DNA of 43,484 nucleotides from a virus (IMGVR_UViG_3300037852_000518:1-43484), one strand, 5' to 3'; shown: positions 1 through 43,484, numbered from the stretch's first letter. Numbers and translations: made by a program. Notes: generated by a model not told the origin, from the letters alone.

Positions 1-447
1 TCAGCGTTTCTTCTGGAGTTGCTGTTGAGCTTCCTCGACGGAGATTGCGCCGCCGGCCAACTGATCCATGATTTTGGATCGGGGATTTTCCTTCCGTTTG
101 GGTTTGGTCCCGTCCACGGCCTTCTGTAGCACGGCCTGAAGCTCGGACAAAAGTCGGATCGCTTGGGCCACGTCATCGACCGAGAGTGAGACGGTCGGCA
201 CTTCCCAAAGATCGGCGTACTTCACGTTAAGCAGGTCGCACAGGCGGCGCAGCGCATCATCCGAATCGGGATGAGAGTATCGCAGTCCCCTCGACATCCA
301 CTTGCTGACGAGCTTGTAAGGAAGGTCGTTCACGAAGCAGAACTGCGAGAGTTGTCGTCCAAACTTTGGCTTTTTGGGTTGGTGCGATTTCCAAATCTCA
401 AAACCGTCTCTGAGGATTCGGGCCATTCGTTGCGGGTCGGATTTCAT
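1..447 (-). CDS. HTH (XRE-like) regulator, possible phage repressor
   Basis: The protein has 148 residues. Residues of about 33-80 read like a helix-turn-helix domain of the Cro/C1 (XRE) type: a short N-terminal helix, then LPYKLVSKWMSRGLR as a recognition-helix-like segment, then LRRLCDLLNV and an LW motif typical of the end of such domains. The C-terminal half is charged and probably helical (LLSELQAVLQKAV). The gene is divergent from the ParB-like gene at 594, so the 447-593 gap probably holds promoters for both. The start is an ATG with GAGGG just upstream. Its place at the edge of the element and its fold suit a lysogeny or copy-control regulator, but the target is unknown. The specific repressor role is inference; DNA binding is better supported. 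Confidence 0.6.
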   Translation of the reverse strand: MKSDPQRMARILRDGFEIWKSHQPKKPKFGRQLSQFCFVNDLPYKLVSKWMSRGLRYSHPDSDDALRRLCDLLNVKYADLWEVPTVSLSVDDVAQAIRLLSELQAVLQKAVDGTKPKRKENPRSKIMDQLAGGAISVEEAQQQLQKKR

Positions 448-593
448 CCCTCAACTTTACCACGAAGTTCGAGGATTCGCCCCGTGGCCTCAAACGAAAA
501 GCGTCTCCAGTCAGGTGACACCGGATGTAGAGCCAATCGCTTCGGCAACGTGCTGAGGCAAAAAGAAAATGGCTCGATCAAAAGGTGTTTCAC

Positions 594-1310
594 ATGACAG
601 TCGCCACGAAGGAAAAACCCAAAGTTGTCGCCGCTCCCACCGAAGCGGAACAAGCAGAACTGGCCCAGAAGGATCTCCGGCTCACAGACATCACGAAGGA
701 CATCAAGAATGCCCAAGCGGCGTTCGTCGTGATCGCTGACGGCGTGTTTGAGATTGACGATCAGTCACTCTACGTCGTCCGCAAGAATGCGGCCGGTGAG
801 ACGTACAAGAAGCTCGCACAGTACACGGCGGAACAATTTGAGATGTCCGCACAGGACACCACTCGCTACCGCAACGGCGGGGAGGTGCTGAAGATTCTCC
901 GTGAGGCTGGGGTCACGGTGCTCCCTCGGAACGAATCGCAAACCCGTGAACTGTGGAGACTCCACACGAACAAGGGCGATGCGAAGATGGTCGCCCGTTG
1001 GCAGAAGGTCGTCAAGGACGGCAAACCTACGGCGGATGCGATCGTAGGTAAGAAGCCCAAGAAAGGAGGAGTTGCTCAGCGAAAAGGAAAAGCTCGCCGA
1101 CTGTCGCATCCGATTGAGTTCGATGTGGTTGCCGACGAGGGGACCGTGAAGAAACTCGAAACGGCACTCGGACTCAAGTCCAAGAAGGTCGATGGCATGT
1201 CGGTCTTCGTTCCGAAAGGCCGCACGAACCACGAACTCATGCTCAACAAGATTTCGGATTGGTTCGCTGAGAAGGGGCCTCGCACGATCACGATCCATCT
1301 CAGCAAGTGA
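594..1310 (+). CDS. ParB/KorB-like phage DNA-binding protein
   Basis: The protein has 238 residues from ATG 594; a GTG at 585 is in frame but poorly placed, while AAAAGG lies 8 bases before the ATG. Residues of about 78-108 resemble the helix-turn-helix of phage ParB-like proteins (QFEMSAQDTTRYRNGGEVLK). They are followed by LPRNESQTR at 110-118, the conserved LPxNExQxR signature of these proteins, and by a W-containing helix. A Lys-rich linker (about 148-165) separates this from a C-terminal alpha/beta domain (about 166-238). Family members often sit in phage or plasmid control modules and are thought to bind DNA. No partition ATPase is nearby, so a classical segregation role is unlikely. 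A strong terminator follows at 1330-1359. Confidence 0.5.
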   Translation: MTVATKEKPKVVAAPTEAEQAELAQKDLRLTDITKDIKNAQAAFVVIADGVFEIDDQSLYVVRKNAAGETYKKLAQYTAEQFEMSAQDTTRYRNGGEVLKILREAGVTVLPRNESQTRELWRLHTNKGDAKMVARWQKVVKDGKPTADAIVGKKPKKGGVAQRKGKARRLSHPIEFDVVADEGTVKKLETALGLKSKKVDGMSVFVPKGRTNHELMLNKISDWFAEKGPRTITIHLSK

Positions 1311-1329
1311 TTTGGTTGTTGTGTCCCGT

Positions 1330-1359
1330 CCCCCGTCTCGTTTTGAGACGGGGGTTTTT
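1330..1359 (+). terminator. Rho-independent terminator after the ParB-like gene
   Basis: A perfect 10-bp stem (CCCCCGTCTC / GAGACGGGGG, 1330-1339 and 1345-1354) with loop GTTTT is followed by five T. It lies 19 bases after the ParB-like stop and only 22 bases before the methyltransferase ATG, so the two genes are probably separate transcription units. Confidence 0.85.
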
Positions 1360-1381
1360 CATTTGCATTGCGGTAACAAAA

Positions 1382-1903
1382 ATGAATTGGCCCCAACGAG
1401 AACGGGAAATCGGCTACTACCACCCGACCCCCAAGCATGTCACAGAAGCATTGCTCAAAGTTGAGAAGTTCCCAGGCAAGATTTGGGAACCAGCCTGCGG
1501 CGAAGGCGCAATCAGCCGAGTGCTGGAAGCCCACGGATTAGACGTGTACTCGTCCGACGAGAAGTATCGAGGTTACGGCGAGGTCGCCGACTTCTTTGAC
1601 ACGGCAATCGAGTGCGATCACGTCATCACAAACCCGGTGTGGTTGGACACGGATGAAATCCGCTGGCACTTCTGGGTTGCACATGCCTTGTACGTGGCGA
1701 AGCGCAAGGTCGCCCTCTTGATGCCCATGTACTTTTGGGACAGCGCACTGCGGCGAAGGTTTCTCCGCACTTCGCCACTCAAAGCCCTCTACCTTTTCGA
1801 GGAGACGGTTTTTTCAGGGAGGCACGTTCACGCTTGGTGGGTGTGGCAACGAGGTTGGAAGAAAGAGCCCGTCATTCGCTGGATTGCCAAATCGGCAAAG
1901 TGA
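1382..1903 (+). CDS. Class I SAM-dependent DNA methyltransferase, orphan
   Basis: The protein has 173 residues. Motif I of SAM-dependent methyltransferases is clear (EPACGEG, residues 36-42), with the acidic residue ending the next strand (SSDE, 57-60). The catalytic motif IV appears as NPVW (84-87) where N6-adenine enzymes usually have NPPY/F. YYHPTP near the N-terminus and the C-terminal AWWVWQR segment are typical of short phage methyltransferases of this group. The start was set at ATG 1382 because an in-frame GTG at 1307 would place the upstream terminator inside the gene. No restriction nuclease is nearby, so a role in protecting phage DNA or in regulation is inferred. There is no clear SD sequence. 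The altered motif IV leaves activity uncertain. Confidence 0.75.
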   Translation: MNWPQREREIGYYHPTPKHVTEALLKVEKFPGKIWEPACGEGAISRVLEAHGLDVYSSDEKYRGYGEVADFFDTAIECDHVITNPVWLDTDEIRWHFWVAHALYVAKRKVALLMPMYFWDSALRRRFLRTSPLKALYLFEETVFSGRHVHAWWVWQRGWKKEPVIRWIAKSAK

Positions 1904-1915
1904 TTACCAAATGGC

Positions 1916-1950
1916 AACAGGCCACCGGATAACGCATCCGGTGGCCTGTT
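1916..1950 (+). terminator. Strong hairpin, probable terminator
   Basis: A 15-bp perfect stem (1916-1930 pairing 1936-1950) with loop AACGC lies 12 bases after the methyltransferase stop. The tail TGCTTTAT is only moderately T-rich. The element sits between convergent genes and could act on either strand. Confidence 0.6.
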
Positions 1951-2007
1951 TGCTTTATACAGAAACGCAACGACGAACTCTAGCACGTCCTCCGATGAGG
2001 CGCAACC

Positions 2008-2334
2008 TCAGAGTTCTTTGACTGCCTCAAGCTCACTCAGCACTTGCTTGGCTGCCTCGATTGAGCCAGCACTTCTAATGAACGCCAAAGCCTCAGCAAC
2101 GATCCCACCACCTCCGCCATCGCCAGCACCACGAACCCCAGGCTTCTTGCGGCGCACGGTTCGCTTCTTCGAGCCCTTCAATTTATAAAATGTGCTCTTG
2201 AAGGTGCCCTCGTTGATCCTCCCGCCCGCCGTTTTGCTGATTGCCTCAAAGGCTTCTTTGGCTGTCGCCTTGGGGTTGGCCTTCACATGCTCCCTGATCG
2301 TCTCGGATAAGTTGAAATCTTTTCGCTTTGCCAT
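2008..2334 (-). CDS. Small HTH-like protein of a planctomycete-type family
   Basis: The protein has 108 residues. The N-terminal pattern NLSETIREHVKANPKATAKEAFEAI resembles small proteins I associate with Planctomycetes, in which a two-helix domain (residues about 7-55) precedes a basic linker (KKRTVRRKKPG) and a short C-terminal helix. The domain looks DNA-binding, but no function is established. A good SD (AGGGGG) lies 5-10 bases before the ATG. Upstream is a near-consensus promoter within a 16-bp palindrome at 2390-2405, so the gene may be autoregulated or coregulated with the divergent HEPN-like gene at 2471. This family resemblance is one reason for assigning the host to the Planctomycetes. 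Confidence 0.55.
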   Translation of the reverse strand: MAKRKDFNLSETIREHVKANPKATAKEAFEAISKTAGGRINEGTFKSTFYKLKGSKKRTVRRKKPGVRGAGDGGGGGIVAEALAFIRSAGSIEAAKQVLSELEAVKEL

Positions 2335-2375
2335 TGTTCCCCCTGTGTTTTGAGATGGCCGAATTTGCGATGCAC

Positions 2376-2405
2376 ATTAAGCCGGTCATCTTGACACGTG
2401 TCAAG
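2376..2405 (-). promoter_or_regulatory. Sigma70-like promoter overlapping a 16-bp palindrome
   Basis: CTTGACACGTGTCAAG at 2390-2405 is a perfect 16-bp palindrome that presents TTGACA on both strands. On the minus strand, TTGACA (2404-2399) is followed after 17 bases by CTTAAT (2381-2376), a good -35/-10 pair pointing to the gene at 2334. On the plus strand no clear -10 follows. The palindrome is a likely operator between the divergent genes at 2334 and 2471. Confidence 0.6.
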
Positions 2406-2470
2406 GCTCAGCCCACATCCTTGAACTCGGGGGAGCGGTCAAAGACAATTCCCGCCAGAAAGGGCACGAC

Positions 2471-3223
2471 ATGAACGACGCTGTTTCGATGGATTACTTT
2501 ATTGATCTGGGCCAACGTATGAAGGGCGCACTGAAGGCCCAGAGCGCCGGGGAGATGTTCGTAGAGGGCGACCCTCTGCGTCATCTGCTGGAAAAGTGCG
2601 GTCTTCCCGAATCGAGGCAGAACTTGGAGGCAAGTGTCGGTCAGCAACTTCAATTCGGGGAAGATTATGATGCCGACCTGCTGGAGAAGGTGAAGCACCG
2701 TGTTCTTGTGATCGCCAACCAGATTATGGCCGAAGCCAACAAGAAGCAGATGATCGTCCTCGCCTCACATAACGTGTCAAAGCAATTGCTCGCCTTACCA
2801 AAGCAGCGTGTTCTCACAGACACTCAAAATCGACTGCTTGAAGAGACGGTTCGGTGCCTCGAAGTCCATGCGTACCGATCGGCAATCGTCATGGGCTGGA
2901 ACCTCGCTTATGACATTATCCGACAGTGGATCTTCGTCACCCACCGTGAGGACTTCAACAAGAGACTTGCCACCTGCTATCCGAAAATGTCCGTCACAAT
3001 CAACGAGTACGAAGACTGGTTTCAGGGCGCTCCGTCTGAGTTTCAAGTCCTTGAAGTCTGCAAGGAGAACATCATCACCGGCAGAGTGAATGATCGGCTT
3101 GTCCACTACTTGAGGGAACGCAACGACTGCGGGCACGCCAATTTCACAGATCCAACGATGGAACGGGCCAATGCCTATATCCAGAACCTTTTGGTGATTG
3201 TGACGGCCAAGCCTTTCGTCTGA
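2471..3223 (+). CDS. HEPN-like protein, possible RNase or defence factor
   Basis: The protein has 250 residues and is predicted to be mainly helical. Near the C-terminus RNDCGH (R217 to H222) fits the R-x4-6-H active-site motif of HEPN RNases. It follows a long helical segment (residues 120-156, with RSAIVMGWNLAYDIIRQW) that resembles the first HEPN helix, and it is followed by another helix (ERANAYIQNLLVIV). HEPN domains occur in toxin-antitoxin, abortive-infection and CRISPR-associated RNases. No obvious antitoxin is adjacent, so the gene could be a lone effector or a catalytically inert HEPN protein. Residues 1-110 match nothing I recognise. It is transcribed divergently from the 2334 gene and shares the palindromic control region. 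Confidence 0.45.
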   Translation: MNDAVSMDYFIDLGQRMKGALKAQSAGEMFVEGDPLRHLLEKCGLPESRQNLEASVGQQLQFGEDYDADLLEKVKHRVLVIANQIMAEANKKQMIVLASHNVSKQLLALPKQRVLTDTQNRLLEETVRCLEVHAYRSAIVMGWNLAYDIIRQWIFVTHREDFNKRLATCYPKMSVTINEYEDWFQGAPSEFQVLEVCKENIITGRVNDRLVHYLRERNDCGHANFTDPTMERANAYIQNLLVIVTAKPFV

Positions 3224-3256
3224 CCCCTGGCAGTTGGGGCAGTACATTTGGCCCTC

Positions 3257-3436
3257 CTAAACCTTGCGGTTGAATGTCCGCACACAAATGAAAAGCATCA
3301 CGATCCCAAGAGCGATCAGTGCTGACCCCAACTCGGTGCCTTTGTCCGGGGATTTGATGAGGCCAATCACACCAGCGACAACCGCCAAGATGCTGCCCAG
3401 GAACATCAGACCCAGTTGCCATTTCGTGATCTTCAT
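3257..3436 (-). CDS. Small two-helix membrane protein
   Basis: The protein has 59 residues with two predicted transmembrane segments (about 8-26 and 36-51) joined by a short polar loop, and a basic C-terminus (RTFNRKV). The start at ATG 3436 is preferred over longer in-frame starts because AGAGGG stands about 8 bases upstream and the extension is not hydrophobic or conserved-looking. The end is convergent with the HEPN-like gene. Such small phage membrane proteins can be holins, superinfection-exclusion or toxin-like proteins, but nothing here distinguishes these. Confidence 0.5.
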   Translation of the reverse strand: MKITKWQLGLMFLGSILAVVAGVIGLIKSPDKGTELGSALIALGIVMLFICVRTFNRKV

Positions 3437-3495
3437 TTGGCATCCCTCTGGTTGCACATGCAAAGCGATGTCCCAACCAGTTTTCAAGGGGAAAA

Positions 3496-3759
3496 TCAGC
3501 GTCGGAACATTTCGGCTCGTTTTCGCTGACAGACGGCGCATTGGCAATTTGATTCAAGCGGGAACATCTCCTCGACCGGAAGGACTAACTTCTCGCCACA
3601 GGCCGTGGGCTGGCCCTCCTCCCAAGCGCTGACATAGACGAGGCAGGTTCGGCCACAATCGCAGGCGACCACGTAGGCGGGTCGTTCGTGCCAAGTCTTC
3701 TCCCCAATGATCTCAAGTGCGCCACGTCGAGTTCCGATCAACCTTCCTCCTCGATCCAA
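3496..3759 (-). CDS. Zinc-binding phage protein (CDCG-type)
   Basis: The protein has up to 87 residues. The pattern RLIGTRRGALEIIGE, then CDCGR with C at +5, then a W/G spacer and ACGEKL resembles the N-terminal zinc-binding module of many phage proteins that are otherwise joined to HNH or AP2 domains. A second cysteine pair (CQCAVC) is near the C-terminus. The furthest start is a TTG at 3759. A TTG at 3741 is better placed behind AGGAGGAAGG and may be the real start, giving 81 residues. The gene begins just after a leftward terminator (3772-3821). The function is unknown; nucleic-acid binding is inferred. Confidence 0.5.
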   Translation of the reverse strand: MDRGGRLIGTRRGALEIIGEKTWHERPAYVVACDCGRTCLVYVSAWEEGQPTACGEKLVLPVEEMFPLESNCQCAVCQRKRAEMFRR

Positions 3760-3771
3760 AACTTGTACGGC

Positions 3772-3821
3772 AGAAAACCAAACGGCGGGGAGCAGGCGAT
3801 TCCTTCCCTGTCCCCGCCGTT
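3772..3821 (-). terminator. Leftward terminator after the acidic two-gene operon
   Basis: A perfect 11-bp inverted repeat (AACGGCGGGGA at 3781-3791 and TCCCCGCCGTT at 3811-3821) is followed on the minus strand by TTGGTTTTC. It lies 25 bases beyond the stop of the 3847-3975 gene. Confidence 0.65.
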
Positions 3822-3846
3822 GATCAGACGCTCGATTAGGGATCAG

Positions 3847-3975
3847 CTAATCCGAGCTTGACCGGACTTCCCGTCCAGACATCGGAGAATCGTCGTCCTC
3901 GTCCTCCTCGTCATCATCGATGATGAGCGTGGACTGGAGGAGTTGTTCGTTGAGTTCGTCCCGCTCGTCTTTCAT
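3847..3975 (-). CDS. Small acidic protein, translationally coupled
   Basis: The protein has 42 residues and a strongly acidic centre (DDDEEDEDDD). Its ATG overlaps the TGA of the preceding gene in an ATGA junction, which supports expression by translational coupling. A longer in-frame start at 3999 lies inside the upstream gene and is less likely. There is no family match. Acidic peptides of this kind can be DNA mimics or scaffolding tails, but that is speculation. A terminator follows. Confidence 0.45.
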   Translation of the reverse strand: MKDERDELNEQLLQSTLIIDDDEEDEDDDSPMSGREVRSSSD

Positions 3976-4253
3976 CCTTCCCAGGGTCCGAACGGCCATG
4001 TGGGGCTCTCCTCTTCCTCCTCGCCCGATTGCTGGGCGATCACTGCCAATCGCTTCGCCAGATCCGCCGCCTCTTCTGCGGTGATGCGCAGCGTGATGTC
4101 ATCCTGGTCCGACATGACAAACGTCACGTCCACTTGTGCGTAGTCGGCGGTCTCAATGGCTCCAGCTTTCTCCACGTACAGAATTTCGGGAGCATCCTCG
4201 GATTGCTCCACGTTAGCATTGTCGTTCTCGCTCACCTTTGGATTCCTTTCCAT
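3972..4253 (-). CDS. Acidic small protein of unknown function
   Basis: The protein has 93 residues from ATG 4253, chosen because AAGGAGG lies 8 bases upstream; a longer frame from 4331 would run through a terminator hairpin. The N-terminus is polar and acidic. The middle (about 45-80) could form beta strands then a helix (VDVTFVMSDQDDITLRITAEEAADLAKRL). The C-terminus is acidic and Trp/Pro-rich. It is the first gene of a two-gene leftward operon with the 42-residue gene. No family was recognised. Confidence 0.5.
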   Translation of the reverse strand: MERNPKVSENDNANVEQSEDAPEILYVEKAGAIETADYAQVDVTFVMSDQDDITLRITAEEAADLAKRLAVIAQQSGEEEEESPTWPFGPWEG

Positions 4254-4274
4254 GATGTTTTCCTCCTTGAAAAC

Positions 4275-4310
4275 AAAAAATGGGGTGCTGGAATTGCTCT
4301 CCAACACCCC
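4275..4310 (-). terminator. Leftward terminator or leader attenuator
   Basis: A 10-bp stem with one G-U pair (4282-4291 / 4301-4310) and a 9-base loop is followed on the minus strand by ATTTTTTG (T-run opposite 4275-4280). It is only 21 bases upstream of the ATG at 4253 and has no recognisable leftward gene to its right, so it is either the end of an unannotated leftward transcript or an attenuator in the leader of the 4253 gene. Confidence 0.7.
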
Positions 4311-4568
4311 GCTCCAATCCAACCGTTTCACGGTAGGTCGGCTTTCATTTACATCAAGGAGGCAGAGAGCAATTCTGCGGCAGGTATTTTATCACGGTGC
4401 TATGCTGACATCCAGAGTATTGTTATGAGGTAGTTGTCAGAGAGAAAGCTGTATCACTTCTGCGACATGTTAACATGATGCGCAACCGAGACATGTGCAA
4501 TTTTAGGGGGGAAAATAAAGAATCTCACCTTCCACAAATGTCCCTAACCGGATAACTACTATATTGCT
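4311..4568. promoter_or_regulatory. Gene-free control region with a 12-bp palindrome
   Basis: No credible gene is present. CATGTTAACATG at 4466-4477 is a perfect 12-bp palindrome, and a further ACATGT lies at 4491-4496. These sit about 75-100 bases before the HTH gene at 4569 and look like operator sites for that protein or another regulator. The stretch is noticeably AT-richer than its surroundings. Confidence 0.35.
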
Positions 4569-4802
4569 GTGAATGTTGAACGGGTAAAACTGCTGCGATT
4601 TACAACGACTCAGGTCGCTGACCTGTTGGGCGTCTGCCATTACACCCTTCGCAAGCGAATCGAACGGAGCGAACGGAAAGACGGTAGAGGCACACAGCAT
4701 TACAAAAAGCATTGGTGGACTTGGGCAGAAATCCTGTGGTGGGAACACGAACTCAAGAACGATCCAATCAGGCACGAGTTCAACCCGACAAAGAACAAAT
4801 GA
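4569..4802 (+). CDS. Small HTH protein (MerR/excisionase-like)
   Basis: The protein has 77 residues and starts with GTG. RFTTTQVADLLGVCHYTLRKRIE (about 10-32) is a clear helix-turn-helix of the MerR/excisionase type: T/S-x2-[QE]-A/V-A-x-L-L-G followed by a recognition helix. After it comes a Trp-rich segment (HWWTWAEILWWEHEL) that probably packs on the HTH, and a polar tail. Excisionases (Xis) and small phage transcription factors share this layout. The integrase is 37 kb away, so an Xis role is open. No SD was seen. The stop overlaps the A-run of the leftward terminator at 4802-4846. Confidence 0.6.
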   Translation: MNVERVKLLRFTTTQVADLLGVCHYTLRKRIERSERKDGRGTQHYKKHWWTWAEILWWEHELKNDPIRHEFNPTKNK

Positions 4803-4846
4803 AAAAAGGGCCGCAACCAGAAACCTCACGTAACTGGCCACGGCCC
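4802..4846 (-). terminator. Orphan leftward terminator
   Basis: On the minus strand a 13-bp stem (GGGCCG, three G-U pairs, then CCAG) with a 13-base loop is followed by TTTTTT. The plus-strand tail is not T-rich, so the element acts on leftward transcripts. No leftward gene lies to its right before 6002, which points to a non-coding transcript from 4847-5510 or to read-through from the PIN gene. Confidence 0.75.
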
Positions 4847-5510
4847 CTTGAGCGATCACACTTATGATAGTAACAACACTACAGATGCGCAAGAGGAAGT
4901 TACCACGAATTACAAGATGTCGTCGTGGCTGTCTGAATAAGGCAGTCGGGCATCGTGAAATTACTCGGGGCAGAATCCCCCTTATTCGACACTGGGGTGA
5001 GCGGTCACCGTGTCGTCTTACATGGTCCGGTCGGAGTACAAGCTCTCCGATCCCCGATTCTATGAAACCTCACGGAGGGGCAACAGAGATGTTGAAGCCC
5101 TCTCCCAGGCAACGGGTAGCTAGTCGATGCTACGACACGAGTACGTCCTGCCAGAATGCCACGTGCAAACTGGGGTGTCCTAATCCCCCATCCTGCTAAC
5201 AAGCAGTAAACTGGGAATTACTTGGGAAACTGTGAACAAAAGCTAGGTGAGGAGAGAAGTAGAGAGGGACAGTCGCTCAACTCCATCGTTTTCTCTTAAG
5301 TAACAAAGGGAGAGATGGGGGAGGGAACTCGTATTTTAACATACTTAAAGAGCCTGTTTTGTGAGGCCGTCAGGCCCCTAGATCTACAGACAGATCCCCT
5401 CTTTACACCTGAGACTTTGAGTTGAGGCTGTAGAAGGCCCCAGGACAAGAGGCAGAGCAGGAGAGCATCAAAGCTCAGGAAAAAGAACAAGAAGAGCGGA
5501 CAGAGGCTCT
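4847..5510 (-). ncRNA. Gene-free, hairpin-rich region: candidate large structured RNA
   Basis: About 660 bases hold no convincing reading frame but a dense run of hairpins. These include GAATAAGG/CCTTATTC (4935-4942 and 4980-4987), CGACAC..GGTGA/TCACC-GTGTCG (4987-5014), TCGGAG/CTCCGA (from about 5031), GGAG-GGGC..GCCC-CTCC (5074-5105), GTAGC/GCTAC (near 5116-5132), CTGCT/AGCAG (near 5193-5206), CCATC..TCTC/GAGA-GATGG (near 5283-5318), GCCTG/CAGGC (near 5353-5375), GATCT/AGATC (near 5380-5395) and AGAGC/GCTCT (near 5494-5511). A leftward terminator at 4802-4846 has no protein gene to serve, which favours a minus-strand transcript. Prophages are known to encode large RNAs such as GOLLD and ROOL; I cannot assign this region to either. 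The strand is inferred and no promoter was identified. Confidence 0.3.
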
Positions 5511-5521
5511 GAGGAGGCCAA

Positions 5522-5968
5522 GTGAGATGGCGCAGCGACCCCGTAACTCAAGCACAGGTCAAGTTCCTCGCCAAGTTAGGAGCAACGGAAATGCCTAAGA
5601 CGAAAGGTGACGCCTCCAGACTGATCGACAACATTTTGAGGACGAAGCACGGAAAGACGCACAAGAACCCGGCACTGAAGCTGTACAGACCCAACGATGC
5701 GAACGCACGAGTCGATGAGGCAGCCGAGCGGGTCAAAAAGGAGTTACGTGAGAATCAGACACCACTACTTCAGCGGACCCCAACCGACGGAGCAGCAGTA
5801 CCGCATCTTAAGGTGGTTGGGATGGACTGGACCGATGCCTCCAACGAGGATGGAAGCGGACAAGATCATCCTCCTCGAACTCAAAGTGATCGAGGCACAG
5901 GGGAGGCTGAGGCCAAAACCGAAGACGATACACATCGAGGTCAAGATGCTGCTGAGGCCCGAGGCTGA
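5522..5968 (+). CDS. Protein with QxxFLxxLG domain (unknown function)
   Basis: The frame starts with GTG behind AGGAGG (4-base spacing) and encodes 148 residues. Residues of about 8-42 carry the pattern VTQAQVKFLAKLG, then P-x-TKGDASRLIDNIL, a small helical domain found in many uncharacterised phage and bacterial proteins. After residue ~76 the composition changes, and this part overlaps by 221 bases the gene at 5748-6005, which lies in the +1 frame and contains a second copy of the same domain. Either the long C-terminus is a by-product of an overlap or an indel has split one two-domain protein. Function unknown. Confidence 0.45.
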   Translation: MRWRSDPVTQAQVKFLAKLGATEMPKTKGDASRLIDNILRTKHGKTHKNPALKLYRPNDANARVDEAAERVKKELRENQTPLLQRTPTDGAAVPHLKVVGMDWTDASNEDGSGQDHPPRTQSDRGTGEAEAKTEDDTHRGQDAAEARG

Positions 5969-6005
5969 TCCCCCAGGGTGTTGCACGATGACCGTTGTGT
6001 CCTAG
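5748..6005 (+). CDS. Second copy of the QxxxLxxLG domain, overlapping gene
   Basis: The protein has 85 residues from GTG 5748, with AAGGAG four bases upstream inside the previous gene. Residues of about 13-46 read PTEQQYRILRWLG then PPTRMEADKIILLEL, matching the domain in the upstream gene residue type by residue type (Q..-L..LG, then T[KR]xxA[DS]xxI). The remainder is basic and ends convergently, sharing three bases with the PIN gene stop. The own SD and start favour a real separate gene; the alternative is a +1 frameshift fusion with the 5522 frame. Confidence 0.45.
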   Translation: MRIRHHYFSGPQPTEQQYRILRWLGWTGPMPPTRMEADKIILLELKVIEAQGRLRPKPKTIHIEVKMLLRPEADPPGCCTMTVVS

Positions 6006-7624
6006 AGGGATTCGATCGATCTCATCAGAATGACGGCGGCGTCGTGCAGATGGGCAACCAAAGAATCATCTTGGGGAAGCGAACTGATCGAATCACAGAG
6101 GACTCGCATCCTTCCCAGTTGTTGGCTCAAGTGCTGAGGGAGACTGTCGCCCCATCGCTCGCCGAACAATTCGAGCCGTCGATCGATTGTCGCCAACAGC
6201 GAAAGCAATCGTGAGCGAGGCACAGACTCATCGGTTGCCTTCTTGCACCAGTCCTCTACCAAGGCAGCGAGTTGCGAGAACTCCCCGGTCCTAAGCATCC
6301 GGTCGTAACGCTTCGTCATCGGATGCGTAATAGGATGAACGTACTGCTGGAGGGGGCGCTCGGCGGAAATTCCCAAGTCGCCGACAGACTCGTGAACCGT
6401 GGCCTCTCCAGACATGCCGAGAACGTTAGCAAAGGTGCGCATGAAATCTCTAGGCAAAGGCCGCAGTCCAGTTGCCTCTTGGACTTGCCCTTCCGGGGAC
6501 AAGGACTGAATGGCCTCGCACTGAGACGAGATCATCAGGAGCTTTCGGCGAAGCTCTCCGGTAAGCCGGTTTTTCCACCTGTCGCCCAACTTGTCCAAAT
6601 GTCTGCCTAGAACGAGCAAGTTTGGAAGAAGCAACGTGTCGGCATTAGTGTCTGCTAGCCGTTTATCACACCAATTCTCGACGCTCTCCATCGCATATCC
6701 GAACTCGTGGAACATTTCTATGGCTTCTGTTTGGCGGTCGGCCAAGGTGTCGGGATGAGCCCTCAGCCATTCGGCAACAGCCTCTCGCTTTCGTTGATTG
6801 GCGACAGCCTCTAGTTCCGCAACAACGTCTTTAGCGACAGGAGTCCCTGCCATTCTGCCAGCGTGATCCAAGAACGTCTCAAACGTAAGAAGATGAAAAG
6901 GACACGAAGCCACTTTGTCCATTTCGATTCGCAACTCTAAGCGAGGACCATTCGTCCATTTATGCCACCAATCTTCCTTCGCATCATTAGTAACGAAAAT
7001 GATCCCTTGCTTGTGCGACTGCGCCTTGTCCAACATTTGCTTCCAGATGAGAAAATCGCCGTATGGGTCGCCCTCTTCCTTGCTGCGATCCTTGTAGCCA
7101 GGAGGGATGTTCTTGTCCTTTCGTTCATCCCATTCCTTCAAGATCTCAGCCAGCTTCTCAGGCGAGTAAGGCTCTCCGGTGCGGCCATCGAATAGCTCGG
7201 TGAGTTTGTTGAAGATTGGATCGGTGACCAGCATCTCCTCATGCGCCTTCTTTCCAGCATCAATGTCCTTCAAGAGGTTCGTGGACATGCGCCTGAAGCG
7301 AGCGAGAATCTGAGGCTTTACGAAGGAATGCTCGATGATCGCTTGAAAATGCTTCTCAATGACAGGAAAGCCTTCCCTTATCTTGTCATACGGAGCAATT
7401 TCTCGGCGGATCATGCCAATTCGAGCCCGTTGGTACTCTAAGGCCGCTTGATGCGGGAGCCAGATCTGGCTCTGTAGCGACGTAAGGTGCTCGACAAATT
7501 GTTTGGTCGCCTTATCGGAAAACCGGTACAAGTCCTGAAGGACGCTGGCATCGAAACAAAAGAGGCAGGTCTTCCAAAGCTCGTTGAGATTGAGCGGGTA
7601 GTATTCGGGAAACTGCTTTTTCAT
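6002..7624 (-). CDS. PIN-domain (PIN_8/DUF4935-type) protein, probable defence nuclease
   Basis: The protein has 540 residues. Residues of about 15-260 form a PIN-like nuclease domain: FCFDAS (D25), ALEY (E63), GDPYGDFLIW (D186, D190) and VTNDAKEDWW (D214, D218) supply the acidic metal-binding set in the usual order. This arrangement is typical of the PIN_8 group, often found in defence islands and prophages. The rest (about 270-540) is helical with no recognised domain and probably senses a trigger or forms the oligomer. The ATG at 7624 has AGGG about 9 bases upstream. It is transcribed divergently from 7717. RNA cleavage during superinfection is inference from the family. Confidence 0.65.
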   Translation of the reverse strand: MKKQFPEYYPLNLNELWKTCLFCFDASVLQDLYRFSDKATKQFVEHLTSLQSQIWLPHQAALEYQRARIGMIRREIAPYDKIREGFPVIEKHFQAIIEHSFVKPQILARFRRMSTNLLKDIDAGKKAHEEMLVTDPIFNKLTELFDGRTGEPYSPEKLAEILKEWDERKDKNIPPGYKDRSKEEGDPYGDFLIWKQMLDKAQSHKQGIIFVTNDAKEDWWHKWTNGPRLELRIEMDKVASCPFHLLTFETFLDHAGRMAGTPVAKDVVAELEAVANQRKREAVAEWLRAHPDTLADRQTEAIEMFHEFGYAMESVENWCDKRLADTNADTLLLPNLLVLGRHLDKLGDRWKNRLTGELRRKLLMISSQCEAIQSLSPEGQVQEATGLRPLPRDFMRTFANVLGMSGEATVHESVGDLGISAERPLQQYVHPITHPMTKRYDRMLRTGEFSQLAALVEDWCKKATDESVPRSRLLSLLATIDRRLELFGERWGDSLPQHLSQQLGRMRVLCDSISSLPQDDSLVAHLHDAAVILMRSIESL

Positions 7625-7716
7625 GTCGGTTGCCCTAAGCTCGTGGGCGTTCTGGTGGGCGACTTTGTCGGAATGGTGAGCGAAACCGTACTAGATTAAC
7701 TACCTACTGAGGCAAA

Positions 7717-7989
7717 ATGGAACTCAAAATCCTCATCGCTACGGAAATCGAGGGCGAACCCTGGAAGGGCAAAGTCATCACCCTCGACCTCGAACCGCAC
7801 GGCTTGTCCAGCGCAGAGGACTTGGTGGGCAAGCTGCTGGAGTTCACGACAGCGAACATCCACCACATCGAGGGCGTGAACAACCATCGTGTGACTTCAG
7901 AGATGCTCGAACAGGAGCCCAAAGAGGTCACGTGCCGTATCGAGGCGACGATTAACCTGTTACTGAACGGAGAGGAGGCAAATGCGTGA
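7717..7989 (+). CDS. Small conserved-looking protein paired with the glycosyltransferase
   Basis: The protein has 90 residues with an alternating beta/helix pattern (KILIATEIEG, VITLDLEP, LVGKLLEFTTANIHHIEG, EVTCRIEATINLLL). No family was recognised. It overlaps the start of the TPR-glycosyltransferase by 8 bases, so the two are translated together. GAGG lies about 6 bases before the ATG. The pairing suggests a linked role, but what that is cannot be told from the sequence. Confidence 0.55.
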   Translation: MELKILIATEIEGEPWKGKVITLDLEPHGLSSAEDLVGKLLEFTTANIHHIEGVNNHRVTSEMLEQEPKEVTCRIEATINLLLNGEEANA

Positions 7990-9775
7990 GCTTTACCTCT
8001 TCTCGGTCAAAGGAAGCGGCGCTGAGCTTTTCGTTCGCTGGCTTACCGCACATTTGGACCAGTACGAGTATCTGCACGCCCGAATCACCCCGGATGGTCG
8101 TGTCGTCAGCGGACAGCAACTCAACAAATTCTCGGGCGAAGGCGACTGTACGCAAATCGTGCTAATCCAGGATCAATTCCTTGGCGATCCTCCAGGCCAG
8201 CGCCTTGTCCTCGTCAATTCGCCAATGGTCACGTTTGCCACAAGAGCAGCCCGAGACCCAAGCCACAACATCGATCCTCATGTCGTTGCGGTTTGGAAGG
8301 AACTCGCAAGCCAGGACGACTTCATCAACCTGGAGCAGTTCGTCGGATCTGCAAATTATCGAGCGTACCTCGCCAAACAACTCGGACTTCCTGTCCGTGA
8401 TGAAACCGACACCCCGATGCTCGATCTCCGAAACCAACGCTACGTCTTCGGCGAAGACATCAGCCCAGAGATCGCTTGGGTCTTCGACAACGAGGTCCGT
8501 GAACTCAACAAGAAATTCGCCCGTGCCCTCAACGTCCCCGCTGCCACAACACGCAACCCGCTCTCATTTTTCTACGAGGGCAACAGGGCCTACGCAGAAG
8601 GCGAGTTCGACCACGCTCTCGACTGCTACCGCAAATCGCCTCCGTCCGAGTCCACAGAACGCAATCTCGCCCTCGCCTTGAGAGCAACCAGAAATTTCGA
8701 CGAGGCAGAGGAGATTTACAAGCGGGCCAAGCTCCACGATCAACCGCACATGCGCTACGACTACTTCGGGCTCCTCCAGAGCCAGGGCCGCTTTGCTGAA
8801 TCGTGGCAACACCACGAAGCCCGCTTTGAATGCTGGGAGCCCTCGTATGACCTCCTGCTGTTCCTCGCTGATCGTCGAGGAAAGAAACCGAAAGACAGAA
8901 GAGCCAAGCCGTACACGAAGCTCGCTGGGAAGCGCCTATTGGTCTGTGGCGAAGGTGGGGCCGGCGATGAGTTGATGTACTGCCGTTGGGTGAAACGTAT
9001 CAAAGAGGTCAAGCGGTGCGAGATCACATACGTTAGTCAGTATATGCTCGTCGATTTCATGAGAGAGGTCGGACTCGCTGATCAAGTGATCGACAAGGGA
9101 AATGCGGAAAAGGCGATGGAGGAATGCGATTACTGGTTGCCCTCGATGTCCGCCCCGCTTTGGTTAGGCGAAGTCCATGACTTCCCCGATCCCTTGCTAA
9201 AGTTCGAGCCCACGATTGGGCTCCCGGAAGGATTCAAGGTGGGGTTGTCGTGGCAGGGCACGCTTGCACATTTGGAGGACGATTTCAGGAGTATGAATCC
9301 TGCGCTCCTGGAGCCTCTCAGTGAGCTTCCCGGAGTGACGCTGGTCAATCTCCAGCATCAACTCCACCCGCCGTTCCCATGCGTTAGTCCTGAGATCAGG
9401 AACTTCCACGATTTGGCCACAGTGATCAACTCATGTGATCTCGTGGTTTCGGCCGACAGCGCCCCGGCCCACATGGCAGGCGTACTTGGGAAACCGTGCT
9501 TCTTGATGCTGTCCTGGAAGCCTGAGTTTCGCTGGGGAGTCGAGGGCGATACTACGAAATGGTACAGCACACACACTCTGATAAGGCAACCACGGATGCA
9601 CGACTGGGCCAGCGTGGTCGAGAAGTGTTGCGAGCAGATACACAAACGGGCGATCCTATCGCTTCACGATCCTTCCTTCTTGTCGCTTGGGGACACCTCG
9701 TTACGCCTAAATAGACCTGCAAGGAGCGATTCGAGAAGCTTGCCAACTATGGGAATCTGCGAGACGCCGATCTGA
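7982..9775 (+). CDS. TPR protein with GT9-like (heptosyltransferase-type) glycosyltransferase domain
   Basis: The protein has 597 residues. Residues 1-190 are an unrecognised N-terminal domain. Residues of about 196-285 contain TPR-like helices (FYEGNRAYAEGEFDHALDCYRK; FDEAEEIYKRA). Residues of about 316-550 match the TPR-linked GT9 family: GKRLLVCGEGGAGDELMYCRW, VGLSWQGT, RSMNPALLEPL, then DLVVSADSAPAHMAGVLGKP with the family's D-S/T-x2-AH-AG-LGKP signature, and DW near 541. Such enzymes transfer sugars to surface polymers or proteins; in a phage this suggests modification of virion proteins or of the host surface (inference). The last ~40 residues lie beyond the usual end and overlap the convergent gene by 112 bases, so the C-terminus may be an extension by loss of an earlier stop. 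Confidence 0.8.
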   Translation: MRELYLFSVKGSGAELFVRWLTAHLDQYEYLHARITPDGRVVSGQQLNKFSGEGDCTQIVLIQDQFLGDPPGQRLVLVNSPMVTFATRAARDPSHNIDPHVVAVWKELASQDDFINLEQFVGSANYRAYLAKQLGLPVRDETDTPMLDLRNQRYVFGEDISPEIAWVFDNEVRELNKKFARALNVPAATTRNPLSFFYEGNRAYAEGEFDHALDCYRKSPPSESTERNLALALRATRNFDEAEEIYKRAKLHDQPHMRYDYFGLLQSQGRFAESWQHHEARFECWEPSYDLLLFLADRRGKKPKDRRAKPYTKLAGKRLLVCGEGGAGDELMYCRWVKRIKEVKRCEITYVSQYMLVDFMREVGLADQVIDKGNAEKAMEECDYWLPSMSAPLWLGEVHDFPDPLLKFEPTIGLPEGFKVGLSWQGTLAHLEDDFRSMNPALLEPLSELPGVTLVNLQHQLHPPFPCVSPEIRNFHDLATVINSCDLVVSADSAPAHMAGVLGKPCFLMLSWKPEFRWGVEGDTTKWYSTHTLIRQPRMHDWASVVEKCCEQIHKRAILSLHDPSFLSLGDTSLRLNRPARSDSRSLPTMGICETPI

Positions 9776-10503
9776 TAGATTTTGAGAAACTCACCTTTCC
9801 CAAACAAGGGAAAGGCGTCCGGTCTGGTGAACACTAACATGACGGGCCATGCCCAAACCCAAAACAATAGCCAAATGACTGCCTTGGTTGTATCGAACAA
9901 ATAGAAGCCGCCAAATGACGCTCCTAATACGAGCAACGTGAGCACGTAATTCATCACCATCTCCAAAAGCCGCAAATTGACACCAGTCGCATTCTGAACT
10001 TTATCGGTCCATAAGACAAACAGCACTTCATAAAGGCAAGCTGATCCTGTCGCAATCCACTCAAAGTCCGCTGTAGTCAACTCTGAAAATGCCTTGGTCG
10101 TAATGACGAGTATCAACGATGTGATCACCACGACAATCAACGTCACCGGAACCACCGAAACCATATTCATGCGATGGATCCACGTGAACTGAGAAGGGTG
10201 GCGCAGTGTGTCAGCATACGTCTGACCGACGGCCCCAAAGAAGACCATGTACCGGAAAAATTGAAACGACATTGAGAATATCAATGTGATGAGTCCCCAA
10301 AACACGAACATCACACACCACCAAATGCAGAAGACAATGAGGTAGCGAATCGTACGATCGTCGGTACGTTCGTCTGGACCTGGACAATCTGCCAATGCAT
10401 TTAGCCTGGACCTCCAGCCAAATGCCAAAAACAAGGGGATGCTGAGCGGCTGGAATAAACACCCTGTAAATGCCGTCCAGAGCAGTGATAACCACCCCAA
10501 CAC
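9664..10503 (-). CDS. Polytopic membrane protein
   Basis: The protein has 279 residues from GTG 10503, preferred over TTG 10530 because GGGGAGAGG ends 4 bases before it. About five hydrophobic segments are visible (LGWLSLLWTAF region; IRYLIVFCIWWCVMFVFWGLITLIF; VSVVPVTLIVVVITSLILVI; YVLTLLVLGASFGGFYLF; AVIWLLFWVWAWPVMLVF), and the C-terminus is charged and cytosolic-looking. No family was recognised. It is leftward, convergent with the glycosyltransferase and divergent from groES, and has a normal SD, so it may be expressed in the lysogen as a conversion gene. Superinfection exclusion is one possibility, without direct evidence. Confidence 0.6.
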   Translation of the reverse strand: MLGWLSLLWTAFTGCLFQPLSIPLFLAFGWRSRLNALADCPGPDERTDDRTIRYLIVFCIWWCVMFVFWGLITLIFSMSFQFFRYMVFFGAVGQTYADTLRHPSQFTWIHRMNMVSVVPVTLIVVVITSLILVITTKAFSELTTADFEWIATGSACLYEVLFVLWTDKVQNATGVNLRLLEMVMNYVLTLLVLGASFGGFYLFDTTKAVIWLLFWVWAWPVMLVFTRPDAFPLFGKGEFLKIYQIGVSQIPIVGKLLESLLAGLFRRNEVSPSDKKEGS

Positions 10504-10632
10504 TTCACCTCTCCCCGAATTAGCCGCCAACGTGGTCCCGCTTCGACCCGACCTATTCTGGCACCGGTTGAGCGCTGTGACAACGCCGCCGGATCACGCT
10601 CGAAAAGTTGACTGCTGACACTCACTTAGGGC

Positions 10633-10926
10633 ATGATCAAACCCACGCACGATTTTGTACTGGTCAAGCCAGATGAACCAGAAAAGCAGAGCAAGGGCGG
10701 GATTTACCTCCCGGAATCGGCCAAAGAAAAGCCCCAGCAAGGCAAAGTCATTGCTGTTGGTCCCGGTCGAATCCTGGAGAATGGCTCGACCTACGTCCCT
10801 CCGTTCAAGAAGGGAGAAATCGTCCTCTACAAGCGATACGGTGGCCAGGACATCGAAGTCGAGGGCAAGGAAAACTTCCTGTTAGTCGAGGCCAGCGACA
10901 TCATCGCCATCATCGAGGACAAATGA
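10633..10926 (+). CDS. groES: GroES-type co-chaperonin (Cpn10)
   Basis: The protein has 97 residues, the normal Cpn10 length. Recognisable parts are PTHDFVLVKPDEPE at the N-terminus, the mobile loop with GGIYLPESAKEKPQQGKVIAVGPG, the hairpin around FKKGEIVLYKRYGG and the C-terminal VEASDIIAI. GroES caps the GroEL ring and sets its cavity. Phage homologues (for example T4 gp31) alter folding of the major capsid protein. No groEL is in the window, so it would have to work with host GroEL. It is preceded by a short divergent region with TTGACT at about 10607 but no convincing -10. Confidence 0.93.
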   Translation: MIKPTHDFVLVKPDEPEKQSKGGIYLPESAKEKPQQGKVIAVGPGRILENGSTYVPPFKKGEIVLYKRYGGQDIEVEGKENFLLVEASDIIAIIEDK

Positions 10927-10947
10927 GGGGCATCGACCCGATGCGGG

Positions 10948-11367
10948 CTACAAAGTCGCACAAAAGTATTCTGTGAAGTCCTTGGATTTCCCAGTGGCAT
11001 ATCCGAGTTTGTGGTTGTTGTACGGATCGATATTGAGAATCTGACAACCCGGATTCCTCCGATCGGGATATGCGCCTTCGCAGCGCCACAGTTTCGAGAT
11101 GTCTTCCATCGGAATGAAATACCACTCCGATTCATGCCCGCAAATCCAGACTTCGTATTGGGCAATGAGAGTGTTGCTGTTGATGTTGAAGGGATAACCG
11201 GTCCAGCCTCGGGAACTTGCGAACCGAACATGGAGTTCATGGAACCCACCGAGATCCCATCTGTCCTCTCCCGTCTCCTCGATCGGGAGACCTCCTCCGA
11301 TTTCATTCAGGACCGTCAGTTTCGCTTGTCTGGCGTCTTCGGGCGCAGTGACACGTGCTCTGCTCAT
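10948..11367 (-). CDS. Hypothetical protein, possible nuclease-like fold
   Basis: The protein has 139 residues from ATG 11367; the longer TTG-started form (11391) adds 8 residues that overlap AGGAAGG, the likely SD. The sequence alternates beta strands and helices: HELHVRFASS, FNINSNTLIAQYEVWICG, EWYFIPMEDISKLW, CQILNIDPYNNHKLG. The block of a strand, then a WYFIPMEDI-like segment, resembles the second half of some PD-(D/E)xK nucleases, but the catalytic D..ExK is not visible. Function unknown. It is convergent with groES, with 21 bases between them. Confidence 0.5.
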   Translation of the reverse strand: MSRARVTAPEDARQAKLTVLNEIGGGLPIEETGEDRWDLGGFHELHVRFASSRGWTGYPFNINSNTLIAQYEVWICGHESEWYFIPMEDISKLWRCEGAYPDRRNPGCQILNIDPYNNHKLGYATGKSKDFTEYFCATL

Positions 11368-11560
11368 TTCCCTGATCCTTCCTGAGAACAACCGGGGCTC
11401 GACACATTAGGGACAAGTATCAAAACCTCGAACGGAGCACAACGAAACGCTCTTCGGCCCACCCGATTCTGCGGATTAGCTGGGGCCGTTAGTCTCGATG
11501 ATCGAGGAGGTTCCTGTGCCTCACCTGGGGGCAATGGCCCTCCCGACAAAATTACGCCAA

Positions 11561-11761
11561 TTACACGTCCTCGTCGCCGTTGCGTGGGCGTCCTCGGCCC
11601 GGTGCCTCCGGCAGCACGATTCCGGTTTGCTTCTTTACCCTGAGCCGCATGGACTCAAGAATCCACTCCGTTCGGGCTGTATCGCCCCTAGCCTTTTCAA
11701 TGGCTGGAATCCAATCCTCCGGAATGTACAGCGTAATTGCGTGCCGATTCTTTGTGGTCAT
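11561..11761 (-). CDS. Ribbon-helix-helix (Arc/CopG-like) protein
   Basis: The protein has 66 residues from ATG 11761. RHAITLYIPEDWIPAIEKARGDTARTEWILESMRLRV fits a ribbon-helix-helix: a beta strand with alternating polar residues, then two helices with the turn near GDTAR. A basic Pro/Gly tail follows. Such dimers bind DNA operators. A longer frame from GTG 11809 would translate the terminator hairpin at 11773-11797 and is unlikely. No strong SD is present. It could act on the nearby palindromes at 12861-12922, which is inference. Confidence 0.55.
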   Translation of the reverse strand: MTTKNRHAITLYIPEDWIPAIEKARGDTARTEWILESMRLRVKKQTGIVLPEAPGRGRPRNGDEDV

Positions 11762-11772
11762 GTTCGGTATCC

Positions 11773-11797
11773 AAAAAAGGGAGGCTCGAAGCCTCCC
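11773..11797 (-). terminator. Leftward terminator before the RHH gene
   Basis: On the minus strand GGGAGGCT / AGCCTCCC (8-bp stem, loop TCG) is followed by TTTTTT. It ends the small leftward operon that begins at 12820 and lies only 11 bases from the RHH gene's ATG, so that gene depends on read-through or a promoter overlapping this site. Confidence 0.8.
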
Positions 11798-11827
11798 AGG
11801 AGCGGACACGATTTGCGATTTAGGGTC

Positions 11828-11953
11828 TCAGATTGGCCGTGCGTTGGCAACGGTGCCGAATCGTCTCCTAAATCGCAGGGATCGATAGCGGGCGTACCAT
11901 TGGCGTTTTGCTTGATTCGTGCTGAGACGGCGCTTACGGCGTGCGTTGGACAT
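11828..11953 (-). CDS. Very basic 41-residue protein
   Basis: ATG 11953 is preceded by TAAGGGG, in which the SD overlaps the stop codon of the 11965-12168 gene, a typical operon junction. The product is Arg-rich (RRKRRLS, YRSLRFRRRFG) and probably binds nucleic acid or is a ribosome-like small basic protein. Its 3' part contains both arms of an 11-bp inverted repeat (11814-11824 / 11867-11877). No family was recognised. Confidence 0.4.
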   Translation of the reverse strand: MSNARRKRRLSTNQAKRQWYARYRSLRFRRRFGTVANARPI

Positions 11954-11964
11954 GGTTTGGCCCC

Positions 11965-12168
11965 TTAGACGTGTTTCGCAATCGCACGGTCACAAGAGGC
12001 GGCAGCACGCTCTAGGATGCGTGCGAACGCACTCCACACCTTGCCAGCGTTTGGATCTTGCCAAGCGCCCTCTAATTCGCTGTGAGCCTCACAGAACTTT
12101 TGCGCAGCCAATCGCAGCACGTTGGGCAATTCCTCGGGTGAAGCAACATCAAGATTGAGGTCAGTCAC
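11965..12168 (-). CDS. Small hypothetical protein
   Basis: The protein has 67 residues, starts with GTG and is mainly helical (LPNVLRLAAQKFCEAHSELEGAW, VWSAFARILERAAASCDRAI). GGGAGGA lies 8 bases upstream of the start. It is the third gene of a leftward operon (12820, 12527, 12168, 11953). It is amphipathic, so a helical dimer is likely. Function not recognised. Confidence 0.5.
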   Translation of the reverse strand: MTDLNLDVASPEELPNVLRLAAQKFCEAHSELEGAWQDPNAGKVWSAFARILERAAASCDRAIAKHV

Positions 12169-12170
12169 GG

Positions 12171-12527
12171 CTATTCCTCCCGGCCAACGAAGTGGCCGTA
12201 TTCATCGAACCCAAGGACAGTCAAGATCGACTCGGCAAGTGACCACGCCTCATCGGATTCGTCCTCAGTGAGACGGCGCAGCAACACAGGCAGGGATTCA
12301 ACAGAGACGTAACAGCAGAGACGCCCGCCAACCCAGTCGAACGAATCGCCACGATCGGGAACGAAGCAAGCCTCCAGGCAACTGTCGATTCCTTGGTTCA
12401 CGATCGGTTCAACCACAACGGAATCCGACCGGCCTAAATCCATCACGAACGGTAAGCCGTTCATGGCCGATCGAATCGCCTCGTAACTGATTTGACGGCA
12501 ACTGGAGGGGTGACAGATGGAGTTCAT
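12171..12527 (-). CDS. Hypothetical protein, coupled to its upstream gene
   Basis: The protein has 118 residues. Its ATG overlaps the TAA of the 12527-12820 gene (TAATG), so translation is coupled. The C-terminal half is acidic and helical (LPVLLRRLTEDESDEAWSLAESILTVLGFDEYGHF); the N-terminal half has scattered cysteines (C5, C10, and others). No family was recognised. It is separated by only two bases from the next gene. Confidence 0.5.
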   Translation of the reverse strand: MNSICHPSSCRQISYEAIRSAMNGLPFVMDLGRSDSVVVEPIVNQGIDSCLEACFVPDRGDSFDWVGGRLCCYVSVESLPVLLRRLTEDESDEAWSLAESILTVLGFDEYGHFVGREE

Positions 12528-12820
12528 TAGGCCACCACTCCCTTTTTGATGTGTCGGAGGGATTCGCTCAGGGAGGCGGCGGTAACGCTCAAATCCCAAA
12601 GCTTCTGGAATTGGGCGTGATCGACTCGGGTCTTATGGTTGCCACCATCGATGGCGCTCAAGTGTTTGCCTGTGGTTTTGCTCCATACGTTCTGGGAGAC
12701 CACTCTGGGCTGTCCCTCGAATTGGAACGCTATAGGCGTCTCATAGCTGAACCACACAGTCACGAATCCGAATTCAACGCACGTAGCTTGGTTGTCTCTG
12801 CTGATCGATGGCATTCGCAT
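12527..12820 (-). CDS. Hypothetical protein under the twin palindromic operators
   Basis: The protein has 97 residues from ATG 12820, chosen because AAGGAT is 8 bases upstream and the operators at 12861-12922 then lie outside the gene; in-frame ATGs at 12913 and 12868 fall inside the palindromes. The core reads like a compact beta domain (FVTVWFSYETPIAFQFEG, NVWSKTTGKHLSAID). Uncharacterised phage proteins share the WFSYxTPxAF and TTGKHL pattern. It is the first gene of the leftward operon running to 11828. Function unknown. Confidence 0.5.
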   Translation of the reverse strand: MRMPSISRDNQATCVEFGFVTVWFSYETPIAFQFEGQPRVVSQNVWSKTTGKHLSAIDGGNHKTRVDHAQFQKLWDLSVTAASLSESLRHIKKGVVA

Positions 12821-12860
12821 CTGGCCGATCCTTTGAGAAGTGTTCTGAGCACCGGACACA

Positions 12861-12922
12861 AAAGACATATGTCTTTCTACCGGTGTCGATCGGCTGCAGT
12901 CAATAAAAGACATGTGTCTTTT
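12861..12922. promoter_or_regulatory. Twin palindromic operators
   Basis: AAAGACATATGTCTTT (12861-12876) is a perfect 16-bp palindrome. AAAAGACA-TG-TGTCTTTT (12905-12922) is a second copy with 8-bp arms. The centres are 45 bp apart, close to four helical turns. They lie upstream of the leftward gene at 12820. The half-site GACA..TGTC resembles operators of winged-helix (BlaI/CopY-like) or other dimeric repressors. Which protein binds is unknown. Confidence 0.7.
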
Positions 12923-13306
12923 TATGAGAAAAGAAAAGATTTCTCAGAGGCAGCGTTGGCCCACCCAAGCGGACAGAACCGTGTGCCGTTTGTTCTGTGC
13001 TAAGGTCTCAGCACTTAGAAACGCCTACTTAGAGCCTGCGAGAAATCTAGCAATGTTAACGTAGGCAAGGTGTCAAGATAGGCGGGGTGGGTAGGTACTT
13101 CCCAGGCTAAACCCGAAATCGGCGAAAGCATCGGCAGCACTTTTCATCTGAGCTTGCCAAAACACGTCCGACCAAGCCCATGCGGCGACTGTGGTTTAGG
13201 GCTGGTTTGCACGAGTTCGCAGGGCTCTTGACTGGCGCTTTGTGCCCTGGCATTCTGACGGGCGAAAGGTTCGTGTTCCCGGTTGCTTTTTTGGGAGGGC
13301 GGGTCA
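12923..13306. other. Gene-free stretch with minor hairpins
   Basis: No reading frame here has a plausible start or SD. ACAGAAC (12973-12979) pairs with GTTCTGT (12992-12998), followed directly by a CTAAG/CTTAG hairpin, which could be a weak terminator or leader. Otherwise I see nothing; it may hold the promoter of the 13307 gene. Confidence 0.3.
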
Positions 13307-13924
13307 ATGTCCCTGGACCACCTGTTTGACATCGCATCAAGGGTCGCAACGCCATTAGCCCTGGGGGGACTTGCCTTTGCCGGTCTGTTTGCAGCAGCCT
13401 ATTACGCCGTGAGCCACCTCGTCCCGCAGGTCCGAAAAAACGAGGCACTGGAGACAATCAAGTTTATCATCGGGGCCTTGTTCATCGTCGCAGTGCTTGC
13501 GATGATATTGGGTTTTGTCGGATATGTTATCAACCTCCGTCACGACGGTGGAACGCCCAAAGAATCGGCTCATCGTCAGCAATCAGCAGAAGAGCTAGCT
13601 AAAGTACTTGGTAATCGCCACGAAAAAGGTAGCAAGGAACTTGACAAGCTCGCCAAAGACCCCTCCGCATCTGAGGAAACGAAAAAAGAAGCAGGCGAAC
13701 TAAAGGGATCATACGTAAAACTCGGCACACAGATAATCGATGCCATCAAAGCTGGAGATGAAAATCTACAACACGATCTCAACAAACAGATGTTCCAACT
13801 GTTTGACCCAAAGAAGAGTCCGAAGATCAATCCCGACACTCTGAAAGACCTCCAGGATAAAACGACGGCCGATATGAAACTACTCGAAAAGCAGCAAGAG
13901 GAGCGAGATAAGAGTCAAGGCTAG
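13307..13924 (+). CDS. Two-TM protein with cytosolic coiled coil
   Basis: The protein has 205 residues from ATG 13307, with GGGAGGG 7 bases upstream. Two transmembrane helices are seen (about 13-35, ALGGLAFAGLFAAAYYAV region; about 53-75, FIIGALFIVAVLAMILGF). The remainder is a highly charged Lys/Glu helical domain (about 80-205) likely to form coiled coils. It has a normal SD and lacks the CTANATA box of the adjoining terminase gene, so it probably belongs to a different expression class. Candidate roles are exclusion or lysis control; there is no direct evidence for either. Confidence 0.55.
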   Translation: MSLDHLFDIASRVATPLALGGLAFAGLFAAAYYAVSHLVPQVRKNEALETIKFIIGALFIVAVLAMILGFVGYVINLRHDGGTPKESAHRQQSAEELAKVLGNRHEKGSKELDKLAKDPSASEETKKEAGELKGSYVKLGTQIIDAIKAGDENLQHDLNKQMFQLFDPKKSPKINPDTLKDLQDKTTADMKLLEKQQEERDKSQG

Positions 13925-13983
13925 GCATACGAGCAAACCAAACTCGCCGGTCTGAACGGGCGGGAATATCGCTGTTGTCTGCG

Positions 13984-13994
13984 TAAATATACGC
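13984..13994 (+). promoter_or_regulatory. CTANATA-type start box before the terminase genes
   Basis: TAAATA at 13984-13989 ends 5 bases before ATG 13995; no SD is present. It lies within GCGTA-AATA-TACGC, a 5-bp inverted repeat abutting the ATG. One of 12 similar sites before virion genes. Confidence 0.5.
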
Positions 13995-14468
13995 ATGGCA
14001 AAGCTCCTCGAAACCATGTCCGATGTCGCCTTTGCACTCGGGGTCTCCAAACAGACCGTAAGTGATTGGAAGGTGATGGGTTGTCCCCACCTCAAGCGGA
14101 AGCCGTTTGACCTCGACAAGATCGCCAAGTGGCAGAAGGACAACATTGAACCCTCCCAGGTGCGCCGTAAACGCTCGGAAGACAACCTCGAACTGATCGA
14201 ACGGAAGCGCCTTGCCGAGACCGAAATCAAGGAGCTTCAGGTCCGCACGATGAGGTGGGAGAGCGCCCTCAATGAAGGCAGGCTCGTCTGGGCTGAAGAC
14301 TGGGAGCGGGCGCTCAACACCCAGGCTGAGAGCTTCCGTAAGGCCCTACTCAGCGTGAAGTATCGCTGGGCTGCCAAGCTCGTGGGGCTAACCCAGGAGC
14401 AGGCCGAAACTCTTCTCGACGAGATCGCAGAGGACGTGCTTCGTGTGCTCCACAAGGGGGACAGTTGA
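13995..14468 (+). CDS. Terminase small subunit (Nu1-like)
   Basis: The protein has 157 residues. The N-terminus has a winged-helix/HTH of the Nu1 type (MSDVAFALGVSKQTVSDWKVMG, about 7-28, then F-D-L-D-KIAKW), followed by an Arg/Glu-rich helical segment (about 60-85) for oligomerisation. It would recognise the packaging site and load the large subunit. It overlaps the terminase large subunit by 4 bases, fixing its identity through context. It has a CTANATA box instead of an SD. Confidence 0.75.
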   Translation: MAKLLETMSDVAFALGVSKQTVSDWKVMGCPHLKRKPFDLDKIAKWQKDNIEPSQVRRKRSEDNLELIERKRLAETEIKELQVRTMRWESALNEGRLVWAEDWERALNTQAESFRKALLSVKYRWAAKLVGLTQEQAETLLDEIAEDVLRVLHKGDS

Positions 14469-16273
14469 ATGAGATCATTTCCCTCGACCAACGTAACGCC
14501 TCCCTCGATGGCCTAGAGCGATCCTGGAGGGACATTCTCCGTCCCCCCGAGCATCACGACCCTGTTGATTGGTGCGAGCGCCACATCGACCTCACGAGGT
14601 CCAGCGCCAAGCAGGGTCTAATCCAATTCTCATTCACCCCGTACCTCGCTGAGATCGTCCGCACCGTCACGCAACCCGTCGATCGTGTCACCCTCTGCTT
14701 CTCCAGCCAAATCGGCAAGTCCCTCGCCCTCACGTGTATCGGGGCCTACAGCGTCAAGTGTCGGCCTACGCCGATCCTCTTCGCCATTTCCACCAAGGAA
14801 CTCGCCGAAGAGTTCTCCCAGGAGAAGCTCGACCCGGTTCTCCAGGGATGCGAGGCACTCCGCTCGATCCTCCTGGACACGAAGTCCGACGATACGACCC
14901 TCAAGAAGCGATTCCGCAACTGCACATGGATTCTTCAAGGAGGCCAGTCCAAGCGGAGTGCGAAGCACCGGAGCGTCGGGCTGCTCATGCTCGATGAGAT
15001 CGAGGATATGCCGACGCCGGTTTACGCCTCATTCCTGCAGAGAATCAAAGCCTTCCCCGGTGCCAAGATTTACGAAGCCTCGACGCCCGATATGGAAGAG
15101 GGCCGAACGTGGAAGTCCTACAAAAGTGGTTCTTGCGAGCGGTTTCATATTCGGTGCCCGTTTTGCGACGAGGAGCAGACCCTTGAGTGGCAGCATCTCA
15201 AATTTGGCGGGGCCAAGGAGGGTGACGAGTGGGACTTGGACAAGCTCCCGGAAGTCACGTACTACAAGTGCCCTTACTGCTCAGAGCACATCGACGAGAA
15301 ACACAAGCCCCAAATGTTGGAGAGCGGGCGCTGGATTGCTGAGCATCCTGAGAGGACGAAGCACCGCTCGTTTCAGTTGAACGCACTCTACAGTCCATTT
15401 CAAAAATGGCACGCTGTCGCCCGTGAGTTCCTGGAGGCTGAAGGTCATCCTCTGGCCCTCAGAGAGTGGCGCACTGGTTCGATGGCAGCCCCCTGGACGT
15501 TTCCAGTCGGACAGGCGGTATCGAACCGCATCTTCGCTTGCTGTCGCAAATACGATCGAGGGCGGGTGCCGTGCATCCCCGGCCATATCGTCCTCGCTGC
15601 CGACTACGGCAAGAAGCAAATTCACTGGGTCGTTGCTGCCATCGAAGCAGCAAACAAGAAGGGAAACAACGGAGGAGCGACCTTCATCCTCGACCACGGG
15701 ACAAGCGATACCCTCGAACATCTGCAGGAAGTCAGCCAGCGCCTCTTCGATGGTTACGCAGTCACCCTCAAAGGGCTGGACTGTAACTTCGACACCCCGG
15801 AAACCAAGGAGTTCTGCCGCATCAATCAATGGTGGCCCATCATCGGGTCCACCAAGATTCACGCCTCGTATCAGTTCAACAAGCAGAGCGGCCACCTCCT
15901 GCTACAAGCCGACATCATCAAGGACATCTTCGACGGGAAGATCGACATGAAGGATCGCTGGAACTTGTTCTCGGATGACGGGCAGTTGGGCGATTTCGTC
16001 GCTCAGTTGGCGGGCGAGGTACGGATTGTGGTCACTGAGGACGGCTACGGATTCGGCAAACGGAAGTGGAAGCGAGTCGGCGCACAGCACTACTTCGATT
16101 GTTGTTGTTACGTGGAAGGCATGATTCAAGCCTTCGGATTGCGCTACGCCCCGGCGATGATCCCGATCAAACCCCGAGAGGAGGAGGAACAGAAGCCCAA
16201 AGGGTTCAAGCGCCCCTTGCTGACTCCGGGAGACCGCTTGGCGAAATACCGACAGTTTGCCACTAGATACTAG
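14465..16273 (+). CDS. Terminase large subunit (GpA family)
   Basis: The protein has 602 residues, near the lambda gpA length. An ATPase domain has the GpA-type Walker A variant SSQIGKS (80-86) and Walker B VGLLMLDEIED (171-181). A zinc-ribbon follows (C231, C234, C269, C272). The nuclease domain starts near VLAADYGKKQ with an acidic strand end and continues through GLDCNFDT. The start is TTG in a TTGA overlap with the small-subunit stop, with AAGGGGG four bases upstream. It pumps DNA into the prohead and cuts concatemers. Large subunits of this family usually produce cohesive ends or related packaging schemes; the type cannot be told from sequence alone. Confidence 0.95.
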   Translation: MNEIISLDQRNASLDGLERSWRDILRPPEHHDPVDWCERHIDLTRSSAKQGLIQFSFTPYLAEIVRTVTQPVDRVTLCFSSQIGKSLALTCIGAYSVKCRPTPILFAISTKELAEEFSQEKLDPVLQGCEALRSILLDTKSDDTTLKKRFRNCTWILQGGQSKRSAKHRSVGLLMLDEIEDMPTPVYASFLQRIKAFPGAKIYEASTPDMEEGRTWKSYKSGSCERFHIRCPFCDEEQTLEWQHLKFGGAKEGDEWDLDKLPEVTYYKCPYCSEHIDEKHKPQMLESGRWIAEHPERTKHRSFQLNALYSPFQKWHAVAREFLEAEGHPLALREWRTGSMAAPWTFPVGQAVSNRIFACCRKYDRGRVPCIPGHIVLAADYGKKQIHWVVAAIEAANKKGNNGGATFILDHGTSDTLEHLQEVSQRLFDGYAVTLKGLDCNFDTPETKEFCRINQWWPIIGSTKIHASYQFNKQSGHLLLQADIIKDIFDGKIDMKDRWNLFSDDGQLGDFVAQLAGEVRIVVTEDGYGFGKRKWKRVGAQHYFDCCCYVEGMIQAFGLRYAPAMIPIKPREEEEQKPKGFKRPLLTPGDRLAKYRQFATRY

Positions 16274-16276
16274 CTC

Positions 16277-17134
16277 TCACCTAGCTGGTTCTCGCTTATC
16301 GAATAACCCAAATAACGTTAGCGGGCCATAGGTGACCAGTCCGCCCTTGAAGGAATTGTTGTTGGGGCCGACTGAAAGATAGTAATTGTCGCCGTCTTTT
16401 AACATGATGCCATCGTTATTCACGTCGATATACCGTTCACCTTGCCCCTTCAGCCGTACACCAACCTTGTCATCGATTATACAGTAACAGTCTCTTGGCC
16501 CCTGGAGTCGGATGGAGCCTTCGATGAGGACGTTCGCTCCATCGATTTTTATTACCCTCTCAAGTGTCCCCATCTTTTGTTGCAGCACCGCCACAGTCTT
16601 TCCCATTTCTGCCGGTTCTTTGTGCTCGGCCAGATAGTCAATGAACTGTTTCAACTTGTTCCATTCGTCGGGTGTCAAAGTTGCCGCTTTCTTCGCAACG
16701 ACGTTCACAGTCTCGGCAGTTTTTTGCGCCTCCTCCGCTGAACGTTGTGCCGCCTCAGCCGACTGTCGTGCCCTGGCTAAGTTGGCATTTGCTACTGCCA
16801 ACTGATCCTCCATGTTCTTCATTGTGGTCTGCATCTTGACGACTTGATTCATTGAGCCACTCATCATCGCCTGTATGGGGCCATCGAGCAGTTTTGTATT
16901 GCGATCGATCTGCTCCTTAACTGTGACGGACGCTACGCTGTTGATGCTGGTAAATACACCAACGATGATGGCCCCGATAACTGCAAAGTTCGCAATTCCA
17001 AAGACGGTGCCCCATCGCTTGACGGCGGCATCAACTTCCTTCTCAACGATCGCCCTCCGAAAGTTCTTGTTGTTTGCGAGAGCGTCTCGCAGCGCCTCTT
17101 TTACAGCCTCATCTCGCTCCTGCTCATTCATCAT
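16277..17134 (-). CDS. Membrane-anchored coiled-coil protein (possible moron)
   Basis: The protein has 285 residues from ATG 17134 (a second ATG follows immediately); the longer frame overlaps the opposite-strand gene at 17293 and is not supported. It has an N-terminal acidic/basic helix, one transmembrane segment (about 42-64, VFGIANFAVIGAIIVGVFTSI), a long coiled coil (about 85-150, with repeated A/E/K/Q and AEAAQRSAEEAQKTAE), then a beta-rich C-terminus (about 190-285) with repeated Gly/Asp turns. It is inserted opposite to the flanking terminase and zinc-ribbon genes, typical of a moron carried in a virion gene cluster. Function unknown. Confidence 0.55.
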   Translation of the reverse strand: MMNEQERDEAVKEALRDALANNKNFRRAIVEKEVDAAVKRWGTVFGIANFAVIGAIIVGVFTSINSVASVTVKEQIDRNTKLLDGPIQAMMSGSMNQVVKMQTTMKNMEDQLAVANANLARARQSAEAAQRSAEEAQKTAETVNVVAKKAATLTPDEWNKLKQFIDYLAEHKEPAEMGKTVAVLQQKMGTLERVIKIDGANVLIEGSIRLQGPRDCYCIIDDKVGVRLKGQGERYIDVNNDGIMLKDGDNYYLSVGPNNNSFKGGLVTYGPLTLFGLFDKREPAR

Positions 17135-17269
17135 GGTACTTGAATCCCGTGTCGCTGTTTCGTGGGTTTGAAACGCACTGCATCTTACCATTACGGCGAT
17201 CCCAACACTACGGCCAGCAATCATCCAGAAGTCAGGCTTGGCGATCCGTGATTCCTCGGCACATTTTTC

Positions 17270-17294
17270 ATGCACCAACACTAAATACGTGCAT
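17270..17294 (+). promoter_or_regulatory. CTANATA-type start box inside an inverted repeat
   Basis: TAAATA at 17282-17287 ends 5 bases before ATG 17293. The box sits in the 13-base loop between ATGCAC (17270-17275) and GTGCAT (17289-17294), a perfect 6-bp inverted repeat that takes in the first two bases of the start codon. Confidence 0.5.
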
Positions 17295-17517
17295 GAAGAA
17301 GCACGAATCAAAGGCTCCCGCTGTAGTGGCCATGCCGGAAATAGGCGAAACGGAAGCACCGGTCAATGAGAAGGTGTGCCCCGTGTGCAACCCGAAGCAG
17401 ATCGTATTGCGGATGCGAGAGGGTGCTTCGTGGGTTGAGTTCGGGTGTCCGGGTTGCCACTTGATGTGGTTGGAGCCCCGTGTGACGTATGCCGATTTGG
17501 CGATGAGGAAAAGATGA
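17293..17517 (+). CDS. Small zinc-ribbon protein
   Basis: The protein has 74 residues. CPVC (29-32) and CPGC (52-55) are spaced like a zinc ribbon, and the hydrophobic pattern between them (IVLRMREGASWVEFG) fits two beta strands. The N-terminus is polar. It begins a two-gene unit: its TGA overlaps the next ATG (ATGA). Its start has a CTANATA box and no SD. It is upstream of the portal, so an assembly role is possible but unproven. Confidence 0.6.
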   Translation: MKKHESKAPAVVAMPEIGETEAPVNEKVCPVCNPKQIVLRMREGASWVEFGCPGCHLMWLEPRVTYADLAMRKR

Positions 17518-17759
17518 GCCCAGAGTGTCAGGAAGAAGTCGGCGAGGAGTTCATGAACGCCGGTTTCGCCCAAAAAGTGAAACTGATCGAGGCAGCCATT
17601 GGTCGTGTCGCTTATTCCCAGGAGCACGATGTCCAAGGGAACAGGAACAGACGGGCGCTCCTGTCCGAGTTGAAGGAAATTCACCTCTACTTCCTTGAGC
17701 TTGCGAAGTACGCCATCAGTCCATCGGCGATTTACCGGATGACATTCCTACGGGGCTAA
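17514..17759 (+). CDS. Small helical protein next to the portal
   Basis: The protein has 81 residues from ATG 17514, which overlaps the preceding stop. It is mainly helical (GFAQKVKLIEAAIGRVAYSQEH, RALLSELKEIHLYFLELAKYAI). Proteins of this size between terminase and portal are often head-tail joining proteins (lambda gpW-like), but no signature residues are seen. It ends 28 bases before the portal. Confidence 0.5.
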   Translation: MSPECQEEVGEEFMNAGFAQKVKLIEAAIGRVAYSQEHDVQGNRNRRALLSELKEIHLYFLELAKYAISPSAIYRMTFLRG

Positions 17760-17766
17760 ATGAGGA

Positions 17767-17792
17767 GGCACGTCACTACATAAGGACGTGCC
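17767..17792 (+). promoter_or_regulatory. CTANATA-type start box in a 7-bp inverted repeat
   Basis: TACATA at 17777-17782 ends 5 bases before the portal GTG at 17788. It lies at the centre of GGCACGT (17767-17773) / ACGTGCC (17786-17792), a perfect 7-bp inverted repeat whose right arm includes the GTG start codon. Confidence 0.55.
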
Positions 17793-19497
17793 AAAGAAAA
17801 CCACATCCCCAAAGCCTAAAGCGAAGCGAACCTCTAAGAAAGCAGACAGGACCAAGAAGTCTGCTGCGATCGCTCGCATCGAGAAGGAAACCACAGACCT
17901 CGTAAAGACCGCACTGGATTCGGTCCAAGCAGGACAGGAAGAGCGGAATCAAACGTGGTCGAGGTACATGCGGGTTGCTCAAGAAGAGCAGCGCCGACTC
18001 CGGTCTCTATACGAGTCGGCCCAGCGCCGCCCAGGAACCGAACAGCAGAGCTTCATCGAGGGGCCGTTCCCGGACTCACCATCGTTCGAGAACATCGCAC
18101 TCCGGGCAAAGTCCAGAGCGTTGATGCGCAACAACTCCTATGCACGGGCAATCCGTGATTTGGTTGTTGCTCGAATGGCCCCGCCGAACCTCGCCCCGGA
18201 CCCGATCGCCATCCTCGATAACGGTGAGCCCGATACCGAATTCAACGCAATGGCGAAGCAGTTGTGGGAGGACTGGAGCACCTGCTGCCTCATTCACGGC
18301 GGGAACAACATCAACGAAGCGTTCCAAATGTCGGCAAGGGAGATTTTCACCACAGGTGAGATCGTCCTCTTCCATAACCTCTGGACCATCCCCGAACGTA
18401 ACGAACTCGATCTTCCAGTCGGGTATCAGTTGCAACTCAAAAAGAGCGAGGAGGTGGACAACCTCAAGAACACATTCTCGGACATGAACGAAGGCGATGA
18501 CCGCATTTTCCAAGGAGTGCAGGTCGATCGCTACGGGAGACCGACTTACCTCTGGTTGAGGAAGGGTGACCCATTTCACTGGTTGTGGATCGGCGATTGG
18601 GACAGCGTGCCTTACCCAATCAAGGACTTCACTCATGCGTTCTTTCATGAGTCTCCATCGCAGTATCGAGGCGTGTCCCATTTGGCAAGCTGCATCGACA
18701 TGCTCAACCAAATCGGAGACCTCCAATTCAACGCCGTAGTCGCCAGCACAATCCAAGCGTGCTTCAGCGTGGTCATCAAAACCTTGCCGATGACGGGCTT
18801 TCAGGCCCCAGGCCCCGACAGGGATGAGGACGGCAACTACCTCGACGAGTTCCGAAGAATCTTCAGCAAGCCAGGAATGGCCCCTGTGCTTCGCCCCGGT
18901 GAGTCAGTCGAAGGACCGGAGATGCACGCCGGTCATGAGCAGACCAACCTCCTCGTCGAGTCCCTGTTGCGGGGGATCGCTGTCAGTTACCCAATCAAGC
19001 CCACGGGTCTTACGGGCAATTACATCGGAACGACCTATTCGTCCGAAGCTTCCTGTGGGATCGAGACGTTCCCCAGGCGACAGGCGCATGAGAATTTCTT
19101 CGTCTCTCATGTGGCGGCAGAGGTTTACAAGAGACTGATCAAGCAGGCGCTCATCGAGGGGTACTTCCCCCAGTACGACATTGTCGATGCGAAGAAACAC
19201 AAGCTCTTCGTGGCCGATTGGCCCCAGGCGCAATACCTGAGCATCAACCCTGCTGTGGATGTTAAGGCGTCGGTCGATCGTGCCGCCTCGAACCTCTCGA
19301 ACTTCTCAGACGAGGCAATTCGTTGGGGCTCGAACGCACGGGACAACATGCGGAAGAACCTCGAACTCTACAACTACGCCAAGGATGAACTCGGCTATCC
19401 AGAGGAGCTTCTGCTCAAGATGTTCAGCGTCCCCTTCAACGTGAGAATCGATGAAAAGGCCAGCCTCGATGATGAGGAATTGGACACGCTGACCTAA
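17788..19497 (+). CDS. Portal protein (lambda gpB family)
   Basis: The protein has 569 residues, as expected for the family. After a Lys-rich N-terminus, residues of about 90-145 (SFENIALRAKSRALMRNNSYARAIRDLVV) are the family's signature first helices. Downstream come FTTGEIVLFHNL, PYPIKDFTHAFFHE with GVSHLA, and SYPIKPTGLTGNYIGTTYSSEASCGIETF..R, all typical of lambda-type portals. It forms the dodecameric ring at one head vertex for DNA entry and tail attachment. The start is GTG with no SD but a CTANATA box. The next gene begins 33 bases later. Confidence 0.95.
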   Translation: MPKKTTSPKPKAKRTSKKADRTKKSAAIARIEKETTDLVKTALDSVQAGQEERNQTWSRYMRVAQEEQRRLRSLYESAQRRPGTEQQSFIEGPFPDSPSFENIALRAKSRALMRNNSYARAIRDLVVARMAPPNLAPDPIAILDNGEPDTEFNAMAKQLWEDWSTCCLIHGGNNINEAFQMSAREIFTTGEIVLFHNLWTIPERNELDLPVGYQLQLKKSEEVDNLKNTFSDMNEGDDRIFQGVQVDRYGRPTYLWLRKGDPFHWLWIGDWDSVPYPIKDFTHAFFHESPSQYRGVSHLASCIDMLNQIGDLQFNAVVASTIQACFSVVIKTLPMTGFQAPGPDRDEDGNYLDEFRRIFSKPGMAPVLRPGESVEGPEMHAGHEQTNLLVESLLRGIAVSYPIKPTGLTGNYIGTTYSSEASCGIETFPRRQAHENFFVSHVAAEVYKRLIKQALIEGYFPQYDIVDAKKHKLFVADWPQAQYLSINPAVDVKASVDRAASNLSNFSDEAIRWGSNARDNMRKNLELYNYAKDELGYPEELLLKMFSVPFNVRIDEKASLDDEELDTLT

Positions 19498-19511
19498 GAG
19501 AAATTGGCGGC

Positions 19512-19529
19512 ACGGTCCCTAGATACCGT
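19512..19529 (+). promoter_or_regulatory. CTANATA-type start box before the capsid gene
   Basis: TAGATA at 19520-19525 ends 4 bases before ATG 19530. It is bracketed by ACGGT (19512-19516) and ACCGT (19525-19529), a 5-bp inverted repeat abutting the ATG. No SD is seen. Confidence 0.55.
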
Positions 19530-21740
19530 ATGGCGTCCCAATTTCTAACTCGCACGTTCAAGATCGATCGCAAGACCCGTAAGGCGGTCATTGCCACACA
19601 AGCCCCGGTCCCGATGATCCCGGACGGACGGGGCAATCTCCTCCCAGAAATCCTTCTGATGAGCGGTCTTCAACTCAACGAAGATCGCAGCGTCAAAGTC
19701 CTCGACAGCCACAACGACGATTCGATCGACAACATCAAGGGCCGTCTCCACGACATCCGTGTTGAGAATGGCCAAGCGGTTGGCGATCTCGAAATGGACG
19801 AGGGCGAGGTCGATGCGGTCAGGAAGGTGGAGAAGGGCTTCGTCGATCGCTTGAGCGCCGGTTACTTCGCCGACGAGTCCGAGATGGTCGAGAAGGGCCA
19901 GACCCGGACATACGAGTGGGAAGAGGACGCCCCCTACCCAGAAGAAAACAAGCCACAGGATGAGTCCGTTCTTCGTTCCGCCGACGATGAGGAATGTGAT
20001 TGCGAGGACGAAGAGGACTGTGAATGTGAGGATCGTTGCGACAAGGAAGATCGAGACGATGACGAAGAGGACCGAAAGGGGAACGACCGGAAGGCCCCGC
20101 CAAGGCCCACTCAGGGCGAGGGCGGCACCCGGAAGCGCATCAAGCGCTCGCTGACGGTCTCGGGTCCAGCAGTCGTCACCACGAAATGGAGGCTCAAGGA
20201 GGCGTCCCTCGTCGCAATTCCTGCCGACGATGACGCAAAAATCAGAGCAGAGTTCCTACATACCTTGAAGGCCCGGAACGGTTCCGAGCAAAAGATCGAC
20301 ACTCCCAGGAGAAACATGGATCAAGAAACCAAAACTGAAACACCTGCCCTCGATGAAAAGGCAGTCGCAGAACGAGCGGTCAAAGAGTACCAGACATTTC
20401 GGAGCCGAGTCCGTAAGCAAATCGACGCTGCTGGTTTGGCGCTAGACGTTGATGAGATTTGCGAGGCATCGGGCAGCGACTACGGTCGTGCCTGCGAAGA
20501 GATCGTTAACCGGATGGCGAAGGCTCAAAAGAAGCCTGAGCACGTCGTTGTCGGAGATGACGAGAGAGTCAAGAGCAGGAACTTCGTCAAGGATTTGATC
20601 AAGTACCGCTCGCTCAACATGCTTCGGGCCAATGCGACCCCTGAAACCAGGACCGAAGTCTATGACAAGGAAATGCCGAAAGGCGATTTCGAGAAGTACG
20701 CCCGTTGGGGTTATCGGGACATCGCTCGGATGCTGTTCGAGAGCCAGGGCATTTCTTGCCGTGATCTCTCGGGTAACGAAATCCTTGAGCGATCTTTCTT
20801 CGGACAACGTGACGGTTTTGGACTGCCAACTGTAACTCCCGGTTCGTTGCCCTCCATCTTCCAGGATGCGGTCAACTTGACGCTGGCGATTCAGTACAAG
20901 GCAGCGGACACCACATTCGACATCGTTGGCCGATACGTCGGCACCTTCATCGGAATGTTCGACGTTCACGTTCAACGGCTCTCGAACATTAACTCGCTTG
21001 ATGCATGGCCAGCGGGTGAAGATCCGAAGCAGAAGAAACTCTACGATGCGCCCAGCACGTGGAAGGCCGTGAATTACGGTGACAACATCGTCATCGATTA
21101 CGGTTCGATCCTCGCTGATCGCCTCGATTTCGTTGCGACGATCCCAGCCTCCTTGGCATGGGCCGCAAAACGAACCTTCAACCAGAACTTCTGGGCTTGT
21201 ATTACTGGCAATCAAGTTGTCCAGGAAGACAACAAGGCCCTGTTTGACGCCAGCCACAACAACACATGCTCGAACCAGACCGACCCGTACAACAGCAATT
21301 CGCAAGTTTATGGGACGAGCGTTTGGAACTTGAGCAAGATGCGGAGCCTCATGCGTTCACAGAGGGGCATGGATGGGTCGTTGATTCGTCTCACGCCAAG
21401 CTTCGTCGTGGTTCCCACCACTCTGGAAACTCAAGGCGACATTACTGTCCAGAGCCCGTCCTCGCCGATTCCGAACGTGTTCCAGGGACTTCAGACCTTC
21501 AAGGGAAGTCTCCGCACGTTGGTTGAGCCAGAACTGGATGCAAACAGCCTGACTGCATTCTACATGATGGCCGAGCCAATCATGGCTTGTGCCGGTTACG
21601 CATGGCACGAAGGGCAGGCTACCCCCATCATCGATTCCTTCGTTTACCAGCCCAACAAGAGCTACATCTATCAGGTTGCTCAGGCCGGAGCGGTGGGTCT
21701 CGTCGATTGGCGCAGCAACGTCAAGTACACGGGCACATAA
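19530..21740 (+). CDS. Fused prohead protease and major capsid protein
   Basis: The protein has 736 residues. Residues 1-~255 are a phage prohead serine protease: the catalytic His is in LDSHN (about 58-62) and the Ser in RLSAGYF (about 108-114), and the domain ends in WRLKEASLVAIPADDDAKI. It is interrupted by a very acidic Asp/Glu/Cys insert (about 150-190). Residues of about 263-736 are a major capsid protein resembling Mu gpT: a helical leader (about 263-370), then NEILERSFFGQRDGFGLPT, RTFNQNFWACITGN and the C-terminal SLIRLTPSFVVVPTTLE. An internal ATG at 20316 with AGGAG could also give free capsid protein. Cleavage between the two parts is expected. Confidence 0.9.
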   Translation: MASQFLTRTFKIDRKTRKAVIATQAPVPMIPDGRGNLLPEILLMSGLQLNEDRSVKVLDSHNDDSIDNIKGRLHDIRVENGQAVGDLEMDEGEVDAVRKVEKGFVDRLSAGYFADESEMVEKGQTRTYEWEEDAPYPEENKPQDESVLRSADDEECDCEDEEDCECEDRCDKEDRDDDEEDRKGNDRKAPPRPTQGEGGTRKRIKRSLTVSGPAVVTTKWRLKEASLVAIPADDDAKIRAEFLHTLKARNGSEQKIDTPRRNMDQETKTETPALDEKAVAERAVKEYQTFRSRVRKQIDAAGLALDVDEICEASGSDYGRACEEIVNRMAKAQKKPEHVVVGDDERVKSRNFVKDLIKYRSLNMLRANATPETRTEVYDKEMPKGDFEKYARWGYRDIARMLFESQGISCRDLSGNEILERSFFGQRDGFGLPTVTPGSLPSIFQDAVNLTLAIQYKAADTTFDIVGRYVGTFIGMFDVHVQRLSNINSLDAWPAGEDPKQKKLYDAPSTWKAVNYGDNIVIDYGSILADRLDFVATIPASLAWAAKRTFNQNFWACITGNQVVQEDNKALFDASHNNTCSNQTDPYNSNSQVYGTSVWNLSKMRSLMRSQRGMDGSLIRLTPSFVVVPTTLETQGDITVQSPSSPIPNVFQGLQTFKGSLRTLVEPELDANSLTAFYMMAEPIMACAGYAWHEGQATPIIDSFVYQPNKSYIYQVAQAGAVGLVDWRSNVKYTGT
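20307..20318 (+). promoter_or_regulatory. Internal ribosome-binding site for free capsid protein
   Basis: AGGAG (20307-20311) with 4-base spacing precedes an in-frame ATG at 20316 (residue 263 of the fusion), exactly between the protease and capsid domains. Initiation here would give a 474-residue capsid protein, analogous to nested genes in lambda head assembly. Confidence 0.55.
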
Positions 21741-21801
21741 CAAAAACACCTTTTTACTCAGTGGGCGATCGGCCAACTGGCACTCATAGGAGCAAAAGAA
21801 A

Positions 21802-22524
21802 ATGGCAAATTACACGGCCCTCACCGGCCCTTACAAATACCGAGAGCACTGGCTCGGAAATCGAACCATCAACTCGACACCAGAGCAAGGAACAGGCTGG
21901 AAGGCCACAACTGGAGGGGCTGGCTCTCCAACCGCAACGACTCTTGACGGAGCCGACAGCGGGGCGCTTCGCATGGCTCTTGCCTCAACGTCTGCCGCTC
22001 AATGGATCACATTGACCCACGGCGATGTCAAAGGCTTCGGCATTGGCGGCACGGCAAACGAGGGTAACCTCGAAAGCTTCGTTGTGAAGGCGACGGTGAC
22101 CAACCCAGACGCCACAAACTACACGCTCTTCGTCGGAATGGGTGGCAACTACTCAGCTACTTTGTCGAGTGGTTTCCCCACCGGTGTGGCTCGTGTTGGA
22201 TTCGAGGTCGTGGGCAGCACGGTTTACGCCCGCTGCTACGACGGCGCAACTGACTCTGGTCAGGTTGCCACGGGCATCACGCTCCAGTCTGGCATCCCCC
22301 AGGTGTTCTGTGTGAATTTCGATTCGCCGACGAACGTCAAGTTTTACGCCTCGAACTCGTCGAACTACGGTGTCATCGATCCCGTCTGCACCGGAACCAC
22401 GTTCACCCTCTCGAACCAGTTGGGCAACTCGTTCCAACCGTATGTGCATCACGGAAAGCTCAATGGCACCTCGACTACGACTGCCGATCTCGACGTGATT
22501 TGTATCAATGGACACATGCAGTAA
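21802..22524 (+). CDS. Probable head decoration or capsid surface protein
   Basis: The protein has 240 residues and is beta-rich with many Thr/Ser/Gly and few charges. Long alternating strands (NLESFVVKATVTNPDATNYTLFVGMGG, RVGFEVVGSTVYARCYDG, IPQVFCVNFDSPTNVKFYAS) suggest a jelly-roll or concanavalin-like fold. It directly follows the capsid gene and is closed by a terminator at 22561-22589, fitting a decoration protein. AGGAG lies about 10 bases upstream of the ATG, and no CTANATA box is seen, so it is likely cotranscribed with the capsid gene. Confidence 0.55.
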   Translation: MANYTALTGPYKYREHWLGNRTINSTPEQGTGWKATTGGAGSPTATTLDGADSGALRMALASTSAAQWITLTHGDVKGFGIGGTANEGNLESFVVKATVTNPDATNYTLFVGMGGNYSATLSSGFPTGVARVGFEVVGSTVYARCYDGATDSGQVATGITLQSGIPQVFCVNFDSPTNVKFYASNSSNYGVIDPVCTGTTFTLSNQLGNSFQPYVHHGKLNGTSTTTADLDVICINGHMQ

Positions 22525-22560
22525 TCGTTGATGAGCCTCTGGTCCCCACCGGAGGACGGG

Positions 22561-22589
22561 AAAAGGGGCCGCTTTCGAGCGGCTCTTTT
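22561..22589 (+). terminator. Terminator after the capsid/decoration unit
   Basis: GCCGCT / AGCGGC with a TTCG tetraloop (22568-22573 and 22578-22583) is followed by TCTTTT, and outer AAAAG/CTTTT pairing makes it usable in both directions. It separates the capsid unit from the connector unit starting at 22614. Confidence 0.85.
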
Positions 22590-22603
22590 CATTGCACAAC
22601 CTC

Positions 22604-22613
22604 TAAATAAGAC
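22604..22613 (+). promoter_or_regulatory. CTANATA-type start box before the connector gene
   Basis: CTAAATA at 22603-22609 ends 4 bases before ATG 22614 and lies only 15 bases past the upstream terminator. With so little room, the promoter of this unit must be the box itself or overlap the terminator, which supports a promoter role. Confidence 0.6.
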
Positions 22614-22985
22614 ATGAACCGATTCCTCAACATGATCCAGTCCGAAGCCCGCAACGTGTACTTCACCGACTGGGGTCAATGTCTCACTTACACGCCTGCG
22701 CACGCCCCCGGTTATCCCGATCAGCCCCGCACCATCTGTGGCATCTGGGACATCAGCGAGACCGGACTCCTCACCGACGAAGGCGATCGCAATCGCTATC
22801 ACAAAATGGCGTCACTCACACTCGATCATTGTGATGGGCCATTTCAGCAAGGCGACACGTTCGAGTTCGGGGGACTTTCCTGGAAGCTCAACCAGAGCCC
22901 TAAGACGATTCTCGACGGGCTTCAAACCCTGGAAGTGATCTCGAAACAGACCTACGAAATCGGCGAATTCAGAAGGAAGTCATGA
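22614..22985 (+). CDS. Probable head-tail connector protein
   Basis: The protein has 123 residues, mostly beta (TICGIWDISE, HKMASLTLDHCDGPFQQGDTFEFGGLSWKLN, LQTLEVISKQTYEIGEF). Length, composition and position between capsid genes and the tail-tube gene match head-tail joining proteins (lambda gpFII-like fold), though no signature is decisive. Its stop overlaps the next ATG (ATGA). It starts at a CTANATA box. Confidence 0.55.
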   Translation: MNRFLNMIQSEARNVYFTDWGQCLTYTPAHAPGYPDQPRTICGIWDISETGLLTDEGDRNRYHKMASLTLDHCDGPFQQGDTFEFGGLSWKLNQSPKTILDGLQTLEVISKQTYEIGEFRRKS

Positions 22986-23512
22986 CGTATTTGGCGACAG
23001 GCGGGCCGTCGTTTGGAGGCTGGGGCATCTGCACCTACACCTGCGGCCCCTCGATGGGCATTTTGACTGGGCCTCCTGCTGCGATGAGACAGGACGTTCT
23101 CAACTGCGTCAATTGGCAGAACTGGGCCTTATCCCAGTACATGACCAACGTCCACGTCATCGGTGCGACGAACGACCCCAACGTCACTGACGATTTTCCT
23201 CGACCTCTGGTTGTGATCAGCATGACCGAAGAATCGATGGAGACGAGGATCGACACGGGGCCGTTTACCAGAGGCACTCTTGTGATGTGGTTCGAGGACA
23301 AAATTCATCCTTGCTGTGCTGATCCGACATCGGCCTACAACCAATTCTGTGGACGAGTCGAGTCCGTGGTCACAGAACTCAACGGCCAAGGCATCGGCGG
23401 GATGCTGTTAAGGCGATCGATCAGACCATTTCAACGACCGTGGCAAAGTCAGGTAAACGACCCGACGAGGTTCTACAATCTCTCGTTCCTCGTCTCCTTC
23501 GGTCCCGCCTAA
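22982..23512 (+). CDS. Probable tail completion/terminator protein
   Basis: The protein has 176 residues with a Gly/Cys-rich N-terminus (GGWGICTYTCGPSMG) and an alpha/beta core (DFPRPLVVISMTEESME, GTLVMWFED, PTSAYNQFCGRVESVVTELNG, RFYNLSFLVSFGPA). It comes immediately before the tail tube, where siphophages usually encode the tail terminator (lambda gpU-like). It is translationally coupled to the preceding gene, with AAGGAAG before the ATG. The role is inferred from gene order. Confidence 0.5.
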   Translation: MTYLATGGPSFGGWGICTYTCGPSMGILTGPPAAMRQDVLNCVNWQNWALSQYMTNVHVIGATNDPNVTDDFPRPLVVISMTEESMETRIDTGPFTRGTLVMWFEDKIHPCCADPTSAYNQFCGRVESVVTELNGQGIGGMLLRRSIRPFQRPWQSQVNDPTRFYNLSFLVSFGPA

Positions 23513-23530
23513 ATCTGCGTGCTGCGCCCC

Positions 23531-23566
23531 TACATACCGTAGGCATTTTTCGCTTACGGGAGCAGC
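23531..23566 (+). promoter_or_regulatory. CTANATA box with structured leader before the tail-tube gene
   Basis: TACATA at 23531-23536 is followed by CCGT as at 19520-19529, but here the ATG is 30 bases further on. The intervening leader can fold (CCGTA/TTACGG) and ends with GGGAG, a normal SD, 5 bases before ATG 23567. This is the one unit with both signals. Confidence 0.45.
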
Positions 23567-24526
23567 ATGAGTTTCAAAGTTTACAAAACTGGGATGATCC
23601 AATTCGTGGGTCTCTCTGGTTCTGGTCAAGGGCCAATCGTCGGAGCCACGAACATCGTCATCAACCCCGGACTCAAAGAGGTCGAAGGGACTGCTGCGGG
23701 GCAAATCACTCCCTCGTTCGTCGGAATCCTGACTGCTGAGCCAACGGTCACAGCGACGATTTACGACATGGGGACGATGGTGAAAAACGGACTTGCTGCC
23801 GCTCCTCTTCCGTTTGGTTCAACCCAAACCTGCACGTCAGTTGTCGTGTGGGGAGTTCAAGCTCAAGAAGACGGGACAATCGTCGTCGATGCTGGAAACA
23901 GCAACGCACAAGTGGGCGAACAGAATGTCATCGCTCAAGGGCTGGCGATCTTCACGTCCTCGAATGCCCGACAGGGAAGTCCAGCGACGGCCCAAATCAC
24001 CATTTACTGTGAATCCACGGACGGGACGACGAACCCGATCACTTTCACCGATGCTCAGGACTTGCCCTCGATCCCGGTGCTGGGCCAGATGTACACACTC
24101 GGCCAAGCCGAAGTAAATGGGACGACGATCGCCTCGACGAACAGCATGGACTATTCGGCCAACTGGAAGGTGGAGCGGAAGTCCTCGAACGGGGTGCTCT
24201 TCTCGACGATGACCTACGCCTCTGAGTTCAAGCCACGACTGACGATTGGCTGTTACGACACCTCGCTCTACGGGACGTACACGGGACTTGGAACGGCGCT
24301 GACTTCATCCACGTTTGCGGCCTACTACCAAGCCATCGCTCCCAATGCGACCCGTGTTGCGGCTGCTACAGCGGCCCACATCAAATTTGCCGGGTCTGCT
24401 TCGCAGGGAATGATTTGGCCAGAACAGGTCAATCTTCAGCCCGACAGCAGCGAGATCCGCCTTCACATCTGCCCGGTGGTGGGAAGCTCTCCCGTGCTGG
24501 CAATCTCCGTAGCAGCGATCACATAA
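23567..24526 (+). CDS. Probable major tail (tube) protein
   Basis: The protein has 319 residues and is beta-rich with small residues. Strands such as TNIVINPGLKEVEGT, TPSFVGILTAEPTVTATIYDMG, CTSVVVWGVQAQEDGTIVVDAG and MDYSANWKVERKSSNGVLF suit a tube-type beta sandwich. It is the first gene of its unit and precedes small tail genes and the tape measure, the usual position of the tail tube gene. The identity rests on gene order and composition; no motif is diagnostic. Confidence 0.6.
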   Translation: MSFKVYKTGMIQFVGLSGSGQGPIVGATNIVINPGLKEVEGTAAGQITPSFVGILTAEPTVTATIYDMGTMVKNGLAAAPLPFGSTQTCTSVVVWGVQAQEDGTIVVDAGNSNAQVGEQNVIAQGLAIFTSSNARQGSPATAQITIYCESTDGTTNPITFTDAQDLPSIPVLGQMYTLGQAEVNGTTIASTNSMDYSANWKVERKSSNGVLFSTMTYASEFKPRLTIGCYDTSLYGTYTGLGTALTSSTFAAYYQAIAPNATRVAAATAAHIKFAGSASQGMIWPEQVNLQPDSSEIRLHICPVVGSSPVLAISVAAIT

Positions 24527-24537
24527 CCGGGTGAGTG

Positions 24538-25206
24538 ATGCCGACATCGGGAGAAGAAAGAGCCCTTGATCAAGCCGATGCCCTGGACAACAGGCGACGT
24601 GCGCCACGAGGGCCACGTATGCCCAAGAAGAGTTCGGGTGGTGGGCGAGTCCCAAAAACCAAGAACCCCCTGTTCGGCCTACGACTGAAGATCGAGGAGA
24701 CTAATCCGCCCGACATCAAGAAGCGCCTCATGAACACGATCATGAGGGAGGGGCTTTACAAAACGGGCGAGATGTGGATCGAGGAGTACCTGCCTGATCA
24801 CTTCGATAAGTCCGCAGTCCAAAAGTACGGGTATCGATTGGTCTCTAAGGTGTACGCCATCATCAAGAACAGGGCCAAGCGAGTTCGACCTTGGATCGGG
24901 CGCATGAGAGGGAGTTGGGTTCCCGCACCAAAGCCAGTTCGTCCGTGGGTCTGGTCTGGGATGACGATGAGAGACCTTCTGTTCAAACCGACGAGTGCCT
25001 TCAACATCAAAGCGAGATCGACCACGAATAAGCAGACCGTATCGGTTCCGGTCAAAGTCCCGCACCCGGTTACGACCGAACATGCTGGAGAATTGGTCCG
25101 GTACACGCCGGATGAGTTCCGTGCGATGCACAAGTTCTGCTTCGGTTACATCATCGCCGAACTCGAAAAGATCAAATCCATCCGATCGCAGGAGTTTACA
25201 TGGTAG
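24538..25206 (+). CDS. Tail-completion-like basic protein
   Basis: The protein has 222 residues from ATG 24538 (a GTG precedes it; ATG 24619, with GAGGG upstream, is another possible start). It is Lys/Arg-rich. WIEEYLPDHFDKSAVQKYGYRLVSKVY resembles a conserved segment of phage proteins common in Planctomycetes, in which W-x-LPxHF-x5-Y-YxxR is followed by a basic region and RPWVWSG. The C-terminus has TTEHAGELVRYTPDEFRAMHKF. The family's role is not proven; it is probably a tail assembly or head-tail protein. Its stop overlaps the start of the next gene. Confidence 0.5.
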   Translation: MPTSGEERALDQADALDNRRRAPRGPRMPKKSSGGGRVPKTKNPLFGLRLKIEETNPPDIKKRLMNTIMREGLYKTGEMWIEEYLPDHFDKSAVQKYGYRLVSKVYAIIKNRAKRVRPWIGRMRGSWVPAPKPVRPWVWSGMTMRDLLFKPTSAFNIKARSTTNKQTVSVPVKVPHPVTTEHAGELVRYTPDEFRAMHKFCFGYIIAELEKIKSIRSQEFTW

Positions 25207-25427
25207 AAGACAAAGACATCGACGCTCTTCAACAAGCAGCGTCCGAACTGCTGGACGAAATCCAAACAGATGACTTCATTGAGCAACTGGGAGAGGAGAT
25301 CAGGGCGCTCCTCGATGAAATCCATGCAGAGCTAAATCTTGCTCAAACCACAGTTGATCCACAAAGCACGGCCGATAATTCTTCAGCAGACCTTCCCGCC
25401 ACATCCGATGATTCACGTAGCGGATAG
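25200..25427 (+). CDS. Small acidic protein before the tape measure
   Basis: The protein has 75 residues, strongly acidic, with one long predicted helix (IDALQQAASELLDEIQTDDFIEQLGEEIRALLDEIHAELNLA) and a Ser/Asp-rich tail. GGAG lies 6 bases before the ATG, inside the previous gene. Small helical proteins between tail tube and tape measure are commonly tail assembly chaperones; no frameshift product is seen here, so that is only positional inference. The 3' end overlaps the convergent gene by 15 bases. Confidence 0.5.
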   Translation: MVEDKDIDALQQAASELLDEIQTDDFIEQLGEEIRALLDEIHAELNLAQTTVDPQSTADNSSADLPATSDDSRSG

Positions 25428-26183
25428 TGTGGGCGGGCCATTGCCCGCCACGACTTGTTTTTTGCGGAAGTTCTCCTCTGCCTCAAAGAAGGGAAAGCCC
25501 AGGGCGTACCGAATCACGTACAGGATGCTTGTCCCATTGAGGAGCTTCAGCGCACAGGCTTCGGGACCGCTCACTCGATAATTCACGTTGAGAAGATCGC
25601 AGGCCACGTAGAACTGTTCGTACTTCTCCATCACGAGATCGGTCAGGTCCAAGTCCTCGAACCCTTCCTTCTTTCTCATCCAATTCCATTGCTTATGGCA
25701 CTTGGCACAGAGGGCGCTCCAGCGATCGCCAAGCTCCTCCGCAACCCCGCCACGCTTCCAAACCAATTCGGTGGGCAACGACGTGAGTTGAGTCCCCGGC
25801 AGAGTGGCGAGGGGGATGACGTAAGGCTGGCCATTGAGATTGAGCGGTAATCCCTCCGTCACTTGAGGACGCTGAAGGTCGTATGGTTTGGGCGGATTCT
25901 CAGTCTCCCAGCCGATCCAATGCGTGGTCACGTCGTCCTCGTTCTCGATCGATTTCCAGGTCTGTTTGCTCGGGTCGAAGATGACCTGAGCCTGTCGCCC
26001 TCCGGTTCCCGGTGCCGGATCGACTACGGCCACCGTTCCAGGCCCATCATCTGGCCCTTTGCCGACGTGAAGAGGGGAGAAGGTCGCATCGTCGAGGACG
26101 TTCCCCAGTTTGCACTCAGGCGGGATTTGTTCGACGTTCCCCAATGTCCTGAGCTTTGGAAAGTAATAAAGAAATGCGCTCAT
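25413..26183 (-). CDS. Virion-cluster protein with CxxC motif, opposite strand
   Basis: The protein has 256 residues from ATG 26183; the much longer frame through the tape-measure gene is not credible. Early segments are polar and Pro/Gly-rich. WSALCAKCHKQWNW (about 165-178) has a CxxC pair and aromatic residues, suggesting a metal site with residues elsewhere. The C-terminus has a helix and ends in a Gly/Pro tail. It is leftward between rightward tail genes and shares a 36-base divergent region with the tape measure. The start is preceded by TAACTA at the same distance as the CTANATA boxes. The product may be a baseplate or tail accessory protein. Confidence 0.55.
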   Translation of the reverse strand: MSAFLYYFPKLRTLGNVEQIPPECKLGNVLDDATFSPLHVGKGPDDGPGTVAVVDPAPGTGGRQAQVIFDPSKQTWKSIENEDDVTTHWIGWETENPPKPYDLQRPQVTEGLPLNLNGQPYVIPLATLPGTQLTSLPTELVWKRGGVAEELGDRWSALCAKCHKQWNWMRKKEGFEDLDLTDLVMEKYEQFYVACDLLNVNYRVSGPEACALKLLNGTSILYVIRYALGFPFFEAEENFRKKQVVAGNGPPTLSAT

Positions 26184-26219
26184 GCCTGTAGTTAGTGCTC
26201 CCGGAGGATAAATATCCTC
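26184..26219. promoter_or_regulatory. Divergent CTANATA-type boxes
   Basis: On the plus strand TAAATA (26209-26214) ends 5 bases before ATG 26220, inside GAGGATA..TATCCTC, an inverted repeat that also contains GGAGG. On the minus strand TAACTA (26194-26189), a one-base variant of the box, ends 5 bases before ATG 26183. Both genes are served within 36 bases. Confidence 0.5.
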
Positions 26220-28052
26220 ATGGCCAATGAGAGCAACATGACAATGACGTTCGATGCGGACGCATCGGGCGTGGTCCAAGCCTACGACCAAATGACCGAA
26301 GGCAACCAGCGGATGAGTCGCCAGACTATCGAGGGCATGAGGGCGGCTGCCGCAGCAATCCGGCTCGTGACTGAGCAACTCATCGCCAACAACGTGGCGA
26401 CTCAGAAACTCGTCGAGGAAAACGACCGGTTGAAACAACAACTCGATGAATTGAAGACCAAGAACGAGAGCTTGGCGACTTCCTTCCACGAGGCCAAGAA
26501 GGGCTTTCAGGCCGTGATCGGGATCTTCGCTGGTAATCAAATCGTCAGTTACATCAACCAAATCATCGAGGCCCAGGAGCGTTGGAACAAGGAGGTTGCG
26601 AAAACTCAGGTCGAATACGATCAGGTCGCTCGGAAGCTCCAGGTTCAAGCCCTGATGAAAGACCCTGAGTTCAACAAGCTCCAGCGGACGGTCATCGAGC
26701 CCATCGCCAAGCAATACAAATTCGGGTCACTGGCTCAGCCCACCGAACTCTATTCAGCGCTCATGTCCCAAGGGATCGAGGAGAAGAACATCGCCAGGGT
26801 CATGCAGCAGGTGATTGAGGGAGGTCGGGCCATTCCGGGAATGACCGATGATCAGTTGCCCGACTTCGCCATTGCGATGGTGCGCCAACTTCAACAGCGT
26901 GGTTATCGCAGTGATGAGATCGATCGAGCGGCCATGAGCCGGACAGTCATTCCAGCGACGAACATCGCTGGCCGACTTCGCCTCAACAAGGGCAGTGATT
27001 ATCTGGCGATGCAGGAGAGTGTTCAGGGCACGGCAGAAGCTCTTGGACTCAACCCCGAAGAAATGATGAGCGAGGTCTATGCTTTGGCTCCCCACATCGG
27101 CAAGGGAAAGGCGATGGACGGGCTCCGACGAATCATCACTCACCTGCAGAGTGAAAAAGGTCAGGAAGCAATGGGGGAGAACATGTCCCAGGTGTTCAAT
27201 GAGGAACTGGAGAGAGGCAGCGTCATCGGGGCCTTCTCGTCGCTCCAACAGGGTTTGAGCCAACTCACCCCACAACAGAGGGAACTAAAACTGACGCAGT
27301 TGTTTCCGACTCGGCAAGGAGGGTCGATCATCGGGCGAGCAATTCTTCAGCATCAAACGGAAGCTCAGGACATGATGCGCCACATGGGCGATACCGAACG
27401 CATCGAGCAAGCCCAGGCGATTGCACACACCGGGACGTTCCGTCGAGGAGAAGCTGCCAAGCTGGACGATGAGGTCACAAAGCTTCACCAGAAGGATTTG
27501 GAGACTCGTAATCAGGCGTTGCTCGGATACATGTCCGACGTGATGAGGGAGCAAGGATCGTGGGAGACAGCCATCTGGGCCAAGCAACTCCCGTATCGGA
27601 CGATCGCAGCAGGTGGAGGAGACCTTCAGAATGTGTTTCGGCGAAGCATCAAAATGGGTGCTGGCCTTGCCCCAGTGCTCAGTGGCGCACTCCAAAAATA
27701 CAGCGAGGCGGAACAAGATCGGACTCGCACAGGTGGTGGACGTTACGGCTCGCCGTCGATTAGCGTCCCCAATCTGTATCGGGAGCAGATTCCTGACGCC
27801 TTCCAGCCTTCGCCGCTGGAGCAGCGGATCGCACAACTGGAAGTCCAACTCACTCAGCAAAAAGAAAAGTTGGTCAATTACCGGGAGAAGACTTTGGCGC
27901 AGCCCGGTCACACGGAGAATTACTCGGACGCTGAGAAGAAAATGATCAAAACTATGGAAGAGCAGAAGCAGATTACGAGCGACCATCTCTCTGTCGCCCG
28001 TGATCAACTCAAACAGGTGAAGTACCGGGCGAAGAACGGGCTCAACAACTAA
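26220..28052 (+). CDS. Tape measure protein
   Basis: The protein has 610 residues and is almost entirely helical. An N-terminal segment (MTFDADASGVVQAYDQMTEG) resembles tape-measure beginnings, and a long coiled coil follows at about 55-95 (LVEENDRLKQQLDELKTKNESLATSF). A hydrophobic helix (about 97-115, FQAVIGIFAGNQIVSYI) and further coiled coils near the C-terminus (about 530-600) follow. Tape measures set tail length, very roughly 0.15 nm per residue, so a tail near 90 nm would be expected. Size, helicity and position between the tail tube and tip genes support the call. Confidence 0.8.
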   Translation: MANESNMTMTFDADASGVVQAYDQMTEGNQRMSRQTIEGMRAAAAAIRLVTEQLIANNVATQKLVEENDRLKQQLDELKTKNESLATSFHEAKKGFQAVIGIFAGNQIVSYINQIIEAQERWNKEVAKTQVEYDQVARKLQVQALMKDPEFNKLQRTVIEPIAKQYKFGSLAQPTELYSALMSQGIEEKNIARVMQQVIEGGRAIPGMTDDQLPDFAIAMVRQLQQRGYRSDEIDRAAMSRTVIPATNIAGRLRLNKGSDYLAMQESVQGTAEALGLNPEEMMSEVYALAPHIGKGKAMDGLRRIITHLQSEKGQEAMGENMSQVFNEELERGSVIGAFSSLQQGLSQLTPQQRELKLTQLFPTRQGGSIIGRAILQHQTEAQDMMRHMGDTERIEQAQAIAHTGTFRRGEAAKLDDEVTKLHQKDLETRNQALLGYMSDVMREQGSWETAIWAKQLPYRTIAAGGGDLQNVFRRSIKMGAGLAPVLSGALQKYSEAEQDRTRTGGGRYGSPSISVPNLYREQIPDAFQPSPLEQRIAQLEVQLTQQKEKLVNYREKTLAQPGHTENYSDAEKKMIKTMEEQKQITSDHLSVARDQLKQVKYRAKNGLNN

Positions 28053-28061
28053 GGAGGATTT

Positions 28062-28430
28062 TTGGCGGACTCAATTGGCACATTTGTATTCGTTTACCTC
28101 CAGGGCGAGATCGGGGTCTCGAAACCCAGGAACAAGGACATTTCCCGTGAGGGGGTTCAGGGTTCAGCGTGGAGGATTTACCCAGCCAAAGGTCAGACGT
28201 TTGTTCTCCTCGGAATGTCGATCTTCGCCTCGAATGCTGCGGCTGCTGCGGCTCCGGGAGCATACGCAAACATCATCAACTCGACTCAGACGATCGTCAT
28301 CGGGAACCTTGGCACATTCACCAACTACTTCATCGAGGACGTAAACGTCCCCGAAATCCCGAAGCTCGTTTTCACGTCAGTGGGCCTTGAATGGATGGTC
28401 ATGAGTAACTGGAAGGTCAGGGCTCTCTAA
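28062..28430 (+). CDS. Tail protein after the tape measure
   Basis: The protein has 122 residues from TTG 28062, behind AAGGAGG (4-base spacing). It is beta-rich: SIGTFVFVYLQGEIGV, AWRIYPAKGQTFVLLGMSIF, TQTIVIGNLGTFTNYFIED and KLVFTSVGLEWMVMSNWKVRAL. An Ala-rich stretch sits in the middle. Its position just after the tape measure fits distal tail or baseplate components. No family motif was recognised. Its stop overlaps the next start (TAATG). Confidence 0.5.
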   Translation: MADSIGTFVFVYLQGEIGVSKPRNKDISREGVQGSAWRIYPAKGQTFVLLGMSIFASNAAAAAAPGAYANIINSTQTIVIGNLGTFTNYFIEDVNVPEIPKLVFTSVGLEWMVMSNWKVRAL

Positions 28431-29029
28431 TGAGCGTTTATACGGAAGTCGGTTCAGGAGGCATCGAATGCGGCGGGTTCGCTCAGACGAACGACACTCA
28501 GGTCGTCATTACGGCCATCGATCAAATCGATGCTCTCCGTTACCGAATCCAGTACCGATCTCAACGAGTGCCTCCGATCACATTCACGGTCTATGTCGCT
28601 GGCCAGCAAGTGGGCGCTCCCTTCGTCTCCTCGACCGGAGCCGGTGAGGTGCGGATTACGATTCCTGCAGGAGCTTCACCCTTCATCGAGGTCATCGATC
28701 ATGGGATACCGCATTACGCAGCCCCAGGAATCACGACCCTCAACTGGCGGCAAATCGCCAACGCTCAGCAGTACCAAATCCAGCAACTCGTCGGTTTGAC
28801 CTGGACCACATTGAGGACTCAACCCGAGCAGGGCAAAGGGAACTCGCTGTTCCAAACAGCGTGGCTCGACGACGAAACGACCTACGACTTCCAGGTCGTT
28901 CCCCTCGATGCTGCCCAAAATCCGGGAACGCCCATCGGTTGGGACGTGACCATCGTGCGCCATCCTGATGTCCCTGTCGTGACCTACACCCTCAACTCGA
29001 ACATGACGATCACGATTTCGGCACCTTGA
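28430..29029 (+). CDS. Tail protein with fibronectin-like domain and GG-x2-CGG motif
   Basis: The protein has 199 residues. The N-terminus carries YTEVGSGGIECGGFA (residues 4-18), also found in two other virion proteins in this window (starts at 31751 and 36536). Residues of about 20-90 form beta strands, and residues of about 95-185 look like a fibronectin type III domain (LNWRQIANAQQYQIQQLVG, TTYDFQVVPLDAAQN). It is the last gene of the tape-measure unit. A role in the tail tip or host binding is likely but inferred. Confidence 0.6.
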   Translation: MSVYTEVGSGGIECGGFAQTNDTQVVITAIDQIDALRYRIQYRSQRVPPITFTVYVAGQQVGAPFVSSTGAGEVRITIPAGASPFIEVIDHGIPHYAAPGITTLNWRQIANAQQYQIQQLVGLTWTTLRTQPEQGKGNSLFQTAWLDDETTYDFQVVPLDAAQNPGTPIGWDVTIVRHPDVPVVTYTLNSNMTITISAP

Positions 29030-29032
29030 GAG

Positions 29033-29146
29033 GTGTCTAAGTCCAACATCGAGGATGTCGGAGTGACCGCCACTTTCGGCTACACCATTTGCCCGGCCGA
29101 GCGGCCCCCGAGCCCAATTCTTGACGATGTTTGGCGGCGTCATTAG
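29033..29146 (+). CDS. Possible 37-residue protein
   Basis: A GTG-started frame 3 bases after the preceding stop encodes a peptide with a plausible protein-like segment (GVTATFGYTICPAERPPSPI). There is only a weak AGAGG before it. It may be a remnant of a longer gene; the next 140 bases are open in another frame. Low confidence. Confidence 0.2.
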   Translation: MSKSNIEDVGVTATFGYTICPAERPPSPILDDVWRRH

Positions 29147-29246
29147 CCTATTGCCGCTCACAGCGCCTCTTGGGACGTTTGGCACCTTCCGATACGATCC
29201 CTCTGGCCGACGAAATTCAACTCGGACAATCCGACTGATTTATCTC

Positions 29247-29284
29247 AGCGGTCGTAAGTCCTTGCAGCGCAAGGCGGGTTCGCT
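29247..29284 (+). promoter_or_regulatory. Structured leader A (two-stem RNA element)
   Basis: Outer pairing AGCGG/TCGCT (29247-29251 / 29280-29284) encloses the inner stem CCTTG/CAAGG (29260-29264 / 29270-29274) with loop CAGCG. The internal loop TCGTAAGT is identical in the copy at 29730. It lies 37 bases before ATG 29321. See element B for the compensatory change. Confidence 0.6.
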
Positions 29285-29320
29285 TTGTCTGCGGAGATTG
29301 TACTGCTAGGGGGTAACGGG

Positions 29321-29497
29321 ATGCATTTGCTCGCCGATATCGCTGGTCAGGCACTCAATCAGCCATTGCAAACGACGCTGCTGATCCTCCTCGCTCTTGA
29401 GCGGCTCGTTGCTCAACTCGCAAAACTTCGTGGAGGCAAAAAGTCAAGGAGAACACGCAGGCGAGCGACTAAGAAGACTCCGAAGAAGCCCCGTTGA
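29321..29497 (+). CDS. Small basic protein A (holin-like or nucleic-acid binding)
   Basis: The protein has 58 residues from ATG 29321, with AGGGGG 7 bases upstream. A helix of moderate hydrophobicity (LNQPLQTTLLILLALERLVAQLAKL) is followed by a very basic tail ending TPKKPR. It is a paralogue of the gene at 29799: the NQPLQTTLLILL core and the tail are shared, as is the structured leader. The layout (one helix plus basic tail) suits a small holin, but Glu/Arg within the helix and a histone-like tail also allow a DNA- or RNA-binding role. Its stop overlaps the ATG of the next small frame. Confidence 0.55.
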   Translation: MHLLADIAGQALNQPLQTTLLILLALERLVAQLAKLRGGKKSRRTRRRATKKTPKKPR

Positions 29498-29652
29498 TGG
29501 GACTCCGCAGAAAAATGTCTGTCAAAGGCAAGGCAATCGTGATCGTCATGTTCGAGTTCAGGACGGTTCGTAACAAGGCTTCGACCTTGAGCGATAACGC
29601 AACCCCTCAGCAATTAACACCTTCGGTCGTCTTTTGGAAAAAAGTTGTCTGA
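29497..29652 (+). CDS. Possible 51-residue coupled protein
   Basis: The ATG overlaps the preceding TGA (TGATG), and the frame runs 51 codons to an AT-rich stretch. The product starts basic (MGLRRKMSVKGKAIVIVMFEF) with a short hydrophobic strand and a polar C-terminus. The overlap suggests translational coupling, but coding potential is otherwise modest and there is no counterpart after the second paralogue. Confidence 0.3.
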   Translation: MGLRRKMSVKGKAIVIVMFEFRTVRNKASTLSDNATPQQLTPSVVFWKKVV

Positions 29653-29729
29653 TTTTTGAAATATCCGATAATTGTTTTTGTTGTTACGACTGACTCGCAA
29701 ACTCGACAACCTAGAAACCAGATCCTCTC

Positions 29730-29767
29730 AGCGATCGTAAGTCCTTAACCCATAAGGCACGTTCGCT
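29730..29767 (+). promoter_or_regulatory. Structured leader B (covarying copy)
   Basis: Outer pairing AGCGA/TCGCT (29730-29734 / 29763-29767) encloses inner stem CCTTA/TAAGG (29743-29747 / 29753-29757) with loop ACCCA. Compared with copy A the closing inner pair changes from G-C to A-T and the outer pair from G-U to A-U, while TCGTAAGT is unchanged. The change preserves pairing, evidence for an RNA structure. It lies 31 bases before ATG 29799. Confidence 0.65.
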
Positions 29768-29798
29768 TTTGTAAGAGTAGATGACAGAGGGCGACAGG

Positions 29799-30023
29799 AT
29801 GCTTTTACTCGCCGCTATTGCTAGTCAAGGGTTCGATCAGCCCTTGCAAACGACGCTGCTAATCCTCCTCACTATTGAGCGTCTCGCTGCTCAATACGAG
29901 AAACTTCGTGCAGGCAGGCGGGCTGCTAAAGTGCCTGCCAAAGAGTCTCCTAAAGAGCCTCCTAAAAAGACTCGGAAGAGGTCGTCCCGGAAGAAGACAA
30001 AGACTCCGAAGAAGCCCCGTTGA
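29799..30023 (+). CDS. Small basic protein B, paralogue of 29321 gene
   Basis: The protein has 74 residues from ATG 29799, with AGAGGG 7 bases upstream; an earlier in-frame ATG at 29781 is possible. It shares DQPLQTTLLILLTIERLAAQYEKL with the first copy and has a longer Lys/Arg/Pro tail (repeated PK and KK) also ending TPKKPR. The tandem duplication includes the structured leader. The role is as open as for copy A. The basic tail overlaps the 3' end of the convergent gene at 29962. Confidence 0.55.
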   Translation: MLLLAAIASQGFDQPLQTTLLILLTIERLAAQYEKLRAGRRAAKVPAKESPKEPPKKTRKRSSRKKTKTPKKPR

Positions 30024-30234
30024 AGGAACCGCAGTTACATGGCTTCTGCGTTCTTTGGATCATCTCCCGGCGCTTCTGCCTTACAAGCATGACTGCTGGG
30101 CCGCATCGAGCGATGGGCTTCGTCTCGTTGCGAATGACGAGGCCACAGGCAGGACAGCGCCAAATACCGGACCTAGGACTAAGCTCCCGAGTCTCTAAAT
30201 CGACTTCGACAAAGTCACACAGTTTCGAGTTCAT
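29962..30234 (-). CDS. Zinc-ribbon protein at the end of the tail operon
   Basis: The protein has 90 residues from ATG 30234, with AAGGAGG close upstream. WRCPACGLVIRNETKPIARCG, then PCNCG, provides four to five cysteines in a zinc-ribbon-like arrangement (residues about 26-72). The N-terminus is a beta-like FVEVDLETRELSPRSG and the tail is Ser-rich. It is the last of five leftward genes (34809 to 29962). The 3' end overlaps the opposite gene by 62 bases. Function unknown. Confidence 0.5.
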   Translation of the reverse strand: MNSKLCDFVEVDLETRELSPRSGIWRCPACGLVIRNETKPIARCGPAVMLVRQKRREMIQRTQKPCNCGSFNGASSESLSSSGTTSSESF

Positions 30235-30242
30235 TCTCCTCC

Positions 30243-31751
30243 TTATCCGTTTCTCAAAGGGATGAGCGTTATGCCACTTCCCCCTCCGACTTCGATATAC
30301 CGACACGTACAATCGAGGTGGGTGATGTCGAAACTCACGGATTCCTGAAATGTGCAAGTCCAGTTTCCGAGGTATTGGCCTGAGCCATCGTTATAGGACT
30401 GGGGTTGTCCTGTGTATGGTGCGCCAAGGCCATCGAGATACTGGTAATACTTTCCATCGTTCGCCTGAAGGATTGGACCAGCGAGCCCGATGCTGAGGGT
30501 GGCCGAGCCGTCCCCGTGTGACATCAACATCACGAGGGAGTACGGCTGAGTCGGAAGGGACAACTTGGCTGATCCTCCGACAACCAACCCAAACGGATAC
30601 CCGAACCATACGCAATAACCGTTTTCCCAAGCGCACTGGCAGGAAGATGTCCCCAGTCCTGCAATGCCGCTCAGGAATGTGAAGACAATCGAACTGTCTC
30701 CGTGCGGCAGGAGCTTGTAACCGGTATCAGCATCGAAGATGGCATTATTCACCCGCATTCCGAAAGCTCCACACCAATTGCCATTCTCCAGGCAACCGCA
30801 ACTAATGGAGTCCGTTGAAGAATTGACCGTGATCGACGGAGGATAGTCTGAAGTTCCGTTGTAAATGATTTGCAACGATGGCGATCCGACCTGCCCCGTT
30901 CCGGGGTCGGTCAGTCCATGAGGGCCGTAGGTCAAGGTTATGACACCCGTGGTGAAGTTGAAGTGTCCCGTTCCCGTGTCGCCCCCTACGCCGGTAAGAA
31001 AAGAAAAGTTGCCCGACGAATCATAGGTAAAAGGATGCGTGCCGGGCGGGACGTTAGGATTGAAACTCAAGTAAAACGTGCCGTTCGGCGATTGCGTCGA
31101 GGCCGTTGCAGGGGGATGTGTGACTTGGAAGACATTGTTCGTGCCACTCACGGGGCCGAGTGTTTCGTTGGCCGAGCCGCCCAGAAAAGTACCGCAAGTA
31201 GATGTCGTTCCAATCAGAAACGGAAACACATTGCTGGCAGTATTCCAACGCCAATCTCGGCACTGATACGAAATGTTTTGGAAGCCGACAGGGAGCGTCA
31301 TCGTGGCGTACCAATAAGTGCCGAAGACATTGGGCAGCAGTGAGCCAACGATCTGGAGTGTCCCTTGATAGCCCCCAGCCGCAAACATTGGATTCTCAAA
31401 AACATAGGTCGCCCCGTATGACCTTCCAGGCACAAGGGTCGTGTTTCCGATCGTGACTAACTGCGGATAGGCGGTCATTGTATTGGACAATACTTGGCAT
31501 GGACTGTCGAAACCTCCGACGTTCGGAATATCAAACGTCAGGGTTTGCGGCACGACGATGTGCGGGCCTGTCGCAGTCGGCGGAATGTCGCTCCAACCAT
31601 AAGGAAAGAAGTTCGTGGCGCAGCATAGGCAGGGCGGGTCGAGGGTCGCCTTGATTAGATACACCGGAGAAAAGCTGGTGAACGGCCCGCTGGCGGGCCA
31701 AAACCCCCCACAGACCACTCCTCCGTTTCCCGTCTCTGTGTACGTGGTCAT
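30243..31751 (-). CDS. Cys-rich tail protein with GG-x2-CGG motif and internal repeats
   Basis: The protein has 502 residues from ATG 31751, coupled to the upstream gene by ATGA. YTETGNGGVVCGGFW (4-18) is the motif shared with the proteins starting at 28430 and 36536. The sequence is beta-rich, poor in Lys and rich in Cys, Gly, Thr and Pro. Near residues 360-430 a repeat is visible: SCGCLENGNWCGAFG and SCQCAWENGYCVWFG, each followed by a segment with HGD-x-S. A final DCTCRY precedes the C-terminus. It is probably a tail-tip or fibre protein held by disulphides or metal; that is inference from composition and position. Confidence 0.6.
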   Translation of the reverse strand: MTTYTETGNGGVVCGGFWPASGPFTSFSPVYLIKATLDPPCLCCATNFFPYGWSDIPPTATGPHIVVPQTLTFDIPNVGGFDSPCQVLSNTMTAYPQLVTIGNTTLVPGRSYGATYVFENPMFAAGGYQGTLQIVGSLLPNVFGTYWYATMTLPVGFQNISYQCRDWRWNTASNVFPFLIGTTSTCGTFLGGSANETLGPVSGTNNVFQVTHPPATASTQSPNGTFYLSFNPNVPPGTHPFTYDSSGNFSFLTGVGGDTGTGHFNFTTGVITLTYGPHGLTDPGTGQVGSPSLQIIYNGTSDYPPSITVNSSTDSISCGCLENGNWCGAFGMRVNNAIFDADTGYKLLPHGDSSIVFTFLSGIAGLGTSSCQCAWENGYCVWFGYPFGLVVGGSAKLSLPTQPYSLVMLMSHGDGSATLSIGLAGPILQANDGKYYQYLDGLGAPYTGQPQSYNDGSGQYLGNWTCTFQESVSFDITHLDCTCRYIEVGGGSGITLIPLRNG

Positions 31752-32614
31752 GCGAGTGCGGCGCTCCCACCGACATTGACCCCTGTGGCTTCCCCTTTGA
31801 CCTTGAACATGGACATCATTCCAGCGCCCACCGGACAACGTGTGTCAGAGACCAAAATCCATTCACCCACGTAGGCGATGGTGCAGGGCTGCCCAGACTG
31901 CCCGCCGACTTGGTTGTAGTCAGTCACGATCACTTGCCCGAGTGCGGAATAGGCCCCGAAGTTTCCGGTTGAGCCGATAATCTGAGGAGTAGCTGGGGCC
32001 GAGGCCCCTGGAGTAGTAATGTCCCCATTGAGGATCGCAGGAAGCGTGATCGTTCCTTGTGGGCCTGTCAGCGTAAATTGGCCTCCCCAGCCACACGGCT
32101 CAACCTGGAGGGGAAACCCGGCAGGGGCCATGATCGACCACGTGTTGGCACAAGGCGTTGTCAGATAACCGCCATAGACCTGGACACGAATTTGGGGATT
32201 CGGAAAGACGAAGGCTCCCATCTGTGGATTAATGTCGATCGGGCTCGTGCCCAGCATTTTATTCGGATAAGAAATCGTGCAGAACCAAGCTGGACCGACT
32301 TGCTCAACTTCTACGATCGAGTTTGGCGGAATGTATCCCCAACCCAAATTAGCGAAGTAGAAGCCGTCGCTGCCCGTTGGACTGCCGACCCCAGAAACTC
32401 CGTTGCTCTGGGTCGTTGTCGAGACAGGAACGCCCCAATAAACGGTGTTGACGCCGCCAGTGTTCGCTGGCGGATAATTGCCTCCGGGGTCGGCCTGCGT
32501 TAGGACTAGTTGCACTTGCGCACTGGCATCGACGTTCGCCAACCGAACTGCCTCATAGGAGGAGTCGTCCTCCAGGCGCATCACCCGTTCTTCAAGGTCT
32601 CTGAGCGAAGTCAT
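31748..32614 (-). CDS. Tail protein, beta-rich
   Basis: The protein has 288 residues. A short N-terminal coiled coil (MTSLRDLEERVMRLEDDSSYEAVRL) is followed by a long Gly/Thr/Pro-rich beta region (STTTQSNGVSGVGSPTGSDGF; GWGGQFTLTGPQGTITLPAI). The coiled coil could trimerise a fibre-like or collar protein. Overlaps on both sides (ATGA junctions) place it between the hub and the Cys-rich protein in one leftward operon. No family was recognised. Confidence 0.6.
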   Translation of the reverse strand: MTSLRDLEERVMRLEDDSSYEAVRLANVDASAQVQLVLTQADPGGNYPPANTGGVNTVYWGVPVSTTTQSNGVSGVGSPTGSDGFYFANLGWGYIPPNSIVEVEQVGPAWFCTISYPNKMLGTSPIDINPQMGAFVFPNPQIRVQVYGGYLTTPCANTWSIMAPAGFPLQVEPCGWGGQFTLTGPQGTITLPAILNGDITTPGASAPATPQIIGSTGNFGAYSALGQVIVTDYNQVGGQSGQPCTIAYVGEWILVSDTRCPVGAGMMSMFKVKGEATGVNVGGSAALA

Positions 32615-34809
32615 TCGGCCACCTCCTCCTCGCCCAGGTCTTCGGGTCGGCCCAACAGATGCACATAGTCGAGTTCTTCAAATCCCGTCCGTATCGTCGT
32701 GGTCTGTCGGTCGTAATCGACCTCAATGCTGTTGATCAACGTCCCAATGGGTTCGGTCGAATACGCCGTATTCATCTGTTCGAGAAAACTGCCCAGCCCC
32801 ACGTAAATTCCGGGCTGCTTGACGGTGATGCTGATCGTCTGGCGAGGAAGCCCGTACCAAGCGGCCATTTCCGCAGTAATCTGCTGTAGGACTTCGTGAT
32901 CGTCATCGAGGATGAGATTGTCGAAGTCCAGATACAGGAGTTGCCCGTTGTTGCCCACATCAAACGGACAACCGGGGACTGCGTACATGAACCGACAGGA
33001 AGGCAGAACTTCGATCTTCGTCCTGTTCCCTCCGAATGGACTTTGCCATTGGACACAAGGTCTCACGTCGAGATCGATGCAGCCGACCACGACGAGATTG
33101 GTGTAGTCCAACTCGGGGTTCTTGTTCGTCGGGTTCGCACCTTGCCAATGGTTGAGGGCGAGATAGTGGTTCGGAGTCGCCTCGATGTGGATTCCCAACT
33201 CGATGTCGGCCTTATGCGCCGTGAGGTTCTTCACAGACTTATTGTCTGACGTGAACTTCTCGATCTTGTGCCATTGCTGATCGGCGTTGTGCAGTGATCC
33301 GTTGTCGGAGTCGTAATACAGCACCAAGAGCGGCACGTACTCCGCACGGTGCGGATTGGGGTTGTTATCGACAGGCGGATTCTTCGTGTAATCGACGCCC
33401 TTCTTGGTGGGCAGGTTCTTGTAGTAAACCTTGTCGAAGAGGACGAACTGGGCACCGTCGAGGTCGGTCTTCAACTGCTTCTGCTGGCCATCAGGGGGAT
33501 TGATGTCGATCGTCCCATCCGGGAAAGGGATCGCAATCACGTTTTGAGTTTTGTCCGAGGCGTTATCGACAACCGTCCCGTCCCATTTGCGATCGACGTA
33601 AAACCGTTGAAAGATGTCCTTGTAGTAGTCCCTCGCCCGCTCCTTGTCGTTCTGGTCCGCATTGCCAGCGCCTCCGGGAACTCCAGTGCGGTACTGATCA
33701 ATGACCTTCTGTCCGGTGTTGGGATCGACCAGAATGTCTCCTGTGTGCAGGAGGTTCCCGTTGTTGGGCGGATAAAGAAGTTGTCCCCAGGCTTTCGAGT
33801 TTGCGAACGAAGCCGGGAACATCATCTTCACCCTCGCCCCATAGACGAGGATTTGCCCGTAGTTCGTTTTGTCGGTCTTTGTGATCGGTACGTCATCGAC
33901 GAGTTGATCGTACGGAGGACCGGGCATCGTGAACTGCACAGGGTTGCTGTTGGGCGGGATCGTCATCCCAGCGACCTGAATGGCGTTGTTCTGCACCGTA
34001 TCGACGTAGAGATACACGGTCCCGTCATCGCCCACGTAGGGGACCATGATCAGACCCTTGCGATGGTCGATCAACTGGGTCAGCGCCTTCCACAAACTCG
34101 TCCCTTCTTTGAAATCGTGGTAGGCGATCATCTGGTCGAGGGGGTCCGTCTGCCCCACGATTTGGAACGTCACATTGTCAGGCCCGTAAAATTGGAGGAG
34201 GTGCTGCGCAATCTGAAGGTTACTCCACTTTTCGCCGTATGCCCCGAACATGTACACGCCTTGCGGTCCCAGATTGTGGCTCCTGTTTCCGACGAGGGCC
34301 TTTCCCTTCGTAGGCTTTCTGTTGAAGCTCAACGCTGAGTTCAGCGAGACCGTTACGGTGGCTGGGTTGCTTCCCTTGGGATTTGTCTTGATCGCCTTCG
34401 CCCCGTTGATACGGCAGCGGTCGAGGAGGTACTCGATCCCTTGGGCTTGGAATTCCTGATCCCCGGATTGGAGATCAGTCCGCTCGCTGACAGTCGTTTG
34501 GTCAGCGAAGATGCCCCACCACACAGGCACAGGATCAGAGAAGGGCTGCTGGATCGAGACTCGGACGTAGAGATCGACGAGATCGAGGGGTCCGATGATG
34601 TCGGGCACGTCCTCACCCTCCAGTTGCTCCTCCCCAGTGCGGTAGTGGAAGGCAGCCCGTCCCGTGTCTGGAGGCAGTCCTTGCTTGTGGGTCTTACAGA
34701 ACAGGTACGGGACGAATTGCCAGTTGCCCCAATCTTGAGCGATCTCGACAACGGAGTTGTTGTAGTCGATGGTGGGAGCGGAGCCGGGCTGATTGAAGAT
34801 CGACGGCAT
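32611..34809 (-). CDS. Tail hub / tip attachment protein
   Basis: The protein has 732 residues, the largest of the leftward tail operon. The N-terminal half reads like a tail hub (VRVSIQQPFSDPVPVWWGIFADQ; YDQLVDDVPITKTDKTNYGQILVYG), and the C-terminus ends with GTLINSIEVDYDRQTTTIRTGFEELDY, a closing strand pattern that resembles siphophage hub proteins. There is no N-terminal signal. Its start has a CTANATA box and no SD. Together with the gene at 34818-36536 it probably builds the tail tip. Assignment rests on size, order and strand pattern. Confidence 0.55.
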   Translation of the reverse strand: MPSIFNQPGSAPTIDYNNSVVEIAQDWGNWQFVPYLFCKTHKQGLPPDTGRAAFHYRTGEEQLEGEDVPDIIGPLDLVDLYVRVSIQQPFSDPVPVWWGIFADQTTVSERTDLQSGDQEFQAQGIEYLLDRCRINGAKAIKTNPKGSNPATVTVSLNSALSFNRKPTKGKALVGNRSHNLGPQGVYMFGAYGEKWSNLQIAQHLLQFYGPDNVTFQIVGQTDPLDQMIAYHDFKEGTSLWKALTQLIDHRKGLIMVPYVGDDGTVYLYVDTVQNNAIQVAGMTIPPNSNPVQFTMPGPPYDQLVDDVPITKTDKTNYGQILVYGARVKMMFPASFANSKAWGQLLYPPNNGNLLHTGDILVDPNTGQKVIDQYRTGVPGGAGNADQNDKERARDYYKDIFQRFYVDRKWDGTVVDNASDKTQNVIAIPFPDGTIDINPPDGQQKQLKTDLDGAQFVLFDKVYYKNLPTKKGVDYTKNPPVDNNPNPHRAEYVPLLVLYYDSDNGSLHNADQQWHKIEKFTSDNKSVKNLTAHKADIELGIHIEATPNHYLALNHWQGANPTNKNPELDYTNLVVVGCIDLDVRPCVQWQSPFGGNRTKIEVLPSCRFMYAVPGCPFDVGNNGQLLYLDFDNLILDDDHEVLQQITAEMAAWYGLPRQTISITVKQPGIYVGLGSFLEQMNTAYSTEPIGTLINSIEVDYDRQTTTIRTGFEELDYVHLLGRPEDLGEEEVAE

Positions 34810-34814
34810 GTACC

Positions 34815-34820
34815 TATTTA
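34815..34820 (-). promoter_or_regulatory. CTANATA-type start box before the hub gene
   Basis: On the minus strand CTAAATA ends 5 bases (GGTAC) before ATG 34809. No SD is present. The box overlaps the 3' end of the preceding gene (stop at 34818). Confidence 0.6.
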
Positions 34821-36536
34821 GTTGCGCTGCTCCGCAATGTAACGGTAAAAGCCTTTGAGTTGAGCAGGGCCAAAAGCCGTAACCTGACTCGTCACAGTGA
34901 GGATGTCCGAGTTCGTGCTCTCAACGCCATCGGAGCTTCGGTACATCCGCACGCACATCTTGCACGTGGTTCCGATCGTTTGAGACGTGCTGATGTAGTC
35001 GAGGAAGTCGTAAGGCCCGATGTTCGTGACGGGGATTGCGGTCGGAGTCTGGAGCAGCGGGTTCGTCCCGTCGAATGTGACATAGACGTGATAGAAGTCT
35101 GCGGGCGCTGCATCGAGCTTGAAGAAATAAATGCTCTGGGCCTCGAACTCGGTGCCGACTGCCGCCAGCGTGGTTGTCGGCGCTGACGGAGGCAAGTTCC
35201 GCTGAGTTCCGGTGCCGATCGAAAGGATGTACCAGTCCGTATTTTGGGAAGCGAGATTGTGCTGGTTCCTCGCATTGGTGCTGAGATAAACGTCCTCGTT
35301 GTTCGAGAACGTCGCTGTCGTTGTGTACGGGAAGCTCGTGAAGGTCTCATTCGCTGCCTGAGTGAGATCCGGGGGCTGGTTTATTCCCCAGGAAACCTCG
35401 TAGCGGGTCAAGCTGCTGTTATTCACTCGGAAGAGGCCCACAAGCTCATCGTTGTAGGTCACGCTGTTGAGCGTGAACTGGAGCGACAGCGAGACCTCGA
35501 ACCAAGGAGCGGCTGTCATCCCGCTTGGCAATTGCCGTTTGATCCAAAGTCCCATCTCCTGCCAGGGTGTGAGGGTCGAGATCGTGACCGAGTTTACAAA
35601 TGTAAGGCCGGTCGGAGCCGTGGTTTCATTGGCGAGAGGCCCTTGAATTGCGCCACTCGATGGCGTTTCCAAGGCGAGGGAAACAGGCGGGATTGCTGTC
35701 AAAGTATCATCGAAGTTCCCGACCTGAGCAGTGGTTCCCAGCAGCCCTCGACCAGCGGCGGGAATCTGGAGGTACTGGTCGCCCCTCGAACTGTAGTAGC
35801 AGATTTCTCCGCTCGAAATCTGGACCCAGCCAAACCAGGGCCACTCCGAAAAGTCCTGCCCCCAGAGCTTCCCTGCCCCAAGGGTGTACAGAGGTTGTAA
35901 GCATGTGGTCGAGGCCAGCGAGTCCACGCTAATCGTGACGCTGGTGACATTGCTGAGGGCGTTGTTGCGAAGGATGACGCCTCTGTAGGTCGTTTCTCCT
36001 GCTACGGTCCCGTTGTTCGCTCCCCAAACATTGTTCAACTGATCGTCGAACTCAGCACTCGTCGAACCAATGAGCGGTGCATCGGTTGTCTGTTGGACCA
36101 TGACCCATTGATTCAACGAGTCCGAGATCGTGATCGGCATTCCCAGGACGGGCTGCACAGGACCGCCTACGGTCGCTCCGGGGCCAGCGTAAAGGAGGCT
36201 GCTGCCCAGGACGGTGAGGTTGCCCAGCCCCACTTGATGTGAGGCGTCGAGGATGTCGCAGTTCGGAATGGCACTTCCTTCAAGCACGCCCACACGGTTG
36301 GCAAAAGTGCCCGAACGATGACCTCCTAGTGAGAGCGCCTGTTCAAGTTGAAACTGTCCTTCGTAGGAGGCTCCTGTGTGGTAGAAGACAAGGGCAGCGC
36401 CGACTTGCCGCTCGTTCGAGGCTTGGACCGTGGCGAGGCCCCCGCAAATTACTCCACCATGTCCAAACTCGATGAAGACTTGGGGACTGATTTCCGAAAT
36501 GACGAGATCGCTGATCGGGCCGTAACCTAGAGGCAT
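34818..36536 (-). CDS. Large tail protein with GG-x2-CGG motif
   Basis: The protein has 572 residues. After a short N-terminus, VFIEFGHGGVICGGLA (about 20-35) repeats the motif of the 28430 and 31751 proteins. The remainder is Thr/Ser/Val-rich beta sequence with few Lys, e.g. LSNVTSVTISVDSLASTT and SIYFFKLDAAPADFYHVYV, suggesting stacked beta-sandwich domains and a probable Ig- or FN3-like fold near 430-540. Its start has a CTANATA box, and its divergent partner is the tail-fibre gene at 36576. Probable tail-tip protein. Confidence 0.55.
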   Translation of the reverse strand: MPLGYGPISDLVISEISPQVFIEFGHGGVICGGLATVQASNERQVGAALVFYHTGASYEGQFQLEQALSLGGHRSGTFANRVGVLEGSAIPNCDILDASHQVGLGNLTVLGSSLLYAGPGATVGGPVQPVLGMPITISDSLNQWVMVQQTTDAPLIGSTSAEFDDQLNNVWGANNGTVAGETTYRGVILRNNALSNVTSVTISVDSLASTTCLQPLYTLGAGKLWGQDFSEWPWFGWVQISSGEICYYSSRGDQYLQIPAAGRGLLGTTAQVGNFDDTLTAIPPVSLALETPSSGAIQGPLANETTAPTGLTFVNSVTISTLTPWQEMGLWIKRQLPSGMTAAPWFEVSLSLQFTLNSVTYNDELVGLFRVNNSSLTRYEVSWGINQPPDLTQAANETFTSFPYTTTATFSNNEDVYLSTNARNQHNLASQNTDWYILSIGTGTQRNLPPSAPTTTLAAVGTEFEAQSIYFFKLDAAPADFYHVYVTFDGTNPLLQTPTAIPVTNIGPYDFLDYISTSQTIGTTCKMCVRMYRSSDGVESTNSDILTVTSQVTAFGPAQLKGFYRYIAEQRN

Positions 36537-36575
36537 GAAGGTATGTAGTTCTCGGCCCGGCTGAATAGATACAGC
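36537..36575. promoter_or_regulatory. Divergent CTANATA-type boxes
   Basis: The minus strand has CTACATA ending 5 bases (CCTTC) before ATG 36536. The plus strand has TAGATA (36566-36571) ending 4 bases before ATG 36576, in the loop of GCTG (36560-36563) / CAGC (36572-36575). Both genes use the 39-base gap, which holds no SD. Confidence 0.6.
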
Positions 36576-39065
36576 ATGGCCTTTCCCAGTGGAACAATCA
36601 CTTTAGCCGACCTCACTCAACAAACCACAAACAGCAGTGGCTCGCCGTACATTCTCAATTCGGGGTCGCCTGCCGGTTCTGAGCAGTTCTGTAGCGGGTT
36701 CGCCTCTGGGCAAAACACCTTCGCCGGATGGAAAGACGGGGCGGGAAACCGGATGCTTGCGATCGCACAGGTCGCACCCGGCCTCAACTCCGGTACGGTA
36801 ACGCCACTCTCGGGACAGATTATCTACAGCACGGCGGGGAGTGGAGTTGCTCCTGTCTTCCAAGCGGGGACATTGATTTACACCGATGCTCCGGCCCTGC
36901 TACTGGGTCAAATTCAATTCAGTGGGCAGATCACTGGTTTAGCGCCGGGGTCGATCGCCTCGGGAGCGCTCGCTTCGGGAAGTGTTGGGCAATTCGCCTT
37001 CGGGGCTGGAGTTGTCTATTCCGGTGCGATCGCTTCAGGCCAGATTGGCCCCAATGCTTTGGCTTCGGGTCTGCTCTCGACGCCTGTGATTAACTCCGGG
37101 GCTGTGAAATCGGGAGCCCTTGGAAATGGGGCTGTCGTCTCCGGGTCGATCGCTAGTGGTCAGATCGGACAGTACGCCTTGGCTTCAGGGTGCGTTGGCT
37201 CCGGTGACCTGGGGAACGCCTGCGTTGTCTCAGGAAGCATCGCCTCGGGTCAGGTGTGCGCACAGCATCTTGCATCTGGGACATTGAGCACCACCGTCAT
37301 TACGAGTGGCGCTGTTACTTCTGGCGACCTGGGAAATGCTTCTGTTGTTTCTGGGTCGATCGCTTCCGGTTGTGTCGGCACTCCTCACATTGCGGGAGGG
37401 TCGGTCCTCAGTGGTGCCATCGGCAGCGGCCAAGTCTCCTCGATTCACTTGGGGAGCGGGGCTGTCACTTCTGGGAGTATTGCTAGTGGTCAGGTCGGAC
37501 AGTACGCCTTGGCTTCGGGGTGCGTTGGCTCTGGTGATCTCGGCAATGCCTGTGTGGTGTCTGGGAGTATTGCTTCAGGTCAAGTCTGCTACCAGCACCT
37601 TGCTTCGGGTTTGCTTAACACGTCGGGCCTGCTTAGCAGCGTCCTTTCGTCCGGCTGTATTGGAAGCGGTTTGATTGCCTCCGGTGCTGTGCTAGGGCAA
37701 GCCGGTGGAGGCGCATTCACCATCGCCAGTGGAAGTATTGCAACCAACGACATCGGTTCCGGTGCAATCGTCAGTGGCCTCATCGCTTCTGGACAGATTG
37801 GTTTGAACCATCTCGCCTCTGGTGTGCTGTCGGATAATGATGCCCTCACGAGCGGCCAAGTTGTCTCCGGTAACATTGGTAACAGCGCCGTGAACTCCGG
37901 GAACATCGCCAGCGGCGCAGTTGGATTTCCCCATTTGGCGAATGGGGCTGTGATGAGTGGGACCGTGAGCAGCGGCCAACTCGACACGTATCATTTTACG
38001 AGTGGTGCGATGGTGACTAGGGCACAGTACCTCGTCACCCTGACATCAGGCGGGACGTTCACGGCGAACACATGCGAAACGATCTCTGGTGTGAGGGCCG
38101 TATCACTCAACCTCTCCGGGCAGCTACAGATTGCTATGGCATCTGTGGCATCGAGAATGCCCGCCATTGGAATTGTGCATTCGAGCATCGCTTCCGGTTT
38201 GCCCACCAATGTCTATGTTGGTGGAGGTTTCCAAGTCGGATCGGGCTTGGCCGATTACTCAGGTTTTCTCGGCCAATCGCTTTACGTTGGCCGAAGTGGT
38301 CAGATTGTCTCACTGACGGGCAGTTTCAACAGCGGTGGCTTCTTGTCTGGCGATATGCTTCAAGTGCTGGGTACGGCACTCAACAGCGGCGCTTCCCTCA
38401 TTGAGGTTCAATCGCCATTCGTCAGTGGCTTCATTATCACGTCAGGAACCATCGGTTCCGGTCTGCTCGCTAATGGCTCGGTCACTTCCGTCAGTTTGGC
38501 ATCGGGCCTCATTGGGCAATTTGCTATTGCGAGCGGGGCAGTAAACTCTGGACAACTCGGCAATAACTCTGTTGTCTCGGGGTCGATCGCAAGCGGTCAA
38601 ATCGGGATGATGGCCTTGGCTTCTGGGATGCCACTGGCAATTACAAGCGGCCTAGTCCCTCAATCTGGAAATACGGGCGTAAATACTCCCGTCTATTCCC
38701 AGACGACCACGATGCTCATCTCTGGTGTGCGGGCCGTCTCGTTCAACAACGTCGGCGGGCTTCAGATCGCTATGGCCTCCGTTAGCGGCACAATGCCAGC
38801 AGTTGGCATTGTGTACGATAACGTCCTCTCCGGGGCAGTCGCACAGATTTACGATCGAGGCAACATTACCATCGGAAGCGGAGCAATGACCGCCATCGGC
38901 CAGCCGGTTTGGGTTGGGCGATCCGGCCAAATCTGTAACATGAGCGGTACGTTTATGTCTGGCGGTTTTAGCTCTGGCGACATAGGCCAAATGATGGGAG
39001 CGGCGCAAGGAACTGTATCCTTCCTTGCTCGTGTCGGTGATCCATTCGTATGGTCAGGCGGCTAA
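36576..39065 (+). CDS. Repetitive tail fibre
   Basis: The protein has 829 residues. Residues of about 130-480 are built of short repeats of the form SGSIASGQIG-xx-LASG-xVGSGDLGNA-xVV, giving a regular fibrous shaft. Two stretches 330 bp apart (37151-37258 and 37481-37588) are nearly the same at the protein level. The C-terminus has two copies of a domain of about 130 residues (about 485-615 and 685-829) sharing TISGVRAVS / LISGVRAVS, LQIAMASV, MPAIGIV / MPAVGIV and VGRSGQI. Receptor binding at the tip is probable. Convergent with the 39655 gene, overlapping by 4 bases. Confidence 0.8.
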   Translation: MAFPSGTITLADLTQQTTNSSGSPYILNSGSPAGSEQFCSGFASGQNTFAGWKDGAGNRMLAIAQVAPGLNSGTVTPLSGQIIYSTAGSGVAPVFQAGTLIYTDAPALLLGQIQFSGQITGLAPGSIASGALASGSVGQFAFGAGVVYSGAIASGQIGPNALASGLLSTPVINSGAVKSGALGNGAVVSGSIASGQIGQYALASGCVGSGDLGNACVVSGSIASGQVCAQHLASGTLSTTVITSGAVTSGDLGNASVVSGSIASGCVGTPHIAGGSVLSGAIGSGQVSSIHLGSGAVTSGSIASGQVGQYALASGCVGSGDLGNACVVSGSIASGQVCYQHLASGLLNTSGLLSSVLSSGCIGSGLIASGAVLGQAGGGAFTIASGSIATNDIGSGAIVSGLIASGQIGLNHLASGVLSDNDALTSGQVVSGNIGNSAVNSGNIASGAVGFPHLANGAVMSGTVSSGQLDTYHFTSGAMVTRAQYLVTLTSGGTFTANTCETISGVRAVSLNLSGQLQIAMASVASRMPAIGIVHSSIASGLPTNVYVGGGFQVGSGLADYSGFLGQSLYVGRSGQIVSLTGSFNSGGFLSGDMLQVLGTALNSGASLIEVQSPFVSGFIITSGTIGSGLLANGSVTSVSLASGLIGQFAIASGAVNSGQLGNNSVVSGSIASGQIGMMALASGMPLAITSGLVPQSGNTGVNTPVYSQTTTMLISGVRAVSFNNVGGLQIAMASVSGTMPAVGIVYDNVLSGAVAQIYDRGNITIGSGAMTAIGQPVWVGRSGQICNMSGTFMSGGFSSGDIGQMMGAAQGTVSFLARVGDPFVWSGG
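37151..37588 (+). repeat. 110-codon internal repeat in the tail fibre
   Basis: The segments 37151-37258 and 37481-37588 encode almost the same ~36 residues (IASGQ-[IV]-GQYALASGCVGSGDLG...), spaced by exactly 330 bp, with many silent differences. This indicates older duplication kept for protein structure rather than a recent DNA repeat. Confidence 0.75.
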
Positions 39066-39655
39066 CGAAATCCGTAAGCCGTGATTGTCTTTCTCGGCCC
39101 AGCGTACAGCATCTCCGATCCGGCGATGCGCCCCCCGTAAAGATTGACCGGGTTCGGTGGACCAGGGGTGAAGGCTGCGGTGTAAGTCACAACAAGCGAA
39201 AGGCCGAAAAATACGCCGTTCCGATTATTTCCCGTCGAGACCCCGCACTGCAGTTGAATGTCGAAATTCGCCCAATTCGCCAGCGTGTTGCCCGCCGTTT
39301 GAATTGTCATGCTAGTAGGGCCGGAAGTGATTTCGCTCGTGCTACTCGTGGTCACATTCGTCATTGTGGCGAGTTGCGTGCTGCCCCCGCTCTCGACCAG
39401 CGTAAGGGTAAAATCGGTCGTTGTGCTTTTGACCGCATTGTCCCATTCCACGGTATAGGTGACGGCAGTCACGGCCGACATTCCCGCCGTGCTAAAGCCG
39501 GTTCCCAATACTAGCGCATTCGAGGACGTGCCCGCAGTCATCTCGACGCTGTTGGTGCCGTTGGCGGCGAGGTTGCCGTGGAAGGTCGTGCCGCCGTTCA
39601 ATGCCCAATCGGTGGTTGTGATGTCGCTCGTGGGCGTAACGGTGATAGTCGCCAT
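39062..39655 (-). CDS. Thr-rich beta virion protein
   Basis: The protein has 197 residues with very high Thr, Ser and Asn content and hardly any Lys. It begins TITVTPTSDITTTDWALNGG and alternates short strands through most of its length, ending GGRIAGSEMLYAGPRKTITAYG. The pattern fits a beta-sandwich surface or fibre-tip protein. A CTANATA box precedes ATG 39655. Convergent with the tail-fibre gene. No family was recognised. Confidence 0.55.
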   Translation of the reverse strand: MATITVTPTSDITTTDWALNGGTTFHGNLAANGTNSVEMTAGTSSNALVLGTGFSTAGMSAVTAVTYTVEWDNAVKSTTTDFTLTLVESGGSTQLATMTNVTTSSTSEITSGPTSMTIQTAGNTLANWANFDIQLQCGVSTGNNRNGVFFGLSLVVTYTAAFTPGPPNPVNLYGGRIAGSEMLYAGPRKTITAYGFR

Positions 39656-39659
39656 CCCT

Positions 39660-39665
39660 TATCTA
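39660..39665 (-). promoter_or_regulatory. CTANATA-type start box
   Basis: On the minus strand TCTAGATA ends 4 bases (AGGG) before ATG 39655. The last A-G-G-G could act as a weak SD, but its spacing is too short; the box overlaps the stop of the previous gene at 39663. Confidence 0.55.
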
Positions 39666-40010
39666 GACGGCTTCAATCACCTTTAGATTCTTTGCGGCAA
39701 GCCAGGGCTCCCGATTGGCGAGCGTTGCCTCATGACTGTCGGCCGCTTGTGGGCCAACAAGCTCAGCCGTGACGGGCACTTGGTTCGCCACGATGAAGGC
39801 TTGCATGTGATCGTGCCGGGCCTGGGTTAGGCCCATCGCACAGAGGTGATGAGTGGCCGGAAGCTCTCCGGTCGGGCTAAGCGGCGTCGGCAACATCTTC
39901 TCGGCCGTTTGTGCGTGTCGCCCTTGGGAATCCATCCAAGCCAAACACAGCGGCCGGGCGGTCTCAATTTCTTCGGCTCGTGCGGTGATACAAACTGTGA
40001 ATAGGTCCAT
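39663..40010 (-). CDS. Hypothetical virion-region protein
   Basis: The protein has 115 residues. An alpha/beta pattern is visible (FTVCITARAEEIETARPLCLAWM; HHLCAMGLTQARHDHMQAFIVANQ), and the segment PLSPTGELPATHH recalls tail-fibre-associated chaperones only loosely. It is leftward, the first gene after a CTANATA box, and followed by the Thr-rich protein gene 7 bases on. Function unknown. Confidence 0.5.
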   Translation of the reverse strand: MDLFTVCITARAEEIETARPLCLAWMDSQGRHAQTAEKMLPTPLSPTGELPATHHLCAMGLTQARHDHMQAFIVANQVPVTAELVGPQAADSHEATLANREPWLAAKNLKVIEAV

Positions 40011-40014
40011 GCCG

Positions 40015-40020
40015 TATTTA
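40015..40020 (-). promoter_or_regulatory. CTANATA-type start box
   Basis: On the minus strand CCTAAATA ends 4 bases (CGGC) before ATG 40010. No SD is visible. It is the rightmost of the boxes and marks the edge of the late gene region. Confidence 0.6.
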
Positions 40021-40079
40021 GGAGTTGCGTGTGCAAAAGAAAACTCACCGCACGGGCGGGTGCTTTTTCGCAGATCGAG

Positions 40080-41174
40080 CTACCTCTTTGCCTTGGGAGC
40101 GGGCTCCTCATCAGGGGGTGGTGCCGGTGGTACCGAGGGCATTGGTCCAGAGTGTATTGGTCCAAAGGGCGCTGTTCCGAATGGCAGTGATGGTGGCTTG
40201 TATTTCTTTAAGTCGTCGATTGCGTCGTAAGGCTTGCCATTGCCTTGATCTGTTGCAGGTGTCGTGCCGTCGCCAATCGGGATATAGGCGAAACCAACTG
40301 ACTCAGGCAATATGTCGATCTCCGTCTTCCTATGGGCCGGTCCCTCGCTAACAATTAGTTTAGCGTTAAGCTTGAAGATCCCCCCATCCTTGCTGGCCAG
40401 TATGACTCGCATCGGTTGCTGATATGCGTCACGAAGCGCCAGACATCCACTTTCCCACTTTGCAAGCCCTCCGACTTTGGTCCAGTACATTGAAGGGTGA
40501 AACGTCCACGGCAAAGCCCCCGTCTCCTTCTTCAGTTCTACAACCAGAATGATCTTATCCACGGTGACCGCCCCTGCCGGTCCCATCCTGTACGGCGGAA
40601 ATGGCTCAAAGCGATCGACAGTGACAACTACGTCGTTCAAGACAAGCTCTTGATAGGCATCTTTCTTCCGAATTATAAAATCGAAACCAATTCCATCAGG
40701 TTGAGGAATCTGGCTCATGACTCCAGCGGAGGCGATCGCCTGAACGTTCATCGTGTCGAGAGTTTTGCGGCCATTGTTGTCCACGGTGACTACAAGCTCA
40801 CGGAGGATTGTCGGCGTGCTCATTTCCAACGGCACCTTGTAGCTTCCCATATGGAGATACAAATCAACTGAAAGAATCGTGGCAGCAACAGCGAAGCCAC
40901 ACATAAAGTGCAGGAAATGTGGCGCTCGACCTCTGGTTTCCTTTTGCCCGTACCCGATCTTCCGTGGCCGTCGCTCAAACGCAACTCCACCGAGACACAA
41001 GAGGCAGAGCGTGCCGAGGGCCAGCCATCGGAATAATGGATCGCTGAGCTTAGATTGGACATGCAGCTCAAGTGTTACGGTGGCGACAATTATGGCGGGA
41101 ATTGCGATCCATGCGGTCGGAATCCCAAACCACTTTTCGATGCCCTCTGCGATCTTGTCTGCATCATCGCTCAT
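40080..41174 (-). CDS. Membrane protein with extracytoplasmic domain
   Basis: The protein has 364 residues. Three hydrophobic segments (about 18-38, 46-66 and 88-107) precede a beta-rich soluble domain (about 115-320) and a Pro-rich tail ending EEPAPKAKR. With three membrane passes the large domain would face outward if the N-terminus is inside. AGGAGG lies 6 bases before the ATG. It is in an operon with the coiled-coil gene at 41185. Its position next to the integrase suggests lysogenic expression, perhaps in exclusion, but no signature supports this. Confidence 0.6.
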   Translation of the reverse strand: MSDDADKIAEGIEKWFGIPTAWIAIPAIIVATVTLELHVQSKLSDPLFRWLALGTLCLLCLGGVAFERRPRKIGYGQKETRGRAPHFLHFMCGFAVAATILSVDLYLHMGSYKVPLEMSTPTILRELVVTVDNNGRKTLDTMNVQAIASAGVMSQIPQPDGIGFDFIIRKKDAYQELVLNDVVVTVDRFEPFPPYRMGPAGAVTVDKIILVVELKKETGALPWTFHPSMYWTKVGGLAKWESGCLALRDAYQQPMRVILASKDGGIFKLNAKLIVSEGPAHRKTEIDILPESVGFAYIPIGDGTTPATDQGNGKPYDAIDDLKKYKPPSLPFGTAPFGPIHSGPMPSVPPAPPPDEEPAPKAKR

Positions 41175-41184
41175 TTCCGCCTCC

Positions 41185-41814
41185 TTATTCGTCGCCCTCG
41201 ATCAGGTTGCCCTCTCGATCGAATTGCCTGCCCTCTTTGTCGATCCAGCGACCCGTCTCATCAGACCTTGTCATCCCCTCGCTGACAGCTTTTTCGTGGA
41301 AGTCCCGGACCCTCTGAGGATGGAAGCCAAACGGAACTTTGGGCTCCGTGGGGTTTGCCCTCTTGAGACTGGTCAGCAGGAAACTGATTTGGGAGACATG
41401 TTGCACCAACGTTACCGGATTCCCGTCATCCGATCTCCCATGAAACACGATCAAGCTCGGATCGTGATAGCCGAGTTCCTCGACCCGGAAGATCACAGTT
41501 TGCCCAAAGGAGACGAGACGGACGCCCACTTCATGCTCGCTGTCCAGCGACTTGTCAAAGTCCTCGATCCAGAATTGCAGCTTTTCGTAAAATTGGCTTG
41601 CCATATTAGCTTTCGCCAACTCAGCGACGGTCAGCGTAGCCTCGTGTCGTGCCTGATTCTTTTCCGCAATGTGCTCGGTAATGTGAAGGAGGGCATCATT
41701 TTTCCGATGCGCTTCTTCCGCACTTCGGGCGAGAGCCCGTTGAACTTCCTGTGCTGCCTGTTGAGCTTGCCGCAATGCTTCGTGCGGCAACCGATCGAAT
41801 TTGTCCGATGACAT
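41185..41814 (-). CDS. Coiled-coil protein paired with the membrane gene
   Basis: The protein has 209 residues. The N-terminal half is a long coiled coil (about 10-75, many A/E/Q/R: LRQAQQAAQEVQRALARSAE). The middle is alpha/beta (VGVRLVSFGQTVIFRVEELGY; LIVFHGRSDDGNPVTLVQHVSQ), and the C-terminus has repeated WIDKEGRQFDREGNLI, a short repeat with Gly/Asp. AGGAGG lies 9 bases before the ATG. Ten bases separate it from the membrane gene downstream. Function unknown. Confidence 0.6.
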   Translation of the reverse strand: MSSDKFDRLPHEALRQAQQAAQEVQRALARSAEEAHRKNDALLHITEHIAEKNQARHEATLTVAELAKANMASQFYEKLQFWIEDFDKSLDSEHEVGVRLVSFGQTVIFRVEELGYHDPSLIVFHGRSDDGNPVTLVQHVSQISFLLTSLKRANPTEPKVPFGFHPQRVRDFHEKAVSEGMTRSDETGRWIDKEGRQFDREGNLIEGDE

Positions 41815-41849
41815 GAGACCCGCCTCCTTTGGTCAGAATTGTACCAAAC

Positions 41850-41877
41850 AAAAAACCGCCCCAACGAGGAGGCGGTT
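41850..41877 (-). terminator. Integrase terminator
   Basis: On the minus strand AACCGCC/GGCGGTT (7-bp stem, 10-base loop) is followed by TTTTTTG. It lies 24 bases past the integrase stop and just before the coiled-coil gene. Confidence 0.8.
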
Positions 41878-41882
41878 GATCG

Positions 41883-41902
41883 GACCTTACAAAAGTAAGG
41901 TC
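41883..41902. repeat. Perfect 8-bp inverted repeat at the integrase stop
   Basis: GACCTTAC-AAAA-GTAAGGTC spans the end of the integrase gene (stop 41901-41903) and precedes the terminator. It could stabilise the mRNA end or be a protein-binding site. Confidence 0.55.
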
Positions 41903-43484
41903 AGAGAGTCGCCAGGAGTTGCTCCAGGGTCAGGCCCTTCGACCGTGCCTTGCGTTCGAGCTTGCTCAGTACCTCACTCGACATTTTCACGTTGCGCTTC
42001 CGGGTCTCCTTGACCAGCCCGAACCTCACCCCAAGCTCCTGGATCGCTTCATCGAGGTCAGGACACGGCTCTCCGTCAGTAAAGCTGTAGTTGATCTTCG
42101 CAACCTCATCGAGGGTTTCGCCCAAGTACAGAGTCTCGATCCCCCGATTGATCCGTTGGATCTCCGTCGCCCCGGTCTTCCTGATGTAGTCCAGTCGCTT
42201 CTCGGCCAGCCCGAAGTCCTTCCGGTTCTTGTGCCAATACGACGAGAGATTGTCGTAGGTCTTCGGCTCATCCTCCACAAACTTGTGGACAACCAGCCGA
42301 TTGCCCCTGCGACCAGCGAACACGTACACCGGATCATCCGAGATCGCCTCCTCGATGAGGCTCACGGTGATCGGCCAAAGCGGGTACGACACAACAGGCG
42401 AGGTCTCATTCTGATTCATCTTCTCTCGCTGAATCGTGATCCTGCCGTTCTTGAGATCGAGATCGTCCTTCCGCAATGCGTTGAGGTCGGTCGATCGAAA
42501 CCCACAATTGAGGGACACGATCAGGTAACAGCGATGCGGCTGTGGCACGTTCTTGAGGACGGTCTGGAAGTCCTCTGGCTCCCAGAGCAATTTCTTCTTG
42601 GCGAGTCGCTTGCGGCCCGTGCCATGTGGCTCCCGGAACGTGAACTCCTTGCTGTCCAGGTTCTCCGGGGCATTACCGTAAAGCTCACACCCCTCGCTCC
42701 TCGATGCCCAGCGCACGAACATCCTGAAGGCCGAGAAGTAACCCTCCTTGGATGCCTTCGACAACGACAACTTGTCGAGATCATCATGGTACTTCTCGAT
42801 TGCGGTGTTCGTGATTGTCCCGACATGCTTGCTCGTGTCGGCCATCGTTTTGTATTTGCCAAGGCGGACAATCCGGTCCTTGGCTGTGCCGATGGTCGTT
42901 GTGCCTCGACCTCTCGACTTGACCCGAGTGAGGTACTGCTCAATCCAAAACTCAATGGTCTGGGGGAGCTTCGTGGATCTTGGCGAATCGTCCAGTTGTC
43001 GGATGCGCTCACGCCATTTCGAGGAGAGGCGAAAGTCTTTAGTGCCGAACCCGAAGGCTCCAGGGGCCAGAGCAAACTCAGTCAGGAACTCGGGGCGCTT
43101 CGTACCAGAGGCGAACGACATGACGGGCATCGTGTACGGAAGCTCGGGCTGCTTGAGTTGCTCCTCGATCCAGCCCAAGAACTCAGCCACGTACTTTGAC
43201 AGTTTGGCTTCGTCCTTCGGGATGCCAAAATGGTCGTACCATTCTTGGACAAGGCGGAAGGTGTCTCGATGATGGTGGTACTGCTGAGCGTTCGGCCGCT
43301 CACCATCGAGGCGGGCGACGATGCCCGACCACTCCAGGAGCGCCGCCTCGTAGCCTTCCTTGGTGAGCGGGTGCTTGAGATAATGCGTCTTTCCGTCCCG
43401 ATACTTTTTCCAGTAATTGCGTGAGGGCCAAGGAGTGAGTTCGAGGCGGACTCCACGCTCTTTCTGTCGATCAGCCCAGTTCAT
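41901..43484 (-). CDS. Tyrosine integrase with C-terminal helical extension
   Basis: The protein has 527 residues, with ATG at the window's last bases. The N-terminal part (about 1-150) is a charged domain; residues of about 175-265 fit the core-binding SAM-like domain. Catalytic domain: CGFRSTDL (R330), LDYIRKTGAT (R435), YLGET (453-457) and the likely nucleophile Y466 in INYSF. The usual His of H-x2-R is Asp (432), and the usual His/Trp before the Tyr is Glu (456). Residues of about 490-527 form an extra RHH-like helix pair. It would catalyse integration and excision of this prophage. The altered residues leave activity in question, although the overall match is good. Confidence 0.85.
   Translation of the reverse strand: MNWADRQKERGVRLELTPWPSRNYWKKYRDGKTHYLKHPLTKEGYEAALLEWSGIVARLDGERPNAQQYHHHRDTFRLVQEWYDHFGIPKDEAKLSKYVAEFLGWIEEQLKQPELPYTMPVMSFASGTKRPEFLTEFALAPGAFGFGTKDFRLSSKWRERIRQLDDSPRSTKLPQTIEFWIEQYLTRVKSRGRGTTTIGTAKDRIVRLGKYKTMADTSKHVGTITNTAIEKYHDDLDKLSLSKASKEGYFSAFRMFVRWASRSEGCELYGNAPENLDSKEFTFREPHGTGRKRLAKKKLLWEPEDFQTVLKNVPQPHRCYLIVSLNCGFRSTDLNALRKDDLDLKNGRITIQREKMNQNETSPVVSYPLWPITVSLIEEAISDDPVYVFAGRRGNRLVVHKFVEDEPKTYDNLSSYWHKNRKDFGLAEKRLDYIRKTGATEIQRINRGIETLYLGETLDEVAKINYSFTDGEPCPDLDEAIQELGVRFGLVKETRKRNVKMSSEVLSKLERKARSKGLTLEQLLATL

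Follow-up and report, generated by a model that had tools for sequence, protein, structure and literature searches.

Does a short box that recurs a few bases before the start codons of a phage's virion genes act in the DNA, as a promoter, or in the mRNA, as a translation signal? The question is raised by a viral record of 43,484 nt (IMGVR_UViG_3300037852_000518; this whole stretch is "the window" below), in which an original prediction had described such a box on both strands and left both readings standing. The record belongs to a temperate phage, with an integrase, a GpA-type terminase, a lambda-type portal, a long capsid protein, a tape measure and a tail fibre.

The phage and its relative

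We compared the window with IMGVR_UViG_3300050821_024089 (G001; 39.7 kb), which is collinear with it and shares ~70–80% nucleotide identity in most aligned blocks. A scan of the viral contigs of IMG/VR with eight queries returned no close relative besides G001, and 18 other phage or prophage loci held zero or one box–start pair each. In the search for a host, alignment of the portal against genome contigs gave no match, and profiles of the terminase and portal, run on sampled Planctomycetota, Armatimonadota and Acidobacteriota, either matched nothing or drew generic GpA-type hits only; a GroES piece matched many phyla at ~50% identity. The GroES-like phage gene lies at 10633–10926 (plus strand) and is 86–87% identical to that of G001.

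A box at a fixed distance from start codons

The heptamer CTANATA occurs 12 times in the window where 2.34 copies are expected, a count of at least 12 arising in 0 of 100 shuffles, and 11 of the 19 TANATA copies in the window end exactly 4 or 5 nt before the ATG or GTG of a long ORF. All eleven boxes of the original prediction were found at the distance it had claimed. Its weaker TAACTA before 26183 and its box with a longer leader (placed by it at 23531, and here at 23530) were recovered as well, each with an orthologous counterpart in G001. The sites, with one adjoining terminator, are:

13983–13989, plus strand: box GTAAATA, 5 nt to ATG 13995, terminase small subunit (phrog_57)
16263–16269, plus strand: orphan box CTAGATA, upstream element AAATAC at 16244–16249
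17281–17287, plus strand: box CTAAATA, 5 nt to ATG 17293, small zinc-ribbon-like protein; element CATTTT at 17262–17267
17776–17782, plus strand: box CTACATA, 5 nt to GTG 17788, portal; element TAAATG at 17757–17762, same in G001
19519–19525, plus strand: box CTAGATA, 4 nt to ATG 19530, long capsid protein (probably a protease–capsid fusion); element GAAATT at 19500–19505, same in G001
22560–22590, plus strand: intrinsic terminator (-17.9 kcal/mol, z -3.45), directly upstream of the 22603 box
22603–22609, plus strand: box CTAAATA, 4 nt to ATG 22614; element TCTTTT at 22584–22589; kept in G001
23530–23536, plus strand: box CTACATA, 30-nt leader with SD-like GGGAG, ATG 23567; kept in G001
26189–26195, minus strand: variant box CTAACTA, 5 nt to ATG 26183 (gene 25413–26183, minus strand)
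26208–26214, plus strand: box ATAAATA, 5 nt to ATG 26220, tape measure; in palindrome GAGGATAAATATCCTC
34815–34821, minus strand: box CTAAATA, 5 nt to ATG 34809
36542–36548, minus strand: box CTACATA, 5 nt to ATG 36536
36565–36571, plus strand: box ATAGATA, 4 nt to ATG 36576, tail fibre; element TAGTTC at 36546–36551
39660–39666, minus strand: box CTAGATA, 4 nt to ATG 39655; CTAACTA-4-GTG in G001, right behind a strong terminator
40015–40021, minus strand: box CTAAATA, 4 nt to ATG 40010; T-tract element at 40035–40040, after a weak hairpin

Across the window, TANATA stands 4–5 nt before 9 of 252 ATGs that open ORFs of at least 100 aa, 1 of 262 (40–99 aa) and 0 of 732 (shorter); for GTG the counts are 1 of 226 (at least 100 aa) and 0 of 1055 (below 100 aa), and for TTG 0 of 1752. 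Given this absence before short-ORF ATGs, GTGs and TTGs, the equal frequency at random ATGs that the original prediction had named as evidence against itself does not hold. The distance profile is as sharp, with five cases at 4 nt, six at 5 nt and at most two at any other distance from 0 to 39 nt; G001 peaks alike (two at 4 nt, eight at 5 nt), mostly at orthologous genes. A C directly precedes TANATA in 15 of 21 sites, which had been chosen by TANATA, giving CTA[ACGT]ATA. While the listed genes do carry the box, it is not confined to them, an orphan copy being present at 16263.

One further CTACATA, with a matching A/T element, lies within the capsid gene (20256–20262, plus strand) and is kept in G001 (18702); we left it out of the counts. 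It may be an internal promoter, or conserved codons (FLHTL) may account for it.

Boxes, SD sequences and transcription units

An SD sequence is present at 1 of 12 box genes and 11 of 14 others in the window (p = 5e-4), and at 1 of 9 and 9 of 11, respectively, in G001 (p = 0.005), so that most boxed starts lack an SD and genes elsewhere use one, as had been proposed. This mutual exclusion is what a translation-initiation signal, read in the mRNA by the ribosome instead of an SD, would produce; the constant 4–5 nt distance agrees with it, as does the swap at the 34809 orthologues, where GGAGG replaces the box in G001 and the G001 box lies 26 nt upstream. Yet the placement of the boxes makes such a signal, the second option of the original prediction, quite improbable. 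Specifically, boxes precede the opening genes of transcription units and are rare at inner genes; in G001, for example, terS is the second gene of its operon and has an SD, the box having shifted to the preceding gene. A terminator ends 13 nt before the 22603 box—an arrangement conserved in G001—and G001 36592 is likewise preceded by a terminator. A single palindromic TATATA in G001 sits between divergent ATGs 15 bp apart and faces both; the minus-strand start at 24541 is real, since its gene is conserved. Finally, the boxes at 23530 and, in G001, at 21985 and 32067 come with the same upstream element, itself conserved at fixed spacing (see below), and stand 26–30 nt before a start that has an SD. 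First-gene position, terminators, closely spaced divergent starts and longer leaders therefore argue for a promoter rather than a ribosome signal.

The orphan 16263 box has a G001 counterpart 5 nt before the next gene. In the window, a ~1-kb insert (16277–17280) behind the terminase has separated the box from that gene, and the displaced gene has another box, at 17281, which also speaks for a promoter. Absent from G001, the insert carries a minus-strand coiled-coil/membrane-like gene between the terminase and the 17293 gene, and it resembles a moron inserted immediately behind a late box. The boxes of 34809 and 39655 come within 8 nt after the upstream gene's stop and would be internal promoters.

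A conserved upstream element

The original prediction had seen no constant -35, and in this it was wrong. Alignment of the sites on their boxes reveals, in both genomes, a 6-bp A/T-rich block at -20 to -15 from the first T of TANATA, that is, 13 bases 5' of CTANATA (p <= 5e-4 in the window; G001 by itself gives ~1e-3 to 4e-3 for these columns). G001 24541 (minus strand) did not enter these statistics, where it counted as a mirror image of the box on the plus strand. With divergent and terminator sites removed, 38 of 48 bases of the block are A/T, vs. 123 of 312 in the flanks. At divergent pairs the element coincides with the other box, as at 26208 (plus) and 26189 (minus), each of which is the upstream element of the other, and at 36565, whose TAGTTC overlaps the divergent box across a 16-bp gap also present in G001; behind terminators it coincides with the U-tract, as TCTTTT does before the 22603 box.

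Conservation separates the parts of the site. The element is identical in five orthologous pairs (AAATAC, TAAATG, GAAATT, TCTTTT, TAGTTC), the spacer having diverged in most of them. Over ten orthologous sites (window vs. G001), changes affect 2 of 50 cells of the box core, both involving the TAACTA variant, 6 of 10 in the N column, 76 of 130 in the spacer and 16 of 60 in the upstream element (core vs. spacer, p = 1e-12; element vs. spacer, p = 5e-5). Compared with the 10 bp above it (39 of 100 changed), the element's rate is not significantly different (p = 0.12).

A TATA directly 5' of the start site is typical of single-subunit RNA polymerase promoters, and these polymerases have a compact promoter footprint. 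The boxes resemble such promoters in the placement of TATA and could be read by a T7-like or N4-like phage enzyme that starts directly after the box, leaving a 4–5 nt leader; but a compact footprint would not reach the conserved element 20 bp upstream, and we consider this very hard to credit. The candidate was also rejected on its cognate gene, no such polymerase having been found among the scanned window proteins. That the boxes are operators for a late activator or repressor, and not core promoters, is improbable as well, even though the phage encodes a conserved ribbon-helix-helix-like protein (11561–11809, from sequence reading) and the divergent boxes are symmetric: on both strands the boxes keep a constant distance from the start codon, which suits a start-site element better, and a second -10 would not fit into the gap that follows the box.

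The palindrome GAGGATAAATATCCTC (26204–26219), which surrounds the tape-measure box, is perfect except for a central AA, and the SD-like GGAGGA within it would be placed 5' of the transcript predicted here.

Comparison with known promoters

The predicted late promoter of the T4-like phage Aeh1 is CTAAATA beginning at -12, 5 bp from the start site, with a diverged gp55 as its presumed reader and no upstream element described (PMC1524935); in EspM4VN, CTAAATAcCcc is reported as a motif only (PMC7283392). The proposed comparison with T4 late promoters is borne out by the box and by its distance: the sites have a TATAAATA/CTAAATA-like box, lack a sigma70 -35 hexamer and recur in many copies over late genes, and the 5-bp gap from box to start site in Aeh1 is the gap to the start codon here. 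Applied to this phage, the Aeh1 geometry would therefore place the start site on or beside the first base of the start codon. The comparison fails on the A/T element, found where T4-type promoters have no conserved -35 region, and on the phage itself, which is temperate with a lambda-type portal and GpA-type terminase. Neither gp55, gp33 and gp45 nor any sigma factor, RNA polymerase or clamp was recognised among the window ORFs scanned with Pfam, PHROGs and NCBIfam, a scan that a very divergent gp55 could escape. T4-like membership was rejected.

In Deinococcus-Thermus and other bacteria, leaderless genes carry a -10 motif, TANNNT, 6–7 bp before the ORF; in Deinococcus it has been proven to act as a leaderless promoter (PMC12340547), and it is widespread (PMC3160421). 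The host housekeeping RNA polymerase might thus read the boxes as the -10 of leaderless genes, CTANATA being a phage variant, and both the 5' TAN of the box and the box's position adjoining the ORF in place of an SD agree with this. We nevertheless judge it unlikely. Position 6, T in TANNNT, is A in all 11 window sites and their counterparts, with T at position 5 (the difference from Deinococcus that had been pointed out before) and mostly a C before; the gap to the start is 4–5 rather than 6–7 bp, and TANNNT was rejected on sixth position and distance. Moreover, an upstream element is present at a short spacing of 14 bp vs. 17, the sites precede phage virion genes, and CTANATA-N5-ATG is, as a rule, not above control in sampled Planctomycetota, which may not be the host's phylum. 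The conserved early gene 4569 already has the ordinary leaderless form (TAYTAT, 6 nt before GTG), which makes the late boxes look like a class of their own, with the standard form usable elsewhere. No excess of sigma70 promoter pairs was found in 13–43 kb.

The block GGATAACTAYTATATTGCTGTG at 4527–4575 (plus strand), before an HTH gene and conserved in G001, is a candidate early sigma70-type leaderless promoter.

Sigma28-type promoters have N15 spacing, and here the TAWW at -20 is as far from the box's ATA as their TAAA is from GATA. The likeness is one of layout only: of the flagellar/sigma28-type consensus (-35 TAAA, -10 GCCGATAA; PMC8325347), TAWW and ATA alone agree, CTA standing for GCC and NATA for GATAA, and the start site would be too close. 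This candidate was rejected.

A model for late expression

We think it likely that each site is a bipartite late promoter, composed of CTANATA and the A/T-rich element, and that it yields leaderless or near-leaderless mRNAs, as the original prediction had favoured. The word "late" is suggested by gene content, and "leaderless" by geometry: with the box 4–5 bases from the start, the messages probably begin at the start codon, without a ribosome-binding leader. The proposed layout is a 6-bp A/T-rich element (~TAAATT/TAGTTC), 13 bp, CTANATA, 4–5 bp and the start codon. Transcription from it would involve a bacterial-type RNA polymerase with a non-standard specificity factor, opening the DNA at CTANATA ~5–6 bp before the start codon; RNA would begin at, or a few bases from, the A or G of that codon, and the leaderless 5' end would serve as the loading site for ribosomes. 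Late operons on either strand would each have their own promoter, inner genes using an SD or overlap.

Temperate phages with lambda-type heads usually have one late promoter and antitermination. Here, a compact promoter would instead be fused to the start codon of each late operon, on both strands. As far as sequence comparison goes, the bipartite box appears to be a phage late promoter of known type in a new form, set apart by its element, spacing and box sequence. More tentatively, and with some doubt, a temperate phage with a lambda-type portal may have evolved a dispersed late-promoter system independently of T4, with an unrecognised phage factor and nearly every virion operon leaderless; if so, late transcription is tied to SD-free translation. 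If the mRNAs are leaderless, the whole virion programme would be translated without an SD, late expression could follow changes in the ribosome that give leaderless mRNAs an advantage, and a promoter would evolve together with its start codon as one movable unit—a picture suggested by the terS shift and by the new box behind the insertion. The motif is now precise enough to be used in seeking the factor that reads it.

Several other genes stood out. The region 32611–36536 (minus strand) encodes two large late proteins, of 732 and 572 aa, that matched nothing in Pfam, PHROGs or NCBIfam, and the only relatives of them found in IMG/VR were those in G001. In the accessory region, 6002–7624 (minus strand) encodes a protein with a PIN_8 domain, possibly a defence gene, for which the comparison with G001 gave no orthologue. 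The early region encodes a TPR protein (7982–9775, plus strand) with weak similarity to glycosyltransferase family 9 that is ~73% identical in G001.
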